The notes below the pieces were generated by a model. That model worked only from the letters and a program-made list of their open reading frames with translations. It did no database searches and was not told the DNA's origin. From an uncultured Prevotellaceae bacterium (GTDB taxonomy: Bacteria; Bacteroidota; Bacteroidia; Bacteroidales; Muribaculaceae), in contig ONIY01000005.1 of NCBI GenBank assembly GCA_900318065.1, positions 1-64,000 on the forward strand: 64,000 nucleotides of DNA, written 5' to 3'. Positions 1-64,000 of this stretch are shown in pieces. How positions within the stretch are numbered: the first letter of the stretch is position 1; the number at the start of each line of letters is the position of its first letter. Made by a program: the position numbers and the translations under genes.

Positions 1-111
1 GACATGGAGAAGGTGATTGACGAGGAAATCAACTACAAGGGTGTGTCGGTGATTATCTCGCGTCGCGAGTGCATCCAGACTGCTAAGCGTCATGCTAAAG
101 CTAAGAAATAA
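1..111 (+). CDS. iorA: Indolepyruvate ferredoxin oxidoreductase alpha subunit, 3' end only
   Basis: The last 36 codons read in frame from base 1 to TAA at 109-111. The segment GVSVIISRREC matches the C-terminal part of the thiamine-diphosphate-binding large subunit of indolepyruvate:ferredoxin oxidoreductase, and iorB follows 35 nt later. The family oxidatively decarboxylates aryl pyruvates to aryl-acetyl-CoA with reduction of ferredoxin. The chain ends soon after this segment, so the C-terminal ferredoxin domain of longer archaeal homologues seems absent; that is an inference from a short fragment. The assignment leans strongly on the neighbouring iorB. Confidence 0.75.
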   Translation, partial: DMEKVIDEEINYKGVSVIISRRECIQTAKRHAKAKK

Positions 112-146
112 TTTTTCCACATCACATTTTAAATTAAAAATTCATC

Positions 147-731
147 ATGAAACAAGATATAATTCTTTGCGGTGTGGGCGGACAAGGCATCCTCTCCATT
201 GCTACTATCATTGGTTGGGCGGCTCTTAAAGAGGGTATTCACCTCAAGCAGGCCGAGGTGCATGGCATGAGCCAGCGTGGCGGCGACGTGCAGAGTAATC
301 TGCGACTCTCGAGCGACCCCATCTCGAGCGACCTTATTGCTCATGGAGCATGCGACCTGATTATCTCACTCGAGCCAATGGAGGCTCTACGCTATGTGCA
401 GTATCTCAATCCTAAGGGATGGGTGATCACTAACACATCGCCATTCGTCAACATTCCCAACTATCCCGAGATGGATGCTGTGAATACCGAACTCAAGAAA
501 CTGGGCAACGTGATTATGATCGACGTTGACGCTATTGCCAAGGAGGTGAAGTCGCCACGCAGCGCCAACATGGTGCTCCTGGGTGCTGCTGCCTCGGTGC
601 TCGAGATGCTCAAGCCCGAGCAGCTCATTGAGGGTATCACTAATGTGTTTGCCAGCAAGGGCGAGGCCATCGTTGAGACCAATATCGCTGCCTTCAAGGC
701 TGGTTACGAGTTCGCTCAGAAAAACAAGTAA
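147..731 (+). CDS. iorB: Indolepyruvate ferredoxin oxidoreductase beta subunit
   Basis: This 194-residue protein is the small, gamma-type subunit of a 2-oxoacid:ferredoxin oxidoreductase. It opens with ILCGVGGQGILS at about residues 7-18, the glycine-rich motif of the family, followed by EVHGMSQRGGDV near residue 38, which is typical of IorB. The length matches the usual 190-200 residues. It starts 35 nt after the iorA stop and lies 27 nt before an aminotransferase gene, so the three are probably co-transcribed. With IorA it would turn aryl pyruvates (phenylpyruvate, hydroxyphenylpyruvate, indolepyruvate) into acyl-CoA in the cytoplasm, feeding electrons to ferredoxin. Substrate range cannot be read from the sequence. 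Confidence 0.93.
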   Translation: MKQDIILCGVGGQGILSIATIIGWAALKEGIHLKQAEVHGMSQRGGDVQSNLRLSSDPISSDLIAHGACDLIISLEPMEALRYVQYLNPKGWVITNTSPFVNIPNYPEMDAVNTELKKLGNVIMIDVDAIAKEVKSPRSANMVLLGAAASVLEMLKPEQLIEGITNVFASKGEAIVETNIAAFKAGYEFAQKNK

Positions 732-758
732 TAATACAGAATTATCTATAAAACAACT

Positions 759-2075
759 ATGAGTTTTCCTATAAAACAACAAGTTCTGAACAATATTTTG
801 GCAGAGCGTGACTTGACCGATGTGTCAAAGACCACTATCCGCCAGTGTGCAGCAATCGCTGCCGAGATGGAAAAGGCTGCTGGCGAGAAGTTCTTGCGTC
901 TTGAAGTGGGCGTGCCAGGATTGGCACCAGGCCAGATAGGCGTTGACGCTCAGAAGGCGGCTCTCGACAATGGTATTGCAAGCATCTATCCTGCCATTAG
1001 CGGTCTGCCCGAACTCAAGGAGAATGCCTCTCGATTCATCAAGGCGTTCATCGATGTTGACATCAACCCCGAGTGCATCGTTCCCACCGTGGGCTCGATG
1101 CAGGCAGGCATGAACCTGATGCTTGAGTGCTCGCAGCTTGATCCTGCCAAGGACACTATCCTCTATGTGAACCCTGGTTTTGCTCCTCATGTGATGCAGG
1201 CTCAAGTGCAAGGCATCAAGCACGAGCAGTTTGACATCTATGAATATCGTGGCGCCAAGTTGCGCAACAAACTCGAGGAGTTCTGCTCTAAGGGCAACAT
1301 CGTGGCAATCGTTTACTCTAACCCCAACAACCCATCGTGGGTGTGCTTGACCGAAGAGGAGTTGCAGATCATTGGTGAAACTGCCAACAAGTATGACATG
1401 ATTGTCCTTGAAGACCACGCCTACATGTGCATGGACTTCCGTACCGACAAGTCGGTGCCTTTTGAGCCTCCTTTCCAGCCAACTGTTGCTCGCTATACCG
1501 ACAACTACGTGTTCATGCTTTCGGGCTCGAAGATTTTCAGCTATGCCGGTGAGCGCATCGCCGTTGTGGCTTTCAGCAACAAGCTGTTCAACCGCGAGTA
1601 TCCAGCATTGCGCGAGCGCTATCGCATAGGTCGCATGGGCGACAACTTCATCTTCACCTATCTCTATGTCGCCTCATCAGGTACTTCTCACTCGGCTCAG
1701 CATGCTCTCGCAGCAATGATGAAAGCAGCTGCCGATGGCACCTACAAGTTTGTGGATGAGGTTCGTGAATATGGCCGCCGTGCCAAGATCACTAAGAAAA
1801 TCTTCTTGAAGCATGGTTTCAACATCATCTATGACAAGGATGGTGACCAAGACCTTGCCGACGGATTCTACTACACCATTGGTTATAAGGGCATGACCGA
1901 CTCTGAGTTGCTCAACGACTTGATGCTTTGCGGCATCTCGGCTATCACGCTCAACACCACTGGTAGCAAGCAGCCAGGAATCCGCGCTTGTGTGTCACAG
2001 CTCAACAGCGACTGGCACATCAAGGCCCTCGACGAGCGACTGGCAATGTTTGTAGAACTGCAGAAGAGCAAATGA
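759..2075 (+). CDS. Class I/II PLP-dependent aminotransferase
   Basis: A 438-residue fold-type I aminotransferase. Visible signatures are SNPNNPSW near residue 187, the PLP-contacting aspartate in LEDHAYM near residue 217, and the Schiff-base lysine in SGSKIFSYAGER near residue 257. The length is somewhat above the 390-400 usual for aspartate/aromatic aminotransferases. Being 27 nt behind iorB suggests that it makes the 2-oxo acid that IorAB oxidises, so aromatic or branched-chain amino acids are likely donors; this is inferred from context. No frameshift or missing key residue was seen. Confidence 0.88.
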   Translation: MSFPIKQQVLNNILAERDLTDVSKTTIRQCAAIAAEMEKAAGEKFLRLEVGVPGLAPGQIGVDAQKAALDNGIASIYPAISGLPELKENASRFIKAFIDVDINPECIVPTVGSMQAGMNLMLECSQLDPAKDTILYVNPGFAPHVMQAQVQGIKHEQFDIYEYRGAKLRNKLEEFCSKGNIVAIVYSNPNNPSWVCLTEEELQIIGETANKYDMIVLEDHAYMCMDFRTDKSVPFEPPFQPTVARYTDNYVFMLSGSKIFSYAGERIAVVAFSNKLFNREYPALRERYRIGRMGDNFIFTYLYVASSGTSHSAQHALAAMMKAAADGTYKFVDEVREYGRRAKITKKIFLKHGFNIIYDKDGDQDLADGFYYTIGYKGMTDSELLNDLMLCGISAITLNTTGSKQPGIRACVSQLNSDWHIKALDERLAMFVELQKSK

Positions 2076-2127
2076 TAAGTGTAAAGGGTTAAGTCTTTGG
2101 TGTTGCGCCTGCGGCTTTAGTCAATGC

Positions 2128-2245
2128 ATAATTCATAATGCACAATGCACAATTGATCTCGACTGCTCGATAGTTCGACCGCTCGATTGCTCTACTGAAA
2201 ACTGAAAACTGACTACTGATAACTGACAACTGATAACTGATAACT
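2128..2245 (+). repeat. Composite heptamer/octamer tandem arrays upstream of the CoA-transferase gene
   Basis: Three abutting arrays fill the spacer between the aminotransferase and the CoA-transferase. Bases 2128-2155 are four 7-mers of the ATAATGC/ACAATTG type. Bases 2158-2189 are four 8-mers of the CTCGATTG type. Bases 2194-2245 are seven 7-mers of the ACTGATA type plus ACT. The last array ends 2 nt before the ATG at 2248, so it occupies the place where a ribosome binding site would lie. Units differ in their last two or three bases but the period is kept. Confidence 0.9.
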
Positions 2246-2247
2246 AT

Positions 2248-3540
2248 ATGAATTACATGAGTGCCGACGAGGCTGTTCGCCTTGTCAAAAGTGGCGACCA
2301 CATCTATTGCATGGGAAGTACAGCGATACCCGTTGTGCTACAGAGTGCACTGGCACGTCGTGCCAGCGAGCTGCGTGATGTAGTGGTCTATTCGGCGTTT
2401 AATGTGCCTTATGGCGAGTGCCCATTGTGCAAACCTGAGTATAAAGACTCGTTTATCACCAAGAGCCTCTTCCTCAGTGGCGACCAGCGCAAGTGGGTGG
2501 CTCAGGGCTACGGAGAGGTGATCCCTGCTTTCTTGGGAGAGATTCCTTTCTTGTTCCGCAGCAAGCAGTTACCTCTTGATGTTACCTTCCTTAACTGCTC
2601 GCCTCCCGACAAGGATGGCTATTGCAGTTATGGAATGAGCGCCGACTTGGCGTTCAGCGCTGTGGAAATGTCGAAGACTATCATCGCGCAAATCAACGAC
2701 AGCATGCCTTACCTGTGTGGCGCTGCCAAGATTCACGAGAGCCAGATTGCCGCTGCAGTGCGTTGCGACGAGCCACCGCTGGCAATGGAATTTGGGGAGT
2801 CGACTCCCATTGAGAGCGCTATTGGCGGCTTTATCGCTGCCGAGATCCCCGATGGTGCAACGCTGCAGATTGGTGTGGGTGGAATCCCCAACGCTGTGCT
2901 TGCAGGCATCAAGAACCACAAGCACCTGGGACTGCACACCGAGGCAATGACCGACGGCGTGGTGCGCCTGATGGAAGAGGGTGTTATTGACAACAGTCTC
3001 AAGAAAATTCACCCTGGAAAGAGTGTGGCAAGTCTAGCACTTGGTTCAAAGCGCATGTATGACTTCCTCGACTATAACGAGGATGTGGAATTCTATGATG
3101 TGGCTTATACCAACGACCCGCAGATCATTCGTCAAAATCCTAAACCCATTGCCATCAACAGTGCTATTGAGGTGGACTTGACAGGACAGGTGTGTGCCGA
3201 CAGTATTGGAACGATGATCTTCTCGAGTGTGGGTGGTCAGCACGACTTTATGTATGGTGCTGCTCTCAACCCCGAGGGAAAGACTTTCATTGCGCTGCCA
3301 TCACGCACAGGCAAGGGTAAGAGCAAGATTGTGCCTACTCTCACCCCTGGCGCTGGCGTGGTGACCACTAGGTTCCAGACGCAGTATGTTGTAACCGAGC
3401 ATGGCATCGTCTACCTGCGCAACAAGAGCATGGCAGAGCGTGCACGCGCTCTCATCTCGATTGCTCACCCCGACGACCGAGAGGCACTAGAGCGTGCAGC
3501 CTACGAGCGCTTTGGCTACAGCTTCATGCGCTACAAGTAA
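2248..3540 (+). CDS. Acetyl-CoA hydrolase/transferase family CoA-transferase (4-hydroxybutyrate/butyrate CoA-transferase type)
   Basis: The 430-residue protein has the hallmarks of the AbfT/Cat-type CoA-transferase family: GVGGIPNAVL near residue 210, LHTEAMTDG with the expected catalytic glutamate at about residue 232, SAIEVDLTGQV near 305 and SVGGQHDFMYGA near 330. Length matches the roughly 430-440 residues of 4-hydroxybutyrate or butyryl-CoA:acetate CoA-transferases. It would exchange CoA between an acyl-CoA and a free acid such as acetate. Placed between the aminotransferase and ptb-buk, it offers a second way to release the acyl group made by IorAB. The exact acyl substrate is not determinable. 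ATG at 2248 is used; a second in-frame ATG lies three codons later. Confidence 0.85.
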   Translation: MNYMSADEAVRLVKSGDHIYCMGSTAIPVVLQSALARRASELRDVVVYSAFNVPYGECPLCKPEYKDSFITKSLFLSGDQRKWVAQGYGEVIPAFLGEIPFLFRSKQLPLDVTFLNCSPPDKDGYCSYGMSADLAFSAVEMSKTIIAQINDSMPYLCGAAKIHESQIAAAVRCDEPPLAMEFGESTPIESAIGGFIAAEIPDGATLQIGVGGIPNAVLAGIKNHKHLGLHTEAMTDGVVRLMEEGVIDNSLKKIHPGKSVASLALGSKRMYDFLDYNEDVEFYDVAYTNDPQIIRQNPKPIAINSAIEVDLTGQVCADSIGTMIFSSVGGQHDFMYGAALNPEGKTFIALPSRTGKGKSKIVPTLTPGAGVVTTRFQTQYVVTEHGIVYLRNKSMAERARALISIAHPDDREALERAAYERFGYSFMRYK

Positions 3541-3560
3541 GGCAATGCAGTATCCTAACA

Positions 3561-3590
3561 AGAAAAGCGTCTCAATCGAGACGCTTTTCT
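3561..3590 (+). terminator. Rho-independent terminator after the CoA-transferase gene
   Basis: A perfect 13-bp stem (AGAAAAGCGTCTC paired with GAGACGCTTTTCT) closes a 4-nt loop and is followed by a T-rich tract. It lies 20 nt after the stop of the CoA-transferase and ends the plus-strand ior operon. Confidence 0.9.
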
Positions 3591-3643
3591 TATATTTTGG
3601 AATGAACAAAGCAGAGTGTTACCACATCATACTGATTCTTAAT

Positions 3644-3720
3644 ACTCTGTACTCTGTGCTCTGTACTCTGTACTCTGTGCTCTGTACTCTGTACTCTGTA
3701 CTCTGTACTTTATACTTTGT
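3644..3720. repeat. Tandem heptamer array (ACTCTGT), 11 units
   Basis: Eleven consecutive 7-bp units: seven ACTCTGT, two GCTCTGT, one ACTTTAT and one ACTTTGT. It occupies the convergent spacer between the CoA-transferase terminator and the stop codon of buk at 3732. Since 7 is not a multiple of 3, this is not a coding repeat. Confidence 0.93.
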
Positions 3721-3731
3721 CTCTTGTCCTT

Positions 3732-4793
3732 TTACTTGTATTCCTTAGCTTCGCGCTTGCCTTTAAGCACGGCAGCGGCGTTGCCAGCCAGAGCACCCAT
3801 CTCGTCTTCGCCAGGGAAGCAGTAGGTGGGAGCAAGGAAGTCGATGCGCTTGCGCAGCTCGCCAGTGAGGTAATCGCTGTGTGCCATTCCACCGGTGAGG
3901 AGGATGGCGTCAATCTTACCGCACAGTACAGCACTCTCGGCAGCAATCTGCTTAGCCACATGATAAATCATGGCGTCGAGGACAGTCTTGGCGTGCTTGT
4001 CACCATTGTTGATGCGCTCCTCAATTTCCATGAGGTCGGTAGTGCCCAGGTGAGCGTTCAATCCACCCTTGCCGGTGATCATCTTGAGAATTTCTTCCTT
4101 AGTATACTTGCCACTGAAGCAGAGTCTTACGAGGTCGGCAGCGGGAACTGTACCGGCGCGCTCGGGAGTGAATGGGCCTTCACCATCGAGTGCGTTAGGA
4201 GCATCAACAGCAACGCCCTTCTCGTGGGCGGCTACCGAGATACCTCCACCCAAGTGGCAGATGATGAGGTTCATCTCCTCATATTTCTTGCCAATCTCAC
4301 GGGCAAAGCGGCGTGCAATAGCCTTTTGGTTAAGTGGATGCCAAATGCTCACGCGCTTGATCTCGGGGATACCGCAGATGCGAGCATAGTCATTCAACTC
4401 GTCAACAACAACGGGGTCGGCGATGAAACTGCGGCAACCGGGAATTTGCTGAGCAATCTTGTGGGCAATGAGGCAGCCCAGGTTGCAGGCGTGCTCGCGA
4501 GTAGCATTGCGAGTGTCCTCAAGCATTTTCTCGTTAATCTCATATACGCCACCAGGAACGGCTTTGCCAAGACCTCCACGGCCAATGACCGCCTTAAAGT
4601 TGAAGTCTACATTGGTGACCTTGATCTCGTTCATTACAAGGTTGTAACGGAAATCAAACTGGTCAAGAACAGACTTATATGGAGCCAGCTCCTCGGGTTT
4701 GTGACGAATAGAGCGAAGCAGCAATGGGGTCTCACCCTCGTAAACGGCAAACTTAGTTGAAGTTGATCCTGGATTGATAACAAGTATACGCAT
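3732..4793 (-). CDS. buk: Butyrate kinase (branched-chain/short-chain acid kinase)
   Basis: A 353-residue acetokinase-family (ASKHA fold) kinase. It begins with VINPGSTSTKFAVYE, the family's N-terminal phosphate-binding motif, has GRGGLGKAVPGGVYEI near residue 72, CHLGGGISVAAHE near 180 and LTGGMAHSDYL near 300. The length fits butyrate kinases (about 355) rather than acetate kinase (about 400). It transfers phosphate from an acyl-phosphate to ADP, giving ATP and the free acid. The ptb gene lies 47 nt upstream on the same strand, the classical ptb-buk order. Butyrate, isobutyrate, isovalerate or phenylacetate may be the product; the linked ior genes favour branched or aryl acids. Confidence 0.93.
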   Translation of the reverse strand: MRILVINPGSTSTKFAVYEGETPLLLRSIRHKPEELAPYKSVLDQFDFRYNLVMNEIKVTNVDFNFKAVIGRGGLGKAVPGGVYEINEKMLEDTRNATREHACNLGCLIAHKIAQQIPGCRSFIADPVVVDELNDYARICGIPEIKRVSIWHPLNQKAIARRFAREIGKKYEEMNLIICHLGGGISVAAHEKGVAVDAPNALDGEGPFTPERAGTVPAADLVRLCFSGKYTKEEILKMITGKGGLNAHLGTTDLMEIEERINNGDKHAKTVLDAMIYHVAKQIAAESAVLCGKIDAILLTGGMAHSDYLTGELRKRIDFLAPTYCFPGEDEMGALAGNAAAVLKGKREAKEYK

Positions 4794-4840
4794 AGTTGTT
4801 TGTTGTATATTTTAAGTAATGTGTAATAGGGTTGTTTTAA

Positions 4841-5746
4841 TTAGATAGCCGATGCTACTGCAAGGCTGTAGAACTTCGACTCGATGCTGTCGCCACGAGA
4901 GGGGAGTACTACAGGAACCTTGGCGCCCTGGAGCAAGCCAGCAGTTTGGGCATGGCACAGCAGGGTGATGGTTTTGTAGAACACGTTGCCGCTCTCTATC
5001 TCGGGGAAGAGCACTGCGTCGGCCTCGCCATTGATGGGCGAGTTGATACCCTTGTGGTGCATGCTCTCATAGCACAAAGATGTCTTCAGGTCGAGAGGAC
5101 CGTCTACGATGCAGTTGCCAAACTCGCCATTGGCGGCTTTCTCTTTGATGATCACATAGTCGCCAGTGCAGGGGAAGTGACGCTCGTCAACTTTCTCTGA
5201 GCAGTGGATGAGCGAGATCTTGGGTTGCTCAATGTGAAGGGCGTGAGCAATCTTGGTCACATACTTCACTTGCTCAATGCGCTGGTCAACGGTGGGGCAT
5301 GGAATAACGGCGGCATCGGTAAAGAGCAGCAGGCGCTGCAGCTCAGGAATGTCGGCTACGGTAACGTGAGTGAGCACGTTGCCCTTGGGAAGAATTCCGG
5401 TCTCTTTGTTGAGAACTGCGCGAAGAAGGTTGTCGGTGTTCAACAAGCCCTTCATCAGCACGTTGGCACGGTCTTCACGAACCTCGGCAACAGCCTTGGC
5501 AGCAGCGTCGTCGCGGTCGCTGGCATCGATGATGCTGAACTCGCTCTTGTACTGAGCAAGACGCTCGTCGGCCTCAATCTCCTGGCGGCAGCCAACGAAT
5601 GTCACGGTGATAATACCTGCCTCGAGGGCTTTAAGCACGGCACTGCGAGTAACATCATCCTCGGCCCATACTACTGCTACGCGGCTTTTTGTTCCCTTAC
5701 TTGCAAGATGAGCGGTGAGCTCATCAAAATTCTTGATACTTGGCAT
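4841..5746 (-). CDS. ptb: Phosphate butyryltransferase
   Basis: A 301-residue member of the phosphate acetyl/butyryltransferase family. The C-terminal stretch QGAKVPVVLPSRGDS followed by ESKFYSLAVA is the conserved phosphate/CoA-binding end of this family, and the length matches Ptb (about 300) better than Pta (330 or more). It converts acyl-CoA plus phosphate to acyl-phosphate and CoA, supplying the downstream butyrate kinase. It is the first gene of a two-gene minus-strand operon with its own promoter (5806-5813), divergent from the hydrogenase gene. Acyl specificity is inferred only from context. Confidence 0.92.
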   Translation of the reverse strand: MPSIKNFDELTAHLASKGTKSRVAVVWAEDDVTRSAVLKALEAGIITVTFVGCRQEIEADERLAQYKSEFSIIDASDRDDAAAKAVAEVREDRANVLMKGLLNTDNLLRAVLNKETGILPKGNVLTHVTVADIPELQRLLLFTDAAVIPCPTVDQRIEQVKYVTKIAHALHIEQPKISLIHCSEKVDERHFPCTGDYVIIKEKAANGEFGNCIVDGPLDLKTSLCYESMHHKGINSPINGEADAVLFPEIESGNVFYKTITLLCHAQTAGLLQGAKVPVVLPSRGDSIESKFYSLAVASAI

Positions 5747-5805
5747 GTTTTTTATTAAAAAAGATTGTTTTTGGTTATGTGTATTATCAGTTAGTTTTTG
5801 TGGTG

Positions 5806-5813
5806 CAAAGGTA
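5806..5813 (-). promoter_or_regulatory. Bacteroidetes -7 promoter element for ptb-buk
   Basis: The minus strand reads TACCTTTG, a match to TAnnTTTG, about 60 nt before the ptb start. No clear TTTG -33 element is at the expected distance. Confidence 0.6.
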
Positions 5814-5915
5814 GTGATTATTTTTGTATATTAAAACATTGTGTTGTCTTTTTTTGATGGTTATAAAACATATAAATTTTTAGAGAACTTCCTGTAATGT
5901 GTAATTTATTTTTAC

Positions 5916-5923
5916 TAACTTTG
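5916..5923 (+). promoter_or_regulatory. Bacteroidetes -7 promoter element for hydA
   Basis: TAACTTTG matches TAnnTTTG and predicts a leader of about 85-90 nt before the hydA ATG at 6017. It is divergent from the ptb promoter about 100 bp away, so the fermentation and hydrogenase genes share one AT-rich regulatory region (5747-6016). Confidence 0.6.
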
Positions 5924-6016
5924 TAGTTCAAAGTTCTGATAGATTTTATCTATTGCTCAAGATTGTTGAATTACAACTAATTACCCATTTTTTTCATAAT
6001 AAATTGCTTGCCACTC

Positions 6017-7834
6017 ATGCCTGAAAAAAAACTACCTCAATCGCCTTCTCAGTCGGCAACACATAGCGCTTTGGCGACTGGAAATGAACAAAAATATGGA
6101 TTAACTGCACATGGATATGTTCAGGTGCAATGTTGCTCGGGTAAGGGTTGCCGGCGCAACGACGCCGAGCGCATCATCAATCTCTTTAAGATGATGCTCC
6201 ACGCCCATGGCATCGACGACATGGTCGATGTGGTGACTTCGGGTTGCTTTGGATTCTGTGCCAAGGGGCCTATTGTGCGCATTCTTCCCGATAATATCAC
6301 CTACACCCACGTCAGGCCTGAGGATGTGAACGTGATTGTTGAGAAGCATGTGGTGCGTGGACAACTTGTTGAGGAACTGAGATATGCCGACGTGGCGGCT
6401 CATCACATCGAGGTGGAATCGCAGCAATGGAGTTCGTTCAAGCGACCTGTGTCGCTCGACTCGATGCTCAACCACTACATCTATGAGATAGGTGGCAAGC
6501 GATTCCTGAATGTGCTCTCCTATGCCATCGATCCCGAGAAGTGCCGTGGCTGCACTGCCTGCAAGCGCAATTGCCCGGTCAACGCTATCGATGGCGTTGT
6601 CAAGCAACCGCATGTGATTAATCCCTACAAGTGCACCTGTTGTGGCAAGTGCAAGAGCAAGTGTAAGTTTGAGGCTATCGACGGGCCCATTGGGGTTCTC
6701 GACGAGCGCAACTCTATCAATGATGTCCTTGCCGATATTAAGAATGAAGACAAACTGGTGATTGCACAAACTGCTCCTGCCGTGCGATTTGCGCTGGGAG
6801 AGGAGTTTGACATGGCACCAGGAACAGTTGTGACTGGAAAGATGATTACTGCACTGCGTCAACTGGGATTTGACTATGTGTTTGACACTAATTTTGGTGC
6901 CGATTTTACTATCATGGAAGAGAGTGCCGAGCTTATCGACCGCCTAAAGCGGCACATGGCAGGCGACCCCGACGTGAAGTTGCCCATGACAACATCTTGC
7001 TGCCCTGCTTGGGTGAATTTCTTTGAGAATGACTACCCCGACTTGCGCCAGTATCCTTCTACCTGCAAGTCGCCGGCACAGATGTTTGGCACGCTGGCCA
7101 AGTCTTACTGGGCCGAGAAAATTGGCATTCCACGCGAGAATATTTCGGTGATTTCTATAATGCCTTGTGTGGCAAAGAAATATGAATGCGCTCGCGACGA
7201 GTTTATCTACGACGGCATCCCCGATGTGGATTGCAGTATTACTACTCTGGAACTCGCCGAGATGATTAGGAGCAAAGGTATTGACTTTGCTCAGTTGCCT
7301 AATGGGGAGTTTGACAACCCACTGGGCGACGCAACTGGCGCTGGGCACATCTTTGGCACAACTGGTGGTGTGACCGAGGCTGTGCTGCGAACTGCCTACG
7401 AGCATTTCACGGGCAAGCAGTTGCCTCAACTGGAGTTCACGCAGGTGCGTGGCATGGATGGTATTCGCGAGGCAACCATCGATTTGGATGGCTTTGAGCT
7501 TAAGGTGTGTGTGGTACACACGCTGAACAATGCGCGCATCGTGATGGACAAACTGCGGGCAGGCGAACTCGATTACCATTTCATTGAGGTGATGTCGTGT
7601 CCTGGAGGTTGCATTGGCGGCACGGGCCAGCCCTATCACCACGGCGACATCTCGGTGCTGGAGGCCAGGCAGCGGGCGATGTATGCTACCGATGTCACGC
7701 GCATCGTGCGCAAGAGTCACGAGAGTCCGGCGGTGAAGCAAGTTTACAGCGAGTTCCTGGGCGAGCCACTGGGCAAACTGTCGCACAAACTCCTCCACAC
7801 TCACTTCCGTGACAAGTCAATCCTCTCTGACTGA
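6017..7834 (+). CDS. hydA: [FeFe]-hydrogenase catalytic subunit with N-terminal thioredoxin-like [2Fe-2S] domain
   Basis: ATG at 6017 (605 residues) is preferred over an in-frame TTG nine bases earlier. Domains in order: a thioredoxin-like [2Fe-2S] ferredoxin (CCSGKGC and SGCFGFCAKGP, residues about 30-110) resembling the N-terminus of NuoF/HydB; two [4Fe-4S] clusters (CRGCTACKRNCP near 175, CTCCGKCKSKC near 205); the H-cluster domain with TSCCPAW near 325, MPCVAKKYE near 380 and MSCPGGCIGG near 525; and a C-terminal small-subunit segment (ATDVTRIVRKSHESPAV). All H-cluster cysteines are present. It should reduce protons to H2. No NuoF-like flavin subunit is nearby, so ferredoxin is the simplest donor. 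Dedicated maturases are encoded downstream on the other strand. Confidence 0.95.
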   Translation: MPEKKLPQSPSQSATHSALATGNEQKYGLTAHGYVQVQCCSGKGCRRNDAERIINLFKMMLHAHGIDDMVDVVTSGCFGFCAKGPIVRILPDNITYTHVRPEDVNVIVEKHVVRGQLVEELRYADVAAHHIEVESQQWSSFKRPVSLDSMLNHYIYEIGGKRFLNVLSYAIDPEKCRGCTACKRNCPVNAIDGVVKQPHVINPYKCTCCGKCKSKCKFEAIDGPIGVLDERNSINDVLADIKNEDKLVIAQTAPAVRFALGEEFDMAPGTVVTGKMITALRQLGFDYVFDTNFGADFTIMEESAELIDRLKRHMAGDPDVKLPMTTSCCPAWVNFFENDYPDLRQYPSTCKSPAQMFGTLAKSYWAEKIGIPRENISVISIMPCVAKKYECARDEFIYDGIPDVDCSITTLELAEMIRSKGIDFAQLPNGEFDNPLGDATGAGHIFGTTGGVTEAVLRTAYEHFTGKQLPQLEFTQVRGMDGIREATIDLDGFELKVCVVHTLNNARIVMDKLRAGELDYHFIEVMSCPGGCIGGTGQPYHHGDISVLEARQRAMYATDVTRIVRKSHESPAVKQVYSEFLGEPLGKLSHKLLHTHFRDKSILSD

Positions 7835-7842
7835 TAAGATGA

Positions 7843-7874
7843 AAAAAAGTAACCAAAAAACTGGTTACTTTTTT
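7843..7874 (+). terminator. Terminator after hydA
   Basis: A 13-bp stem AAAAAAGTAACCA / TGGTTACTTTTTT with a 6-nt loop and a terminal T run lies 9 nt after the hydA stop. Its GTAACCA/TGGTTAC core resembles the hairpin at 9110-9146 on the far side of the AbiEii cassette. Confidence 0.88.
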
Positions 7875-7912
7875 ATATTAACTGGAACTTTCTAAAACTT
7901 ACCTTCATTGTT

Positions 7913-8578
7913 CTAAAAGCGAGTGGAGGTTAATAGCTTTTGTGCTTCTTCTCTTATATCTTCAACAACGAATTCCCAGTAATCTCCCTTCAGGCTTATT
8001 ATGCTAGGATCGTTGGTTTCGGTAGGTATATTTAATAGTTTGTCTATAATGCTTTCTCGATCTATATTATATGGAAATCTCTTAATGCCAAAATTTATGA
8101 TTTCGTTGAGATTGAATGTGTTCATTAACTCATGTATATCCCAGAAATCTTTGCTTCGATTAGCATTGTTGATGGCAAGAACTTTCATTGCAGCGATATC
8201 TCTTATGTCAGAAATGCGAAGCTCGTTCTCTATGACGGGAGGATAGAGGAATGTGTCGATATAAAAAAGATCAACTTTAATCAAATCAGTATCATTATCA
8301 CCACAGTATACTGTATAGCCAGGAGCAGGGTAGGTCAAGGAGTCTAATCCATCAACTTTAATGAAATTTTCCTTTAGAAATTCAATTATTCTACTCGTGT
8401 TCATCTTTCCATATTCCATGTCGGTAAATAAATCAATATCAACCGATATGCGATGACCAAGTTGCAGAGCTAAAGCAGTACCGCCCACAAGCCGGAAATC
8501 ATTGAAAGTTTCATCTTGCATGAATTTCTTCAATGCCTTCAATGCATTATCCGATATTGTTTTATAATGAAGTCTCAT
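7913..8578 (-). CDS. AbiEii/AbiGii-type nucleotidyltransferase toxin
   Basis: A 221-residue nucleotidyltransferase. LVGGTALALQLGHR (near residue 31) and SVDIDLFTDME (near residue 46) give the GG-T and D-x-D signatures of the AbiEii family, which includes toxins of type IV AbiE systems and MenT-like tRNA-modifying toxins. Both catalytic aspartates are present. Its ATG overlaps the TGA of the upstream regulator (ATGA), so the two are translationally coupled, as expected for a toxin with its antitoxin. Base composition is visibly AT-richer than the flanking hyd genes, suggesting acquisition. Whether it acts in toxin-antitoxin stabilisation or phage defence cannot be told from sequence. Confidence 0.83.
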   Translation of the reverse strand: MRLHYKTISDNALKALKKFMQDETFNDFRLVGGTALALQLGHRISVDIDLFTDMEYGKMNTSRIIEFLKENFIKVDGLDSLTYPAPGYTVYCGDNDTDLIKVDLFYIDTFLYPPVIENELRISDIRDIAAMKVLAINNANRSKDFWDIHELMNTFNLNEIINFGIKRFPYNIDRESIIDKLLNIPTETNDPSIISLKGDYWEFVVEDIREEAQKLLTSTRF

Positions 8579-9087
8579 TGCAAATGTTTATTTATCATGT
8601 TTTCTCGTTGAGTTTGTCGCCATTCATCTTTGATTGATGATAAGATTTCTATAACTATTTGTCGTCCGTAATGACTTATGATGGTTCTCACTTCGTCGTC
8701 ATTTCCGTATTCAAAAACTCTTTGAATGATCCATTTTTTGTGTTTTTCCCAATCAAGAGTTTCAGCATTGATATCCCAAAACAAGGCTTTTCTGATTAAA
8801 GAGATGTTTGCTGGCTTGTGTGTTAGCGACTCATTATATTGATATATATCATGATTACTTTGCAGCAAATAGAAATATCCAATATTTGACACGGGGAGAA
8901 CTCTTGCAATAATGGCCGATGTCTCTACTGTAAAGCGACGCTTGTTTTTAATTAAATCATTAATTCTCTGAGTGATAATACCAGTCTTGTCAGACAATTG
9001 TTTTTGACTGATTTTTTCCTTTTTTAGGATGTGACGAAGCACGGCTCCTGCAGGAATAGAGTTATATTTAAGATATTGTTCATACAT
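8575..9087 (-). CDS. XRE-family helix-turn-helix protein with DUF6922-like C-terminal region, probable antitoxin
   Basis: I chose ATG at 9087 (170 residues); upstream in-frame codons run into a hairpin. Residues about 10-65 form an XRE/HigA-like helix-turn-helix (LRHILKKEKISQKQLSDKTG, then INDLIKNKRRFTVETS). The C-terminal part, with ALFWDINAETLDWEKHKKW and RVFEYGNDDEVRTII, resembles the DUF6922 domain often found beside nucleotidyltransferase toxins in Bacteroidetes; this identification is from memory of the pattern. The stop codon overlaps the start of the AbiEii gene by 4 bp. It probably represses the pair and neutralises the toxin. Confidence 0.7.
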   Translation of the reverse strand: MYEQYLKYNSIPAGAVLRHILKKEKISQKQLSDKTGIITQRINDLIKNKRRFTVETSAIIARVLPVSNIGYFYLLQSNHDIYQYNESLTHKPANISLIRKALFWDINAETLDWEKHKKWIIQRVFEYGNDDEVRTIISHYGRQIVIEILSSIKDEWRQTQRENMINKHLQ

Positions 9088-9109
9088 AATTGCTGCAAAG
9101 ATAATACGA

Positions 9110-9146
9110 AAAAGAAAAATAACCAAATTTTGGTTACCTTTCTTTT
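9110..9146 (-). terminator. Hairpin terminator between hydF and the AbiEii cassette
   Basis: An extended stem (TAACCA/TGGTTA core, flanked by AAAGAAA/TTTCTTT with a 2-bp internal mismatch) with A/T runs on both sides lies 39 nt after the hydF stop. It would end the hydEGF transcript before the XRE gene. Confidence 0.75.
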
Positions 9147-9184
9147 TCTTGAGTGTGCGAAATTTCGTCTATTTTTGTCTTAGT

Positions 9185-10372
9185 CTACGGTATTGCAACT
9201 TTATCGAGTATTCCTTGCAGTTGTGCAATGGCTAAGCCGTAGTTGGTGATGGGCACGCCTTGTTCTTGTGCTCGCACTATGCGTGAGAGCATGAGGCGGC
9301 GGTTGAACATGCATGCCCCGCAATGAACTATTAGGTCATATTGTTGCAGGCTGGTGGGGTAGTCCTTGCCGGCATGGATGTCGAAGGCTATGGTATCGCC
9401 ATATCGCTTGCGAATCATGCGCGGAATCTTCTCACGGCCAATGTCTTCGCTCATGGGGGCATGGGTACACGCCTCGGCAATGAGTACTCGCGACTGGGGT
9501 GTGAGTCGCTCGATGGCTCGTGCACCCTGGATGAGCACTTCCATGTTGCCCTTGACGCTTGCCATCAGCACCGAGAAGGAGGTGAGAAGACTGCCTTGGG
9601 GCTTCTTGTCATAAACTTGCGCAAAGACTTGTGAATCAGTTATGATGAGTGCTGGAGGCTCGCGCAGCGAGTTGAGGCTCTTGTCGAGTGTGTCAACACC
9701 GCAGCATGTCACTATGCAGCCTTTGTCGAGCAAGTCGCGGATAGTCTGTACCTGTGGCAGAATCAGCCTTCCCTTGGGGGCTTGTGGATCCTGAGGCATC
9801 ACGAGTAGCACGGTGTCGCCGGGATGGGCGAGTCCTGCGGTGAGGCTGGTGTGCTCATCATCGCCAGCAACGCGGGCGAGTTCCTGACGCAGTTGCTCAA
9901 TGCCCCCCAGGTTCTTGGCGCTGACGGCAACAGGCTTGATGCCCAACTCCTTGGCAATGGCGCTTATTGTTTGCTGGACATCGCTGGCGGTGTCAACTTT
10001 GTTGAGCACTGCCACAGTGGGAATCTCCAGCCGTCGCAATTCCTTGAGCCACAGTTTCTCAAGACTTAAATCGCTGGCTTGGTCCATGACGAGCAGAGCC
10101 ATGTCGGCCTGGTCGAGCACACGGTGGGTGCGCTGGTTGCGCAGTTCGCCTGTGCTGCCCTCGTCGTCAAATCCTGCAGTGTCGATGAGCATGCATGGTC
10201 CCAGCGGTAGTATCTCCATTGCCCGGTTCACGGGGTCGGTAGTAGTGCCTGCCTCGGGCGAGACAATGGCGGCCTGCTGACCCGTGATGGCGTTGAGCAA
10301 CGATGACTTGCCCACATTCCTGCGGCCAAAGATGGCAATGTGTCGCCTGAGCGATTGCGGTGTAGTGATCAT
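9185..10372 (-). CDS. hydF: [FeFe]-hydrogenase H-cluster maturation GTPase
   Basis: A 395-residue HydF. The N-terminal Era-like GTPase shows GRRNVGKSSLLNAITG (residues 16-31), DTAGFDD near 63 and LNKVDTA near 119. The C-terminal part carries the [4Fe-4S] ligand pattern: CTHAP (CxH) followed about 45 residues later by HCGAC near 355. HydF is the scaffold on which the [2Fe] subcluster is assembled before transfer to HydA. It lies 15 nt downstream of hydG on the same strand and is the last gene of hydE-hydG-hydF. All expected motifs are intact. Confidence 0.95.
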   Translation of the reverse strand: MITTPQSLRRHIAIFGRRNVGKSSLLNAITGQQAAIVSPEAGTTTDPVNRAMEILPLGPCMLIDTAGFDDEGSTGELRNQRTHRVLDQADMALLVMDQASDLSLEKLWLKELRRLEIPTVAVLNKVDTASDVQQTISAIAKELGIKPVAVSAKNLGGIEQLRQELARVAGDDEHTSLTAGLAHPGDTVLLVMPQDPQAPKGRLILPQVQTIRDLLDKGCIVTCCGVDTLDKSLNSLREPPALIITDSQVFAQVYDKKPQGSLLTSFSVLMASVKGNMEVLIQGARAIERLTPQSRVLIAEACTHAPMSEDIGREKIPRMIRKRYGDTIAFDIHAGKDYPTSLQQYDLIVHCGACMFNRRLMLSRIVRAQEQGVPITNYGLAIAQLQGILDKVAIP

Positions 10373-10387
10373 TGTCTTATTTACGTT

Positions 10388-11803
10388 CTAGAACCTGAAG
10401 TCGCGCTCGCCGTTGGCGATGTCGATGAGGCGGCGGTTGGCGAGGTTGCGGATGCGATCGTCGGGCAGGCGCTCGAGTTCGCGGCGAATGAGTGCCTCTC
10501 CTTTCTCGCGGGTGGCAGGGCTGGCATAGTCCTCGAGATACTCCTTGAGAGTTATCATGGCGTTTGGAGTGCAGCAGTAGCTAATCTTGCCGCGCTTCAC
10601 AAGCGACATGAAGCGGTCGCCGGTGCGGCCCTCGCGATAGCAGGCGGTGCAGAAGCTGGGCAGGTAGTCGATGTCGAGAAGCCATGAAATCACCTCGTCG
10701 AGGCTGCGCTGGTCGCTCACGTCGAACTGTGCGGTGTCATCGTGGCGCTCCTTGGTGGTGTATCCGCCCACGCTGGTGCGCGAACCGCCACTAATCTGCG
10801 AGATGCCCAGGTCAAGGACTTTCTCTCTCACCTTCTGCGACTCGCGGGTGGAGATAATCATGCCGGTATAGGGCGCTGCCAGGCGAATGATGGCGACAAT
10901 CTTGCAGAAGATGTCGTCGGGCAGAACGTCGGGGAACTCGTCGAGCGAGATGTCGTCGGCAGGGCAGATGCGGGGCACACTGATGGTGTGAGGACCCACG
11001 CCCATACGGGCCTCCAGGTGCTCGGCATGCATGAGCAGGCCCACCAGGTCGTAGCGATAGGTCGTCAGGCCATATAACACGCCAATGCCCACGTCGTCGC
11101 AGCCGCCTTCCATGGCGCGGTCCATCGCCTCGGTGTGATAGCAGTAGTCGCTCTTGGGGCCAGTGGGGTGCAGTTTCTCGTAGTTCTCCTTGTTATAGGT
11201 CTCCTGGAAGAGGATATAGGTGCCAATTCCTGCCTCTTTGAGTTTGCGGTAGTTCTCCACAGTGGTGGCGGCGATGTTCACGTTCACGCGGCGAATGGCG
11301 CCGTTGCCCACCCGTGTGTCATAGATCGTCTTTATCGACTCAAGGATATACTCAATTGGGTTGATCTTGGGATGCTCGCCGGCCTCGAGGGCAAGGCGCT
11401 TGTGGCCCATCTGCTGCAAGGCGATGACCTCTTGGCGTATCTCGTCTTGCGACAGTTTCTTGCGCGGAATGGTGTGGTTCTTGCCGTGATAGGGGCAATA
11501 GACACAACCGTTGATGCAATAGTTCGACAGGTAAAGCGGAGCAAAGAGCACTATGCGGTTACCATAGAGTTTTTGCTTCACTTCGCGGGCTAGGTTCTCA
11601 AATCGTTCAACCAGGTCGGGCTGGTCACACTCGAGCAGCACTGCTGCCTCGCGGTGGGTAAGTCCCTTGCAGGTCGCGGCTTTGTTTATTATTTCTTCTA
11701 TCAGAGTGCGGTTGCTGCGGTTACGGGCAGCATAGTCCAGCGTCTCCATTATTTCGCCGTGGTCAATAAACTCCTCGGCATGAGATGATTTTGGGTTGTA
11801 CAT
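10388..11803 (-). CDS. hydG: [FeFe]-hydrogenase maturation radical SAM tyrosine lyase
   Basis: A 471-residue HydG. The radical SAM cluster motif CINGCVYC (CX3CX2C) lies near residue 95, followed by the biotin synthase-like barrel. The C-terminal auxiliary cluster ligands are visible as CTACYREGRTGDRFM and then KISYCC about 20 residues later, the CX2CX22C arrangement special to HydG. The enzyme cleaves tyrosine to p-cresol and dehydroglycine, yielding the CO and cyanide ligands of the H-cluster. Its start (MYNPKSSHAEEF) follows a run of heptamer repeats in the 251-bp spacer behind hydE, and hydF follows 15 nt later. Confidence 0.95.
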   Translation of the reverse strand: MYNPKSSHAEEFIDHGEIMETLDYAARNRSNRTLIEEIINKAATCKGLTHREAAVLLECDQPDLVERFENLAREVKQKLYGNRIVLFAPLYLSNYCINGCVYCPYHGKNHTIPRKKLSQDEIRQEVIALQQMGHKRLALEAGEHPKINPIEYILESIKTIYDTRVGNGAIRRVNVNIAATTVENYRKLKEAGIGTYILFQETYNKENYEKLHPTGPKSDYCYHTEAMDRAMEGGCDDVGIGVLYGLTTYRYDLVGLLMHAEHLEARMGVGPHTISVPRICPADDISLDEFPDVLPDDIFCKIVAIIRLAAPYTGMIISTRESQKVREKVLDLGISQISGGSRTSVGGYTTKERHDDTAQFDVSDQRSLDEVISWLLDIDYLPSFCTACYREGRTGDRFMSLVKRGKISYCCTPNAMITLKEYLEDYASPATREKGEALIRRELERLPDDRIRNLANRRLIDIANGERDFRF

Positions 11804-11812
11804 ATATTTATT

Positions 11813-12067
11813 AGTTATCAGTTATCAGTTATCAGTTATCAGTTTTCAGTAGAGCAGTTGAGTAGTGGAGTAGTTGAGTAGTTGAGTAGTTGAGTAGTTT
11901 TTTCTAGTATCTCTAGATTTTCTAGAAGTTCTAGTATTTCTAGTTTCTCTAGTTCAAAGCGCCACAGGCACGATTCCCGATCCTCGCTCCCGGCTCTTTC
12001 CACGTTCCACGTTCCACGTTCCACGCGCCGCAGGCGCTACTTAACACTTAACCCTTAACACTTACCC
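11813..12067 (-). repeat. Mosaic of 7-, 8- and 9-bp tandem arrays filling the hydE-hydG spacer
   Basis: Listed in plus-strand order: five AGTTATC-type 7-mers (11813-11847), six AGTAGTTG-type 8-mers (11853-11900), six TCTAGnnnn 9-mers (11903-11955), four CACGTTC-type 7-mers (12001-12028) and four CTTAACA-type 7-mers (12040-12067). On the coding strand the ACTGATA-type array comes last before the hydG start, as it does upstream of the CoA-transferase at 2248. The TAA stop of hydE (12055-12057) lies inside the CTTAACA array. Confidence 0.9.
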
Positions 12068-13098
12068 CCGTGGTCTCCTCGTCCCCAGTCTATGTGGTAG
12101 CCTATGGTGGCGAGTTGGGTTTCTAGTTGCGCAATGCCTTCGGCGGCTTCGGCGTTGGTGCTGGCTTTGCCGTCGTAGAGGGCGTAGCGCGCTCTCACGT
12201 CGCTTGGCGAGAGGTTGGGCATCACCACGTTGGCGCCAGCCATTATGCCCATTGTCCTGCCCTGTGGGTCTATCGTGTTCAGTGCCGTGGTGCTCGGTAT
12301 CAGGGCGTGGGGGAACATCAGCCTGAAGATGCTGTAGAGCCGACATGTGAGGTGGGCGCTCCCGGTGGGGTAGTGCCCAAGCGGTGTCTCGTGCTGCGGC
12401 ACAAAGGGTCCCAGGCCTATCATCTCGGGCTCAAACTGCTCAATGAACTCTATGTCCTCGACAATGTTGTCGAGCGACTGCCACGGACTCCCCACCATGA
12501 TGCCGGTGCCAACCTGGTAGCCCAGCTCTTTGAGCCACACGAGGCACTGCAGGCGGTTCTTGAGCGACATCTCGGCAGGGTGAAGCCTGCTGTAGTGCTC
12601 GGCGTTATGGCTCTCGTGGCGAAGCAGGTAACGGTCGGCACCCGCCTGTTTAAGAGCCGCATACACCTCCCTGGGCCACTCGCCCAGCGACAGCGTAATG
12701 GCGCAGTCGTTCCACCGCTGTCTTATCTCGCCCACCAGGTCTACAAGCCACGGCGCCTTGTCGCGGGGCAGCTCGCCGCTCTGCAGCACAAAGGTCCTGA
12801 AACCCAGGTCATAGCCCTGCTGGCAGCATTGCAGCACCTGATGGGTGGTGAGCAGGTATCGCTCCACCGCCGTGTTGCTCTTGCGTATGCCGCAGTACAG
12901 GCAGTCGTTGCGGCACACGTTGGCGAGCTCCACCAGTCCGCGCACAAAGATACCCTTGCCAAACACCTCGTCGCCCACCTCACGAGCCTGCTCATGCAAG
13001 TGGGCAACAACGCCTTTGTCGTCACACGCCAGCAGCGCCTTGTAGCCACCGCTGTCCAAGTGACGCTCCGCACGCAAGATGTCAACAAGTTCTCTCAT
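12055..13098 (-). CDS. hydE: [FeFe]-hydrogenase maturation radical SAM enzyme HydE
   Basis: Start chosen at ATG 13098 (MRELVDILRAE, 347 residues); longer in-frame readings run into the promoter. The radical SAM motif is CRNDCLYC (CX3CX2C) near residue 55, in a biotin synthase-like barrel that continues with GFRTFVLQSGE and GVGTGIMVGSPWQS-like segments of the HydE/PylB family. HydE takes part in building the [2Fe] precursor of the H-cluster with HydG. It is the first gene of the minus-strand operon hydE-hydG-hydF. A promoter only about 9 nt upstream implies a nearly leaderless mRNA. The last residues (GGKC) and stop are encoded in a heptamer array. Confidence 0.92.
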   Translation of the reverse strand: MRELVDILRAERHLDSGGYKALLACDDKGVVAHLHEQAREVGDEVFGKGIFVRGLVELANVCRNDCLYCGIRKSNTAVERYLLTTHQVLQCCQQGYDLGFRTFVLQSGELPRDKAPWLVDLVGEIRQRWNDCAITLSLGEWPREVYAALKQAGADRYLLRHESHNAEHYSRLHPAEMSLKNRLQCLVWLKELGYQVGTGIMVGSPWQSLDNIVEDIEFIEQFEPEMIGLGPFVPQHETPLGHYPTGSAHLTCRLYSIFRLMFPHALIPSTTALNTIDPQGRTMGIMAGANVVMPNLSPSDVRARYALYDGKASTNAEAAEGIAQLETQLATIGYHIDWGRGDHGGKC

Positions 13099-13106
13099 GC
13101 AACTTG

Positions 13107-13138
13107 CAAAATTACAAAACCCCAACAACTACTCCAAA
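13107..13138 (-). promoter_or_regulatory. Promoter of hydE-hydG-hydF
   Basis: On the minus strand TTTG (13138-13135), 20 nt, then TAATTTTG (13114-13107): a full match to the Bacteroidetes housekeeping promoter. The -7 element ends only 8 nt before the hydE ATG, so the leader would be very short. Confidence 0.75.
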
Positions 13139-13187
13139 TCTTTTCCATCAAATTTTCAAATTAAAATTTTTTCGTATCTATAAATTG

Positions 13188-13516
13188 GTGGAATGTGGAA
13201 CGTGGAACGTGGAACGGCGGTGAGGGAACAGTTTTAAGTGTTAAGTGTGAAATGTTAAGTGTTAAGTAGCACCTGCAGTGCTGGTTAATGCATAATGTAC
13301 AATTCATAATGCACAATTCAGCCAGAGGCTGACCCTATGTATAACCCCCAGTACCGTTTCAGAGCGAGCGACAGCGAGCAGAAACTCTTCCCTCTCCCCT
13401 CTCCCCTCTCCCTTTAAATCTCACCCCTGTCTTCCATAAACAATAAACTATAAACCATAAACCAAGAAGTGCCACTGTCTTCCATAAACAATAAACTATA
13501 AACCATAAACCAAGAA
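13188..13516. repeat. Gene-free spacer built from several heptamer arrays and a 42-bp direct repeat
   Basis: The 454-bp spacer 13099-13552 holds no gene. It contains GTGGAAC-type 7-mers (13188-13215), TTAAGTG-type 7-mers (13234-13268), ATAATGC/ACAATTC 7-mers (13292-13319), CCTCTCC 7-mers (13391-13411) and two exact 42-bp copies, at 13427-13468 and 13475-13516, each made of the anchor CTGTCTTCC plus ATAAACC-type 7-mers. Confidence 0.9.
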
Positions 13517-13524
13517 AAAATTAC

Positions 13525-13532
13525 TATCTTTG
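13525..13532 (+). promoter_or_regulatory. -7 promoter element for the UDG-family gene
   Basis: TATCTTTG matches TAnnTTTG and lies 20 nt before the ATG at 13553, directly after the second 42-bp repeat copy. Confidence 0.6.
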
Positions 13533-13552
13533 TGGTCTAAATCACTTGAGTC

Positions 13553-14140
13553 ATGAATAATATCAGAGTTGAGAGTCATCCTTTTGAGCCGTTTTTGCCC
13601 AGTGGGGCAGTGGTGCTGATGCTTGGCACATTCCCGCCTAAGCCTGAGCGCTGGTCGATGGAGTTTTATTACCCAAACAAAATAAACGACATGTGGAGAA
13701 TTATGGGGCTGATATTCTACGGTGACAAGAACCACTTTTGGATAGAAGAGGAGAAACGCTTTGACTTGCCTAAGTTGAAAGCCTTCCTCACCGAGCGCAA
13801 GATAGCCCTCTATGACACCGCCACCCGGGTGCGACGTCTCAAGGACAACGCCAGCGACAAGTTTCTTGACATTGTGGAGACTGTCGATCTTGAAGAGTTC
13901 TTCGGGCTGCGGCCCACGATTCGTGCTATTGTCACCGCTGGCGAGAAGGCCACCGGCGTGATATCCACGATGGCTGGCGTAGCGCTTCCCAAGACCGGCG
14001 AGGTGGTGCACTGCGCGTGCCATGGCCATGAGTTTGACCTCTTCCGCATGCCCTCGTCGTCGCGTGCCTATCCACTCTCGCTTGAGAAGAAAGCCGATGC
14101 CTATCGCACGATGTTTCGTCAATTAGGTTATGAAGTGTGA
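13553..14140 (+). CDS. Uracil-DNA glycosylase superfamily protein
   Basis: A 195-residue protein with UDG-superfamily hallmarks: VLMLGTFPPKPER near residue 22 replaces the GxxPG motif 1, FYYPNKINDMWRIM follows, and the C-terminal RMPSSSRAYP near residue 164 corresponds to motif 3 (HPSP in classical enzymes). This pattern is closest to the family-6-like (hypoxanthine/uracil) glycosylases annotated simply as DNA glycosylase in Bacteroidetes. It would excise deaminated bases in base-excision repair, but no substrate can be assigned. It is monocistronic, with its own promoter 20 nt upstream and dedA 44 bp downstream. Confidence 0.8.
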   Translation: MNNIRVESHPFEPFLPSGAVVLMLGTFPPKPERWSMEFYYPNKINDMWRIMGLIFYGDKNHFWIEEEKRFDLPKLKAFLTERKIALYDTATRVRRLKDNASDKFLDIVETVDLEEFFGLRPTIRAIVTAGEKATGVISTMAGVALPKTGEVVHCACHGHEFDLFRMPSSSRAYPLSLEKKADAYRTMFRQLGYEV

Positions 14141-14151
14141 CAAATTCTTTA

Positions 14152-14159
14152 TAACTTTG
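14152..14159 (+). promoter_or_regulatory. -7 promoter element for dedA
   Basis: TAACTTTG matches TAnnTTTG and lies 25 nt before the dedA ATG at 14185. Confidence 0.6.
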
Positions 14160-14184
14160 CAGTCGCAAATAAAGTGACAACGAA

Positions 14185-14967
14185 ATGAACCGTAAAAAAA
14201 CGATACTATTCCTGCTCGCCATTGTGGCGATAGTGCTCATGAGCGATGCATGCTTTGCGCAGGATGCCGCGCAGACTGTCGTGCCCGAGCAATCGTTGAC
14301 CGAGAAGCTTTACTTCTGGTTTAAGGACCACATGAACTACTGGACCATCATCCTGCTGATGGCGATAGAGAGCTCTATAGTTCCGCTACCCAGCGAGGTG
14401 GTGGTGCCGCCAGCAGCCTATTTCTCGCTGCAGGCCAACAGCAGCCTTGACTTCTGGCTCGTGATAGCCACCGCCACAGTGGGCGCTTATCTTGGCTCGG
14501 CGATAAACTACGGCCTCTCTATGCTCATTGGCCGACCAGTGTTTTATGCCTTTGCCGACAGTAAAGTGGGGCATCTTTTCTTGCTCAACCGTGAGAAACT
14601 GGAACATGCCGAGGACTATTTCAGGCGCAAAGGTTCAATTTCAATCTTCTTCGGACGACTGTTGCCAGCTGTTCGACACCTCATCTCGATTCCCGCTGGC
14701 CTGTCTCGCATGAACTTTGGCACCTTCAGCTTCTATACTGTGCTTGGCGCAGGAATATGGAACGTGGTCCTGGCATTGCTGGGCTACCTGCTCTACCGCA
14801 TCGTCCCCGACGACAACCAGTTCTTTGCCCAGCTTGAGCACTACAGCCACTATCTCAAAATTGCTGGCTTCATCTTGCTAGCCGTCGCAATAATTTTCAT
14901 CATCCATAAGGTGAAGAAAAACAAGAAGAAAAACAAGAAGAAAAAAGCGCAAGACAATAATACTTAA
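14185..14967 (+). CDS. DedA family (SNARE-associated) inner-membrane protein
   Basis: A 260-residue membrane protein. A hydrophobic N-terminal segment with a possible signal-peptide end (SDACFAQDA, near residue 25) precedes the DedA core: ESSIVPLPSEVVVPP near residue 62, GAYLGSAINYGLS near 100 and FFGRLLPAVRHLISIPAG near 155, the conserved FxRxxPxxR region. The C-terminus is strongly basic and lysine-rich (residues about 240-257), probably cytoplasmic. DedA/TMEM41-type proteins act as lipid scramblases or flippases (undecaprenyl-phosphate or phospholipid recycling). The stop codon is formed by the first unit of the heptamer array that separates it from rpe. Confidence 0.9.
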   Translation: MNRKKTILFLLAIVAIVLMSDACFAQDAAQTVVPEQSLTEKLYFWFKDHMNYWTIILLMAIESSIVPLPSEVVVPPAAYFSLQANSSLDFWLVIATATVGAYLGSAINYGLSMLIGRPVFYAFADSKVGHLFLLNREKLEHAEDYFRRKGSISIFFGRLLPAVRHLISIPAGLSRMNFGTFSFYTVLGAGIWNVVLALLGYLLYRIVPDDNQFFAQLEHYSHYLKIAGFILLAVAIIFIIHKVKKNKKKNKKKKAQDNNT

Positions 14968-15030
14968 TACTTAACACTTAACACTTAACACTTAACACTT
15001 CACACTTAACACTTCACACTTAACCCTTAT
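14961..15030 (+). repeat. Tandem heptamer array (CACTTAA), exactly ten units
   Basis: Ten 7-bp units: two TACTTAA, five CACTTAA, two CACTTCA and a final CCCTTAT. The array includes the dedA stop codon (14965-14967) and ends one base before the rpe ATG at 15032, so it is the whole intergenic region. Confidence 0.95.
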
Positions 15031-15031
15031 C

Positions 15032-15676
15032 ATGATTGTTTCTCCCTCACTACTGAGCGCCGACTTTGGCAACCTGGCGCGCGACATAGAGATGATAAAC
15101 CAAAGCAAGGCGCAGATGCTGCACCTCGATGTGATGGATGGCGTATTCGTGCCTAACATTTCCTTTGGATTCCCAGTGATAAAATATGTTCAGCAACTGT
15201 GCAAGAAGCCTCTTGATGTGCACCTGATGATTGTTGAGCCACAGAAGTTTGTGAACGAAGTGCGCAACTGCGGAGCACAGATCATGAACGTGCACTTCGA
15301 GGCGTGCAACCACCTTGACCGAGTGGTGCAGCAAATCCACGATGCTGGAATGCAGGCTGGTGTGACCATCAATCCTGCCACCCCTGTGTGCCTCTTGCGC
15401 GACATAGTAGAGAAACTCGACCTGGTGCTGCTAATGTCGGTAAATCCAGGCTTTGGCGGGCAACAGTTCATCCCCAATACCCTTAACAAGGTAAAGCAGC
15501 TGCGCCAGCTCATCAACGAGACTGGCTCTAAGGCCGTGATTGAAGTGGACGGTGGAGTGAACGACATCACCGGCAAGCAACTTGCCCAGGCTGGTGCCGA
15601 TGTGCTTGTCGCTGGTAACTACGTCTTTAAGGCACAAGACCCGCTCAAAGCCATCGAAACTCTTTATAATTTGTAA
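15032..15676 (+). CDS. rpe: Ribulose-phosphate 3-epimerase
   Basis: A 214-residue TIM-barrel epimerase with all family signatures: SPSLLSADFGNL at the N-terminus, MLHLDVMDGVFVPNISFG near residue 28 with the metal-binding His and Asp, VHLMIVEPQ near 66, MSVNPGFGGQQFIP near 138 and AVIEVDGGVN near 170 with the second catalytic Asp. It interconverts ribulose-5-phosphate and xylulose-5-phosphate in the pentose phosphate pathway. Length and residues are standard. It follows dedA with only the heptamer array between, so it may be read from the dedA promoter. Confidence 0.96.
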   Translation: MIVSPSLLSADFGNLARDIEMINQSKAQMLHLDVMDGVFVPNISFGFPVIKYVQQLCKKPLDVHLMIVEPQKFVNEVRNCGAQIMNVHFEACNHLDRVVQQIHDAGMQAGVTINPATPVCLLRDIVEKLDLVLLMSVNPGFGGQQFIPNTLNKVKQLRQLINETGSKAVIEVDGGVNDITGKQLAQAGADVLVAGNYVFKAQDPLKAIETLYNL

Positions 15677-15693
15677 AGATTTTTCTCCTAAAG

Positions 15694-15725
15694 TTTGCAA
15701 AGTTCAAGAAAAAGTACTATCTTTG
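15694..15725 (+). promoter_or_regulatory. Full Bacteroidetes promoter upstream of tRNA-Ser
   Basis: TTTG (15694-15697), 20 nt, then TATCTTTG (15718-15725) is an exact match to the Bacteroidetes consensus. The next gene on this strand is tRNA-Ser, about 207 nt beyond the expected transcription start. The interval holds heptamer arrays (15794-15821 and 15892-15919). Confidence 0.7.
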
Positions 15726-15793
15726 CACCCGCAAAACAGAAATCAGTAGTGTTTAGAGGTAAAACAAAACTGAGAACTGAACTTGGTTTATGT

Positions 15794-15919
15794 TTTATGG
15801 TTTATAGTTTATGGAAGACAGTGCTGAGATTAAGCGCAATGCAATCACTAAAACTGATAACTACTTTACTATTCTACTACTCAACTATTTTACTGAAAAC
15901 TGACAACTGACTACTGATT
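15794..15919. repeat. Heptamer arrays between rpe and tRNA-Ser
   Basis: TTTATGG-type 7-mers at 15794-15814 followed by GGAAGACAG (overlapping at 15813-15821) are the reverse complement of the anchor-plus-array repeated at 13427 and 13475. ACTGAAA/ACTGACA/ACTGACT/ACTGATT 7-mers at 15892-15919 repeat the family seen at 2194 and 11813, again preceded by ACTACTCA-type sequence. Confidence 0.85.
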
Positions 15920-15939
15920 ACTCAAAATAGACAACTTTT

Positions 15940-16026
15940 GGAAAGATGCCGGAGTGGTCGATCGGGGCGGTCTCGAAAACCGTTAACCCCTTACGGGGTT
16001 CCAGGGTTCGAATCCCTGTCTTTCCG
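15940..16026 (+). tRNA. tRNA-Ser (anticodon CGA)
   Basis: The 87-nt sequence folds as a class II tRNA. Acceptor stem GGAAAGA pairs with TCTTTCC, discriminator G at 16026. The anticodon stem GCGGT/ACCGT closes the loop CTCGAAA, giving anticodon CGA for codon UCG. A long variable arm (TAACCCCTTACGGGGTT) is typical of serine tRNAs, and the T arm contains GGTTCGAATCC. CCA is not encoded. The 3' end from base 16010 on is duplicated at 16192. Confidence 0.95.
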
Positions 16027-16062
16027 CAACGAGCAATGAAACTGGATGAGCGCAAGCCCATC
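16010..16062 (+). repeat. Direct repeat copy 1, tRNA-Ser 3' end plus flank
   Basis: These 53 bp comprise the last 17 bases of tRNA-Ser and 36 bases of downstream sequence. They are exactly repeated at 16192-16244, 182 bp away. Confidence 0.93.
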
Positions 16063-16072
16063 TGGTTTTTTT
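16039..16072 (+). terminator. Terminator of tRNA-Ser
   Basis: AAACTGGATG pairs with CATCTGGTTT (two G-U pairs as RNA) and is followed by a T run, 12 nt after the tRNA. Confidence 0.75.
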
Positions 16073-16191
16073 GTGCATAATTGCCAAGCTTGCTTGAGTG
16101 ATTGTGCACAAAGGAAACCATTAAGCACGCCAGTGACAGTTTTATTGCTCGTTGCAAGGACCCCCGCGGGAGCGCAAGGGACGCACGCAGT

Positions 16192-16244
16192 GAATCCCTG
16201 TCTTTCCGCAACGAGCAATGAAACTGGATGAGCGCAAGCCCATC
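16192..16244 (+). repeat. Direct repeat copy 2 of the tRNA-Ser 3' end
   Basis: Exact 53-bp copy of 16010-16062, starting within the T arm of a missing tRNA body. Bases 16217-16254 within and just beyond it form a perfect 14-bp hairpin (AATGAAACTGGATG / CATCCAGTTTCATT). The 129-bp interval between the copies includes an inverted copy of the junction sequence (ATTGCTCGTTGC at 16144-16155 versus GCAACGAGCAAT at 16026-16037). It encodes nothing recognisable. Confidence 0.9.
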
Positions 16245-16274
16245 CAGTTTCATTATGCGTTATGCAAGACGTGA

Positions 16275-16856
16275 TTATTCGGCGATGGAATAGTAGAAGT
16301 TATAGGCTTTCTCTTCCTCGTTGTAGTCACATCTCACTTGCTGGTTGCCGTTGTAATAGAGTTCTACTCCGGCCACTTCATCGGGGTTATCATATTCAAA
16401 TTTCTCAAATCCAGAGTCGATGATGTCGCCCATGATAGTCTTGGCAAGCCTTGCGCTGTAGACTGTTAGTGTAACTTGTGGATATCCATAATCGCCATCT
16501 TCGCCATCGTTACATGCCGAGATGAAAATCACACTGGCAACATTTTTCCTTGTGGGAACAAAGACATTGGCTCTTTTCTTGTTGATGTATCCACCTTTGT
16601 AGAATCCGTCGATGATGGAGCAAGGTCCTCCATAGCCGTCGCCAGGCAGTTCGTGCTTGTAGCCATAGGCCTTAAACACCTTGGTATAGAAACGCTCAAC
16701 AGCTGTAGCGTCTTTTGTCTCATTCTTTAATGTGATGTATTTGTAGGTAATCACTCTAAAGATGTCGCTGGTGGTTGCCACGTCATGTGCCTTTTGGGCT
16801 TGAGCCGAGAAAAGGGTAGCGGTCAATAATAATAAAACAAAGCTTAATTTCTTCAT
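16275..16856 (-). CDS. Small secreted protein of unknown function
   Basis: Start chosen at ATG 16856 (193 residues) because it gives a clean signal peptide: MKKLSFVLLLLTATLFSAQA, then QKAHDV. The mature part is hydrophilic, with an ITYKYITLKNETKDATAVERFYTKVFKAY region, a GDGYGGPCSIIDG loop and a C-terminal GVELYYNGNQQVRCDYNEEEK segment. I do not recognise a family. Two cysteines after the signal peptide could form a periplasmic disulfide. It shares a divergent promoter region with trmN6 and appears monocistronic. Confidence 0.75.
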   Translation of the reverse strand: MKKLSFVLLLLTATLFSAQAQKAHDVATTSDIFRVITYKYITLKNETKDATAVERFYTKVFKAYGYKHELPGDGYGGPCSIIDGFYKGGYINKKRANVFVPTRKNVASVIFISACNDGEDGDYGYPQVTLTVYSARLAKTIMGDIIDSGFEKFEYDNPDEVAGVELYYNGNQQVRCDYNEEEKAYNFYYSIAE

Positions 16857-16876
16857 AATAATTTGAAATTTAGTGT

Positions 16877-16892
16877 TAACTTTGCAAATATA
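16877..16892. promoter_or_regulatory. Back-to-back divergent promoters
   Basis: TAACTTTG (16877-16884, plus strand, for trmN6) directly abuts CAAATATA (16885-16892), which is TATATTTG on the minus strand for the secreted-protein gene. The minus-strand promoter has a CTTG-type -33 element 20 nt upstream. Confidence 0.65.
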
Positions 16893-16917
16893 ATCATTAT
16901 TGCGAATTCTTGCAAGT

Positions 16918-17628
16918 ATGGCTCGGGAAAAAGTTTTCAGGTTTAAGCAATTCAATGTCATCAACGACAAGACGGCGATGAAGGTGGGCACCGATGGCGT
17001 GCTGCTGGGTGCTTGGTGCGATGTGGCTGCTGCTCGACGTGTGCTTGATGTGGGCACTGGGTGTGGAGTGATTGCGATGATGATAGCTCAGCGCAATGCT
17101 GTTGCCACAATCCATGCCATTGACATTGAGCCCGAGGCAGTTGCCGAAGCCGTGCTCAACTTCCAAAACTCGCCCTGGGGCAATCGATTAGAAGCCGAGT
17201 TGATCGATTTCAAATTTTTTGGCACTGATGAGAAGTTTGACCACATCGTGTCCAATCCGCCGTTTTTCACCAGTGGAGTGCTGCCACCCGAGGGGAGCCG
17301 CAATCTTGCCCGTCATGCCACTGCATTGTCGCTCGAGGAGCTTGTGGCTCATGGCAAGCAGCTGCTCACGCCAGGCGGCCTCATGTCGATAATCGTGCCT
17401 GCCGATGCCGAGCAACTGATAAGGCGAAGTGCTGTGACAAGTGGTCTGAACATCGGGCGCCTGACGGCTGTGATTCCTGTTGAGGGCGCAGCACCCAAGC
17501 GATTGCTGTGCGAGCTGGTAAACGGCGATGCTACTACGGTGGTTGAGAGCATGACCATCCAGGATGCTAACCGCAACTACACGCAGCAATATATCGACAT
17601 GACGCGTGATTTCTACCTAAAGATGTAG
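16918..17628 (+). CDS. trmN6: tRNA1(Val) (adenine(37)-N6)-methyltransferase
   Basis: Start at ATG 16918 (236 residues), since the upstream in-frame ATG at 16900 would lie almost on the transcription start. The N-terminal FRFKQFNVINDKTAMKVGTDGVLLG segment is typical of the YfiC/TrmN6 family. It is followed by the SAM-binding VLDVGTGCGVIAMM near residue 43, the acidic AIDIEPEAV near 68 and the catalytic NPPFF at about 113, the N6-adenine methyltransferase signature. It would methylate A37 of tRNA-Val. Specificity is assumed from family membership. Confidence 0.88.
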   Translation: MAREKVFRFKQFNVINDKTAMKVGTDGVLLGAWCDVAAARRVLDVGTGCGVIAMMIAQRNAVATIHAIDIEPEAVAEAVLNFQNSPWGNRLEAELIDFKFFGTDEKFDHIVSNPPFFTSGVLPPEGSRNLARHATALSLEELVAHGKQLLTPGGLMSIIVPADAEQLIRRSAVTSGLNIGRLTAVIPVEGAAPKRLLCELVNGDATTVVESMTIQDANRNYTQQYIDMTRDFYLKM

Positions 17629-17698
17629 CATATTGCCAGATTTTAGGCTTTTTGCAACTTTTTTGATGAAATTGTTGCTGATTTAAAGAATATATTAT

Positions 17699-17706
17699 TA
17701 AATTTG
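17699..17706 (+). promoter_or_regulatory. -7 promoter element for the 17735 lipoprotein gene
   Basis: TAAATTTG matches TAnnTTTG and lies 28 nt before the ATG. Confidence 0.55.
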
Positions 17707-17734
17707 TGCAGTTAATAACCAAAACTAAATAATT

Positions 17735-19105
17735 ATGAAGAGATTTTATTTCCTATTGGCAATTGTTATTGCAGTGATTATGTCGTCTTGTAGCAATGAG
17801 GACTACAAGTCTTATGTGCCTGCCGACAGCAAAATGGTGGGAAAAATTGACCTGAAAGAGTTCTTTGTACAAACTGGCGTTGACCAGGAGAAGTTTTTCA
17901 AAGACATCGTGGAGCAGTATGGCGACGATGTGGCCGACTTCAAGAATTCGGGTCTTGACCTCACGTCTCCGGTCTACATCTTCGCGCGCAACAGCGGGTC
18001 GGAGATTGTCTATGGCATAGTGGCAAAGGTTGCCGACCGCGCTATGGCCGAGAACTATTACGCGAAGAGCAGTAAGAAAACCCTAAAAAAGGCTGCCGAC
18101 TACTCCTATGATGTAGACGCCGCCGCCAGCGTGGCAATCAACGATGAGGCAATGCTCGTTGTGGGAAAGTCTAATCGCGACAAGGACTCTATGGAGAAGA
18201 CGCTCACTCGCATCATGAGCAAGGACTTTAATGGTAACTTGGGCGAGAACAGAATATTTGCTCAAGCCGATGGCAGCAGTTCGTTTGCCAGCTTCAGTGC
18301 CGACATGTCGATTATCCCCGACGAAGCTCTGTCGGGCGCAGGCAGCATGGCAGGCATGAGCTCTAAGGACTTTGAGGAAATGCGCTCGATAGTTTTAAAC
18401 TTGGAAGGTAATGCTTCGGGCGGCGTGTGCGACTTCGTTTGCTCTGCCAAGAGCGACAATAAAGATGTTCAGGAACGCATCGACAAGACTAATAAAGCTT
18501 TTGGCATGATTTCGGAGAAAGCATTCAGCTCGTTCTCTTCGGGCGACTTGTGCGGCTTTGCGATGAACACCGACGGTGCGCGACTCGCCGAACTTATAAA
18601 AGATGCCATCGACCGCAGCTCTAACGACCAGATGAAGCAGATGATGGGAGGTTTCATGGAACAGCTCTCCACTCTTTTAGGCAAGATAAGGGGTAATGTA
18701 GTGGGTGTGCTTAACAGCCCTCAAGACTTCATCATCAAGGCCGAAGGCAAGAACATCACCCCCGACATCGTGGGCATGATTAACGAGGGTGGCATGGCTG
18801 GCGCATTGGGACTGGCGAGCACAAGCAATGGCTACTCGATTGGAGGTCAGGCATGGTTTGGCTATGAAGACGGCAACTTCTATATCACTGGCAACGAGAA
18901 CACTGCCGCTCAGCCTTCGAAGGTGATGGGTGGTCCGGCTCCCTCGGCTCTTACAAGCCTTATGAAGGGTCGCAAGTCGGTGATCTATGGCAATGTGGCA
19001 CGTCTTAAAGACATGGCAGCAATGTCGGGAGAGAATAGCCGCGACCTCAAGGCTTTTGACGCAATCTTCGACAAGGTGCAGTATGTGACTTTGAGTTACA
19101 AATAA
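17735..19105 (+). CDS. Bacteroidales lipoprotein, possibly DUF4836-like
   Basis: A 456-residue predicted lipoprotein. The N-terminus MKRFYFLLAIVIAVIMSSC ends in a lipobox with lipidated Cys19, followed by SNEDYKSYVPADSKMVGKIDL. The opening after the cysteine (a residue of stress or burden expressed as PADSKMVGKIDLKEF) resembles Bacteroidetes DUF4836-type proteins, but I am not certain. The middle carries several repeats of alternating hydrophobic/serine-rich strands and an extended GSMAGMSSKDFEEMR stretch. No catalytic motif was found. It is probably exported to the outer membrane. It is monocistronic, with a promoter and a strong terminator. Confidence 0.8.
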   Translation: MKRFYFLLAIVIAVIMSSCSNEDYKSYVPADSKMVGKIDLKEFFVQTGVDQEKFFKDIVEQYGDDVADFKNSGLDLTSPVYIFARNSGSEIVYGIVAKVADRAMAENYYAKSSKKTLKKAADYSYDVDAAASVAINDEAMLVVGKSNRDKDSMEKTLTRIMSKDFNGNLGENRIFAQADGSSSFASFSADMSIIPDEALSGAGSMAGMSSKDFEEMRSIVLNLEGNASGGVCDFVCSAKSDNKDVQERIDKTNKAFGMISEKAFSSFSSGDLCGFAMNTDGARLAELIKDAIDRSSNDQMKQMMGGFMEQLSTLLGKIRGNVVGVLNSPQDFIIKAEGKNITPDIVGMINEGGMAGALGLASTSNGYSIGGQAWFGYEDGNFYITGNENTAAQPSKVMGGPAPSALTSLMKGRKSVIYGNVARLKDMAAMSGENSRDLKAFDAIFDKVQYVTLSYK

Positions 19106-19122
19106 TCCTCAAAATACACACA

Positions 19123-19160
19123 ACACAACAAAAGCGCCCTCACAGGCGCTTTTGTTGTGT
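19123..19160 (+). terminator. Terminator after the 17735 lipoprotein gene
   Basis: A 16-bp perfect stem (ACACAACAAAAGCGCC / GGCGCTTTTGTTGTGT) with a 6-nt loop lies 17 nt after the stop. The T run is inside the 3' arm. Confidence 0.85.
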
Positions 19161-19272
19161 AATTAGTGTCAAGTAGCGCCTTAGGCGCGGGGAAACGTGG
19201 AACGTGGAAGGTTTTAAGTTGCGCCTAAGGCGCGGGAATCGGGGATGGGTGATCGAGGATCGGTGAGGGAAT

Positions 19273-19418
19273 TGTAGGGACAACGCGTGCGTTGTCCGCC
19301 TGCGGATTAATCAATGCGCGCTTGCGTTAGATACTCTTTACACATACCCAGCGGACAAGGCACGCCTTGTCCCTACAATAATAAGAACCACAAATTAAAC
19401 AGATTAATCGGATTTTTA
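19273..19418. repeat. Palindromic dispersed element, copy 1 (right module truncated)
   Basis: The left module 19273-19376 begins TGTAGGGACAA and ends TTGTCCCTACA, with hairpins GGACAACGC/GCGTTGTCC and GGACAAGGC/GCCTTGTCC at its ends but a centre different from other copies. The right module stops after about 35 bp. Confidence 0.88.
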
Positions 19419-19441
19419 GGGTGATGCACAAGGTGAAAATT

Positions 19442-19672
19442 GCGTCAATGTAGGGACAACGCGTGCGTTGTCCGAAAACAGCGAAAGTGCTGACTACCAA
19501 ACACCTGCCTCCAGCGGACAAGGCACGCCTTGTCCCTACAATAATAAAAACCACAAATTAAACAGATTAAACGGATTTTATAATCTTCTGAATCGCAGAA
19601 CAATAAAAAAATAGAGAATCTGTTTAATCTGAACAATCTGTGGTTTATTTAATTGCAACCGCCTTGCCTGCG
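19442..19672. repeat. Palindromic dispersed element, copy 2 (complete, two modules)
   Basis: Left module 19449-19540 has terminal inverted repeats TGTAGGGACAA/TTGTCCCTACA. Right module 19548-19647 is AT-rich with inverted ends AAACCACA/TGTGGTTT. Similarity to the copy at 33867 continues through about 25 bp beyond the right module. The whole spacer 19106-19791 contains no gene; besides the terminator and copies 1 and 2 it holds heptamer arrays. Confidence 0.9.
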
Positions 19673-19693
19673 GTGTGAGGATTGTGGATGGGG

Positions 19694-19770
19694 GATAGAG
19701 GATAGAGGATAGGCTTGCACAACTTCACACTTCACACTTCACACTTCACACTTCACCCTTAACCCTTACC
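19694..19770. repeat. Heptamer arrays GATAGAG and ACTTCAC
   Basis: Three GATAGAG-type units (19694-19714) are followed by five ACTTCAC and two CCTTAAC/CCTTACC units (19722-19770), ending 21 bp before the dus stop codon. A GATCGAG-type run also occurs at about 19225-19252. Confidence 0.9.
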
Positions 19771-19791
19771 ATCGATCCTCACACCGCAGGC

Positions 19792-20718
19792 TTAGAGTTC
19801 TAGAGAGTAGAACAGCTCGTTGACGGCGATGTTGTATTTTGCCATCGACGATGCTTTCTTTATTGCCTTGAGTGCCTTGCGGGGTGCGGTTGGTAGGAAC
19901 ATTTCCCACAGCGACTTCATCTTCATGAGCAGCTGGTGGTCGCCGCCATTGAGTTGCTCTTCGTAGGCATCCCGCAAGCGGTTGTGAAGTTCGCAGTAGT
20001 TGTCGGGTGTGGCTTTCTCGGGGCACAACATCGCAGGGTCTTCAACCAGCCCGCGACCAATCATCACAGCATCAATATCAGGGAATTGCTGCTTGGTGCG
20101 ATTAATGTGGGCAACACTCTTTATCTCCCCGTTGTAAACGACAGGGTAGTGGCACATTGCCAAGAAGTCGCCCATCTCGTCAAGCAGCAAGTCTCCCTTG
20201 TACTGCTGGCGGCCAGTGCGGGGGTGAATGGTCACTTGCTTGGGAGTGATGATATCGAAGAGCCCAACGATGTCGCGCCACTGCTTGGCATCGTCCCATC
20301 CCAGGCGCATTTTCACGCTGTAGTGCACGCCCTCTACCTCGCACAGCGACTTGAAGAGTGTTTCCACCTCCTGGGGATACTGTAGCAGTCCCGAGCCCTT
20401 GTGGTGCAAGGCAATTGGAGGAAAGGGACAACCCAGGTTGATGTCGATGGTGGTGTGCCCCATGTCTTTTAGGGCGTTGACCATTGTGATGGCATCCTTG
20501 GGTTGGCAGGCAAGGATCTGTGGGGTGAAGTTGGGCACGGTGTTGCTGGCTGGTGAGGCATCGGCAATGTCGCGCTTGCGAATGCCACCATGCTCCACTC
20601 GCATGAATGGACCATAATAGCCATCGGCTCCACCAAATATATCGTTGTGGGCATTGCGCCAGTGACAGTCGGTAATTCCCTGCACTGGAGCGCACAATAT
20701 TCTCATGTTGTCGATCAT
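19792..20718 (-). CDS. tRNA-dihydrouridine synthase family protein
   Basis: A 308-residue FMN-dependent TIM-barrel enzyme of the Dus family; a second possible start at 20706 gives 304 residues. Motifs: CAPVQGITDCHWR at the N-terminus, IDINLGCPFPP near residue 92 with the catalytic Cys, KGSGLLQYP near 107, VKMRLGWDD near 133 and DAVMIGRGLVEDPAML near 218. It would reduce uridine to dihydrouridine in the tRNA D-loop. Which Dus subfamily it belongs to cannot be stated. The spacer to the upstream beta-helix lipoprotein gene is only 30 bp. Confidence 0.88.
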   Translation of the reverse strand: MIDNMRILCAPVQGITDCHWRNAHNDIFGGADGYYGPFMRVEHGGIRKRDIADASPASNTVPNFTPQILACQPKDAITMVNALKDMGHTTIDINLGCPFPPIALHHKGSGLLQYPQEVETLFKSLCEVEGVHYSVKMRLGWDDAKQWRDIVGLFDIITPKQVTIHPRTGRQQYKGDLLLDEMGDFLAMCHYPVVYNGEIKSVAHINRTKQQFPDIDAVMIGRGLVEDPAMLCPEKATPDNYCELHNRLRDAYEEQLNGGDHQLLMKMKSLWEMFLPTAPRKALKAIKKASSMAKYNIAVNELFYSLEL

Positions 20719-20748
20719 AATAGTTCTTGCAAAAAAGTGGTTAATTTG

Positions 20749-22164
20749 TCACTCCGTGACTGGTGCAGGAACCCACACGTAGGCGCCTATGTCGTGTCCC
20801 TCACCGGCAAAGCGGTCGACACCATAGCGGTCGTAGCGGGCGCTCTCGGGACAATAGGAACGGTCGCCGCGGGCAATAGCATCGCTGCCGTCGCGCAAGC
20901 GGTAGTCGAAGATGTATTTCTCTCGCTCGGTATAGAACATGGGGTCGGCATCCCACATGCAGTTGATGAAGCATGAGTCGTCCTCACCATTGCTCTTGAA
21001 CAGGCAGTTGCGCATGATCACATTGTAGCCGTCGAGGGCATTCATGTTGAGCTCACTGGTGTTGCCATAGAAGATGCAGTTGTCGAAGTGACCGTCAAAG
21101 GGTGCCGTGGTGCCATCGTCATATTCGGTCTCCAAGTTGAGGATAGGCCCCTCGATGGCCGCGAACAGATAATAGTTGGCAAAGGTGCAGTTCACAAAAC
21201 TGAGCTTGCCTCCCAGGAAGTCGGCAACTACCACGCCAGCATCGCTAAACTCGCAGCCCTCGGCATCAATCCAAGCATTCACGCCCATCAGGGTGAGCAG
21301 GGTGGAGTTGTGCAGCACGCAGTTGAACAGGTGCAGCGAGCGATGGCCCATGTCGTAGGAAAAAACTTGCATGCCATAATAGCAACCACGCATGGTCACA
21401 AAGCTCAACTCGTTGTCAAAGCTGCCGTAGTTGAAGTAGACGCCATCCCATTGGCCACTCATGATGTCGTAACCAATCTCTCCCACCACATGGTCCAGGC
21501 GGTCGCCTCGCAGCGTGATGGGCTTGTCCTGGGTGCCTTGGGCAGTGAGACGTCCCTTCACCAGCATCGAAGCTTCATCGTGGAACAGGAGTGTGGTGCC
21601 GGGGTCTAAAGTGACATGGGTGAGCGTGTCGACAGTCAAGGTGCCATACACAACATAAGGCTTGCTGGCAGTCAAGTGGGTAGGGCTTGACAGGGTAGTG
21701 TCGTTAAGGATTATAACGTCTTGCCCCCAAGCGGTTACGGCCACTTTCTGGGTCACACCATTGGTTACAAACTCTATGTTATCCTCAAGATATTCGGGTT
21801 CATCTTGATTAGTGGGGTCAAGCCTGCTCTCAACAAAGACGAAAATGCTGTCCTGACCTCTAACCTCAATGTCATGAAACTCATCACCCTTCATGCCATC
21901 AACGTTAAGGAAGAAATGTCCCTTGCTCTCACCAGCAACTCTAATTGACGAGATGTTAAGGGTTTTCTTGCTCTTGTTGAAGACAAGAAACTGCTTGGTG
22001 GGCGAGCCTTGCCGGGTTATAACGGTGTCAAATTTCACAGTGTCGGTCGAGAACGACAGCACATCACTCGCACTAGTGGAGATCTCGTCGCTTATACAAC
22101 TCGACAATGTCACTACTGCCAGCGAAAATATTACAACAAGAAGGTAATGCAATTTGTTCATCAT
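20749..22164 (-). CDS. Lipoprotein with right-handed parallel beta-helix
   Basis: A 471-residue predicted lipoprotein. The signal MMNKLHYLLVVIFSLAVVTL is followed by the lipobox SSC with Cys23. Residues about 40-150 look like an immunoglobulin-like beta domain (FLVFNKSKKTLNISSIRV). Residues about 165-430 show repeated beta-helix-type rungs (TLLFHDEASMLVKGRLTAQG, LHLFNCVLHNSTLL, LSFVNCTFANYYLFAAIEG, GHFDNCIFYGN, IMRNCLFKSNG), and the end RYGVDRFAGEGHDIGAYVW matches the Bacteroidetes choice-of-anchor type tail. It is probably a surface polysaccharide-binding or lyase-like protein; no catalytic residues could be assigned. Confidence 0.85.
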   Translation of the reverse strand: MMNKLHYLLVVIFSLAVVTLSSCISDEISTSASDVLSFSTDTVKFDTVITRQGSPTKQFLVFNKSKKTLNISSIRVAGESKGHFFLNVDGMKGDEFHDIEVRGQDSIFVFVESRLDPTNQDEPEYLEDNIEFVTNGVTQKVAVTAWGQDVIILNDTTLSSPTHLTASKPYVVYGTLTVDTLTHVTLDPGTTLLFHDEASMLVKGRLTAQGTQDKPITLRGDRLDHVVGEIGYDIMSGQWDGVYFNYGSFDNELSFVTMRGCYYGMQVFSYDMGHRSLHLFNCVLHNSTLLTLMGVNAWIDAEGCEFSDAGVVVADFLGGKLSFVNCTFANYYLFAAIEGPILNLETEYDDGTTAPFDGHFDNCIFYGNTSELNMNALDGYNVIMRNCLFKSNGEDDSCFINCMWDADPMFYTEREKYIFDYRLRDGSDAIARGDRSYCPESARYDRYGVDRFAGEGHDIGAYVWVPAPVTE

Positions 22165-22302
22165 AACTTAAAAACGAAATATATTTTGAATTATTGTTTT
22201 TGTTGATAGAATGTATACAGTGAGTGCTACCCCCAAATTAATAATTTTCTAAAATTTAGATTTATATTTCTTAATTTCTGAGTATATGATAAAAACATTG
22301 AT

Positions 22303-22310
22303 TATCTTTG
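22303..22310 (+). promoter_or_regulatory. -7 promoter element for the phosphatase-CotH operon
   Basis: TATCTTTG matches TAnnTTTG and lies 33 nt before the ATG at 22344. Confidence 0.6.
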
Positions 22311-22343
22311 CATTTCAAATAGTTATATTATAAATAAACGAGT

Positions 22344-23489
22344 ATGAACAACTTGGAGATGACAAGGAAGTTATTATTACTTTTTGCATTGTTCGTAGCG
22401 ACTCAGGTATTGGCTCAAGACGGTATCGAGGTTATAAATATTGAGAACAGGGCAGTACAGGCCTATCTCGCCGATGCCGCAAGGACCTATTCTCAAGACA
22501 GCGACTATTCAGTGAGTGTGATTGAGAAGTATAACAATACTGGAAAATATGGCACAAAACTCTACTGGCCACAAGGAAAGGAAGTGTTTTGGACTCCCAC
22601 AACCTGTGGCGACAGCATCGACGAGATTCGCATTACAGTAGCCGACAATGAATTCTTTGAAAACAACTATACCTTCAACCCCGACAAGACCTCGGCATCG
22701 TCTTATGTGATTCGCAACTTGTTGCCTAACAAGACTTACTATTACAAAGTTGAGGAATTTCTAAAAGATGCCACATGGAATGAGAGAACTCATGGCGTGT
22801 TCAGGACCACTGGACAGGTGAGGATGATTCAAGTGCGCGGTTGCAGCAATGTGCGCGACCTGGGTGGATGGCCCACTCAGTATGGCAAGCCCATTGTTTA
22901 TGGCAGGATGTTCCGTAGTGGAAATTTGGATAATGTCACCGCCATTGGCCGCCACGACTTTGTTGAGAACCTGGGTGTGAGAGCCGAACTCGACCTGCGC
23001 AGGGAGTCGAAATTGAGAACATCGCCTCTGGGTGAGACAGTGAAATACCTTCGCATCACACATGGTGCCTACCTGAGCGGCATCAAGAAGCGCTGTGATG
23101 TTTATCCCCAGGATCTGAAGTGGCTCATTGCACGATTGCACGAAGGCCGCAACGTTGACTGGCATTGCGCAATAGGCTGTGACCGCTGTGGCACTCTCAG
23201 TTTCTTGATCGAGGGTTTGCTGGGAATGAGTGAGCTGGACATTTGCCGTGATTACGAACTCTCTACCCTCATGTTTTCCAGGAAAAACAAGAGAGTTAGA
23301 AGTCCGCTCAAGGAAATGTTCACTTATATCAGAACATTTGGTCCCGAAGATAACCTGGCGAAATGCTTCTACAATTACTGGTTGAGCCTTGGCATGAAGC
23401 GTCAAGAGCTTGACTACGTGATTGGGATCATGCTCGATATTCCTGGTTTTAAGGAAGAGAATTATAGTTCTTCAATAGAAAACGAATAA
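22344..23489 (+). CDS. Secreted tyrosine-protein phosphatase with N-terminal fibronectin III-like domain
   Basis: A 381-residue exported protein: signal peptide about residues 1-24 (TRKLLLLFALFVATQVLAQ). Residues about 60-155 resemble a fibronectin III-like domain (SSYVIRNLLPNKTYYYKVEE). The C-terminal phosphatase domain of the Y_phosphatase3 type has VRDLGGWPT near residue 172, FRSGNL near 190, LDLRRE near 216 and the P-loop HCAIGCDRCGT, a CX5R motif with Cys at about 275. The canonical HCxxGKDRTG is altered to C and C at the K and T positions, which is unusual. It would act in the periplasm or outside. It is followed 27 nt later by a CotH-family lipoprotein. Confidence 0.85.
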   Translation: MNNLEMTRKLLLLFALFVATQVLAQDGIEVINIENRAVQAYLADAARTYSQDSDYSVSVIEKYNNTGKYGTKLYWPQGKEVFWTPTTCGDSIDEIRITVADNEFFENNYTFNPDKTSASSYVIRNLLPNKTYYYKVEEFLKDATWNERTHGVFRTTGQVRMIQVRGCSNVRDLGGWPTQYGKPIVYGRMFRSGNLDNVTAIGRHDFVENLGVRAELDLRRESKLRTSPLGETVKYLRITHGAYLSGIKKRCDVYPQDLKWLIARLHEGRNVDWHCAIGCDRCGTLSFLIEGLLGMSELDICRDYELSTLMFSRKNKRVRSPLKEMFTYIRTFGPEDNLAKCFYNYWLSLGMKRQELDYVIGIMLDIPGFKEENYSSSIENE

Positions 23490-23516
23490 TAATATTACAA
23501 AGTAACATAAATAGTT

Positions 23517-25952
23517 ATGAGTAGGAAGTTGAACAAGAAGTTTAATAATTCATGCTGGCGCTTGTTCATGCTCAGCATGGTAGTTACTGGTGCCTTTGCG
23601 ATGCTTGTCTCTTGCAATAATGGCAAGGGAAAGACGGGCGAAAGTCTTTTTGTAATAAATGAGATTATGCCTGCCAACCACACAGGATTGTGCGCTCAGG
23701 ATGGTGAACTGTATGACTGGATTGAGGTGAAGAACACCTCGGATGAAGTTGCAAGCCTGGGCGACTTCTCACTCATGGTTAGTGATAAAGCGGGCAAAGC
23801 CAAAAAGAAGAAAAACCCGAAGAAGAAACAATGGCAATTTCCCGATATCGAAGTGAAACCTGGCGAGTGTGTGCTGGTTTTTGCCTCAAAGAAGGATGAT
23901 TCCAACTCATCTAAGGAATTGCATGCCAGTTTCAAATTGCCTGCCGATGGCGCTACAGTGAAACTTCTTGACGGCGATGAAGTGATTGACGAGGTGAAAT
24001 ACCCTAAACTTGACGATGACCAGTGCTATCGCAGGGTTGCCGACACCACATTTGAGATATCCTATGAGCAAACGCCAGGTTTTCCCAACGACCGCGAGGG
24101 GTATGAAAAATTCAACAGCGCAGTCGACAAGCAGCGACAAGGACCCTTGCGCCTGTGGGAACTGCTCTCTAAGCCCGAGGGCGACGACGCCAAGTCGTGG
24201 GTCGAGATCAAGAATGTGTCGGGCAATGCTGTCAACCTAAAGGATTATTGCCTCACCACCTCGTTGAAGGAGATGACAAAATGGCAACTTCCAGATGTTC
24301 AATTACAGCCCGGTGCTATTTTTGTCGTTGAGAGTGATGACGCAAAGCTCAAGATTGGGGCAGGCAAGGAAGTTATGCTCACTCGCAATGGCAAGTTTGT
24401 AGATGGCATCTCCCCACAGATGGCTCCATTGGGAGTCTCGGTGGGCAGGTGTGATGGCTATGATGGCATGTTCTTTTTCGCATCGCCCACTCGTGGTGCC
24501 GAGAACACAACACAGCACATGCGTTTCATGGCCCAGAAACCCACATTTGCCCTGAAGCCAGGCGTGTATTCGGGCAAGAATGAGATGAAGATTGCCCTCA
24601 ACACTCATGGGTCAACCGTTCACTACACTCTCGATGGAACCAGGCCCGATGCCTCGTCGCCAGTTTTTAAGGAGCCAATAAAAATCACTAAGACCACAAC
24701 CGTGCGCGCCTTCTGTGCAGGCGACTCTGTCACCCTGTCTAGTCATGTCGCTACTGGCACCTATATCTTTGATGAGCAGCACACTATAGCCGTGATTAAT
24801 GTCACAGTTGATTCTACCGACCTTTACGATCTCAATCGAGGTATTTATGTTGAGGGCCCCAATGCTGACGTCGAGGTGCCACATGTAGGTGCAAACTACT
24901 GGAACAAATGGTGGAAAATGGCTCATGTGGAGTTCTTCGATGGCAAGGAAGGATTCTCTGAAGACTGCCAGCTTGCCATCTTTGGCGGATACTCAAGAAT
25001 GCGCGACAAGAAATCCTTCAAAATTAGATTTAAGAACACCGACGGTCCGTCTCACATTTTCTACGACCTCTTTGATGTGGGCAAGAGCGAGAAGTTCAAG
25101 AAGATTGTGCTACGCTCTGGTTCACAAGATGATAATGGCGTGATGGCGCGCGACGAGTTTTTCACAAGTCTGATGAAGGAGAACAGCCCCACGATGCTCG
25201 TGCAAGACTACAGGCCAGTAGCACTTTATATCAATGGCGGATACTTTGGACTTTACTACATTCGTGAGAAAATTGACGAGCATTTTGCTGCCCGGCACCT
25301 TAATGTGTCAAACGACTCGGTGATCGTGCGCAATGGCTCCGACGATCCTGAGATTCTCAATTTTGCCACCTCCCACAATCTTGCCGACCCTAAGAACTAC
25401 GAGTGGCTCAAGGAGCGATACGACCTCATGAGCCTTGCCGACCAGCGGATAGGAGAAATCTATAGCTGCAACACCGATGTTGCCAATGTGAGATATGTCT
25501 ATTCCCCCGATCCTGCAGGCGACCGCAAGTGGCATGTGGTGTTCCACGATCTTGACTGGGCGTGGGTGCTGAAAACATCTCCCTCGCTCTACCTCAAGAC
25601 CGGCAGCCAAGGCGAGAAGCGCAACATCTGCAACAGGCTCATTAATGCAGTGATGAAAAACAAGGAGTTCCGCTCACTGTTCCTTGAGCGGCTTTCGCTG
25701 CACTTGCACAAGACGCTTACCCCCAAGAACACTGCTGCAGTCTTTGACAAGCTCATCAATACTATCAGGCCTGAGATGAAGCGCAATTGTAAGCGATGGC
25801 CTAAGATGACTTATGAGAAATGGGAGAAGAATGTTGCTGCCTTCCGCGCCAATTTCAATACCAGGAACAAAACAATGCTTAATGAGTTGAGAGCAGAATT
25901 GTCCATTACGCCCGAAGAGGAGAAGAAATACTTTGCCGACCTGGGCTATTAA
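23517..25952 (+). CDS. CotH-kinase family lipoprotein with lamin-tail domains
   Basis: An 811-residue lipoprotein with lipobox Cys33 (FAMLVSC). Domains in order: lamin-tail domain 1 (VINEIMPANH then DWIEVKNTSDE, residues about 45-170); lamin-tail domain 2 (RLWELLSKPEGD then SWVEIKNVSG, about 210-320); a chitobiase/Fn3-associated beta domain (YTLDGTRPDASSPVF, about 345-420); and a CotH domain (about 430-790) with SFKIRFKNTDG, IVLRSGSQDD, INGGYFGLYYIREKID and a VVFHDLDWAW-like active-site strand. CotH proteins are atypical protein kinases. The upstream partner is a tyrosine phosphatase only 27 bp away. Confidence 0.9.
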   Translation: MSRKLNKKFNNSCWRLFMLSMVVTGAFAMLVSCNNGKGKTGESLFVINEIMPANHTGLCAQDGELYDWIEVKNTSDEVASLGDFSLMVSDKAGKAKKKKNPKKKQWQFPDIEVKPGECVLVFASKKDDSNSSKELHASFKLPADGATVKLLDGDEVIDEVKYPKLDDDQCYRRVADTTFEISYEQTPGFPNDREGYEKFNSAVDKQRQGPLRLWELLSKPEGDDAKSWVEIKNVSGNAVNLKDYCLTTSLKEMTKWQLPDVQLQPGAIFVVESDDAKLKIGAGKEVMLTRNGKFVDGISPQMAPLGVSVGRCDGYDGMFFFASPTRGAENTTQHMRFMAQKPTFALKPGVYSGKNEMKIALNTHGSTVHYTLDGTRPDASSPVFKEPIKITKTTTVRAFCAGDSVTLSSHVATGTYIFDEQHTIAVINVTVDSTDLYDLNRGIYVEGPNADVEVPHVGANYWNKWWKMAHVEFFDGKEGFSEDCQLAIFGGYSRMRDKKSFKIRFKNTDGPSHIFYDLFDVGKSEKFKKIVLRSGSQDDNGVMARDEFFTSLMKENSPTMLVQDYRPVALYINGGYFGLYYIREKIDEHFAARHLNVSNDSVIVRNGSDDPEILNFATSHNLADPKNYEWLKERYDLMSLADQRIGEIYSCNTDVANVRYVYSPDPAGDRKWHVVFHDLDWAWVLKTSPSLYLKTGSQGEKRNICNRLINAVMKNKEFRSLFLERLSLHLHKTLTPKNTAAVFDKLINTIRPEMKRNCKRWPKMTYEKWEKNVAAFRANFNTRNKTMLNELRAELSITPEEEKKYFADLGY

Positions 25953-26022
25953 TCCTCAAGTATTATCATCATCCCACTCAAGAAAATGCTTGTCTTCTTG
26001 TGGTTAAATGAAAAATTCTGTG

Positions 26023-26030
26023 TAAATTTG
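26023..26030 (+). promoter_or_regulatory. -7 promoter element for the nusB operon
   Basis: TAAATTTG matches TAnnTTTG about 66 nt before the nusB ATG. Confidence 0.55.
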
Positions 26031-26096
26031 TGCTGAAATTGTGAATTGCACTGCGACAAGAGGTTGCGGCATGCGACGAAAGTAATACTTACTACA

Positions 26097-27029
26097 ATGA
26101 TAAACAGAATTTTAATTAGGATTAAGGTGGTGCAGATGTTGTATAACTACATGCTCACCCGTGATGTGAAATCGCTTGCTATGGCAAGGGATGAGTTACA
26201 GCAGAGTTTCGACAAGTCGTATGAGCTCTACAACTATCTGCTCAAGTTTATTATCGACATCACCGACCTGCAGGACCTCTATCTTGATGAGGCCAAGCAC
26301 AAGTTCTTGCCAACTCATGAGGACTTGAATCCTAATCCTAAGTTTGTCGACAACGAACTCGTTGAAATCCTGCGCAACAACGAGCAATTGCAGCAATTCA
26401 TCAAGGAGCACAAGCTGTCATGGCGTGACAATGAGCTGTTCCTGAGGTTGATGCTCAACAAGATTCAGAACACCGATGTTTATAATGAGTACATGGAGAG
26501 TGGGATGAGCGATCTCGACAGCGATTGCAACTTGTGGCGCCAGCTCTTCCGTCGCTTGATTATTGATGATGACGACATGCTCGAGGAACTTGAGAACAAG
26601 TCGGTCTACTGGTCGAGCGATGACCTCGATTTCATGGGACAGTTTGTTATCAAGACCATTCGCCGCATCAGCGATGGCGAGGAATTTCCCATTATGCCTC
26701 AGTTCAAGGACGAGGAGGATGCCGAGTTTGGCGACAAGCTCTTTACTGCTGCCGTTGAGCAGGAAGAACTTAATAGTGCCACCATCGACAAGTTTGTCGA
26801 CTCCCGCCATTGGGACAGCGACCGCATTGCCCTTATCGATCGGGTGATTCTGCTCGTGGCCCTTGCCGAGGTGCGCAACTTTGAGAATATTCCCACCACT
26901 GTTACCCTAAACGAATATATCGAGATAGCCAAGTCGTTCAGTACACCTAACAGCTCGGCTTTTGTCAATGGTATCCTCAACTCGGCAATCCGCTACATGA
27001 AGAACAGTGAGGGACTGATGAAACCATAA
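26097..27029 (+). CDS. nusB: Transcription antitermination factor NusB (long Bacteroidetes type)
   Basis: Start at ATG 26097 (MINRILIRIKVVQMLYNYML, 310 residues), preferred over an upstream in-frame codon that falls close to the promoter. The N-terminal motif RIKVVQMLYNYM and the C-terminal NusB fold (DRIALIDRVILLVALAEV, TTVTLNEYIEIAKSFSTPNSSAF, VNGIL) are clear. The protein is about twice the length of E. coli NusB because of a helical acidic middle region, as usual in Bacteroidetes. NusB binds boxA of rRNA leaders with NusE. It begins the conserved cluster nusB-yajC-ybbR-coaE. Confidence 0.93.
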   Translation: MINRILIRIKVVQMLYNYMLTRDVKSLAMARDELQQSFDKSYELYNYLLKFIIDITDLQDLYLDEAKHKFLPTHEDLNPNPKFVDNELVEILRNNEQLQQFIKEHKLSWRDNELFLRLMLNKIQNTDVYNEYMESGMSDLDSDCNLWRQLFRRLIIDDDDMLEELENKSVYWSSDDLDFMGQFVIKTIRRISDGEEFPIMPQFKDEEDAEFGDKLFTAAVEQEELNSATIDKFVDSRHWDSDRIALIDRVILLVALAEVRNFENIPTTVTLNEYIEIAKSFSTPNSSAFVNGILNSAIRYMKNSEGLMKP

Positions 27030-27072
27030 CACGCAAATCAATTTATTAACGCATAACACACACATTACTACT

Positions 27073-27414
27073 ATGTTAAACTTAATCTTACTTCAGGAAC
27101 AACCACAGGGCAATGGCATGATGAGCATCTTGATGATTGTTGCTCTTATTGCTATCTTCTATTTCTTCATGATTAGACCTCAGAGCAAGAAGCAGAAAGA
27201 AATCAAGAAGTTCCGCGACGCTATGCAGAAGGGCGACAAGGTGACCACCGCTGGAGGTATTCATGGCAAAATCAAGGAAATAAAAAATGATGTGATTGTT
27301 CTCCAAATTGATGACAATGTGAAGATCACCATCGACAAGGCCATGGTTTATCCCTCGGCAAGCGATGCTGTGGAAAGTGGCAATGATATCAAGAATAATC
27401 CCAATCCCAACTAA
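27073..27414 (+). CDS. yajC: Preprotein translocase subunit YajC
   Basis: A 113-residue single-span inner-membrane protein: a hydrophobic segment (MMSILMIVALIAIFYFFMI) is followed at once by RPQSKKQKEIKKFRD and KGDKVTTAGGIHGKIKEI, the typical YajC signature. YajC associates with SecDF in the Sec translocon. It lies 43 nt behind nusB and 97 nt before ybbR. The downstream spacer has short GCATTAT-type repeats (about 27440-27498). Confidence 0.95.
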   Translation: MLNLILLQEQPQGNGMMSILMIVALIAIFYFFMIRPQSKKQKEIKKFRDAMQKGDKVTTAGGIHGKIKEIKNDVIVLQIDDNVKITIDKAMVYPSASDAVESGNDIKNNPNPN

Positions 27415-27511
27415 TTGACAGTTGCAGAGAGAGATAGCATGATTTGATAATGCATTTTGCATTCAACAATGCATTATGCATTATCAATATTTGCATTATT
27501 AGATTAAAGTG

Positions 27512-28495
27512 ATGGGCTGGCTTAATGACTTCAGGAAACGGAGCAGCGGCGTTCGCCGCAAGTTTTCAAGCAAGGAAACTTTCTTGTTCTTGTTTTTTGT
27601 TGTCATGGCTGCAGCATTCTGGGTTCTGCTCACTTTCAACACGCAGATGACCCACGATGTGCCTGTCAATCTCAAGATCAAGAAACCTGCCAATGTCACT
27701 CTGCTTCAAGAGTTGCCTCCCACAATCACTGTCACAGTAAAAGACCGTGGCACGGCATTCCTTAAGCAATACTTCAATTCCAATCCCACAATTGAGATTG
27801 ACTTCAACAAGTATTACGACGAGAAAAGCCATAGCATTGTGGTGAGTGCCTCGCAGCTCTCGAGCGAGGTGCGACGCATGTTCCGCCGCGAGGCGTCGAT
27901 TGTCAAGATCTCGCCCGAGTCGCTCAACCTTAAATATACCATGTTGCCAGGCAAGAAGGTGCCAGTCAACTGGGAAGACAATGTGATGAACATCACCACC
28001 GACAAGCAATTTGTAATCAACCCCGATGAGGTGAAGACGATTCCCGATTCGGTGACTGTTTATGCCCTTGACCGAACTACACTTCACGATATCACCGAGG
28101 TGGACATCTCTACAGTGGAGTTTGAGAACTTGACCACATCGGTCGATAAGTCGGTGAGAATTAAGGCCATAAACAACGTTCGCACCATTCCTAACAAGGT
28201 TAACTTGCACGTCTCGGTAGAACCGCTCATCAGGAAGGAGGACAATGTGTCGATTTCGGTTCGCAACCAGCCTTATGGCATCAATGTGCTGTTGTTCCCG
28301 CCGTCGGTGAAGGTGAGCTACCTGTTGCCACAGAGCAAATACCAGTCTCCATTGAGCCTCACAGTGGTAGTTGATTATAACGACATTGACCTGTCGTCCA
28401 ACAAGGTGTGCGTCAAGCCAGGTGAAGTGCCAGGCACTTACTACAATGTGCAAATCGATGTGGATAGTGTCAACTATGTGATTGAGCGCTATTAG
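27512..28495 (+). CDS. YbbR-like domain protein (CdaR-like)
   Basis: ATG at 27512 gives 327 residues; the preceding GTG is less likely. One N-terminal transmembrane segment (FLFLFFVVMAAAFWVLLTF) is followed by YbbR-type beta repeats (DVPVNLKIKKPANV, PPTITVTVKDRG, VKTIPDSVTVYALD, PNKVNLHVSVEPLI). YbbR/CdaR proteins are extracytoplasmic. In Firmicutes they regulate the diadenylate cyclase CdaA; here the neighbours are yajC and coaE, the usual Bacteroidetes arrangement, and the role is not established. Confidence 0.85.
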   Translation: MGWLNDFRKRSSGVRRKFSSKETFLFLFFVVMAAAFWVLLTFNTQMTHDVPVNLKIKKPANVTLLQELPPTITVTVKDRGTAFLKQYFNSNPTIEIDFNKYYDEKSHSIVVSASQLSSEVRRMFRREASIVKISPESLNLKYTMLPGKKVPVNWEDNVMNITTDKQFVINPDEVKTIPDSVTVYALDRTTLHDITEVDISTVEFENLTTSVDKSVRIKAINNVRTIPNKVNLHVSVEPLIRKEDNVSISVRNQPYGINVLLFPPSVKVSYLLPQSKYQSPLSLTVVVDYNDIDLSSNKVCVKPGEVPGTYYNVQIDVDSVNYVIERY

Positions 28496-28527
28496 ACGCT
28501 TTTTCACCGCTACAACCTTTATGTGTC

Positions 28528-29112
28528 ATGGAATCGTCAAGAATTATAGCAATAACAGGTGGAATAGGGGCAGGAAAGAGTGTTGTTGCCTCTATCTTGC
28601 GTCATGCCGGCTTTGGAATCTACGACTGCGACATGCGAGCCAAGTTGCTCATGAACACATCGCCTGCCATCAGGCAAGCGCTCGTGGGGAGGTTTGGACC
28701 AGAGGTCTACAGCGAGAACGGCGACCTGGATAGGGCAGTGCTCAGCAGCATTATTTTCAATGACAAGGATGCATTGGCGTTTGTCAACTCGGTAGTGCAT
28801 CCGGCTGTGCGTGACGATATCGTGCAGTGGAGTGTGCAGCAGGACAAGGCGCCGGCTTTTGTTGAGACAGCTATCCTTCAGGAGAGTGGCTTGGATGCTA
28901 TGGTCGATGAGGTGTGGATTGTGACAGCGCCGGTAGAAGTTCGCATTGAGCGAGTGATCAAGCGCAATGCCACCACGCGTGAGCGCGTGCTGGAGCGCAT
29001 CCACTCCCAGCGAGACCAATTCACGGGCATCAACAAGAAGATTGTTGAGATTGTCAACAATGGTATTGTGCCATTGCTCCCGCAAGTGATGAGGGCAGTG
29101 AACTTGACTTGA
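28528..29112 (+). CDS. coaE: Dephospho-CoA kinase
   Basis: A 194-residue P-loop kinase. IIAITGGIGAGKSVVAS carries the Walker A loop (residues 11-18). YDCDMRAK near 33 matches the conserved DxxA/D region of CoaE, and the lid region has VIKRNATTRERVLERIHSQ near 145. It phosphorylates dephospho-CoA, the last step of CoA synthesis. It starts 32 nt after ybbR and ends at a bidirectional terminator shared with the convergent tsf gene. Confidence 0.94.
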   Translation: MESSRIIAITGGIGAGKSVVASILRHAGFGIYDCDMRAKLLMNTSPAIRQALVGRFGPEVYSENGDLDRAVLSSIIFNDKDALAFVNSVVHPAVRDDIVQWSVQQDKAPAFVETAILQESGLDAMVDEVWIVTAPVEVRIERVIKRNATTRERVLERIHSQRDQFTGINKKIVEIVNNGIVPLLPQVMRAVNLT

Positions 29113-29141
29113 TAAAGGTATAACCAATTAATAATAAAAGA

Positions 29142-29175
29142 ATTAGGGCATCAATACTGTTGTTGATGCCCTAAT
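29142..29175. terminator. Bidirectional terminator between coaE and tsf
   Basis: A 13-bp perfect stem ATTAGGGCATCAA / TTGATGCCCTAAT with an 8-nt loop lies between convergent genes, with A-rich sequence on the coaE side. Confidence 0.8.
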
Positions 29176-29207
29176 CACTTGATTTAGAATCAAAATTTAC
29201 TAACCAA

Positions 29208-30203
29208 TTAGTCGGCGTTGAGATTTACACGCTTCAGGTTGATAGCAACGAGACCCTTTTGAGCCTTGTCAAGGAACTGGGCGATGGTCATGCCCTTCTC
29301 CTCGCTAGCCTCATACTCTTGCTCCATGAGGACGTTCTCTTTGTAGAACTTCTCCATGCGACCCTTAACGATGTTCTGGATCATCTGCTCAGGCATGCTC
29401 TTGAGCTTAGCCTCGGCGGTAGCAGCCATCAGGTTCTTAGCCTCCTCAACTTGCTCGGGAGTCATGTAACCCTTGCGAACTGCCTCGTCCTGATGCTCCT
29501 CGGTAGCGCAGTAGTAGGGGTTGAAACCAGCCTTCTTCAAGGCGTTCTCAACGGCCTTCTGTACCTGCTCGCTCTTGGTCTTCTCAATGGCGATGCTAGT
29601 CTCCTCGTCAATAATATTCTGAGGAATCTGCTCACGGCTAGTGGCAGCAGGCTTCATTGCTGCAACCTGCATGGCAACTGCCTTACCAATCTCCTCGCTA
29701 ACTGGCTCGTTGAAAGCAACCAGTGTAGAGAGTTTCTTGTTGAAGTGGTTATAAGCAGCAATACCATTGCCCTCGAGGCACTCATAAGCACCAAGTTCCA
29801 TCTTCTCACCTGTGATACCGCTCAGAGCAGTGATGTGCTCGGCAACGGTAGCACCGTCGAAGCTATAGTTCTTGAGCTCGTCGAGAGTCTGAACCTTAGC
29901 GGCAACAGCCTCGTCAAGAATGCGGTTGGCAAGAGCGACAAACTTCTCGGTACCAGCCACTGGCTCGGTCTCGCACTTCAGAGCTACGATAGCACCAAAG
30001 TTACCTTCAACCTTGCACTTGGCAATACCCTCGGCAGCAGTGCGGTCGCCACGCTTTGCAGCGATAGCCTGACCACGCTTGCGGATGAGTTCCACTGCCT
30101 TGTCCATATCGTTCTCGGCCTCGATGAGAGCTTTCTTGCAGTCGACCATACCAGCGTTGGTGATCTCACGCAATTTCTTTATGTCATTAATAGAAACAGC
30201 CAT
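29208..30203 (-). CDS. tsf: Translation elongation factor Ts
   Basis: A 331-residue EF-Ts with the family start INDIKKLREITNAGMVDCKKALIEA and the TDFVAR-like region altered as in Bacteroidetes (LKCETEPVAGTEKFVALA near residue 74). The C-terminal half has the longer dimerisation region usual for this phylum (E. coli has 283). It catalyses GDP release from EF-Tu. It is 63 nt behind rpsB on the same strand, the conserved rpsB-tsf pair. Confidence 0.96.
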   Translation of the reverse strand: MAVSINDIKKLREITNAGMVDCKKALIEAENDMDKAVELIRKRGQAIAAKRGDRTAAEGIAKCKVEGNFGAIVALKCETEPVAGTEKFVALANRILDEAVAAKVQTLDELKNYSFDGATVAEHITALSGITGEKMELGAYECLEGNGIAAYNHFNKKLSTLVAFNEPVSEEIGKAVAMQVAAMKPAATSREQIPQNIIDEETSIAIEKTKSEQVQKAVENALKKAGFNPYYCATEEHQDEAVRKGYMTPEQVEEAKNLMAATAEAKLKSMPEQMIQNIVKGRMEKFYKENVLMEQEYEASEEKGMTIAQFLDKAQKGLVAINLKRVNLNAD

Positions 30204-30266
30204 AATTGATTTCTATAAGTTTTAAATTATTAAGTGGTTAATCTCTTTCTTTATAAAAAACTCTGA

Positions 30267-31145
30267 TTACTCAGCTTTAGGTTCCTCGGTGGCAGGAGCT
30301 TCCTCCTGGGCGTGGGCTTCTTCCTGAGCAGGTGCCTCGGCAGCGGGAGCCTCTTCCTTGGCATCCTCGGTAACGCGGGCGCGACGAACGCGAGTTCGGC
30401 GTGGTTTAGCCTCGCCTTCACCCTCGGCAGCCTCGTCCTTGTTGTCTATCTTCTCAATCTTGCGCTCCTCGATGCCTTCCTTGATAGCCTCGCAAACGGT
30501 GTTCAAGATGATGTCGATCGACTTTGAAGCATCGTCATTGGCGGGGATTACGAAGTCTACATTCTCGGGATTGCTGTTGGTGTCAACGATACCAAACACG
30601 GGGATACCCAGACGATTGGCCTCGGCAACGGCAATGTGCTCTTTGAGTACGTCAACAACAAAGAGTGCCGATGGCAGACGGTTCAGGTCGGCGATAGAGC
30701 CAAGGTTCTTCTCAAGCTTTGCACGCTGGCGAGTGATTTGAAGGCGCTCACGCTTCGACATGTTGTCGAAGGTGCCGTCGGTTGTCATCTTGTCGATGGC
30801 AGCCATCTTCTTCACAGCCTTGCGAATTGTTGGGAAGTTGGTGAGCATACCGCCTGGCCAGCGCTCAATAACGTAAGGCATGCCAACCGAAGTAGCGCGG
30901 TCACATACCACTTGTTTAGCTTGCTTCTTGGTGGCAACAAAGAGAACCTTCTTGCCTTCCTTAGCAATGTTCTTGAGAGCAACGGCAGCTTCTTCAAGCT
31001 TAGCCTGAGTTTTGTAAAGGTCGATGATGTGAATGCCATTACGCTCCATGAAGATGTAGGGAGCCATAGCAGGATTCCACTTACGTTTCAGGTGACCAAA
31101 GTGACAGGTTGCGTCGAGCAGTTGGTCAAAATTTGGTGTTTGCAT
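30267..31145 (-). CDS. rpsB: 30S ribosomal protein S2 with acidic C-terminal extension
   Basis: A 292-residue S2. The core (residues about 1-225) starts NFDQLLDATCHFGHLKRKWNPAM and includes IHIIDLYKTQAKLEEA and ERWPGGMLTNFPTIRK. The last 60 or so residues form a low-complexity tail: a basic patch (KPRRTRVRRARV), then alternating Ala/Glu/Pro segments (EEAPAAEAPAQEEAHAQEE). Such tails occur in some Bacteroidetes S2 proteins, but this one is long. The gene follows rplM-rpsI on the minus strand after a 187-bp spacer and precedes tsf. Confidence 0.96.
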   Translation of the reverse strand: MQTPNFDQLLDATCHFGHLKRKWNPAMAPYIFMERNGIHIIDLYKTQAKLEEAAVALKNIAKEGKKVLFVATKKQAKQVVCDRATSVGMPYVIERWPGGMLTNFPTIRKAVKKMAAIDKMTTDGTFDNMSKRERLQITRQRAKLEKNLGSIADLNRLPSALFVVDVLKEHIAVAEANRLGIPVFGIVDTNSNPENVDFVIPANDDASKSIDIILNTVCEAIKEGIEERKIEKIDNKDEAAEGEGEAKPRRTRVRRARVTEDAKEEAPAAEAPAQEEAHAQEEAPATEEPKAE

Positions 31146-31332
31146 TTTAAAAATTTGATTTGTTTACGTTCAACTTAAAACAATCGCATAGTAGCCATGC
31201 CCTGCGGGCTTTTTTTTCTCCAATTTGTTTTTTATGCCGCCAGGCAAGTGAGTCTATGCAATTTGGATACTAAACTCTGTTTTCTTAGTGAAGTTCCAGA
31301 GCAAGACGATGTTGAATCTCTTCGATACAATA
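31146..31332 (-). promoter_or_regulatory. rpsI-rpsB spacer, possible S2 leader
   Basis: The 187-nt spacer upstream of rpsB is long for this operon and contains potential hairpins on the transcribed strand: GCCCGCAGGGC preceded by an A8 run, and GCATGGCTACTATGC. Seen on the plus strand the first is a GC stem followed by T8, an oddly antisense terminator shape. No -7 promoter element is convincing. An autoregulatory leader is a guess. Confidence 0.3.
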
Positions 31333-31719
31333 TTAACGCTTGCTGAACTGGAAACGCTTGCGAGCCTTGGGCTGACCGGGTTTCTTGCGCTCTACGGCAC
31401 GTGGGTCGCGAGTCATGAAACCTTGCTTGCGCAGGGCGCTCTTGTCCTCGGCATTGATCTTCACCAGGGCGCGAGCGATAGCCAGGCGCAGAGCCTCGGC
31501 TTGTCCCTTGTAACCACCACCAATCAGGTTAACCTTGATGTTGTACTTCTCGGTTGCCTCGAGAGTGGTGAGGGGCTGCTTAACGATGAATTGAAGAATT
31601 GGAGATGGAAAATATTCTTCAAGTTTACGCTTGTTGATTGTGATTTCGCCATTTCCCTCGCTAACGTATACACGTGCGATAGCTGCTTTACGACGACCTA
31701 CTGCATTAATTTGTTCCAT
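31333..31719 (-). CDS. rpsI: 30S ribosomal protein S9
   Basis: A 128-residue S9 with INAVGRRKAAIARVYVSEGNG at the start and the basic C-terminus KKPGQPKARKRFQFSKR, whose tail reaches the P site of the ribosome. Lengths and motifs are standard. It lies 12 nt behind rplM in the usual pair. Confidence 0.97.
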   Translation of the reverse strand: MEQINAVGRRKAAIARVYVSEGNGEITINKRKLEEYFPSPILQFIVKQPLTTLEATEKYNIKVNLIGGGYKGQAEALRLAIARALVKINAEDKSALRKQGFMTRDPRAVERKKPGQPKARKRFQFSKR

Positions 31720-31731
31720 ACTTCCAATCGA

Positions 31732-32211
31732 TTATTTAAGTTTGTTGATATCAATTACTTTGGGTTGCTGAGCCTCGTGTGGATGGTTCTCACCGTTATA
31801 GATGTAAACGTTGTTGAGAATCTTAGCACCAAGCTTGTTCTTGGGAAGCATGCCCTTAATCACGTGGAGGAACAAGGGGTGCTTGCCAGCCTTAACGTGC
31901 TTGTTGAGAGACTTCTTCTGAAGTATGGCAGGAGTCGCATAACGCTGACCACCAGGATAGCCGGTATAGCTAACGTAGGTGCGGTCGTCCCACTTTTTGC
32001 CAGTGAGCTTAACCTTATCGGCGTTGATGATAATAACGTTGTCACCACAATCTACATGTGGAGTGAAGCTGGGTTTATACTTTCCGCGCAAGATTTTCGC
32101 TACTTTTGCGCACAAGCGACCCAGTACTTGATCGGTAGCATCTACTACTACCCATTCTTTCTGTACGTCTTCCTTGCGGATAGAGACGGTCTTGTAACTT
32201 AAAGTGTTCAC
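31732..32211 (-). CDS. rplM: 50S ribosomal protein L13
   Basis: A 159-residue L13. NTLSYKTVSIRKEDVQKEWVVVDATDQVLGRL is the Bacteroidetes form of the N-terminus, followed by HVDCGDNVIIINADKVKLTG and KHPLFLHVIKGMLPKNKLG. The start codon is GTG at 32211; no ATG lies nearby in frame, and homologues begin at the same position with M-x-TLSYKT. It is first in the minus-strand cluster rplM-rpsI-rpsB-tsf, preceded by a structured leader. Confidence 0.96.
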   Translation of the reverse strand: MNTLSYKTVSIRKEDVQKEWVVVDATDQVLGRLCAKVAKILRGKYKPSFTPHVDCGDNVIIINADKVKLTGKKWDDRTYVSYTGYPGGQRYATPAILQKKSLNKHVKAGKHPLFLHVIKGMLPKNKLGAKILNNVYIYNGENHPHEAQQPKVIDINKLK

Positions 32212-32331
32212 TTTTTAAAATCCTGATTAAAAATTAATTAAATCTTCAACAGCGCACACGATGATACGGCCAAATATCACACTCTGGCGCACCGCTGAAA
32301 TTATCTTGGATATAATCGGCGTGCAAAGGTA
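32212..32331 (-). promoter_or_regulatory. rplM promoter and structured leader, candidate autoregulatory element
   Basis: Minus-strand TACCTTTG (32331-32324) with an ATTG -33 element 19 nt upstream gives a leader of about 100-105 nt. In it TTCAGCG pairs with CGCTGTTGA around a GTGCGCC/TGTGCGC region, and TGATA/TATCA closes a small inner hairpin. Such a leader before an L13 operon suggests feedback control by L13, as known for ribosomal leaders in other bacteria. The remaining part of the gap to 32522 shows nothing further. Confidence 0.5.
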
Positions 32332-32522
32332 CAACTTATATTATTAATAGCAATAGATTTAAGATGCCAAAACGCACCTAAATCAGCCAAAATTAAGAAA
32401 CATTAACCCAATTAACATTTCTTAAAGGGCGCTTGATGGCAAAAAGGTGTGAAATACAGTGTTTTGAGTCATCTAAACCATGAAGAAAACACATCATGAA
32501 ACCTATTTTTAGCCAGCGAGAC

Positions 32523-33683
32523 TCATTGCTGCTTGCCGGCAGTCTTATTTTCCTTTTTCCTGGTCTTCTTTATGGTCCTTTTCTTGGCATAGAGAGGGTT
32601 GGGCTTGTGGAGCACATACTCGCTGTAGTAGCTGATGATTAGCGTGGTGAGTGGCAGTGCAATAATTAGTCCCACAAAGCCAAGGACAAATCCCCATATC
32701 GACAGAGACAGGAACACTAAGGCAGGATTCAGGCCCATCTGCTGCTTCATGATCAAGGGGATTAGCACCAGGTCTTGGATAACCTGGCAGATGCAGTAGG
32801 CGGCAAAGGTCCAGCCAAAGAGATACCAGAAGCTCTGTCCGGTGTCGACCGAGGCCACCAGGCACAGGAAGGCTGCGATGGGGAAAGAGATGAGCTGCAG
32901 GTAGGGCACCATGTTAAGCACGCCAATGAAGAGTCCAAACACTATTGCCATGGGCAAGCCTATGATAGAGAACTCGATGGCGAATATTATGCCCACAAAG
33001 AGCGACACCAGTGCCTGGCCACGGAAGTAGCGGCTCATGGTTTGCTCCACGTCGCGCATCACTTTGAAGCTGATGCGGCGATAGCGAGGTGGTATGGCAG
33101 CCTTGAAGCCCACGGTGATTTTGTCATAGTCGAGCAGGATGAAGAACATGTACATGAGCACCAGCAGCACGGTAACCAGGCCCAGCAGAAAGCTCATGGT
33201 TCCGCCCAGCACACTCCAGGTACCGCTTGCCACGTTGTTGAGTAGGTTCATCCATTGTTCCTTGGTGAGAATCTTCTGCCACTGGTTGAGGTCGAAGTTC
33301 TGCCTGAAGAAGTCCTGCACGGCATCGGGGATGTGAGGGATCTTGAACGAGGTCTTGGCATAGTTGGCGAGCATCTTGGTCATGTCGGTGAACTCATTGC
33401 CAATGTAGGGTATCAGCCACCACAGCACCACAGTTATCACAGCCACAGCCATCACCAGTGCCAGTATCGACGCAATGGCACGTCCCTTCATGTGAAGGAC
33501 CTTCATGAGCCATTCAACGAGCGGGTTGAGCATGTAGGCGAGCAGTCCGCCTATCACAAATGGCAGCAAGATTCCACTCAGGTAGTTGATAACATATATC
33601 ACTGCCACTATAGAGATTATTGCAATCACAATACGGGCAATGCGGTCAAGGTCATATCGTTTGCGGGTCTCTGTATTTTCCAT
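32523..33683 (-). CDS. AI-2E family transporter (PerM/YdiK-like permease)
   Basis: A 386-residue polytopic membrane protein with about eight hydrophobic segments (ARIVIAIISIVAVIYVINYL, ASILALVMAVAVITVVLWW, FLLGLVTVLLVLMYMFFILL and others). The C-terminal VIQDLVLIPLIMKQQMGLNPALVFLSLSIWG matches the family signature. Members include the AI-2 exporter TqsA and Na+/H+ antiporter-like UPF0118 proteins; substrate is unknown. The C-terminus is basic (KKRTIKKTRKKENK). It has its own promoter at 33708-33738. Confidence 0.9.
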   Translation of the reverse strand: MENTETRKRYDLDRIARIVIAIISIVAVIYVINYLSGILLPFVIGGLLAYMLNPLVEWLMKVLHMKGRAIASILALVMAVAVITVVLWWLIPYIGNEFTDMTKMLANYAKTSFKIPHIPDAVQDFFRQNFDLNQWQKILTKEQWMNLLNNVASGTWSVLGGTMSFLLGLVTVLLVLMYMFFILLDYDKITVGFKAAIPPRYRRISFKVMRDVEQTMSRYFRGQALVSLFVGIIFAIEFSIIGLPMAIVFGLFIGVLNMVPYLQLISFPIAAFLCLVASVDTGQSFWYLFGWTFAAYCICQVIQDLVLIPLIMKQQMGLNPALVFLSLSIWGFVLGFVGLIIALPLTTLIISYYSEYVLHKPNPLYAKKRTIKKTRKKENKTAGKQQ

Positions 33684-33707
33684 TTCGTCGTTTTTAGTTT
33701 AGTTTTG

Positions 33708-33738
33708 CAAAATTAATGCAAGCCGAGAGAAATACAAA
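33708..33738 (-). promoter_or_regulatory. Promoter of the AI-2E family gene
   Basis: On the minus strand TTTG (33738-33735), 19 nt, TAATTTTG (33715-33708), about 24 nt before the start codon. A good consensus match. Confidence 0.7.
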
Positions 33739-33789
33739 ATTAAAAACGAATTTTTTGGATTTTTATTTCCGAGGCGCAGCTTAATTTAA

Positions 33790-33866
33790 GTGGAACGTGG
33801 AAAGTGGAACGTGGAATGTGTGATGTGGGACGTGGAATGTGTGATGAGGGACGTGGGACGTGGAAT
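33790..33866. repeat. Tandem heptamer array (GTGGAAC), 11 units
   Basis: Eleven 7-bp units without interruption, GTGGAAC with variants such as GTGTGAT, GTGGGAC and GAGGGAC. It directly precedes the palindromic element copy 3. Confidence 0.93.
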
Positions 33867-34100
33867 GCATCAATGTAGGGACAACGCGTGCGTTGTCCGA
33901 AAACGGCGAAACTGCTGATTACCAAACACCTGCCTCCAGCGGGCAAGGCACGCCTTGTCCCTACAATAATAAAGAACCACAAATTAAACAGATTAATCGG
34001 ATTTTTTTATCTTCTGAAACACAGAATAATGAAAAAATATAGAGGATCTGTTTAATTTGAAAAATCTGTGGTTTATTTAATTGCTACCGCCTTGTCTGGG
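33867..34100. repeat. Palindromic dispersed element, copy 3 (complete, two modules)
   Basis: Same order and boundaries as the copy at 19442-19672: TCAATG lead-in, left module 33874-33965 (TGTAGGGACAA/TTGTCCCTACA), right module 33973-34075 (AACCACA/TGTGGTTT), then the TTTAATTGC-ACCGCCTTG tail. The following stretch 34101-34340 holds no recognisable gene. Confidence 0.9.
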
Positions 34101-34346
34101 GCATGGGAAATGTATTCAATATGTTCACTACTATGTTCGCAAAAATATGAAATAATTACCTCGAAAACAAATAACTAAACAAGAAACATACAAATCATTA
34201 ACAAAATTTAAATTTACCCCCCCATTGTTAAGGTGTGTTAAGTAGAAGGTCGGGATAAAACATGCTGCCGACATGATATATCGATAACGCATATAATTAA
34301 TTTGCCGTAAATTTGGATTGTTTTCATTAATTTCAAAAAAAAGTAA

Positions 34347-34354
34347 TAACTTTG
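34347..34354 (+). promoter_or_regulatory. -7 promoter element for the 34378 lipoprotein gene
   Basis: TAACTTTG matches TAnnTTTG and lies 23 nt before the ATG. Confidence 0.6.
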
Positions 34355-34377
34355 TGGTTGATTTCATATCAAAATCT

Positions 34378-35310
34378 ATGAGAAGGTCTATATTATATAT
34401 AATATGTGCAATGCTCGGTGTGTTGCCTCTGTTGCAAGGATGCTTCACGGGCATTGAGAGCACTAAGATGATAACTGAGAAAGATGTCAAGCGTGCCCTG
34501 GAGGAGATGGACCGAGGCAAGAAGCACGTGGGCATCAGCCCGTTTGCCGACTCTCTACCAGCATGGCGCGACGGCAAACCTTTCTGGGTTGTTGACAAGC
34601 AGGCACGGCTCATCTTTGCCCCTGGTGCCGACTACGACATCGACAGTCTCGCACTTGAAGGGAAGCAACTCAACTATAACGGCTATGTCGCCAGGCGTCA
34701 GGTCGACAATCGCGAAGTGGTAGACCTGATGTTCACCGATGGCATCCACACCCTTGTATATCCCACTGGTCGCACGCTTGAAGAGATCAGCAATGCAGCC
34801 TTTGAGGTGCCATTCCTCGTTGATGGCGACATGGTAGACTACTATGCAAGCATGATAGTGGGAAAGACGGTGTATGTGAAAACCGAGTCGTGGCTGACTC
34901 TCGAAGGCGAGAAGATGGATGGTCGCAAGTTCATCCCCGTAGTAATAACAAAGGTGAGCGCTGGCAATCGCATCTATCCTCTCAAAGTGGAGTTTAAGAC
35001 AAGCGACGGCACACAGGCGATGCTGTGGATGACCACAGGCTCGAGTTCCATCTCGGGACGCGACTTCGACTCGCTGTTCTCGCTCACCGACGTGAGACTT
35101 CAGTATCCAGAGATATCCTCCGAGACATGGGCCCGCATTGTCGACGGCAAGGTGGCAGTGGGCATGACAAAGCAGGAATGCCGCCTCTCGATGGGGTCGC
35201 CCAAGAGCGTGAGGCAGTTGCCCGACCAGACGGGTCTGCGAGAGTACTGGCATTACGACGGAGGAAGGTATCTGTACTTTGTTGACGGATTATTAAAGGA
35301 ATACAGATAA
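34378..35310 (+). CDS. Lipoprotein with BamE/SmpA-like C-terminal region
   Basis: Start at ATG 34378 (310 residues), which lies just behind the promoter and opens a lipoprotein signal (MRRSILYIICAMLGVLPLLQGC, Cys22). The central region is beta-rich with no recognised family. The last 60 residues, GKVAVGMTKQECRLSMGSP then LREYWHYDGGRYLYFVDGLLKEY, match the pattern of the BamE/SmpA-OmlA fold. The location would be the outer-membrane inner leaflet or surface. It lies one base before the MBL hydrolase gene, so the two are an operon. Function unknown. Confidence 0.8.
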   Translation: MRRSILYIICAMLGVLPLLQGCFTGIESTKMITEKDVKRALEEMDRGKKHVGISPFADSLPAWRDGKPFWVVDKQARLIFAPGADYDIDSLALEGKQLNYNGYVARRQVDNREVVDLMFTDGIHTLVYPTGRTLEEISNAAFEVPFLVDGDMVDYYASMIVGKTVYVKTESWLTLEGEKMDGRKFIPVVITKVSAGNRIYPLKVEFKTSDGTQAMLWMTTGSSSISGRDFDSLFSLTDVRLQYPEISSETWARIVDGKVAVGMTKQECRLSMGSPKSVRQLPDQTGLREYWHYDGGRYLYFVDGLLKEYR

Positions 35311-35311
35311 A

Positions 35312-36115
35312 ATGGTGAGCGACGGTCTTAAAATAACTTTTCTGGGCAGCGGCACCAGCACAGGAGTGCCACAAATAGGTTGCCAGTGTGAGGTGTGCCG
35401 GTCGACCGACCCACGCGACAAGCGACTTAGGCAGTCGGCAGTAGTGGAGTATCGAGGCAAGCGCATCTTGATAGACTGTGGCCCTGACTTTCGCCAGCAG
35501 TACCTGGCCTGTGGATGTCCTCATCTCGACGCATTGCTTATCACCCACATCCACTACGATCACGTGGGAGGCCTTGAGGAGCTGCGAGGATTTCCCAGCT
35601 TGCCCATCTATGCCCGTGCCGACGTAATTGCTGCGCTACACTCACGCCTGGCCTACTGCTTTGCCGAGCATCCTTATCCAGGTGTGCCACATTTCAACCT
35701 GGTGGAGATAGACGATAACACCGCCTTTGACTGCTGCGGCATAACCATTGAACCCATACCGGTGCTTCACTACCGCATGCCTATTCTGGGATTCAGAATA
35801 GGCCCATTGGCATATATCACCGACTGCAAAACCATTGGTGATGAGCAGATTTTGCGTCTGCACGGTGTTCCATTACTTGTAATCAACGCATTGCGGCAGG
35901 AAGAACACTTGTCGCACCTCTCACTGCCACAAGCACTTGAAGTGATAAACAAAATCAATCCCGGCAGGGCAGTGCTGGTGCACATGAGCCACCACATGGG
36001 ACTGCACGAGCAAGTGGCCAAGATCCTGCCTCCAGGAGTGGAACTGGCCTACGATGGCATGGTATTAGAGATTGATAACACAACTGAGGGTGTTGCAAAC
36101 TTCAATAATAATTAA
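35312..36115 (+). CDS. MBL-fold metallo-hydrolase (PhnP-like)
   Basis: A 267-residue metallo-beta-lactamase fold enzyme. FLGSGTSTGVPQIGCQCEVC at the N-terminus with its Cys pairs and the metal motif THIHYDHVGGLEEL near residue 76 are typical of the PhnP-like phosphodiesterase group. Further ligands are LIDCGPDFRQQ near 52, YITDCKTI near 170 and VHMSHHMGLHEQV near 228. PhnP hydrolyses phosphoribosyl cyclic phosphate, but members of this subgroup outside phn operons are of uncertain substrate. It is translated directly after the BamE-like lipoprotein gene. Confidence 0.88.
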   Translation: MVSDGLKITFLGSGTSTGVPQIGCQCEVCRSTDPRDKRLRQSAVVEYRGKRILIDCGPDFRQQYLACGCPHLDALLITHIHYDHVGGLEELRGFPSLPIYARADVIAALHSRLAYCFAEHPYPGVPHFNLVEIDDNTAFDCCGITIEPIPVLHYRMPILGFRIGPLAYITDCKTIGDEQILRLHGVPLLVINALRQEEHLSHLSLPQALEVINKINPGRAVLVHMSHHMGLHEQVAKILPPGVELAYDGMVLEIDNTTEGVANFNNN

Positions 36116-36214
36116 AACCACAAATTAAACAGATTAATCTGTTTTTTTATCGCTTGAAATACAGAATAACAAAAACATTATGTCATCTGTTTAATCTGAA
36201 AAATCTGTGGTTTA
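36115..36214. repeat. Dispersed element, right module only (copy 4)
   Basis: AAACCACAAATTAAACAG at the left and CTGTGGTTTATTTA at the right match the right module of the elements at 19442 and 33867; the GC-rich left module is missing. It starts at the stop codon of the MBL gene. Confidence 0.85.
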
Positions 36215-36310
36215 TTTAGTTTTTGAAACTGCCTCTGGAGGTGAGTATGACAAGCATTTGACCTCTTCGAGGTTGCCACTCGAGTATTGCAACACTTTTT
36301 CAATAAAGAT

Positions 36311-36350
36311 AACTGCCGCAGGAGCAATCAGCACTCCCGCGGCAGTTTTG
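36311..36350 (+). terminator. Terminator between the MBL and MFS genes
   Basis: AACTGCCGC pairs with GCGGCAGTT, with an inner GGAG/CTCC stem, then TTGTTT. It lies between convergent genes. Confidence 0.75.
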
Positions 36351-36351
36351 T

Positions 36352-37731
36352 TTACTTATCGTTGATGTTGGCCTTTTGCAGACCGTAGTTCTTGCGCCGG
36401 TCAATGATTAGCAGCATCACCGATACGATAATTGCCGCTATGCCAATTCCGGTGAAAATCCACATCGCCTGGGTGTAGTCGACAGTGTCGCCCGTGGTGT
36501 TGCGTTGCAGCACACCGCCAATGACGATGGGAATGAGCATCAATCCAATGTTCTGAATGTAGTAAATGATAGAATAGGCAGTGCCAAGCTGCTTCATGGG
36601 CACAATCTTGGGCACCGCAGGCCATAGCACACTTGGCAGCAGTGAGAAAGCTATGCCCAGAATGAGCATCAGGCTAACAGCGAGGACGCTTGAATTGAGG
36701 GGCAGGGCAAATACCATGAGCACAACAGTGAGCATCACAGTGCCAATAATCATGATGGTGGCACCCTTGCCAATCTTGTCGTACATGCCGCCAAACAACG
36801 GCGTGAGCACAATCGAAGTGTAGGGCAGGATTGCCGGGATGTTGCCTGCAAGCGACGGCTCAACACCATATTTCGCTATCATCATCTTAGTGGCGAAATC
36901 CAGGAACGGGTACAGCGCCGAATAGTAGAGCATGCACAGGATTGTGATGAGCCAGAATCCTGGATTCTTCATCGTGACACGCATGTCGCTGAAGTGAAAC
37001 TTCTCGTCGTCATCGCTTGAAGTGTCACTGCTTGGCGCATCGGCTTTGCGATCAATGGAGCAGTACACCAGATAAATGATGAGTCCAACGCCCACAGCAA
37101 AGAGGCCAACGAGGATTGGCGTGCTGAGCGAGAAATCACTCGCCAGCTTGGGTGCACCCGACAGGGCAAGGCCCGTTCCCAGGCGCGCCAGTGCCACCTG
37201 GATGCCCATGGCCAGCGCCATCTCCTTGCCAGTAAACCACTTTACGACTACCTTGGAGACCGTGATGCCACACAGCTCATATCCCACTCCAAACGTGGCA
37301 AAGCCCAGTGCGGCTACTACCACTTGCAACTTGATGGCAGGATCGTTGTAACCAAGCCACTGAAGATTTAGATTAACCACATGAGATGGGTCCATAAATG
37401 CTATGGCATAGTAGTCGATGGCAGTGCCGCCCAGCATAAGGATGCATGACAGGGCACCTGCGAAGCGCACGCCTGTCTTATCGAGGATGATGCCTCCCAC
37501 AAAGAGCATGAGCAGGAACACGTTGAAGAAACCTCTTGATCCAGCCAGGATGCCAAACTCGCCGCTTGTCCATCCCATGCCGCCTTCGCCAGTGGGCAAC
37601 TCCAGGAAGTACTGCAAGGGCGACATCTGCTTAGCCACGATATATCCCATCATCATGGTCACCGAGACTAAGCCCAGGACCGCCCAGCGCAGGGCAGGGG
37701 AGTTGTTGATTTTTTGAGCAACTTTTGTCAT
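36352..37731 (-). CDS. MFS transporter, paralogue 1
   Basis: Start at ATG 37731 (MTKVAQKINNSPALRW, 459 residues). About twelve hydrophobic segments and the major-facilitator loops are visible, for instance FVGGIILDKTGVRFAG between helices 2 and 3 and FGGMYDKIGKGAT between helices 8 and 9. The N-terminal half is clearly related to the next MFS protein upstream. No substrate can be assigned. It begins 10 nt from the terminator hairpin of its paralogue, so its expression may depend on read-through. Confidence 0.85.
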   Translation of the reverse strand: MTKVAQKINNSPALRWAVLGLVSVTMMMGYIVAKQMSPLQYFLELPTGEGGMGWTSGEFGILAGSRGFFNVFLLMLFVGGIILDKTGVRFAGALSCILMLGGTAIDYYAIAFMDPSHVVNLNLQWLGYNDPAIKLQVVVAALGFATFGVGYELCGITVSKVVVKWFTGKEMALAMGIQVALARLGTGLALSGAPKLASDFSLSTPILVGLFAVGVGLIIYLVYCSIDRKADAPSSDTSSDDDEKFHFSDMRVTMKNPGFWLITILCMLYYSALYPFLDFATKMMIAKYGVEPSLAGNIPAILPYTSIVLTPLFGGMYDKIGKGATIMIIGTVMLTVVLMVFALPLNSSVLAVSLMLILGIAFSLLPSVLWPAVPKIVPMKQLGTAYSIIYYIQNIGLMLIPIVIGGVLQRNTTGDTVDYTQAMWIFTGIGIAAIIVSVMLLIIDRRKNYGLQKANINDK

Positions 37732-37741
37732 ATCATAAAAA

Positions 37742-37778
37742 CAGGGCGTGGCAGCCACTGTGAGCAACACACGCCCTG
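37742..37778 (-). terminator. Hairpin terminator between the two MFS genes
   Basis: Minus strand: CAGGGCGTG ... CACGCCCTG (9-bp stem) followed by TTTTT, directly before the start of the downstream MFS gene. It may act as an attenuator. Confidence 0.8.
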
Positions 37779-37805
37779 AAAGATAAGTTTCTAATTTACG
37801 GTTGA

Positions 37806-39470
37806 TTATGCCTGGGCAGGTTTCTCCTCGGGCTTGATGTTGGGCTCCTCAAGACCGTAACCCTTCTTCTTGTCAACAGCTTTCAGATAAATAGAGATAA
37901 GCAAAGCTGCAATACCAAGAATGGCGAGCATTACAAGTGCCCAAGTGTAGTCAAGTTCGTGAGCAGCAGTGCCCTCGGCGTTGGTCTTCTGAAGAACTAT
38001 ACCAATAAGAGTTGGGAAGAGTCCCAGACCAATGTTCTGAATCCAGAAGATGGCGGCATAGGCCGAACCAATGATCTTCTCATCTACCAGCTTGGGAACC
38101 GAAGGCCACAATGCGGCAGGAACGAGAGAGAAAGAAGCTCCAAGAACCAGGATTGTGACATAGGCCACTACGGTACCACCAACGGTGTTGCCCTTGAATT
38201 CTGGCAAGATGAAAGCGAATGTCAAGTGGCAAACAACGAGTAGGATAGAACCAAGCATGAGCATAGATGCAGCCTTACCCTTGTGGTCAACGTAGTTACC
38301 CAAGATTGGGGTGATGGCAACAGCCAGGAGTGGGAACACAGCAAAGATTGTCTCGGCAGTGCCACGCATGTAACCCATGTAGCAGTAAATTACAAGTGCT
38401 ACGATAGCGAGACACATCAAGCCATACTTCATTCCTTTCTTCTTAGAGAAGTTGCTGGAGAACGAGCAAATGGCAACAATAAGCATGATGATGTACTGAA
38501 CAACAGTTACCGAGATTGGGAATCCCTCGGTGCTGCCACCCCAGTAGGTGCTAGGATCGGCAGGGTTAAGTGTCAGGTTGCACTGAAGCATGTTCACGGC
38601 ATACTTCTGGAATGGGAAGATAGCACTGTAATAGAGCACGCAGAGCAAAGCAACAAGCCAGAAACCAAGGCTGGTGAAAATCTTGCCAAGGTCGCTGATC
38701 TTGAATGGGTCGTCTTTCTCCTCGGCCTCACCAGTTTGAGAGTCGAGCTTCTTGTCCATGAAGAAGTAAACGATGAACATTATCAGGGCGATGCACAGCA
38801 GAACTACACCAAACTTAACGGCATTGTCGACATGTACCTCACCACCCAGTTTAGCAAAGAATGGGGCAAAGATCATGCAAGTAGCAACGCCAAGGCGAGC
38901 AAGAGCCATCTCTGAACCCATAGCCAAGGCTGTCTCACGGCCCTTGAACCATTTCACAATACCGCGCGAAACAGTGATACCTGCCATCTCGCAGCCGCTA
39001 CCAAAGAGCATGAAACCTATTGCTGCAAGTTTTGCAGAACCTGGCATGCCATCGGCAAAAGGCAGAATTGTGCCAATGATGGGAATGTCACCGTCCCAGT
39101 TCAGGTTGTTGGTGAACCACTGTCCCAGAGGAGTGGCATCAAAGCCGTCGGTCACAGCATAGAACTTAATGATACCACCAATGAGCATCACAGCACCCGA
39201 GAGGACGGCAGTGAAGCGCACGCCCATCTTGTCGAGGATGATACCGGCAATGATCAAGAAGAATACATAGACGTTAAGGAATACCTCAGCACCTTGCATG
39301 CGGCCAAAGGCAGCGCTGTCCCAGCCACGAGTCTCTTGCATTAAGTCCTTGATTGGCGAGAGAATGTCCATGAACACATAACTGCAGAACATGGCCAGTG
39401 CCAATAACAAAAGTGCGGTCCAACGCATTCCTGCTGAATCGCGAAGTGTTTTTTTAACTGTTTGTGTCAT
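37806..39470 (-). CDS. MFS transporter, paralogue 2 (long form)
   Basis: A 554-residue major-facilitator protein with segments matching the first paralogue: LIIAGIILDKMGVRFTAVLSG, GCEMAGITVSRGIVKWFKGRETALAMGSEMALARLG and LGNYVDHKGKAASM. It is about 95 residues longer, mainly through an extra extracytoplasmic region near residues 110-150 and an insertion around 290-350. The pair probably arose by tandem duplication. Possible substrates include organic anions, but this is not supported by any motif. Its own -7 promoter (TATCTTTG on the minus strand, 39528-39535) lies 58 nt upstream. Confidence 0.88.
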   Translation of the reverse strand: MTQTVKKTLRDSAGMRWTALLLLALAMFCSYVFMDILSPIKDLMQETRGWDSAAFGRMQGAEVFLNVYVFFLIIAGIILDKMGVRFTAVLSGAVMLIGGIIKFYAVTDGFDATPLGQWFTNNLNWDGDIPIIGTILPFADGMPGSAKLAAIGFMLFGSGCEMAGITVSRGIVKWFKGRETALAMGSEMALARLGVATCMIFAPFFAKLGGEVHVDNAVKFGVVLLCIALIMFIVYFFMDKKLDSQTGEAEEKDDPFKISDLGKIFTSLGFWLVALLCVLYYSAIFPFQKYAVNMLQCNLTLNPADPSTYWGGSTEGFPISVTVVQYIIMLIVAICSFSSNFSKKKGMKYGLMCLAIVALVIYCYMGYMRGTAETIFAVFPLLAVAITPILGNYVDHKGKAASMLMLGSILLVVCHLTFAFILPEFKGNTVGGTVVAYVTILVLGASFSLVPAALWPSVPKLVDEKIIGSAYAAIFWIQNIGLGLFPTLIGIVLQKTNAEGTAAHELDYTWALVMLAILGIAALLISIYLKAVDKKKGYGLEEPNIKPEEKPAQA

Positions 39471-39527
39471 ACTGATTTGTAATTAGTTTTATGTTGTTTA
39501 TGTTTATAAGTTTCAGAAATACGAGTG

Positions 39528-39535
39528 CAAAGATA
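39528..39535 (-). promoter_or_regulatory. -7 promoter element for MFS paralogue 2
   Basis: TATCTTTG on the minus strand, about 58 nt before the start codon; no clear -33 element. Confidence 0.55.
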
Positions 39536-39690
39536 CATTATTTTATTTAAATAGACTAATAAAATTTATGACAAAATGTCGCTTGGAGGCAAAAGAGTGT
39601 GTTTGGCACAGATTGTGCATAGAGTAGGGCAGTGACGATTGAATTGTTACAATATTGCAAATAATATATTAACTTAAAACTTATAATAAA

Positions 39691-39966
39691 ATGACTATTA
39701 AACCATTAAGTGACAGAGTTCTTATCGAACCTGCAAAAGCCGAAGAAGTTACTGCTGGCGGTATCATCATTCCCGACAGCGCTAAAGAGAAACCCTTAAA
39801 GGGAGTAGTAAAAGCCGTTGGTCATGGCACCAAGGACGAAGAAATGGTAGTAAAAGCTGGTGACACTGTGCTCTATGGCAAGTATGCCGGTACCGAGATT
39901 GAAGTGGATGGCGCAAAACTGCTGATGATGCGTCAGAGTGACATTTTGGCAATTGTAGAAGAATAA
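39691..39966 (+). CDS. groES: Co-chaperonin GroES
   Basis: A 91-residue GroES with [32 protein letters not shown], including the mobile loop that contacts GroEL, and [15 protein letters not shown]. Complete and standard. It lies 19 nt before groEL. No CIRCE inverted repeat was found upstream, so HrcA control is not evident; the upstream region 39471-39690 is AT-rich without a clear -7 element on this strand. Confidence 0.97.
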
Positions 39967-39982
39967 AAGAAAGGAAACATAA

Positions 39983-41633
<1,651 letters not shown>

Positions 41634-41662
41634 TCATTAGAAAATTTATATAACCGCTACTG

Positions 41663-41702
41663 CAGGGGTAGACGCCATCGATGGTATCTACCCCTGTTTT
41701 TT
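41663..41702 (+). terminator. Terminator after groEL
   Basis: CAGGGGTAGA pairs with TCTACCCCTG around a 14-nt loop that itself contains CCATCGATGG; a T6 run follows. It marks the end of groES-groEL. Confidence 0.9.
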
Positions 41703-41854
41703 GTTTGCCGTTGATTTTAAAACTGATGCCTATCTAAGTAAAATTCATGCTATTGTGAAATTGTGGGCATTTATCGTTGCTGCTGATTAGGCTGGTTGTG
41801 GTTGCTCTTTTGTTGGTTTGTTTGTAATAATTATAAACTATTTTACGTTAAAAA

Positions 41855-41886
41855 ATTGCACAATTATAGATTTATTAGTACTTTTG
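41855..41886 (+). promoter_or_regulatory. Promoter of the exopolysaccharide locus
   Basis: ATTG (41855-41858), 20 nt, TACTTTTG (41879-41886) fits the Bacteroidetes consensus and predicts a long leader of about 280 nt before the first gene at 42171. The gap 41703-42170 holds no gene. No upxY-type antiterminator gene is present, unlike many Bacteroides capsule loci. The long leader could hold a regulatory element, but I see no strong structure. Confidence 0.6.
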
Positions 41887-42170
41887 TAGGCTTAAAAGGG
41901 ACCTTTTGTTGATAAGTGACAAGAGGTTTATTTAAGTGAAAAAATGGGCTAAACAATTTAATTCGTTGAGTGACAGTTTTTTATATGTCATTTGATGTCC
42001 TAGAATTATATGCGTTGGTCATCGGTTGTGGTCTGTAAGGCCAGTAAAAAATCCAAATCAGTCCATTTCAAGTGTTATAGTGGTTGCAAAGTTGAAAGAT
42101 TGATTTTCGCAACACATTCACGACAATCAAGAACCATAATCCTGAATAATAACTTTTAAAACCAATTTAT

Positions 42171-42965
42171 ATGAAATTCAGAAATTTAATCATGTTGTCG
42201 GTACTGACTCTGTTGGTAACATCATGTACAGCCCCTAAATTGGGCTATTTCCAGGATGTTCAGTCGGGTCAAGTGCAGCAACTCCAAACACCCGAGCTCG
42301 TGACAATTCAGCCTGGTGACAAATTGTCGATTCTTGTTGGCAGTAAAGACCCGGGATTGGCCTATCTGTTCAACCTGCAAATCGTGGGTCGCTACAGAAC
42401 CTCACAGTCCGACGCCAATCTGACAACAAGCCAGGTGGCCAGTTACACAGTCGACGGTGATGGTTTCATCGATTTCCCTGTGCTGGGCAAGCTTCACATT
42501 GCCGGAAAGACTCGTAGCGAGATAGCAGCCTTTGTCAAGAATGAGCTCATCAGCCGCCAGATGCTCAAGGACCCAGTTGTCACAGTCGACTTCCTTGACC
42601 TCTTCTTCTCGGTGATGGGTGAGGTGAACAGTCCTGGCCGCTTCTTGATGGACCACGACAAGACCACACTTATTGATGCCTTGAGCCGCGCAGGCGACTT
42701 GACCATTAACGGCCGTCGCGACAATGTGCTTGTGATGCGTGAGTATGAAGGCAAAAATATGGCTTACCGAATTGACTTGACCAACATGCAGAGTCTTTAT
42801 CAATCGCCCGTCTATTACTTGAAGCAGGGCGATATGATCTATGTTGAGCCTAACGAGAAGAAAGCCCGCGAGTCGACAGCGATGGGAAACACGCTGCTGC
42901 AACCCACTCTCTGGATTTCGCTTGCGTCGTTGCTTACATCGATTTCGGTATTAATATTTAAATAA
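42171..42965 (+). CDS. Polysaccharide export outer-membrane lipoprotein (Wza-like)
   Basis: A 264-residue lipoprotein: signal MKFRNLIMLSVLTLLVTSC with Cys19. Residues about 45-130 form the Poly_export domain (TIQPGDKLSILV, TSQVASYTVDGDGFIDFPVLGKLHIAGKTRSEI). An SLBB-type domain follows (FSVMGEVNSPGRFLMDHDKTTLIDALSRAGDL near residue 147). A hydrophobic C-terminal stretch (LWISLASLLTSISVLIF) would form the outer-membrane helix as in Wza. It is the first gene of the locus and lies 8 nt before the Wzz/BY-kinase gene. Confidence 0.93.
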   Translation: MKFRNLIMLSVLTLLVTSCTAPKLGYFQDVQSGQVQQLQTPELVTIQPGDKLSILVGSKDPGLAYLFNLQIVGRYRTSQSDANLTTSQVASYTVDGDGFIDFPVLGKLHIAGKTRSEIAAFVKNELISRQMLKDPVVTVDFLDLFFSVMGEVNSPGRFLMDHDKTTLIDALSRAGDLTINGRRDNVLVMREYEGKNMAYRIDLTNMQSLYQSPVYYLKQGDMIYVEPNEKKARESTAMGNTLLQPTLWISLASLLTSISVLIFK

Positions 42966-42973
42966 TCAAAATA

Positions 42974-45391
42974 ATGGCTGAAGAAACAACCCCCAAACAA
43001 TATAAGCAACCATCACCCAAAAACGAGGATTTTGAGAAAATCCAGGAGTGGCTGTATCTGTGCCTATCGCGCTGGTACTGGTTTGCCCTCTCGTTGATTG
43101 TTGCGTTTGGTCTTGCGTTACTATATCTGCTGGTAACCACGCCATCCTACACTCGCAAGGCATCTATCCTCATCAAGGATGAAGAGAAAAACCGCTCGTT
43201 GTCTAGCGAGTTTGGACAGTTTACCGATATAGGATTTGGCGTGGGCAAGACTAATCTTTACAACGAGATGATTACGCTTGCGTCACCATCCTATATGCTC
43301 GATGTTGTGAAAGATTTGCATCTCGACATGAATTACATGACCGATGGCAGGTTCCATGAAATAACCCTCTATGGAAAGACCCAGCCAGTGGTAGTGTCGT
43401 TGCCAGATATCGACCCCGAAGAATATGGCGCTTTCACCATGTATCTCAAGCCTAACAACGTTGTTGAACTGACCGACTTTTTCGATGTAAATCACGAAAC
43501 GCCGGTAAACACTCTCATAAAAGGCGAGTTGGGCAAAGCAATACAGACGCCTATAGGCAAAGTCCTTGTCACTCCCACCCAAAATTATGTGGGAAAATAT
43601 GACACTCCCATCAGGGTGAAAAAGAACCGCCTCACCGATGTCGCCAATTCCTATGCCAGCCGACTTGTCATAGAGCTTAATCAGGAGCGTGCTTCGGTGA
43701 TTGACATCTCATTGACCGATCATTCGGCCGAGAGAGCCGAGAATATCCTCAACAAGCTCTTTGAGGTGTATAACAACAAGTGGGTTGAAGACATCAACAA
43801 GCAGGCAATCAGTACCACCTCATTTATTGATGAGGAGCTCAGGACCATTGAGAGCCAACTTGGAACTGTTGATGCCGATATTGCCCAGCAGAAGAGTGCC
43901 ACCCTCACACCCGACCTTGGGGTTGCCACTCAAATTAATCTGGGCCGAATAGAGAATTCTACCACACAGCTGCTTGAGCTTGACAACCAGATTTATATGG
44001 CCAAGATGATCAAGGGCCAGCTCTCGGGCAATAAGATGGAGGTGCTGCCAGCCAACACCGGCATCAGCAATCAAGCCGTGTCGGCACAAATCAAGGATTT
44101 CAACGAAAAAGTGATCCAGCGCAATAGCCTTATTGAGAACAGTGGTATCAACAACCCACTTATCCAGGACCTTGATGAGCAACTCTCGGCAACTCGTTCA
44201 TCTATCATAAGATCGCTTGACAACGAGATCTCCACTCTTACCGACAAGAAAAACAGCCTTGAGACAACAAAGACCGAGGCCACAAGAAAAGTGGAGAGCA
44301 GCCCTATACAAGCCAAAGACTTGCTTGGCGTAGAGCGCCAGCAGAAGGTAAAAGAGCAGCTTTACTTGTTCTTGCTGCAAAAGCGCGAGGAGAACCAGCT
44401 GTCGAAGGCCTACACTGCCTATAACACCAAGATGCTGAATCCTCCATCGGGAAAGCGTTCTCCCTCTTATCCCGTGAAGATCAACGTCTTGATCATTGCC
44501 ATGGTGCTGGGATTGTTGATCCCCATGTTAATCCTGTTCATTGTCAACAACATGAGCACCAAGGTTAAAGGCCGCAAGGATATTGAGATTCTCACTATGC
44601 CATTCATTGGCGAGATACCATTGTCTTATCGCAAGTACAAAGGACTCTTTGCGCTGCTCAACAAGCGCCACGAGGTGCGTGAGATTGTGGTTCAAGAGAA
44701 GAATGGCAACAACATCAACGAGGCGTTTCGCGTTGTGCGCACCAACTTGGAGTTTGTCCTTGGCAAGGACAACAAGGTGATGATGTTCACATCTTCCAAC
44801 GTGGGCTCGGGTAAGACATTCATCTCCACCAACCTTGCCACCAGTTTCGCCATTAAGGGCAAGAAGACACTTCTCATCGACCTTGACCTTCGCAAGGCAT
44901 CAATGTCAACATTCGTTGACTCGCCACAGCGAGGCATCTCGGATTACCTTAATGGACAGTATGATAAACTTGAGGACGTGCTTGTTAAAGGTCGCATCCA
45001 CAAGGGGCTTGACGTGCTGCCTGTAGGTACCATCCCTCCCAACCCAACCGAGCTGCTCTTCAGCGAGAGGTTGTCTATGTTGATCAAGAAAATGAGGGAT
45101 GAGTATGACCTTATTGTGATCGACAGTCCTCCAATCGACATCGTTGCCGATGCCTCAATTATCAATAACCTTGTCGACGTTACCGTTTACGTGCTTCGCT
45201 CGGGCTTGATGGACCGCCAAATGCTTCCTGAGATCGAGAAGTATTACAACGAGAAGCGATTCAACAATATGGTTCTGCTGCTCAATGGCACTACCGTGGA
45301 GAGCAACGGTTATGGTTATCGTCGCTACGGTTATGGCTATGGTTATGGCTACGGCTATGGCTATGGCAACGAGAAGAAAAAGAAAAAATAA
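42974..45391 (+). CDS. Wzz-type chain-length regulator fused to BY-family tyrosine kinase (Wzc-like)
   Basis: An 805-residue inner-membrane protein. A Wzz domain is bounded by two transmembrane segments (WYWFALSLIVAFGLALLYLLV near residue 38 and INVLIIAMVLGLLIPMLILF near 510), with a long coiled-coil periplasmic part (LEDRK-rich, about 280-480). The cytoplasmic kinase has Walker A SSNVGSGKTFISTNLA near 607, Walker A' TLLIDLDLRKASM near 632 and Walker B LIVIDSPPIDIVADAS near 715. The C-terminal tyrosine cluster is an extreme (GY)n run, GYGYRRYGYGYGYG, ending in a lysine run. Its autophosphorylation is expected to control polymer length and export with the Wza partner. Confidence 0.94.
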   Translation: MAEETTPKQYKQPSPKNEDFEKIQEWLYLCLSRWYWFALSLIVAFGLALLYLLVTTPSYTRKASILIKDEEKNRSLSSEFGQFTDIGFGVGKTNLYNEMITLASPSYMLDVVKDLHLDMNYMTDGRFHEITLYGKTQPVVVSLPDIDPEEYGAFTMYLKPNNVVELTDFFDVNHETPVNTLIKGELGKAIQTPIGKVLVTPTQNYVGKYDTPIRVKKNRLTDVANSYASRLVIELNQERASVIDISLTDHSAERAENILNKLFEVYNNKWVEDINKQAISTTSFIDEELRTIESQLGTVDADIAQQKSATLTPDLGVATQINLGRIENSTTQLLELDNQIYMAKMIKGQLSGNKMEVLPANTGISNQAVSAQIKDFNEKVIQRNSLIENSGINNPLIQDLDEQLSATRSSIIRSLDNEISTLTDKKNSLETTKTEATRKVESSPIQAKDLLGVERQQKVKEQLYLFLLQKREENQLSKAYTAYNTKMLNPPSGKRSPSYPVKINVLIIAMVLGLLIPMLILFIVNNMSTKVKGRKDIEILTMPFIGEIPLSYRKYKGLFALLNKRHEVREIVVQEKNGNNINEAFRVVRTNLEFVLGKDNKVMMFTSSNVGSGKTFISTNLATSFAIKGKKTLLIDLDLRKASMSTFVDSPQRGISDYLNGQYDKLEDVLVKGRIHKGLDVLPVGTIPPNPTELLFSERLSMLIKKMRDEYDLIVIDSPPIDIVADASIINNLVDVTVYVLRSGLMDRQMLPEIEKYYNEKRFNNMVLLLNGTTVESNGYGYRRYGYGYGYGYGYGYGNEKKKKK

Positions 45392-45398
45392 GTTTTAG

Positions 45399-45430
45399 TG
45401 GCGGGTACTGTGGGTTTATAGCACCCGCCA
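45399..45430 (+). terminator. Hairpin between wzc and wecC
   Basis: TGGCGGGT pairs with ACCCGCCA (8 bp) in the 69-bp spacer. No strong T run follows, so it is more likely an mRNA processing or attenuation hairpin than a full terminator. Confidence 0.5.
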
Positions 45431-45460
45431 TTTCATGCAAAAACACAGTAAAATATTTAT

Positions 45461-46666
45461 ATGAAAGTTTGTTTCATGGGATTAGGCTATATAGGTCTTC
45501 CCACTGCAATTATAGCGGCAAAGAGTGGAGTAGAGGTTGTTGGGGTTGACATCAACACCAAGGTAGTGGAGATGACCAACGCCGGCAAGATGCACATCAA
45601 AGAGCCAGGACTAGAAGAAGAATTGCAGAATGTGCTCAAGTCGGGCAATTTCAAGGCAACCTCTCACCCCGAAGAGAGTGACGCCTATTTTATTGTTGTT
45701 CCCACCCCTTTCAAGGGCGACCATCAACCCGACATCTCCTATGTTGAGAATGCCACCCGCATGGTTATCCCACTGCTTAAAGCTGGCGACCTTTTTGTCA
45801 TTGAATCGACATCGCCTGTGGGCACTACCGAGGAAATGGCAAAAATCATATTTGACGAACGTCCTGAGTTGAAAGGCAACTTGCACATAGCCTATTGCCC
45901 CGAGCGCGTGTTGCCAGGCAATGTTATTTATGAGCTGGTGAACAACGACCGAGTGATAGGTGGTATTGACGAGGAGTCGACATCTCACGCAATTGAATTC
46001 TATTCTCACTTTGTGCAAGGCCAACTTCATCGCACCAACTCCCGAACTGCTGAGTTGTGCAAACTCACCGAGAACTCCAGCCGTGATGTGCAGATTGCCT
46101 TTGCCAACGAGTTGTCGATGATTTGTGAACACGCCGGCATAAACGTGTGGGACTTGATAGACCTTGCCAACAAGCATCCGCGAGTAAACATACTTCAGCC
46201 CGGATGTGGCGTGGGAGGTCATTGCATTGCTGTTGACCCTTATTTCATAACAGCAGCCTATCCCAAAGAGTCACACATAATCGCCAAGGCAAGGGAGATC
46301 AACAACTATAAGGCGCAATGGTGTGCCGAACGCGTAAAGAACGCAATGCTACAATTTGAACTCAAGAAAAGCCGTAAACCCGTTGTGGCAATGATGGGAC
46401 TGGCTTTCAAACCCAATATCGACGACTTGCGCGAGTCGCCCGCTAAGCGCATCACTGCCGAGGTGCTTCAGAGCAAGAGCAACAGCGACATCTTAGTTGT
46501 TGAGCCAAATATAAAAGAGCACAATGTGTTTAAACTCACTGAATACACCGAGGCCTACGAGCGGGCCGACATTGTTGTGTTCTTAACTGCTCACAACGAG
46601 TTTAAGACTCTAGAGTGGCGAGATGATAAGGTTATTCTAGACTTTTGTGGCATCTTTAGAAAGTAG
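45461..46666 (+). CDS. wecC: UDP-N-acetyl-D-mannosamine dehydrogenase
   Basis: A 401-residue UDP-sugar dehydrogenase. Rossmann motif FMGLGYIGLPTAIIAA at the N-terminus, VVPTPFKGDHQPDISYV near residue 84, ESTSPVGTTEEMA near 115, catalytic Cys in NILQPGCGVGGHCIAVDPYF near 250 and LAFKPNIDDLRESPA near 315. The VPTPF and LPG motifs fit WecC rather than UDP-glucose dehydrogenase. It produces UDP-ManNAcA, implying an aminouronic acid in the exported polymer. The UDP-GlcNAc 2-epimerase partner (wecB) is not in the window. Its stop is followed directly by the ATG of the polymerase gene. Confidence 0.93.
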   Translation: MKVCFMGLGYIGLPTAIIAAKSGVEVVGVDINTKVVEMTNAGKMHIKEPGLEEELQNVLKSGNFKATSHPEESDAYFIVVPTPFKGDHQPDISYVENATRMVIPLLKAGDLFVIESTSPVGTTEEMAKIIFDERPELKGNLHIAYCPERVLPGNVIYELVNNDRVIGGIDEESTSHAIEFYSHFVQGQLHRTNSRTAELCKLTENSSRDVQIAFANELSMICEHAGINVWDLIDLANKHPRVNILQPGCGVGGHCIAVDPYFITAAYPKESHIIAKAREINNYKAQWCAERVKNAMLQFELKKSRKPVVAMMGLAFKPNIDDLRESPAKRITAEVLQSKSNSDILVVEPNIKEHNVFKLTEYTEAYERADIVVFLTAHNEFKTLEWRDDKVILDFCGIFRK

Positions 46667-47836
46667 ATGTTACTAAGCCTACTGGTATATAGCTTGACTG
46701 GTGCTACCCTGTTTTTCTTGGGCTGGCACGTCAACAGGCGAGAGCAACGGCTCCAGTTGCAGAGTGGTGGAGAACTGCCATTCTACAGCTGGGAAATTAT
46801 ATTGTCGCTGCTCATTTTTGCTGTTGTTGCCGGTGCCCGATATCACACTGGGTTTGACCACAAGATGTATCTTGACCAGTACCTTCACCTGCAGCAGACG
46901 GGTGAGTTTGGCCGTGACAATTTTGAATATGGTTTCGAGTGGATTTCAAAACTCTTCGCTTGGTGCCATATTCATTATTTTTTCTACTTTGCATTTTGGG
47001 CGCTATTGCAGATAGGTTTTCTTTATTTTGCGCTCCGTCATCGCAAGCACCTGCTGTGCTGGGTGGGGCTTGGCATCATGTGCGGTTCTTATTTCTTGTG
47101 GATGATGAACTCGGTGCGCCAGGCTGTGGTGGTGTGCCTCTTTGTGGCACTTATTCCCTTGATAAAAGACCGCAAGTTTATTCCTTATGCCATCATAGTG
47201 ATTGCAGGCGCCTTCTTGCACAAGTCGGCACTACTTCTGTTGCCAGTTTTTCTCATAACATTCATTAAAGTAGAAGGCAAAGCACCTAATCGCTACGTGC
47301 TACTGGCGGTGCTGGCCGCTTTTGTGCTTATAGGTTCATTCCCATTCTGGATTGACTACTTCACTAATTACCAGTGGTTTCTTGATCTCACTGGATATAG
47401 CAACTATAGCAACATGAACGACCCCAATGTGGCAGGCAAACTGCGCATGGTCAACTGGGGACCTAATCGCATTGCGGGATTGCTGGGCAATATAGCCATG
47501 ATTTGGTTTTATCCGCAGTTGAAGTCGCATTTCAAAGACGACAAGTTGTTGCCCTATTTCTTTATCCTGGCATTCATTGGCATGTGCCTTAGCAACCTGC
47601 TGATGAATACCACTCATTTCATTTTAAGACCAATTGATTACTTCGTGATTTTCTATTTAGTGCTGAGCGCATATATAATGTGTTATTTAGTAGAAACCAA
47701 GAAATATCTTATAGGAATTGTTATGGCATTGATTTTTTATCTGCCATTCATCAATAATGTATTGAAAGCCGTTTACCGACCCATAGTAGAGAATCAGCCA
47801 TTTCTTTACCATTTCTTTTTCATGCCAACGCTTTAG
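46667..47836 (+). CDS. EpsG-family polysaccharide polymerase, first copy
   Basis: A 389-residue integral membrane protein with about ten hydrophobic segments. AGARYHTGFDHKMYLDQYL near residue 58, EYGFEWISKLFAW near 85 and SVRQAVVVCLFVALIPLI near 145 follow the EpsG pattern (R-x-x-x-G-x-D, E-P/Y-G, R-Q). It would polymerise repeat units on the periplasmic face (Wzy role). Its ATG follows the wecC stop with no spacer, showing translational coupling. A second EpsG-like protein is encoded 1 kb downstream. Confidence 0.85.
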   Translation: MLLSLLVYSLTGATLFFLGWHVNRREQRLQLQSGGELPFYSWEIILSLLIFAVVAGARYHTGFDHKMYLDQYLHLQQTGEFGRDNFEYGFEWISKLFAWCHIHYFFYFAFWALLQIGFLYFALRHRKHLLCWVGLGIMCGSYFLWMMNSVRQAVVVCLFVALIPLIKDRKFIPYAIIVIAGAFLHKSALLLLPVFLITFIKVEGKAPNRYVLLAVLAAFVLIGSFPFWIDYFTNYQWFLDLTGYSNYSNMNDPNVAGKLRMVNWGPNRIAGLLGNIAMIWFYPQLKSHFKDDKLLPYFFILAFIGMCLSNLLMNTTHFILRPIDYFVIFYLVLSAYIMCYLVETKKYLIGIVMALIFYLPFINNVLKAVYRPIVENQPFLYHFFFMPTL

Positions 47837-47851
47837 TATAGACTTTAAACA

Positions 47852-48820
47852 ATGTTAGTATCAATAATAATACCCGTATATAATAGTTGTAGATACGTTG
47901 AGAGATGTATTAGGTCGGTCTTTGACCAGACCTATCAAGACTTGGAAATTATAATAGTTGATGATTGCTGCAAGGATGATAGTGTCGACATTATAAAACG
48001 TGTTCTTATTGAGTATCCCAATGTTGCCCCCAAGGTGAGATTCATTTATCACGAGTTCAACCAAGGCTGTGCAGCAAGTCGCCGCGATGGAATGAAGGAA
48101 GCCACGGGCAAATATATCATCCAGGTCGACAGTGATGACTATGTAGAATCGACCATGGTCGAGAAGTTGGCAGCAAAAGCCCAGGAGGATGATGCCGACA
48201 TGGTAGTGTGCAATTACTACTACACAAATCTCAACCGCCGCACCCTTGTTGAGATTGAGCCCCCTCGCGACAACATCGATTTTGTTTCTAAAGTCTTGCT
48301 TGGAAACATTCATGCCGGCGCATGGAACAAGATGATGCGTCGTTCAATTTTGAAAGAGCATGACATATATCCTGTTGCTGGTATTAATATGGGTGACGAC
48401 ATGACAATTCTAGTGCAGTCATTGTTTTTCATGAAAAATATCAGCTATGTGAGCGATGCTCTCTACTTTTATAATTGTGGCAACGAGAATAGCCTGTCAA
48501 GGACTGTTTACCCCATGGTCAATGACTTGAAGCTTATTAATCTATTTACAACTTTCTTTGATAAGATTCAGGTCACCGACGATGAAATCGTCAAGTCATT
48601 CTATCTCTTCCGCCTTGGCAGGTTGGGCCGAAATCTTCTTTATCATGATTTGAATGATGTGGAGAAGCATTTGCCGGTTTTCAATGTCACGAGTGTGAAT
48701 GATGTGTTCAGTCACAAGCGAATGCCACTACATTATAAACTTATAGTATTCTTCTATTTAAAAGGTTTTATGCCAGGCGTGAATATGTTGCGCAAGCTGA
48801 TAAGTTTCAAGAAGAAGTAA
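47852..48820 (+). CDS. Family 2 glycosyltransferase
   Basis: A 322-residue GT-A fold transferase. VSIIIPVYNSCRYVERCIRSVFDQTYQDLEIIIVDD is the classical GT2 beginning, and the DXD-containing VDSDDYVESTM near residue 91 binds the metal-nucleotide sugar. The region near 150 has HAGAWNKMMRRSIL, the usual acceptor-side motif. No transmembrane segment except weak hydrophobicity at the C-terminus. It adds one sugar of the repeat unit at the inner-membrane cytoplasmic face. The gene is 15 nt after the polymerase gene and one base before the next. Confidence 0.92.
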   Translation: MLVSIIIPVYNSCRYVERCIRSVFDQTYQDLEIIIVDDCCKDDSVDIIKRVLIEYPNVAPKVRFIYHEFNQGCAASRRDGMKEATGKYIIQVDSDDYVESTMVEKLAAKAQEDDADMVVCNYYYTNLNRRTLVEIEPPRDNIDFVSKVLLGNIHAGAWNKMMRRSILKEHDIYPVAGINMGDDMTILVQSLFFMKNISYVSDALYFYNCGNENSLSRTVYPMVNDLKLINLFTTFFDKIQVTDDEIVKSFYLFRLGRLGRNLLYHDLNDVEKHLPVFNVTSVNDVFSHKRMPLHYKLIVFFYLKGFMPGVNMLRKLISFKKK

Positions 48821-48821
48821 C

Positions 48822-50045
48822 ATGTACAGTAAAGGTAGATATTTTTTGTTGCAATCGCTAGTGATGCTGGTGTCACCCATCACAAGTTTCTTGATTGCAT
48901 TGCGTTTCTATAAAAGCACAGTATCACAGATTTTCATGTTGGTATTTGCCTTTTATTTTGGAATGCACTTCTATCTGGCGTGGGACATCTCGAAGCATTA
49001 TGTCAACATGCGCATGTTCTATTGCGATAAAAGTTTGACCGAAATATTGAACAATCCTTTTGCAATTAGCGACGGATTGGATTTCTACCATGTAGCACTC
49101 AAGTATATTATATCTCGTTTTACCGATAGCCGAGAAATTTTTGCCGGCGTCGTGTGTGTTATTTATAGCAGTGTATTCTTGTTCTTCTTTAATCAATTCA
49201 AGCGATTTTACAACAACTTCCTGCCCGTGAGCTGTGGCTTGTTGCTGCTATGTGTAGTGTTTGTAGTGGAATTTTACTGGTATCAAGGTGTTAGATTTTG
49301 GCTGGCAGCGTTTTTCTTTGCAGGTTTCTATTTAAAATATGTCAATACTGGAAAAATACAGTTCTTGCTTATATCAACGTTGAGTGTATTAATCCATTAC
49401 ACTCTTGTCAATATATTCTTGATATTGGCCTTAAACTGGGTATTAAGCAAGTTCTGGGTTTGGTTCAGGGTAATTCTTTTTGGCATTTCATTGTTCTATA
49501 GGTCACTCTCCATCGACTTCATGGGATGGATTATTAAGAACGTTCCTGGACTGGATTTGGGTAAACGCACCGACCCTAATGTTCATGAGAGCCTGGTTCG
49601 TCGCGTCCAGAAAATGAGGGCGACAAATAATATATTCTATTCTCATCGCTCAGAAGCAATAATAATTCTTGGAATCTTGATATTGATGATACTGTGGAGC
49701 CGCAAGGCCGAATTTTCCAAGAAATATCTACAACTCTTATTCTTTGCCTTAACTTTATATACAATCTCTAATTTTGCTTATGCCGAACTTATTTTCTTCG
49801 AGCGATTCATGAAGATCACCGCATTGATGTTCTATTGTTTCCTGTTTATTACAGCATGCCAGAATTACGAGAAAATAAAAGGTGTGAGCTTAATATTAAT
49901 GATACTCACGTCTATTCCTCTATCCTTTGAAATCTTAACTCAAGTGGTAGAGATGCGAGAGCACTTGTTCTATAGTGAATTGTGGTTTGGTAACTTCTTC
50001 ATAAAATGGACGGGAGGTATGACCGATGCCCACGGTAGATGGTAG
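48822..50045 (+). CDS. EpsG-like membrane protein, second polymerase candidate
   Basis: A 407-residue protein with about ten transmembrane segments (MLVSPITSFLIALRFY, FAGVVCVIYSSVFLFFF, GLLLLCVVFVVEFYWYQGVRFWLAAFFFAGFYL). The features DISKHYVNMRMFY, FYHVALKYIISRF and the YQGVRFWLAAFFFAG region resemble the EpsG/O-antigen polymerase family, although the signature is weaker than in the first copy. Placed one base after a GT2 gene. Two polymerase-like proteins in one locus may mean two polymers, or a polymerase and a ligase. Identity beyond EpsG-like is uncertain. Confidence 0.7.
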   Translation: MYSKGRYFLLQSLVMLVSPITSFLIALRFYKSTVSQIFMLVFAFYFGMHFYLAWDISKHYVNMRMFYCDKSLTEILNNPFAISDGLDFYHVALKYIISRFTDSREIFAGVVCVIYSSVFLFFFNQFKRFYNNFLPVSCGLLLLCVVFVVEFYWYQGVRFWLAAFFFAGFYLKYVNTGKIQFLLISTLSVLIHYTLVNIFLILALNWVLSKFWVWFRVILFGISLFYRSLSIDFMGWIIKNVPGLDLGKRTDPNVHESLVRRVQKMRATNNIFYSHRSEAIIILGILILMILWSRKAEFSKKYLQLLFFALTLYTISNFAYAELIFFERFMKITALMFYCFLFITACQNYEKIKGVSLILMILTSIPLSFEILTQVVEMREHLFYSELWFGNFFIKWTGGMTDAHGRW

Positions 50046-50059
50046 CGTGACTTGACGTT

Positions 50060-51109
50060 ATGATATCAAAAGAAATATCCTCACATGTAGTTACTCTGGG
50101 TTGCAGCAACAAGAACCCCAAGGGCGGTATAGCCCAAGTGCTTTACTGCTATGAGCACTATGTCTTTGAGGATTTCAACTTTGTGACGATATCTCGCAAG
50201 AGCAATATATGGAACAACATTGCGCTCTTCACAAGGGGACTGTTCAAATTCTTGTTTATTCTCCTGTTCAAGTCCACGATCAAGATTGTTCACATCCACA
50301 CCTCTCAACGCAAGAGTTTTATCCGCTCCAATGTGTTCATGACCCTGGCAAAACTTTTCAAGAAGAAGCTGGTGCTGCACATCCATGGCGGAGGGTTTAA
50401 AGACTATTACTATGAGGATCCTGACTATGTGACCAAGTGCTTGAAAAAATGTGATGTGATTATCGTTTTGAGTGATGAGTGGAAGCAATTTTTGGAGTCA
50501 ATAGGATTTGAGCCGGTAGTGGTTGAGAATATCATCACAAAACCCATAAAGCGCGAAGTGCCACAAGACGAGAAGGTTCACATGCTGTTCTTGGGGCTGA
50601 TAACTCAGCTCAAAGGCATTTACGACCTTGTAGAGGTGATTGCCCAGCACAAAGACGAGCTTAGAGGCAGAATGGTGCTCCACGTGGGTGGCAATGGCGA
50701 GACACAGAACCTTGTGAAGATGATAAATGACCTGGGCGTTGAGGATATTGTGAAATTTGAGGGTTGGGTCTCTGGTGAGAAGAAAATTGAGTTGATGAAC
50801 TTGTGCAAAGTTTATGTCCTGCCTTCTTATGTAGAGGGATTGCCATTATCAATCCTCGAGGCAATGTCCTATAACATGGCGATTATCTCCACCCGCGTTG
50901 GCGGTATCCCGTCTCTCGTGGAAGACCAGAAGAATGGTTTTCTTTTCGAGCCAGGCGATAGGGACGCTATCTACATCTCATTAAAGAAACTTGTCTTTGA
51001 CGAGCATTTATTGTCAACAATGGGTAGAGATAATAGCCAGCTTGTCGTTGATTATTATCCCGAGAATGTGGCAAGAAAACTCTCAGATATATATAAATCG
51101 TTATTCTAA
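50060..51109 (+). CDS. Family 4 glycosyltransferase
   Basis: A 349-residue GT-B fold transferase. The N-terminal half has GGIAQVLYCYEHY near residue 18 and VLHIHGGGFKDYYYED near 108. The C-terminal half has the GT4 motifs HMLFLGLITQLKGIYDLVE near 175, VEGLPLSILEAMSYN near 260 with the conserved E-x7-E, and ISTRVGGIPSLVED near 278. It transfers a sugar from a nucleotide donor with retention of configuration. It sits 14 nt after the second EpsG gene and 15 nt before the AAC(3)-like gene. Confidence 0.93.
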   Translation: MISKEISSHVVTLGCSNKNPKGGIAQVLYCYEHYVFEDFNFVTISRKSNIWNNIALFTRGLFKFLFILLFKSTIKIVHIHTSQRKSFIRSNVFMTLAKLFKKKLVLHIHGGGFKDYYYEDPDYVTKCLKKCDVIIVLSDEWKQFLESIGFEPVVVENIITKPIKREVPQDEKVHMLFLGLITQLKGIYDLVEVIAQHKDELRGRMVLHVGGNGETQNLVKMINDLGVEDIVKFEGWVSGEKKIELMNLCKVYVLPSYVEGLPLSILEAMSYNMAIISTRVGGIPSLVEDQKNGFLFEPGDRDAIYISLKKLVFDEHLLSTMGRDNSQLVVDYYPENVARKLSDIYKSLF

Positions 51110-51124
51110 ACAGAGTATATAAAA

Positions 51125-51994
51125 ATGAATTATTACCTGAAATCACTGCTAAAACACCTCTCCACATCAAACCAGAGAAAGGCTGCCAGAAGATTTAAAC
51201 GTCATTTCTTGAGTAAAGTGAGCCCAAGACGTAAAATCTCATTAGGCGAGATGAGGTCGATTATAGTAGACGACTTGGGTATAAAAAAGGGAGACCGCAT
51301 AATTGTGTCTTCTAGTTTTGGCAACCTCAATGCTAATTTCTCTCCGCAAGAATTGGTGGAAACATTAATGGATATTATTGGCAAGGATGGGGTTATCATG
51401 ATGCCTTACTATCCACCTATCAATTCTACAGAGTGGGCCTCAAGACATGAAGTGTTTGACATGAGAACCACTAAATCAGGTATGGGTATTCTCACTAATG
51501 TGTTCTCAAAGATGCCCGATGTGTACATGAGTAAGCATCCCACTAAGGCAGTGTGCGTGTGGGGTAAAAATGCTGAGTACATCGCAGCCGATCATGAAAA
51601 AGCTACTACGCCATTTTATTGGGACTCTCCTTATGGTAAGTTCTTTAAGTTGCACACTAAATCATTGGGCTTGGGTCTGAAAAACATTCCCATCTTCCAT
51701 CTTGCTGAGGATGTCTTTAGCGATTCGAAAGACTTTTATTACCAAAAAGAGAAATATAAATTAGAGATTATTGATAAAGAAGGTAATAAGAGTGTGGTTG
51801 AGACCTACGTCCATGACGATGATGTCCTTGACCATTGCCAGTCTGGTGGTGATTATACTAGGGAATTGAATTGTAAGAGCTACAAACGCATAATGCTTGG
51901 GTATCGATATGTCTATGTTATTGACAATGATGACTATTTCGAGACTGCCTTGAAGAAGAGATTCGAGAAAGGCGATTTTAGATATAGAAAGTGA
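51125..51994 (+). CDS. AAC(3)-fold N-acetyltransferase (Antibiotic_NAT family)
   Basis: A 289-residue member of the aminoglycoside 3-N-acetyltransferase family. IIVSSSFGNLN near residue 60, EVFDMRTTKSGMGILTNVFSKM near 108 and KHPTKAVCVWGK near 137 are the usual landmarks, followed by TPFYWDSPYGKFFKL near 160. In a polysaccharide locus this fold most likely acetylates an amino sugar rather than an antibiotic; related polysaccharide-locus enzymes do that. The stop overlaps the GTG start of the next gene, so production is coupled. Confidence 0.85.
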   Translation: MNYYLKSLLKHLSTSNQRKAARRFKRHFLSKVSPRRKISLGEMRSIIVDDLGIKKGDRIIVSSSFGNLNANFSPQELVETLMDIIGKDGVIMMPYYPPINSTEWASRHEVFDMRTTKSGMGILTNVFSKMPDVYMSKHPTKAVCVWGKNAEYIAADHEKATTPFYWDSPYGKFFKLHTKSLGLGLKNIPIFHLAEDVFSDSKDFYYQKEKYKLEIIDKEGNKSVVETYVHDDDVLDHCQSGGDYTRELNCKSYKRIMLGYRYVYVIDNDDYFETALKKRFEKGDFRYRK

Positions 51995-53064
51995 AACCAT
52001 CTTTACTTCTAACTCTTGACTACGAACTCTATGGTGACGGCTCGGGCGATGTGTTCAAGCACATTGTTGAGCCCACCCAGGAAATCCTTGTCATGGCTGA
52101 GCGCTACAATGCAAAGATTACTGTGTTCTTTGAGGTTGTGGAGTACTGGCGCTTGAAGCAAGAGTGGGAGAGTGGTAATCGCATGGGTTACGACCGCAAC
52201 CCGATTGAGGCAATGGAACAGCAGGTGCTTGACATGATATCCCGTGGGCATGACGTGCAATTGCACATTCACCCACAGTGGGTTGATGCAAGGTGGGAAG
52301 ACGGCCACTGGGTTGTAGACTTCAACAACTGGCGGTTAGGCACTTTTTCATCACCGTCAATGACCCTTAAACAACTCATTGCACAGGGCAAGCGCACTCT
52401 TGAAGAGATGATTAGACCTTCGTTCCCTCATTATGAGTGTATTGCGTTGCGTGCCGGCGGTTTCAATGCGCAACCATCGCAGGAGATTGTTAGTGCAATG
52501 CGTGAACTGGGTATGCGATTTGACTCTTCAATAGTCCCAGGCGGCAAGGAGAATGGCCGTTTGTCGGTTTATGACTATTCAGGTGTGCCTATTGATAAAG
52601 GTTACTGGTATGTTGATGACACTCTTGAGGAACCCTCGCAAGGTCGCACCGGGATTGTGGAACTTCTTCATGTGGCATTCCCTATCGTGCGATTGTTCAA
52701 GTTCTTGTCGGTGACAAGAATAAAGTCGATACTTCAAAACTGTAAGTCGGCACAGACCTCTTTTGCTAGCAAAACATCTACAGGAGAGAATGGTGGCGGC
52801 TTTTTAAAGAAATTATCGTTTTTCTTCAAGACTGAATACCAAACTTGGGATTATTGTCTCTTCCCCACCTGGATGCATGGTTATTTCTTGCGCAAAGTGC
52901 TAAAGCAATCGGGACGAGACATTTTTGTGACAATAGGTCACCCCAAGAGTTTTGTTTCCCCACGGAGCATGGAGTGCATGTTGAAGAAAACTTGTTCAAG
53001 ATTTGATTATCCCACAATCTCTGGAATCTCTAATATATTCTTTGGTGACAAAGCAAGTCAATAA
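51991..53064 (+). CDS. Polysaccharide deacetylase-like protein (WalW-type)
   Basis: A 357-residue protein beginning with GTG (MKPSLLLTLDYELYGDGSG), which overlaps the previous stop. The LDYELYGDG, TVFFEVVEYWRL near residue 45, HDVQLHIHPQWVDA near 86 and ALRAGGFNAQPS near 155 segments correspond to the NodB-like metal-binding motifs (D, HxxxH-type, R-x-G) of the WalW group. It would deacetylate or otherwise hydrolyse a sugar or lipid-linked glycan. It overlaps the following alpha-toroid gene. Three adjacent overlapping genes suggest one modification module. Confidence 0.83.
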   Translation: MKPSLLLTLDYELYGDGSGDVFKHIVEPTQEILVMAERYNAKITVFFEVVEYWRLKQEWESGNRMGYDRNPIEAMEQQVLDMISRGHDVQLHIHPQWVDARWEDGHWVVDFNNWRLGTFSSPSMTLKQLIAQGKRTLEEMIRPSFPHYECIALRAGGFNAQPSQEIVSAMRELGMRFDSSIVPGGKENGRLSVYDYSGVPIDKGYWYVDDTLEEPSQGRTGIVELLHVAFPIVRLFKFLSVTRIKSILQNCKSAQTSFASKTSTGENGGGFLKKLSFFFKTEYQTWDYCLFPTWMHGYFLRKVLKQSGRDIFVTIGHPKSFVSPRSMECMLKKTCSRFDYPTISGISNIFFGDKASQ

Positions 53065-54256
53065 TTTATTATACAGCTCGCTATCTGAGCTCAAGAACTA
53101 TTGCGAACAGGAGCATTATAAGGGTTGGGACCCTTACGACGGCCTGAACTCTAAGGTTTTCATGTCGATTCCTGGGTTGAGGAGAAGCGGTTTTTACCGG
53201 CTTGCTGTCACTCAGCTTTTTAAGCGCAATCCCATCAATCTTAGAAAAATAGCATTAGTCCCTAAAGACTATAATGCTAAGGGGATAGGATTGTTCCTGC
53301 AAGGGTATTGCAATTTATATCAAGCGGTGCAGAATAATGAGCGACTTGTACCTTTATTTGGATCGCAGCAGGAGATAAAAGATAAGATTGACGCACTTGC
53401 CTCATTGCTTATCTCGATGCGGTCGCAGGGCGACTATCATGGCGCTTGCTGGGGTTATAATTTTGACTGGCAGAACCGCACTGGCTTTCTGTTTCCTAAG
53501 AACACGCCAACTGTAGTGGCAACATGTTTTTGTGCTACCGCATTGATGAGCGCTTGGGAGATCACTCACAACCGGCAGTACCTGGATGTGGCGCTTAGCT
53601 CAGCACAGTTTGTGGTTGAAGACCTTCATCGCACCGAGTGTGATGGTGGTTTCCTGTTATCCTATAGTCCCCTGCAGGGTCATGAAACCGTGTTTAATGC
53701 CTCCTTGCTGGGCAGTAAGTTGCTGGCATGGTGCTATAAATATACTGGAATAGAGCAATATAGAGTGCTTGCACGGCAGTCGGTTGCGGCATGTTGTGCC
53801 GCTCAACGTGAAGATGGCTCTTGGGTCTATGGCATGTTGCCAGTGCAGCAATGGGTCGACAGTTTCCACACCGGTTATATCCTTGATGCTCTTAATGACT
53901 ATGAGCAGTTGACTGGCGACACTGCCTTCCATAGCTGCCTTGTGCGCGGATTTGACTACTATGTCAAGAGTTTCTTTGAGGAAGATGGATGCCCTAAATA
54001 TTATGACAACAAGAAATATCCCATCGATATTCACTGTCCCGCACAACTCTTTGTGACACTGGCTAAATTGAAAGAGTTTTCGGCCTTTAAACCCCTGGCT
54101 AGCAAAGTGCTGAACTGGACCGTGAATAACATGCAATCGCCCGAGGGGTATTTTTATTACCAGTTGAAGAAGGGCGTTAGTTCCAAAATATCCTATATGA
54201 GATGGAGCAATGCCTTTATGTTTTGTGCTTTAACCTACTATTTGCTTAATGAATAA
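53045..54256 (+). CDS. Alpha/alpha-toroid (six-hairpin glycosidase-like) protein of a polysaccharide locus
   Basis: Best start GTG at 53045 (403 residues) overlaps the deacetylase gene by 20 bp; an earlier in-frame start at 53003 is possible. Repeated helical hairpins, for example TVVATCFCATALMSAWEITHNRQYLDVALSSAQFVVEDL, NASLLGSKLLAWCYKYTG, AACCAAQREDGSWVYG and DSFHTGYILDALNDYEQLTG, are typical of alpha-toroid folds of glucuronyl hydrolases and prenyl-cyclases. I cannot identify catalytic residues. Homologues are common in exopolysaccharide loci with no assigned reaction. The end overlaps the WecG gene by 8 bp. Confidence 0.65.
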   Translation: MTKQVNNLLYSSLSELKNYCEQEHYKGWDPYDGLNSKVFMSIPGLRRSGFYRLAVTQLFKRNPINLRKIALVPKDYNAKGIGLFLQGYCNLYQAVQNNERLVPLFGSQQEIKDKIDALASLLISMRSQGDYHGACWGYNFDWQNRTGFLFPKNTPTVVATCFCATALMSAWEITHNRQYLDVALSSAQFVVEDLHRTECDGGFLLSYSPLQGHETVFNASLLGSKLLAWCYKYTGIEQYRVLARQSVAACCAAQREDGSWVYGMLPVQQWVDSFHTGYILDALNDYEQLTGDTAFHSCLVRGFDYYVKSFFEEDGCPKYYDNKKYPIDIHCPAQLFVTLAKLKEFSAFKPLASKVLNWTVNNMQSPEGYFYYQLKKGVSSKISYMRWSNAFMFCALTYYLLNE

Positions 54257-54947
54257 GATAACCATTAATGGAGTTGAAGTTTTTCCTTTCTCTTCACGTG
54301 AGCAGTTGATGGATTATGTCGACAAGAACAAGTCGATTTTAATAGCCATCAATGCCGAGAAAGTCATGAATGCCACCGACCAAACTCGCGCCATTATCAA
54401 TAGCAACATTGGCTATTGCGATGGAGTGGGGGCTGTGTGGGCTCTCAGGCAGAAGGGGGCGAAAAATGTGGAAAAGATTCCAGGCTGCGAGCTATGGCTC
54501 GACATCATTAATCGTTATCACAACGATAAAAGTTTCTATCTGATAGGTGGCAAGCAAGAGGTTATCGACGCTACAGTCAAGAAACTCAAGCAAGATTTCC
54601 CTGGGCTAAATCTTGTGGGCTACAGAAATGGGTATTTGAAGAGTGATGACGAGCGCAATGCCTTGATTGACGATGTTGCGCAAAAGAAGCCCGATGTGGT
54701 GTTTGTTGCCATGGGAAGTCCCAAGCAGGAATTGCTCATGGGCGATATGCAGCAGCGGCACAAGGCTATTTATCAAGGTCTTGGCGGCAGTTTTGACGTA
54801 TACACCGGATATGCCCAGCGAGCTCCCAAGTGGTGGCTTGACCATAATTTGGAGTTTGCCTACCGTTTTTTCAAGAATCCCAAGCGCATTAAGCGTCAAG
54901 CCCCCATCCTTAAACTTGCAATCAAGCTGTTGTTCAGGAAGATCTAA
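54249..54947 (+). CDS. WecG/TagA/CpsF family glycosyltransferase
   Basis: A 232-residue GT26 protein. LIAINAEKVMNATDQ near residue 31, IGYCDGVGAVWALRQKG near 57, EKIPGCELWLDII near 76, FYLIGGKQEVIDATVKKL near 96 and FVAMGSPKQELLM near 150 are all diagnostic. GFNG-type glycine-rich GLGGSFDVYTGYAQRAPKWW follows. WecG of E. coli transfers ManNAcA onto undecaprenyl-PP-GlcNAc; with wecC present in this locus a ManNAcA transferase role is plausible, but TagA-like ManNAc transfer is equally possible. Confidence 0.92.
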   Translation: MNKITINGVEVFPFSSREQLMDYVDKNKSILIAINAEKVMNATDQTRAIINSNIGYCDGVGAVWALRQKGAKNVEKIPGCELWLDIINRYHNDKSFYLIGGKQEVIDATVKKLKQDFPGLNLVGYRNGYLKSDDERNALIDDVAQKKPDVVFVAMGSPKQELLMGDMQQRHKAIYQGLGGSFDVYTGYAQRAPKWWLDHNLEFAYRFFKNPKRIKRQAPILKLAIKLLFRKI

Positions 54948-54969
54948 TATCATTATAATGCACTAAGAA

Positions 54970-55488
54970 ATGAAAATGCTCAATGCAATAGTATTCTATC
55001 GAATTGCTCACTGGTTGTACAAGAACCACATACCACTGTTGCCCAAACTGTTCCAGTTGATCATTTTCTTGTGCTATAACTGCAGCGTTCCTTGCCGCAT
55101 CAAGATAGGGAAAGGCACGCGGTTTAGCCATGGAGGAATTGGAGTGCTCATCAATAACAGCGTGGAGATTGGTGAGAATTGTGTCATTGGGACTAACTGT
55201 TCTATCGTGGGGCAAACACCTTACAACCACACCCCCAAGATAAAAGACAACGTGTTCATCGCCAATGGGGCGGTGATACAAGGACCAGTGATTGTGGGCA
55301 ATAATGTGATTGTGGGTGCCAACGCCGTTGTCACCAGTAGCGTGCCCGATTATGCAATTGTTGCTGGCATTCCCGCAAAGATAATAGGCGACACTAGAGA
55401 GCTTGGCTATGAGATAGGCAAGAGCCAGGCGACCGATTCCACCATAAAGAAAGAACTTAGCTGGGACGATTATAAGAACAATCAATAA
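54970..55488 (+). CDS. Left-handed beta-helix acetyltransferase (serine acetyltransferase-like)
   Basis: A 172-residue hexapeptide-repeat protein. After a helical N-terminus (IVFYRIAHWLYKN) the repeats read IKIGKGTRFSHGGIGVLINNSVEIGENCVIGTNCSIVGQ, then KIKDNVFIANGAVIQGPVIVGNNVIVGANAVVTSSVPDYAIVAG with the catalytic His in the NHTP loop (VGQTPYNHTP). It resembles CysE-type and sugar O-acetyltransferases in polysaccharide loci. It is the last gene of the first plus-strand block and lies 22 nt after wecG. Acceptor unknown. Confidence 0.88.
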   Translation: MKMLNAIVFYRIAHWLYKNHIPLLPKLFQLIIFLCYNCSVPCRIKIGKGTRFSHGGIGVLINNSVEIGENCVIGTNCSIVGQTPYNHTPKIKDNVFIANGAVIQGPVIVGNNVIVGANAVVTSSVPDYAIVAGIPAKIIGDTRELGYEIGKSQATDSTIKKELSWDDYKNNQ

Positions 55489-55515
55489 GTTATACCAATA
55501 GCTCCCCACTCCTTG

Positions 55516-56955
55516 TCAAGTAGCCCTGAACTTCTGGGTTACTTTTTTTATTTTTGAGCCTATCTCTTCCTTAAAGTCTTTGGGCAGAAGCAATAGCAGT
55601 ATCACTTCGGCAATAATGATATAGATAAAGTCGAAGAAACGGTTTGGATTTAAGTAGAATGGTATTAGGCTGAGTGCAATCATCAGTATGGGCACGATGG
55701 TGTTTTTCCTGACGCTCAGATTGAAGTATTGCTTTGTGCTGTGCCACAAATACAGTTGAACAAGCAGATTGCCGCAAACGCTAGTCACTACCACTCCATA
55801 GATTCCAATTCGAGGCACTAACAGATAGTTCAGTACTAGATTTGTGCATAAAATGATAGCTACCGATGGCACCGACGACTTGGTGTCGTTGGCACACTGA
55901 TAGGGAATATAGAAGTAGTTAGTTATCGCAATCATTACCCATGCGATGCCCACTGGCAATAAATAGGCGATACTTTGCTGGTAGGCAGGACCTATAATGA
56001 AAGAGCAAATCTTGATGGTGAAGATATAACCTATCAATACAATGGCGAGCAGGAACACATATCCATTAAAGATGTTAGAGAAAAACTTGTCACGGTCGCT
56101 GCTGTTGTACTGTAGAATTGCATTCTCTTGCCAGGTTTTGTAGAAGATCATTGACAGGATGTTGATGAGTCCTGCCAGTTTCATCGCCATGGAATAAATG
56201 CCTGCATGCTCAAATCCCAGGAAGTGCTGGATGAACAACCGGTCGCTAACCGGGGGCAACAATCCGCACATCGTCACAGGGATTAGCGGGAGGCTAAACT
56301 TCAAGATATCTTTTGATATTGTCCTGAAGTCGGCCTTAATCCTGAAGAAACGCCTCAAGGTCTTTAGCCTTGCCTCAACAATGACTACCGCCATGATGCG
56401 GGCAAGGATGTTGGCAAGGAAAATGCCTTCAACCTTCATGTCAAGGCACACGACAAAGATGATGCTGAAGATAGTGATGCCTGCCGAGCCCGAGAGGCCC
56501 ACAGTGATAAACGCCTTGTTGTTTTCCAGGCCTCTAATCACCTGCGCAACCACTTCATATATTGCCATCACAACCAGCAGCGCCACTGTATACCACAAGT
56601 ATTTGTAAGGGAAAAATAATGATATAATCAGTGCAATAACTGCTGTGGTGACTATTGAGAGGAATAAAGTGCGGTAAACGTAGGTTACAACACGGGTGCG
56701 ATGCTCTTTATCTTTGTTGTCGAGCAGGAACCTGAACGCGCCATCACGCAGTTGCAGTGTCACAACAGGGGTTAGAAGCAGGCATATCAGCAAGCACAGG
56801 TCGAATTGTCCAAAACTGCTCGTGTCTTCAACGAAATAGGAATACAGAGGATACATTGCCGCCGTGAGTAATCTGGAACCCAGATTGCCTATTGCGTAGA
56901 TGCCGAAGTCCTTGGCAAACTTCTTGCTGCGACTTTGTTGTTTAACCTCTGCCAT
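55516..56955 (-). CDS. Oligosaccharide flippase (Wzx), first copy
   Basis: A 479-residue protein with about 12-14 hydrophobic segments typical of MATE/MVF-type polysaccharide flippases (FAKDFGIYAIGNLGSRLL at the start; LKFSLPLIPVTMCGLLPPVSDRLFIQHFLG near residue 218). It would flip the lipid-linked repeat unit across the inner membrane. It is transcribed opposite to the glycosyltransferase block from a promoter at 56980-56987, so it is an independent unit, convergent with the acetyltransferase gene with 27 bp between. Confidence 0.9.
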   Translation of the reverse strand: MAEVKQQSRSKKFAKDFGIYAIGNLGSRLLTAAMYPLYSYFVEDTSSFGQFDLCLLICLLLTPVVTLQLRDGAFRFLLDNKDKEHRTRVVTYVYRTLFLSIVTTAVIALIISLFFPYKYLWYTVALLVVMAIYEVVAQVIRGLENNKAFITVGLSGSAGITIFSIIFVVCLDMKVEGIFLANILARIMAVVIVEARLKTLRRFFRIKADFRTISKDILKFSLPLIPVTMCGLLPPVSDRLFIQHFLGFEHAGIYSMAMKLAGLINILSMIFYKTWQENAILQYNSSDRDKFFSNIFNGYVFLLAIVLIGYIFTIKICSFIIGPAYQQSIAYLLPVGIAWVMIAITNYFYIPYQCANDTKSSVPSVAIILCTNLVLNYLLVPRIGIYGVVVTSVCGNLLVQLYLWHSTKQYFNLSVRKNTIVPILMIALSLIPFYLNPNRFFDFIYIIIAEVILLLLLPKDFKEEIGSKIKKVTQKFRAT

Positions 56956-56979
56956 TATACTCTGTTACTATTTTGAATG

Positions 56980-56987
56980 CAAAGTTA
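56980..56987 (-). promoter_or_regulatory. -7 promoter element of the first flippase gene
   Basis: TAACTTTG on the minus strand, 24 nt before the start codon. Confidence 0.6.
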
Positions 56988-57051
56988 CTTGTTTTTTGCT
57001 TATTTGTGAAAAAAATGAAGATATAATTGCTTCTTATTGCTCAAGAATGAT

Positions 57052-57059
57052 TACTTTTG
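57052..57059 (+). promoter_or_regulatory. -7 promoter element of the second GT2 operon
   Basis: TACTTTTG, 21 nt before the ATG at 57081, divergent from the flippase promoter 65 bp away. Confidence 0.6.
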
Positions 57060-57080
57060 CATAAGTATAAAATAAATCAA

Positions 57081-58040
57081 ATGAAAGTCTCGGTGCTGGT
57101 GCCCGTTTATGGAGTTGAGAGATATATAGGCCAGTGTGCTGAATCTCTCATGGAGCAAACTTACAAAGATGTGGAGTATATCTTTGTGAACGACTGTACC
57201 CGTGATGATTCAATTGGTCGATTGAACCAGGTGCTCGAGCGTTATCCTGAGCGCAGGATCCAGGTGAGGATAATCAACCATGAGAAAAATATGGGGCTTG
57301 GCATGGCAAGGCAATCGGGTCTCAATGCCGCCACTGGCGATGCAGTGATTATTGTCGACAGCGACGATTATGTGGCACGAGAGATGATTGAAAAGCTTGT
57401 TGCAAAGCAGCGCAGCACGGGAGCCCACATTGTTGATGCAGGCTATGGCATTGTGAGAAATGGGGTAGTTGATAAAGAACACCTGCCATTACCCATTGGC
57501 GACAATGCCTATCTGAAGACAATCTTATGCCAGAATGTGGAGCCAAACCGCATCTGGGGGCGACTAATAATGAAGTCGCTCTTTGATGAGAATGGCATCA
57601 CCTTCACGCCTGGCGTTGACTACTGTGAAGATTTCTCGGTGTTGCCTCGATTGCTCGTTAACGGCAAGCGTTCGTGGGTTGATGAGTGCCTGTATTTCTA
57701 TCGCGACGACAACAGCAACTCCTACACTAACAATATTACCATCAAGAATGCTGTCTCTTTCCTAAAGGCTCAGCAACTGGTGGGGGAGTACTTTGTAGCA
57801 AGCAGGTATTGGAGTGATTATTCCTGCGCAGCACAAATGGGATGGGTTAACGTGTGGCGGTTTTCTCGTCGCTTCAATGTGGTGAAAACGGTTGTTGATG
57901 AACATTTTAGCCTGAAACCAGATAACATCATCATCAGTTCTCTATTTGCGATGATGAGAAATTCACGTTTTTCTTACCGAGTGGCTAATTTTCTATATCT
58001 CACCGCACGCCGCACCTACCTTGCCTTTAACGGCCGGTGA
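57081..58040 (+). CDS. Family 2 glycosyltransferase, second locus copy
   Basis: Start at ATG 57081 (MKVSVLVPVYGVERYIGQC, 319 residues); an upstream start would lie inside the promoter. The GT2 core is clear: SLMEQTYKDVEYIFVNDCTRDDS, NMGLGMARQSGLNAATGDAVIIVDSDDYV with the DXD-type motif near residue 92, and WGRLIMKSLF near 165. It would add a sugar to the growing glycan. It begins a plus-strand operon with the cytidylyltransferase-aminotransferase fusion 47 nt downstream, so the sugar may carry the decoration made by the following genes. Confidence 0.92.
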   Translation: MKVSVLVPVYGVERYIGQCAESLMEQTYKDVEYIFVNDCTRDDSIGRLNQVLERYPERRIQVRIINHEKNMGLGMARQSGLNAATGDAVIIVDSDDYVAREMIEKLVAKQRSTGAHIVDAGYGIVRNGVVDKEHLPLPIGDNAYLKTILCQNVEPNRIWGRLIMKSLFDENGITFTPGVDYCEDFSVLPRLLVNGKRSWVDECLYFYRDDNSNSYTNNITIKNAVSFLKAQQLVGEYFVASRYWSDYSCAAQMGWVNVWRFSRRFNVVKTVVDEHFSLKPDNIIISSLFAMMRNSRFSYRVANFLYLTARRTYLAFNGR

Positions 58041-58087
58041 CAAGCACAAGAACAAGACTGTAGAAGTAATTAAAAAACAAAGAATAT

Positions 58088-59905
58088 ATGCAAGCATTGA
58101 TACTGGCGGCTGGAATGGGGCGCCGCTTGGGAGAGAAAACCCGCAACAACACCAAGTGCATGATTGAGGTTAATGGAGTAAGGCTCATTGACCGAGTGCT
58201 CAATCAGCTCAAGTCGCACGACATAGACCGAGTCGTTATCGTTGCAGGCTATTGCCGTGAGTCGCTGATGTCGCACGTGGGCGATGACTACCAGGGGATT
58301 CCCATCCACTGGATTATCAACCCCATCTATGATAAGACTAACAATATCTACTCTCTTGCGCTTGCTAAGGATGAGCTTGTAAAAGACGACACATTGCTGA
58401 TTGAGAGCGATTTGATCTTTGAAGATGAATTGCTCCAAATGATTTTTGAAGATCCACGCCCCAATGTGGCACTGGTGGCAAAATATGAGACTTGGATGGA
58501 TGGCACTATGGTGTGTATCGATGACCAGAACAATATCACAAACTTCGTGCCCAAGCAGGCGTTCACCTATGCCAATGTCGACAGTTATTATAAGACGGTC
58601 AACATCTATAAGTTCAGTAAAGAATTCTCAAGGGGTGTGTATGTGCCTTTCCTTGAGGCTTATAGTGCTGTTATGGGCAATAATGAGTATTACGAGCAGG
58701 TGCTGAGGGTGATAACGCTGCTCGATAGCGCCAATTTAAAGGCATTGCCCATTGGCAACAAGCGGTGGTATGAAATTGACGACATCCAGGATCTGGACAT
58801 TGCCGAAGCATTGTTTGCTCAGGGCACCGACAGGATGAAGCGCTATTTTGCGCGATATGGAGGTTACTGGCGTTTCCCGCAGTTGCTTGACTTCTGCTAT
58901 CTGGTAAATCCCTATTTCCCTCCCATGCGCATGAAAGATGAGCTCAGGGCTAATTTTGATGTCTTGCTCACCGAGTATCCAAGTGGAATGCGAGTAAACT
59001 CAATGCTGGCAGGCAAGTATTTTGGAGTCTCAAGCGATTATATTATTGTGGGCAATGGTGCCGCCGAACTCATTAAGAGTCTTACCGAGACAGCAATCAA
59101 GGGCAGTATTGGCATTGTATATCCAACCTTTGAAGAATACCCAAATCGTAAAAATGCCAGTGACATAATTGCCTATATTCCCGAGAAACCCGATTGGAAA
59201 TATGATGCCGATGACTTGATGCGATTCTATGACGACAAGCCCATAGAGGCACTGCTGCTTGTTAACCCCGACAATCCTACGGGCAATTTCATTGACAAAG
59301 CCAGCGTGATGAGACTGCTTGCATGGTGTGAGCAGCGAAATGTGACTCTCGTTCTTGATGAGTCGTTTGTCGACTTCAGCGACGACTGGGAGACTAACAG
59401 CATGCTCGACAATAGTGTGCTGGAACAGCATCCAGGTCTTATTGTCGTGAAGAGCATCAGCAAGTCCTATGGTGTTCCTGGACTCAGGCTGGGAGTGATG
59501 GCAAGTGGCAATGTTGAGCTCATTACCACGATGAAGAAGGATGTGGCAATTTGGAACATCAACTCCTTTGCCGAGTTCTACATGCAAATCTTCAACAAGT
59601 ATGAGCGGCAATATCGAGAGGCTTGTGCACGATTTGTTGAAGAGAGACGTCGCTTTGCTGGACGCTTGCAGCAAGTACCTCACTTGAGAGTGCTGCCATC
59701 GCAGGCCAATTTCTTCACTTGCGTGATTGAAGGTAAATACACGTCGACCGAGTTGACCCAGATGCTTCTGTCAAAATATGAAATACTCATAAAGGATGGA
59801 GAGACTAAGAAAGGCATGCATGGCACCAACTGTGTGCGCATTGCAATACGCGATCGTGCCGACAATGATTACTTGTGTGACGTTTTAATGGAAATTTTTA
59901 AATAA
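58088..59905 (+). CDS. Cytidylyltransferase (LicC/PntC-like) fused to class I/II PLP enzyme (CobD/HisC-like)
   Basis: A 605-residue two-domain protein. Residues about 1-240 are an NTP transferase: ALILAAGMGRRLGEKTRNNTKCMIEV at the N-terminus and LLIESDLIFEDELL near 100, as in LicC and PntC cytidylyltransferases. Residues about 285-605 are a fold-type I PLP domain: PSGMRVNSMLAGKYFGV, IIVGNGAAELIKSL near 320, LLLVNPDNPTGNF near 392, and the PLP lysine in VKSISKSYGVPGLRLG near 458. The GNGA-ELI and SKSYGVPGLRLG motifs point to histidinol-phosphate aminotransferase/threonine-phosphate decarboxylase relatives. A plausible job is making an amino-alcohol phosphate and activating it with CTP; this is inferred. 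PntC is sometimes fused to AEP transaminase, but no PEP mutase is nearby. Confidence 0.85.
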   Translation: MQALILAAGMGRRLGEKTRNNTKCMIEVNGVRLIDRVLNQLKSHDIDRVVIVAGYCRESLMSHVGDDYQGIPIHWIINPIYDKTNNIYSLALAKDELVKDDTLLIESDLIFEDELLQMIFEDPRPNVALVAKYETWMDGTMVCIDDQNNITNFVPKQAFTYANVDSYYKTVNIYKFSKEFSRGVYVPFLEAYSAVMGNNEYYEQVLRVITLLDSANLKALPIGNKRWYEIDDIQDLDIAEALFAQGTDRMKRYFARYGGYWRFPQLLDFCYLVNPYFPPMRMKDELRANFDVLLTEYPSGMRVNSMLAGKYFGVSSDYIIVGNGAAELIKSLTETAIKGSIGIVYPTFEEYPNRKNASDIIAYIPEKPDWKYDADDLMRFYDDKPIEALLLVNPDNPTGNFIDKASVMRLLAWCEQRNVTLVLDESFVDFSDDWETNSMLDNSVLEQHPGLIVVKSISKSYGVPGLRLGVMASGNVELITTMKKDVAIWNINSFAEFYMQIFNKYERQYREACARFVEERRRFAGRLQQVPHLRVLPSQANFFTCVIEGKYTSTELTQMLLSKYEILIKDGETKKGMHGTNCVRIAIRDRADNDYLCDVLMEIFK

Positions 59906-59907
59906 TC

Positions 59908-60870
59908 ATGAAACAAGCTACTTACTATATAGGCCATAGCGAGGTTAAACAATGCGGAATCGGCGCAAAAGATTGTGTTGACATGGTTACCCAATCTTTC
60001 AAAATGAAGTACCAGTCGCAACTGCCTCCCAAGATTAGTATACATCCACGCAGTGATGATTTTATCAACACTATGCCATGTCTCTTGCCCGAGAAATATG
60101 GCAGGATGGCGGTGAAGGTGGTTACCAGAATTGTGGGTGCCGAACCGGCTCTTAGCTCTACGATTCAGTTATTTGACAGCAACACGGGTCAACTGCTGGC
60201 AATTCTCGATGGTGACTGGATTACTGCAATGCGCACAGGTGCCGTCGCAGCTCTTTCTATAATGACATTCAAGCACTCAACGGCTAATGTTGTGGGCGTG
60301 ATGGGGCTGGGCAATACTGCTCGTGCCACTGCTAAATGCCTGATTGCAGCTTGGCAAGGAGGTCCACTCACATTGAGGCTGTTGCGCTACAAGGACCAAG
60401 CCGAGCAGTTTGCACAGCAGTTTGATGGAGAAAAGGGTGTTGAATGCCAGATTGTAGATACGATTGACAAACTTGTTGACAACTGCGACGTGCTGGTATC
60501 ATGCGTTACTAGTGCTAACGGATTGTTTGTGCCCGACGAGAGTGTATTGAAGCCTGGCTTTTTACTGGTTCCTGTTCACACGAGGGGATTTCAGAATTGC
60601 GATTTGACCTTCGACAAGATATTTGGTGACGATCGAGGCCATGTGTGTGGGTTCAAATATTTCAACCAATTCAAGAGTTTCCATGAGTTTAGCGAGGTGC
60701 TTCTGGGGCAAGTTCCTGGGCGAGAGAGTGATGACGAACGCATAATATGTTACAACATAGGTTTAGGCCTTCATGATGCGTTCTTTGCTTCGGTCATCTA
60801 TGACAGGATTGACAAGACAAATCTTCCTGTTCTCATGATCGACAAGCCGCAAGGCAAGTTCTGGGTTTAG
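59908..60870 (+). CDS. Ornithine cyclodeaminase/mu-crystallin family dehydrogenase
   Basis: A 320-residue protein of the OCD/mu-crystallin family: KVVTRIVGAEPALSSTIQLFD near residue 70, LDGDWITAMRTGAVAALS near 105, the Rossmann motif VVGVMGLGNTARATAKCL near 128, and VLVSCVTSANGLF near 192. Family members include ornithine cyclodeaminase, alanine dehydrogenase-like enzymes and SbnB, all working on imine chemistry of amino acids with NAD(P). It starts 2 nt after the fusion gene, so the two are coupled. It may supply or recycle the amine precursor; the substrate is unknown. Its 3' end overlaps by 4 bp the end of the convergent LicD gene. Confidence 0.88.
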   Translation: MKQATYYIGHSEVKQCGIGAKDCVDMVTQSFKMKYQSQLPPKISIHPRSDDFINTMPCLLPEKYGRMAVKVVTRIVGAEPALSSTIQLFDSNTGQLLAILDGDWITAMRTGAVAALSIMTFKHSTANVVGVMGLGNTARATAKCLIAAWQGGPLTLRLLRYKDQAEQFAQQFDGEKGVECQIVDTIDKLVDNCDVLVSCVTSANGLFVPDESVLKPGFLLVPVHTRGFQNCDLTFDKIFGDDRGHVCGFKYFNQFKSFHEFSEVLLGQVPGRESDDERIICYNIGLGLHDAFFASVIYDRIDKTNLPVLMIDKPQGKFWV

Positions 60871-61649
60871 AGCCAGTAGGCCTCGAAATCGTGTTGTACC
60901 CGTTTCTCTACAGGTGGCAGCGTCATGTAGTCGCCGTAGGTCTTGGTGAGATATTCTTCATATCCCACCATTGTTTTATACAGCTTGCCCTCAAACTCGA
61001 TGTCGACATCGCTGGCAATGCACTTTGCAGGGAAGCACCCTTCAATACCAGGGCCAGACTCGCTGAGGTTGCACACTGTCGTCGACTTCTTGCATCCAGT
61101 GACAAGACGCTCAATCTCATTGTTGAGGCTCTTGACTGAGCGCGGCCAGTGCTTGTAGACAATATAAGCAGCCTTGGAATACAATGGGTTGTTGTTGGAA
61201 ATCTTGCATCGTCTTATTTTATAGAGTAGATGCTTGCGCTTGAACACCTTTGCTCTTTGCTCTGGTTCATCACTGATGTAATCGACGGGGAAGATGTCGA
61301 TATACACACCAATCTCAAATCCGGGCGTCTCGGTCTCAACCATGAGGGTTCTTGTGTCGACCACCTTGGCAAACGTGTAGTAATAATTCTCTTCATTGTG
61401 AGGATTTATTACACGGTAATGTCCTGATTCGCTGGTATAAGACTTAATGAAACGGTCATAGCTCTCGCGAGGCATGTAGAGGTCGATGTCGTCGTCCCAT
61501 GGAATATAACCCTTGTGCCTGACGGCGCCAATGAGTGTTCCGCTAGAAAGGAAGTAAGTGATTCCCTTGCGCTGGCAGTATTCATGAATGGAATCGAGAA
61601 TGGATAGTTGTATTGAGCGCAACTCGTTGATGTCGGTGATACGTTTCAT
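60867..61649 (-). CDS. LicD-family phosphotransferase
   Basis: Start chosen at ATG 61649 (260 residues); a TTG two codons earlier is the alternative. SSGTLIGAVRHKGYIPWDDDIDLYM near residue 36 is the LicD signature (GTLLGAxRHKGFIPWDDDxD), with the acidic residues of the nucleotidyltransferase-like fold. LicD proteins move phosphocholine, phosphoglycerol or ribitol-phosphate from CDP donors to glycans. It is the only such enzyme in the window and meets the CTP-activating fusion gene operon tail to tail. It follows the second flippase gene 2 nt downstream on the minus strand. Confidence 0.92.
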   Translation of the reverse strand: MKRITDINELRSIQLSILDSIHEYCQRKGITYFLSSGTLIGAVRHKGYIPWDDDIDLYMPRESYDRFIKSYTSESGHYRVINPHNEENYYYTFAKVVDTRTLMVETETPGFEIGVYIDIFPVDYISDEPEQRAKVFKRKHLLYKIRRCKISNNNPLYSKAAYIVYKHWPRSVKSLNNEIERLVTGCKKSTTVCNLSESGPGIEGCFPAKCIASDVDIEFEGKLYKTMVGYEEYLTKTYGDYMTLPPVEKRVQHDFEAYWL

Positions 61650-61651
61650 GT

Positions 61652-63121
61652 TCAATGATTTTGAGGTTTAAATTTCTTGCCAATGAAATCCCAGCACTCG
61701 GCAAAGATTTTCACTTTGGCAATTTTCATCACTGCGATATAGAGGACTGCTCCAACAACCACCTTTGCGATGAGAAGTGCCACGTTGCCCTTAATCCACA
61801 TGGTTGCAAAGTGAGTGATAGTGAACAGCGCTACTGTGATGAGCAAGAATGGTGCTATGTCCATGATGGCCTCAGTCCATTTCAGATAAATCAGGCGACT
61901 TGCAACTGCCTGCCATGCTGCCAGCCACACAATAATGAATACTGAATAGACAACAACAATCACGAGGATAGACTGCGAGAAGAAATAGTAGCACAAGAGG
62001 ATGAGTCCTATTTGCAACGCTATTTGACCCACGTTGCACCACAGGTAAAGGTCGCTGCGCTTGCAACCAATGGCAAGATTTTGATACACTGTGTATAACG
62101 GCACAAAAGCACCTGCCACACACAGCACCTGCAACAATGGTATACTGCCGAGCCATTTATCACCAAGCACCACTTCGACAAACTCCCTTGCCACCAGTGA
62201 CAAACCAAGCATTACTGGGAATGCCAAGAATGCAGTGAAGCGCAACATCTTGCGAAAGACCCGCTTTTGGCGTTCCTTATCGTCGCTCACACTCACTAGC
62301 ACCGTTTGCACAACTTGAAGCAGTGTGCCGCTCACAAAGGTGTTGGCTTGGGTGTTCCATTTGTTGGCTTGTGTGAAATTACCCACTTGGGCCATAGGGA
62401 AGAAGCGGCCAAAGATGAATGTCAAGATTTGCCCGCACAAGGTGTTGATAATGTTGGTGAAGAGGATGTTCACTGCAAAGCCAAACATCTGCTTTACTGG
62501 CCCGAAATCAATTTTCCACGAAGGTCGCCACTTCACAAAGTAATATCGCCCCAGGTTCAGCATGGTGATGTAAATCACTTGCTGCCAAGCCAGACTCCAG
62601 TAGCGATATCCAGCGAACGCCAGCACTACCCCTGTGCCTCCCGAGCACAGTAAGGCAATGAGATTTATGATTGCCACCTCACGGTTCATCATGTTCTTGC
62701 TCATGTAGGCAGCATGGGCAATGCCCAGCGACGAAATCAGGAAAGCCAGGAACACAAAACGCGACACGTCAATCAAAACAGGTTCATGGAAGAAAGAAGC
62801 GATTAGAGGAGCACAGAACCACAATATGGCATACAACACCACACTCACAATCACATTAAACCAGAACACAGAGTTATAGTCACGTGCCTGTGGCGATTTC
62901 AAGTTTATCAACGCTTGCGTGAAACCGCTGCTCTGCAGGTTGCCGGCGATGAGAGTGAAAATGGTGAGCACACCCACGATGCCATAGTCACCAGGGGTGA
63001 GAAGGCGAGCAAGAACCACACCAAACAAAATGTTGAGCACCTGCAGCGTGCCATTGTTTAGCATGCTCCAGAAGAGGCTTTGCTCGGTGCGTTCTTTTAG
63101 TGGTTGTGTGTTATTGTCCAT
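61652..63121 (-). CDS. Oligosaccharide flippase (WzxC/Polysacc_synt type), second copy
   Basis: A 489-residue protein with about 12 transmembrane segments. The N-terminus TEQSLFWSMLNNGTLQVLNILFGVVLARLLTPGDYGIVGVL and SGFTQALINLKSP are typical of the WzxC-like lipopolysaccharide biosynthesis flippases, a subgroup different from the flippase at 55516. It is followed by licD in the same operon (stop at 61652). Two flippases of different subgroups again hint at two exported glycans. Promoter at 63144-63151. Confidence 0.9.
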   Translation of the reverse strand: MDNNTQPLKERTEQSLFWSMLNNGTLQVLNILFGVVLARLLTPGDYGIVGVLTIFTLIAGNLQSSGFTQALINLKSPQARDYNSVFWFNVIVSVVLYAILWFCAPLIASFFHEPVLIDVSRFVFLAFLISSLGIAHAAYMSKNMMNREVAIINLIALLCSGGTGVVLAFAGYRYWSLAWQQVIYITMLNLGRYYFVKWRPSWKIDFGPVKQMFGFAVNILFTNIINTLCGQILTFIFGRFFPMAQVGNFTQANKWNTQANTFVSGTLLQVVQTVLVSVSDDKERQKRVFRKMLRFTAFLAFPVMLGLSLVAREFVEVVLGDKWLGSIPLLQVLCVAGAFVPLYTVYQNLAIGCKRSDLYLWCNVGQIALQIGLILLCYYFFSQSILVIVVVYSVFIIVWLAAWQAVASRLIYLKWTEAIMDIAPFLLITVALFTITHFATMWIKGNVALLIAKVVVGAVLYIAVMKIAKVKIFAECWDFIGKKFKPQNH

Positions 63122-63143
63122 TCTCGGTTATTTCAAAATCGTG

Positions 63144-63151
63144 CAAAATTA
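63144..63151 (-). promoter_or_regulatory. -7 promoter element of the flippase-licD operon
   Basis: TAATTTTG on the minus strand, 22 nt before the start codon of the flippase gene. Confidence 0.6.
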
Positions 63152-63185
63152 AGCATTTAATTTGAATAATTCAAACACTCACAAG

Positions 63186-64000
63186 TTATTGCTCGCATGC
63201 ATCATCTTCGTCCTGGTCCAATGGAGCGTTCAACTTTGACTTTGACGGATATTGAGGAAGCATACCTGAATAAAAACGCAGGTGCTTGCTCTTGGTGTTG
63301 AAATGGTTTTGTTGTGGTGCCCACTCGCCCTTGTTGATGCTGGGTGCAAGCATAATTCGTTTGGCGCCATAGCGGTTGTTGATTTTGTCAATTGCACTCA
63401 TGAGCCGGTTGTGCCTCACCTCTTGCTCGCCATTGAAGATGTCGAGTTGCAATTCCTTGGCACTCACGATGTCGGAAACCATCACGCCGGCTTTTCGGTA
63501 GGAAAACCCTTCACGAAAAATGCTGTTGAAGGCAATGAGGACATGGCGCACAATCTCGATTGCCGACGAGGTGTGGGTTGCCATCCTCACCGTGCATGAG
63601 TTGGAGTAAAACGGCAAGTCTTGCCTAAAGTGGTCGCCACGCACATAGACCGTGACAGTGAGTGCTGCCGACTGCTCCTGGCGAAGCTGCGTGGCACAGG
63701 CTTGGGCAAACGTCAACACAGCGTCGCTTATCTCATTTCTCTTCTGAATCACATGACCAAAGGTGCGAGAGCTCATTATCGACTTGTGGGCTATGGTTAC
63801 CGGATTGATACTCACCCGGTCAAGCCCCAGCAGTTCCTCCTGGGTTCGCACTAGATTGATGTTGCCTATCTTTTGCAGGAACGACTTGGGCAGTCTCACA
63901 AAGTCGCTTGCATAGTGAATGCCTCTTGATAAGAGTTTGGCATTTAGCCTGCGTCCAATGCCCCATATGTCGTCAATCTTTGTCCTTGACAATATGTTGT
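63186..64000 (-). CDS. umuC: Y-family DNA polymerase UmuC, C-terminal part (runs off the window)
   Basis: At least 268 residues in frame up to the window edge. KIDDIWGIGRRLNAKLLSRGI is the helix-hairpin-helix region of UmuC-type polymerases, followed by the little-finger domain (SIMSSRTFGHVIQKRNEIS) and the C-terminal DUF4113-like end (SAIDKINNRYGAKRIMLAPSINKGEWAPQQNHFN). The N-terminal palm and catalytic residues lie outside the window. Error-prone translesion synthesis in the SOS response. The gene ends in an acidic tail (DQDEDDACEQ), with the flippase operon directly behind it on the same strand. Confidence 0.92.
   Translation of the reverse strand, partial: NILSRTKIDDIWGIGRRLNAKLLSRGIHYASDFVRLPKSFLQKIGNINLVRTQEELLGLDRVSINPVTIAHKSIMSSRTFGHVIQKRNEISDAVLTFAQACATQLRQEQSAALTVTVYVRGDHFRQDLPFYSNSCTVRMATHTSSAIEIVRHVLIAFNSIFREGFSYRKAGVMVSDIVSAKELQLDIFNGEQEVRHNRLMSAIDKINNRYGAKRIMLAPSINKGEWAPQQNHFNTKSKHLRFYSGMLPQYPSKSKLNAPLDQDEDDACEQ

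What the first reader, a model, noticed from the sequence alone, without database searches (positions are those of the whole stretch)
2128..33866. Intergenic spacers are built from short tandem arrays with a fixed 7-bp period but many different unit sequences
Seen: arrays at 2128-2245, 3644-3720, 11813-12067, 13188-13516, 14961-15030, 15794-15919, 19694-19770 and 33790-33866. Units include ACTGATA, ACTCTGT, CACTTAA, CACTTCA, GTGGAAC, ATAAACC, ATAATGC, GATAGAG and CCTCTCC, all exactly 7 bp; only a few arrays are 8 (AGTAGTTG, CTCGATTG) or 9 bp (TCTAGnnnn). Substitutions are common yet the period does not slip, e.g. 11 units in 77 bp at 3644 and 33790 and 10 units in 70 bp at 14961. Known: heptameric short tandemly repeated repetitive (STRR) sequences are described in cyanobacteria. 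Their presence as many sequence families in a Bacteroidales genome is striking and suggests a mechanism that copies by 7-nt steps.
Basis: partly seen in the sequence, partly recalled or inferred. Interest (0 to 1): 0.8.

Follow-up and report, generated by a model that had tools for sequence, protein, structure and literature searches.

The report
Seven-base repeats fill gene gaps
Many gaps between genes in this uncultured bacterium are filled with short repeats that mostly step by seven bases, use a small vocabulary that differs between close species, and run in opposite directions on either side of the gap's centre; the kind of repeat is known, but the vocabulary turnover and the direction rule look new.

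Summary
All eight listed places hold 7-bp arrays. In 829 kb of the genome, noncoding arrays number 150 at period 7, 36 at 8, 10 at 9, 45 at 14 (the double) and 0-5 at each other period from 4 to 13. But these are not many unrelated units: 8 unit clusters hold 174 of 193 arrays, and many sit in composite modules whose linkers are nearly confined to this genome among the genus samples. At the same gene junctions relatives have 0-118 bp without arrays, or heptads of another unit: recent gains with species dialects. Duplication in 14-bp blocks is visible too. Heptad repeats are known from cyanobacteria, Beggiatoaceae and some Bacteroidetes (PMC4679880). Most likely: slippage-type duplication seeded at gene edges, plus spread and homogenisation. 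Reverse transcriptases seem not needed.

The parts
2076..2247 (+). Composite spacer between an aminotransferase-like gene and a CoA-transferase-like gene: stop-side TAAGTGT-type units, AATGCAC array (2122-2153), 8-bp CTCGACTG-type stretch, TAACTGA array (2194-2245) ending 2 bp before the ATG. The orthologous junction in G011 has no spacer.
3643..3724 (+). ACTCTGT array, 11.9 copies, ending 7 bp from the 3' end of the butyrate kinase gene (minus strand); absent from the 100-bp G011 spacer
11804..12054 (-). hydE-hydG spacer. Read in the gene direction: TTAAGTG array, GCGCCTGCGGCGC palindrome, GTGGAAC array, 9-bp ACTAGAAAN array, 8-bp AACTACTC array, TAACTGA array, ATG of hydG. The stretch before hydG differs in each other genus member printed (in some, hydE is not upstream).
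13187..13513 (+). Composite: GTGGAAC, TTAAGTG, AATGCAC, CCTCTCC arrays and two copies of CCATAAACAATAAACTATAAACCATAAACC
14958..15029 (+). Pure CACTTAA array ending 2 bp before an ATG. G010 has TCTCTCC units at the same junction; G011 has 5 bp and G015 has none
15784..15919 (+). GTTTATG array, linker shared with other spacers, 8-bp ACTATTCT-type array, TAACTGA array pointing at tRNA-Ser (15940-16027)
19677..19767 (+). GAGGATA array, then CACTTCA array about 25 bp from the 3' end of a minus-strand ORF
33790..33867 (+). GTGGAAC array with 21- and 28-bp higher-order periods

Best explanation
These are lineage-specific intergenic heptad satellites. Short seeds at gene edges (AACTNNN in the leader before a start codon; stop-codon-containing units such as TAAGTNN after a stop codon) are expanded in place by slippage-type or unequal tandem duplication whose step is 7 bp or a multiple. 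Arrays, with the linkers and palindromes between them, are then spread to other gene junctions as composite modules and homogenised within each genome, so each species has its own vocabulary. Shown: the period, shared families, gain of length at junctions, different units at orthologous sites, confined variable columns, a 14-bp higher-order period and the strand polarity. Inferred: slippage as the duplication step, the seeds, the route of spread, selection keeping arrays out of genes, the reason for 7, and the cause of the polarity.
For: Period. Eight unit clusters hold 174 of 193 arrays. In 40 syntenic gene-pair comparisons with relatives (some junctions of this genome counted with two relatives), 6 have an array only in this genome, with median spacer 181.5 bp against 4.5 bp in the relative (0, 0, 4, 5, 100, 118 bp); 4 only in the relative, 2 in both, 28 in neither. 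The stretch before hydG ranges in genus members from no AACT heptads to about 14 units. Dialects: the NNN of AACTNNNAACT is GAT, GAC or GAA in 75 of 130 here, GAA or GAC in 26 of 36 in G009, AAT first (6 of 35) in G001. Substitutions are confined to particular columns (chi-square p 6e-35 for TAACTGA, 6.8e-48 for CATAAAC, weakest 0.0006 for AATGCAC). TAACTGA variants repeat at unit distance 2 (48 of 115, shuffled mean 30.5, max 42) and less than expected at distance 1 (27 of 148, mean 39, min 27), as when 14-bp blocks are duplicated. The gene's own stop triplet recurs at +7 in 14 of 40 stop-side arrays, +14 in 12, +21 in 9, +28 in 7; no other offset from 3 to 29 exceeds 4. Three linker or palindrome patterns: 36, 27 and 14 copies in 829 kb here, 0 or 1 in each of five genus groups, about 1.1 Mb together.
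Against: No event was observed and no strains of one species were compared. The polarity is not predicted by plain slippage. The same TAACTGA unit in several phyla (PMC4679880) fits recurrent local seeds poorly. The stop-codon register is partly expected, because an array full of stop codons lying over a gene end supplies the stop itself, and in relatives it is weak (of 18: +7 in 2, +14 in 4, +21 in 4, +3 in 3). Shared 4-unit variant strings between loci were only modestly raised and within the shuffled range (12 against mean 4.1, max 14; 14 against mean 6.7, max 17), and the 21-bp period of CATAAAC is within it too (11 of 20, mean 5.8, max 12), so block copying of whole arrays between loci is not proven.
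Confidence: 0.6

Rival explanations
1. Telomerase-like synthesis: a reverse transcriptase with an RNA template (like DRT10) adds heptads to broken 3' ends at gene junctions; a species-specific template would give dialects and the C-poor strand would run outward on both sides.
For: Geometry: the outward strand is C-poor on both gene edges in this genome. DRT10 makes tandem-repeat DNA from an ncRNA template (PMC12632851).
Against: Five genus genomes with many AACT heptad matches (G007 215, G008 71, G009 325, G011 99, G015 78) have no RVT_1 match; over 16 genus genomes rho is -0.34, p 0.20. Mixed variant units and a 14-bp higher-order period do not look like copies of one template. Limits: one Pfam model; drafts 83-99% complete.
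Confidence: 0.06
2. Selected regulatory elements: start-side arrays act in translation initiation and stop-side arrays in termination or insulation; units are kept by selection and dialects track a binding factor. This extends MacGregor's proposal.
For: Arrays often sit within a few bp of start or stop codons; 111 of 193 lie within 60 bp of one clear edge. AACT occurs in 46% of leaders in this genome and in genus relatives, 33% in four other class members, 27.5% in other Bacteroidales, 17% in Clostridia. In TAACTGA arrays the ACT core hardly varies.
Against: Orthologous junctions of close species can lack the array altogether; the position of the last AACT relative to ATG is broad; arrays also face stop codons and a tRNA gene.
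Confidence: 0.15
3. Spread by REP-associated tyrosine transposases (Y1_Tnp) acting on the palindromes, with arrays as passengers.
For: Palindromes GGACAAGGC-GCCTTGTCC, CGCAAGGC-GCCTTGCG and GCGCC-GGCGC are dispersed here; 6 Y1_Tnp loci in the genome; weak correlation over 61 genomes, rho 0.28, p 0.03, not corrected for kinship; four of the six genomes without Y1_Tnp have no AACT heptads.
Against: The other two genomes without Y1_Tnp have 78 and 29 AACT heptad matches, and two with 8 and 9 copies have none. Some arrays, such as 14958-15029, stand without a palindrome. The three Y1_Tnp loci looked at, of six, hold none of the seven tested patterns nearby.
Confidence: 0.12
4. Purely local replication slippage at each site, with 7 nt favoured by the polymerase (proposal of Mrazek et al. 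2007 as retold in PMC4679880).
For: Fixed period across unrelated units and across genomes.
Against: The same units recur at many loci in one genome and differ between close species; conserved linkers.
Confidence: 0.05
5. Assembly artefact of a metagenome-assembled genome.
For: The genus records named are titled as MAGs or uncultured isolates; array copy number may be misassembled. The only single-contig genome among the 61 of the genus (G076) has no AACT heptads and no period-7 array in 40 kb.
Against: 51 of 61 genus genomes hold AACTNNN heptads, and fragmented genomes without them exist too. A 5.51-Mb single-contig genome of another family (G282) has 37 noncoding period-7 arrays in 520 kb. 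Published genomes hold heptads (PMC4679880).
Confidence: 0.03

Closest known systems
TAACTGA direct repeats of marine Beggiatoaceae, cyanobacteria and five Bacteroidetes (MacGregor 2015, PMC4679880)
   Same: Same heptamer, intergenic, often just before a start codon and pointing toward it
   Different: Here it is one of about eight families in composite, two-armed spacers; other heptamers are common here but related ones were rare in the BOGUAY genome; units differ between close species
Short tandemly repeated repetitive (STRR) heptamers of cyanobacteria (name recalled; a passage of PMC4692102 mentions three tandem heptanucleotides in Calothrix)
   Same: Degenerate tandem heptanucleotides, dispersed, intergenic
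   Different: Other phylum; modular order with palindromes, 8- and 9-bp blocks, and strand polarity (whether STRR show these was not tested)
GGGAATC / GGGGA(C/T)T heptamers of Xanthomonas and Nostoc (PMC4692102, passages)
   Same: Enriched intergenic heptamers
   Different: G-quadruplex type; most families here lack long G runs, though GGGGATC is similar
REP/BIME elements (recalled)
   Same: Intergenic palindromes in mosaics
   Different: Tandem heptad arrays are the main feature here, and Y1_Tnp is not needed for AACT heptads in two genomes
DRT10 tandem-repeat cDNA / telomerase (PMC12632851, abstract and passages)
   Same: Short repeats; C-poor strand outward (telomere geometry recalled)
   Different: No RVT_1 match in several array-rich genomes

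Membership tests
TAACTGA repeats (MacGregor 2015) | Intergenic tandem TAACTGA units | tested here: met
   357 placements (219 + 138) of a 3-unit pattern with up to 3 mismatches against 0 for the backward control; 0 of the TAACTGA arrays inside a called ORF
TAACTGA repeats (MacGregor 2015) | Forward orientation just before start codons | tested here: met
   15 of 15 near-start TAACTGA arrays point to the gene; in IMG/VR contigs only 8 of 19 do
TAACTGA repeats (MacGregor 2015) | Related heptamers rare as direct repeats (BOGUAY genome) | tested here: not met
   Eight clusters of units; the 2015 paper itself notes mixed heptamers in Microcystis
STRR heptamers | Tandem degenerate heptanucleotides dispersed in intergenic DNA | tested here: met
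STRR heptamers | Occurrence in cyanobacteria, common descent with these | not testable with these tools
   No cyanobacterial genome was at hand as a centre; three accession look-ups found no record
REP/RAYT elements | Dispersed palindromes with a Y1_Tnp gene in the genome | tested here: met
REP/RAYT elements | Arrays depend on Y1_Tnp | tested here: not met
   Two of six genomes without Y1_Tnp have 78 and 29 AACT heptad matches; the other four have none
DRT10 / telomerase-like | Reverse transcriptase present where repeats are found | tested here: not met
   Five array-rich draft genomes without an RVT_1 match

The most novel reading that the evidence does not exclude
The spacers are double-ended repair scars: each gene-bearing DNA end was extended 3'-ward with C-poor heptads by a dedicated polymerase that does not match the RVT_1 model, then the two extended ends were joined mid-spacer, giving G-rich-then-C-rich order whatever the gene directions. 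That would be a bacterial telomere-like end extension recorded in ordinary gene gaps.
Probability: 0.08. Interest if true: 0.9.

Novelty: new variant of a known kind. Interest (0 to 1): 0.6.

Why it matters
Why bacterial tandem repeats favour 7 bp has been open since it was remarked on in 2007 (as retold in PMC4679880). A genus in which close species carry different heptads at the same gene junctions, with empty, seed-like and array states side by side, makes the question testable by plain comparison. The strand polarity gives any proposed mechanism a sharp prediction to meet. The arrays also change leaders and, at hydE, seem to supply the stop codon, so they may alter expression of ordinary genes within a genus.

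Tried and rejected
Reverse transcriptase as maker: not supported as a requirement. Y1_Tnp as sole driver: not supported. A strict ribosome register for AACT: not found; offsets are broad, with a mild peak at -9 in relatives. Fold-back origin with matching arms: of 31 edge pairs 3 are of one family, and a strong palindrome (9-bp stem) lies in the centre of 9 of 45 two-armed spacers (mean best stem 5.1 against 3.8 shuffled). A code for stop codons in all three frames: fits TAACTGA, CACTTAA and CATAAAC but not GTGGAAC, CCTCTCC or GGGGATC, from reading the units. Rfam at gathering threshold: only the tRNA in the window. BLAST of a TAACTGA array against plasmids gave nothing; low-complexity filtering may be the cause.

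Results against my reading. Spacers whose arrays all have one sign count as ordered trivially (14 of 42 in this genome, 6 of 16 in the fresh part, 5 of 13 in relatives), so the both-sign counts are the test; for relatives some shuffles also reach 8 of 8. Stop-edge polarity is weak in genus relatives pooled (20:10; start 32:5), and their skew after stop codons is smaller or mixed. 8-bp arrays at stop edges are 7:7, and adding 8-bp arrays gives one unordered spacer (33 of 34 with both signs). The AATGCAC family points 2 toward and 5 away. In IMG/VR contigs ordering is 6 of 8 with both signs, and the start edge is 8:11 for TAACTGA. In the distant genome G282 ordering is 1 of 3 with both signs and the start edge 6:4, though the stop edge is 13:1. 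Two other single-contig genomes of the class, G179 and G109, had no noncoding period-7 array in 80 and 40 kb although both have AACT matches. Some G282 stretches were chosen at AACT match positions. Family orientations were chosen after looking; the family-free test was made for that reason. ORF-calling bias was considered: at stop edges the favoured outward orientation of TAACTGA and CATAAAC has no stop codon, the opposite of what such a bias would give. Arrays inside called ORFs (22 of 193), ambiguous or far arrays (60 of 193) and arrays with equal G and C were left out of polarity counts, 16 of 193 arrays were unassigned. In this check I raised the artefact rival from 0.02 to 0.03 because I had left out G076.
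Full report
What was checked. TRF finds period-7 arrays at all eight places, and I read the sequences. In 454 kb of this genome, stretches with strong lag-7 similarity cover 52 per 1000 noncoding bases, lag 8 covers 11, lag 9 covers 3, and every other lag from 2 to 30 less than 4. One first-order Markov resample gave 1 period-7 array against 111. In 345 kb of fresh sequence the noncoding counts were 70 at period 7, 18 at 8, 5 at 9, 8 at 14 and 8 in all at the other periods from 4 to 13.

Who it is. The window lies in a draft genome of 97 contigs. A protein search with its HydG gave genus relatives titled Muribaculaceae, Prevotellaceae, Porphyromonadaceae or Bacteroidales bacterium, many from ruminant gut samples. 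The window's own record was not named. Gene identities near the arrays: HydG, HydE and butyrate kinase above the curated cut-offs; an aminotransferase-like, a CoA-transferase-like and an UptA/DedA-like protein below them.

A small vocabulary, not many. In 829 kb, 193 arrays have 53 distinct units (rotation and strand collapsed), and eight clusters hold 174: AACACTT (CACTTAA), AAACCAT (CATAAAC), AACGTGG (GTGGAAC), ATCCCCG (GGGGATC), AACTGAC (TAACTGA), ACCTCTC, AATGCAC and AAAGGAC. Printed spacers show recurring modules, for example GTTTATG array - GGAAGACAGTGGCGAGATTA - GGTGAGA array - 8-bp AACTACTC array - TAACTGA array, or stop codon - TTAAGTG array - GCGCCTGCGGCGC - GTGGAAC or GGGGATC array - 8-bp TCGAGCAA array. 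Seven linker and palindrome patterns were counted: here 37, 36, 27, 14, 10, 7 and 4 copies; in five groups of genus sequence (about 1.1 Mb together) 0 or 1 per group and pattern. So the composite modules look like a burst of this lineage, while simple heptad arrays are genus-wide.

Gain at gene junctions. In 40 syntenic gene-pair comparisons with relatives, an array was present only here in 6 (5 distinct junctions; median spacer 181.5 against 4.5 bp), only in the relative in 4, in both in 2, in neither in 28. At 14968-15031 this genome has CACTTAA units, G010 TCTCTCC units, G011 5 bp and G015 none. After another stop codon this genome has TAAGTGT-type units and G011 TAAGTAA-type units. The stretch before hydG in genus members runs from no AACT heptads to about fourteen AACTNNN units before the same ATG. 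I read this as a turnover series of empty, seed and array states with species dialects: NNN in AACTNNNAACT is mostly GAT, GAC, GAA here; GAA and GAC in G009; AAT first in G001; GAC, CAT, GAT in G011.

How units vary. Adjacent-unit mismatches fall in particular columns: in TAACTGA none in three columns and 52 of 90 in one; in CATAAAC 61 of 85 in one column. TAACTGA variants recur at unit distance 2 above every one of 500 shuffles, and at distance 1 no more than the shuffled minimum, so duplication blocks of 14 bp are likely; CATAAAC variants recur most at distance 3 (11 of 20, shuffled mean 5.8, max 12), which is suggestive only. This speaks for slippage or unequal exchange in multiples of 7 rather than one unit at a time.

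Polarity. Arrays within 60 bp of one clear gene edge carry more G than C on the strand running away from the gene: start edges 29:5, stop edges 66:6; in the fresh sequence 21:6 and 21:8. Within a spacer, G-rich arrays come before C-rich arrays on the top strand in 28 of 28 spacers with both signs (shuffled mean 10, maximum 20 in 2000; the other 14 of the 42 multi-array spacers have one sign only). This held for tandem (15 of 15), convergent (9 of 9) and divergent (4 of 4) neighbours; the switch lay at 0.14-0.89 of the spacer, mostly near the middle. I wrote down a prediction of at least 90% (notes) and ran it on fresh sequence: 10 of 10 with both signs (shuffled mean 4.0, max 8), 7 tandem and 3 divergent. 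Genus relatives gave 8 of 8. Outside the genus it weakens: viral contigs 6 of 8, the single-contig genome G282 1 of 3 although its stop edge is 13:1. In this genome array-free spacers show little skew after stop codons (-0.07 to +0.04), array spacers about +0.3 for the first 75 bp. A two-armed ancestral module spreading in either orientation would keep the order automatically, which is the simplest account of the rule in this genome; it does not explain the relatives, which nearly lack those modules.

How wide. Four AACTNNN units in a row occur in 51 of 61 genus genomes (up to 325 placements; backward control mostly 0 but up to 40 in G016) and in 123 of 296 phylum genomes from 61 of 140 genera, although in some of these the backward control also scores, presumably because other heptads exist. 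Local counts of equally spaced AACT triples peak only at 7 and its double. Sixteen other Bacteroidales loci (283 kb) and 33 mostly clostridial loci (559 kb) had no noncoding period-7 array. The single-contig genome G282 has 37 noncoding period-7 arrays and 19 of period 8 in 520 kb, G246 7 and 3 in 120 kb; G179, G109 and the genus member G076 none in 80, 40 and 40 kb.

Mechanism. Reverse transcriptase domains (PF00078) were not found in five array-rich genus genomes, so a telomerase-like or DRT10-like maker is unlikely. Y1_Tnp copies correlate weakly with heptads (rho 0.28), and two of six genomes without it have heptads. I therefore favour slippage-type duplication of gene-edge seeds, plus spread and homogenisation. 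That loops of five or more bases escape mismatch repair is recalled, not tested; it would explain periods above 4 but not 7 itself.

Known ground. MacGregor 2015 (PMC4679880; seen: abstract, passages, section 12) reports TAACTGA repeats in Beggiatoaceae, cyanobacteria and five Bacteroidetes, often before start codons, and retells the 2007 survey (Mrazek et al., not read) in which heptanucleotides were the commonest category in most genomes and polymerase slippage was proposed. PMC4692102 (passages) treats G-rich heptamers. PMC6749651 (passages) mentions heptamer-derived satellites; PMC4060949 (passages) surveys structure-related repeats. PMC12632851 (abstract, passages) is the DRT10 preprint. 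My searches listed no paper whose title or abstract start concerns species dialects or the polarity; the library is open-access only and the lists were capped.

Noticed in passing
window 19270-19550 and 33875-33965: REP-like palindromes (GTAGGGACAA[C/G]GC..GC[C/G]TTGTCC) and a dispersed AACCACAAATTAAACAGATTAATCGG-like repeat form a second layer of repeats; one form of the palindrome had no match in IMG/VR.
   Followed up: partly
window 12055-13128: The array appears to supply the stop codon of hydE here, changing the C-terminus relative to other species.
   Followed up: no
genomes G016, G044, G064 and G153: The backward control TCAANNN x4 scores well in some genomes, so another tetranucleotide-anchored heptad family may exist.
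   Followed up: no
L266-L340: 75 IMG/VR contigs carry TAACTGA arrays, and the same contigs hold 115 other noncoding period-7 arrays; their hosts were not determined.
   Followed up: partly
L126:6035-7113 (G011): Long arrays of GGGATGA and CACTAAT-type units near one gene of G011, units not among the 53 of this genome's sample.
   Followed up: no
window 11808-11953 read on the minus strand: Period falls 9, 8, 7 towards the hydG start codon in neighbouring ACT-containing arrays.
   Followed up: partly
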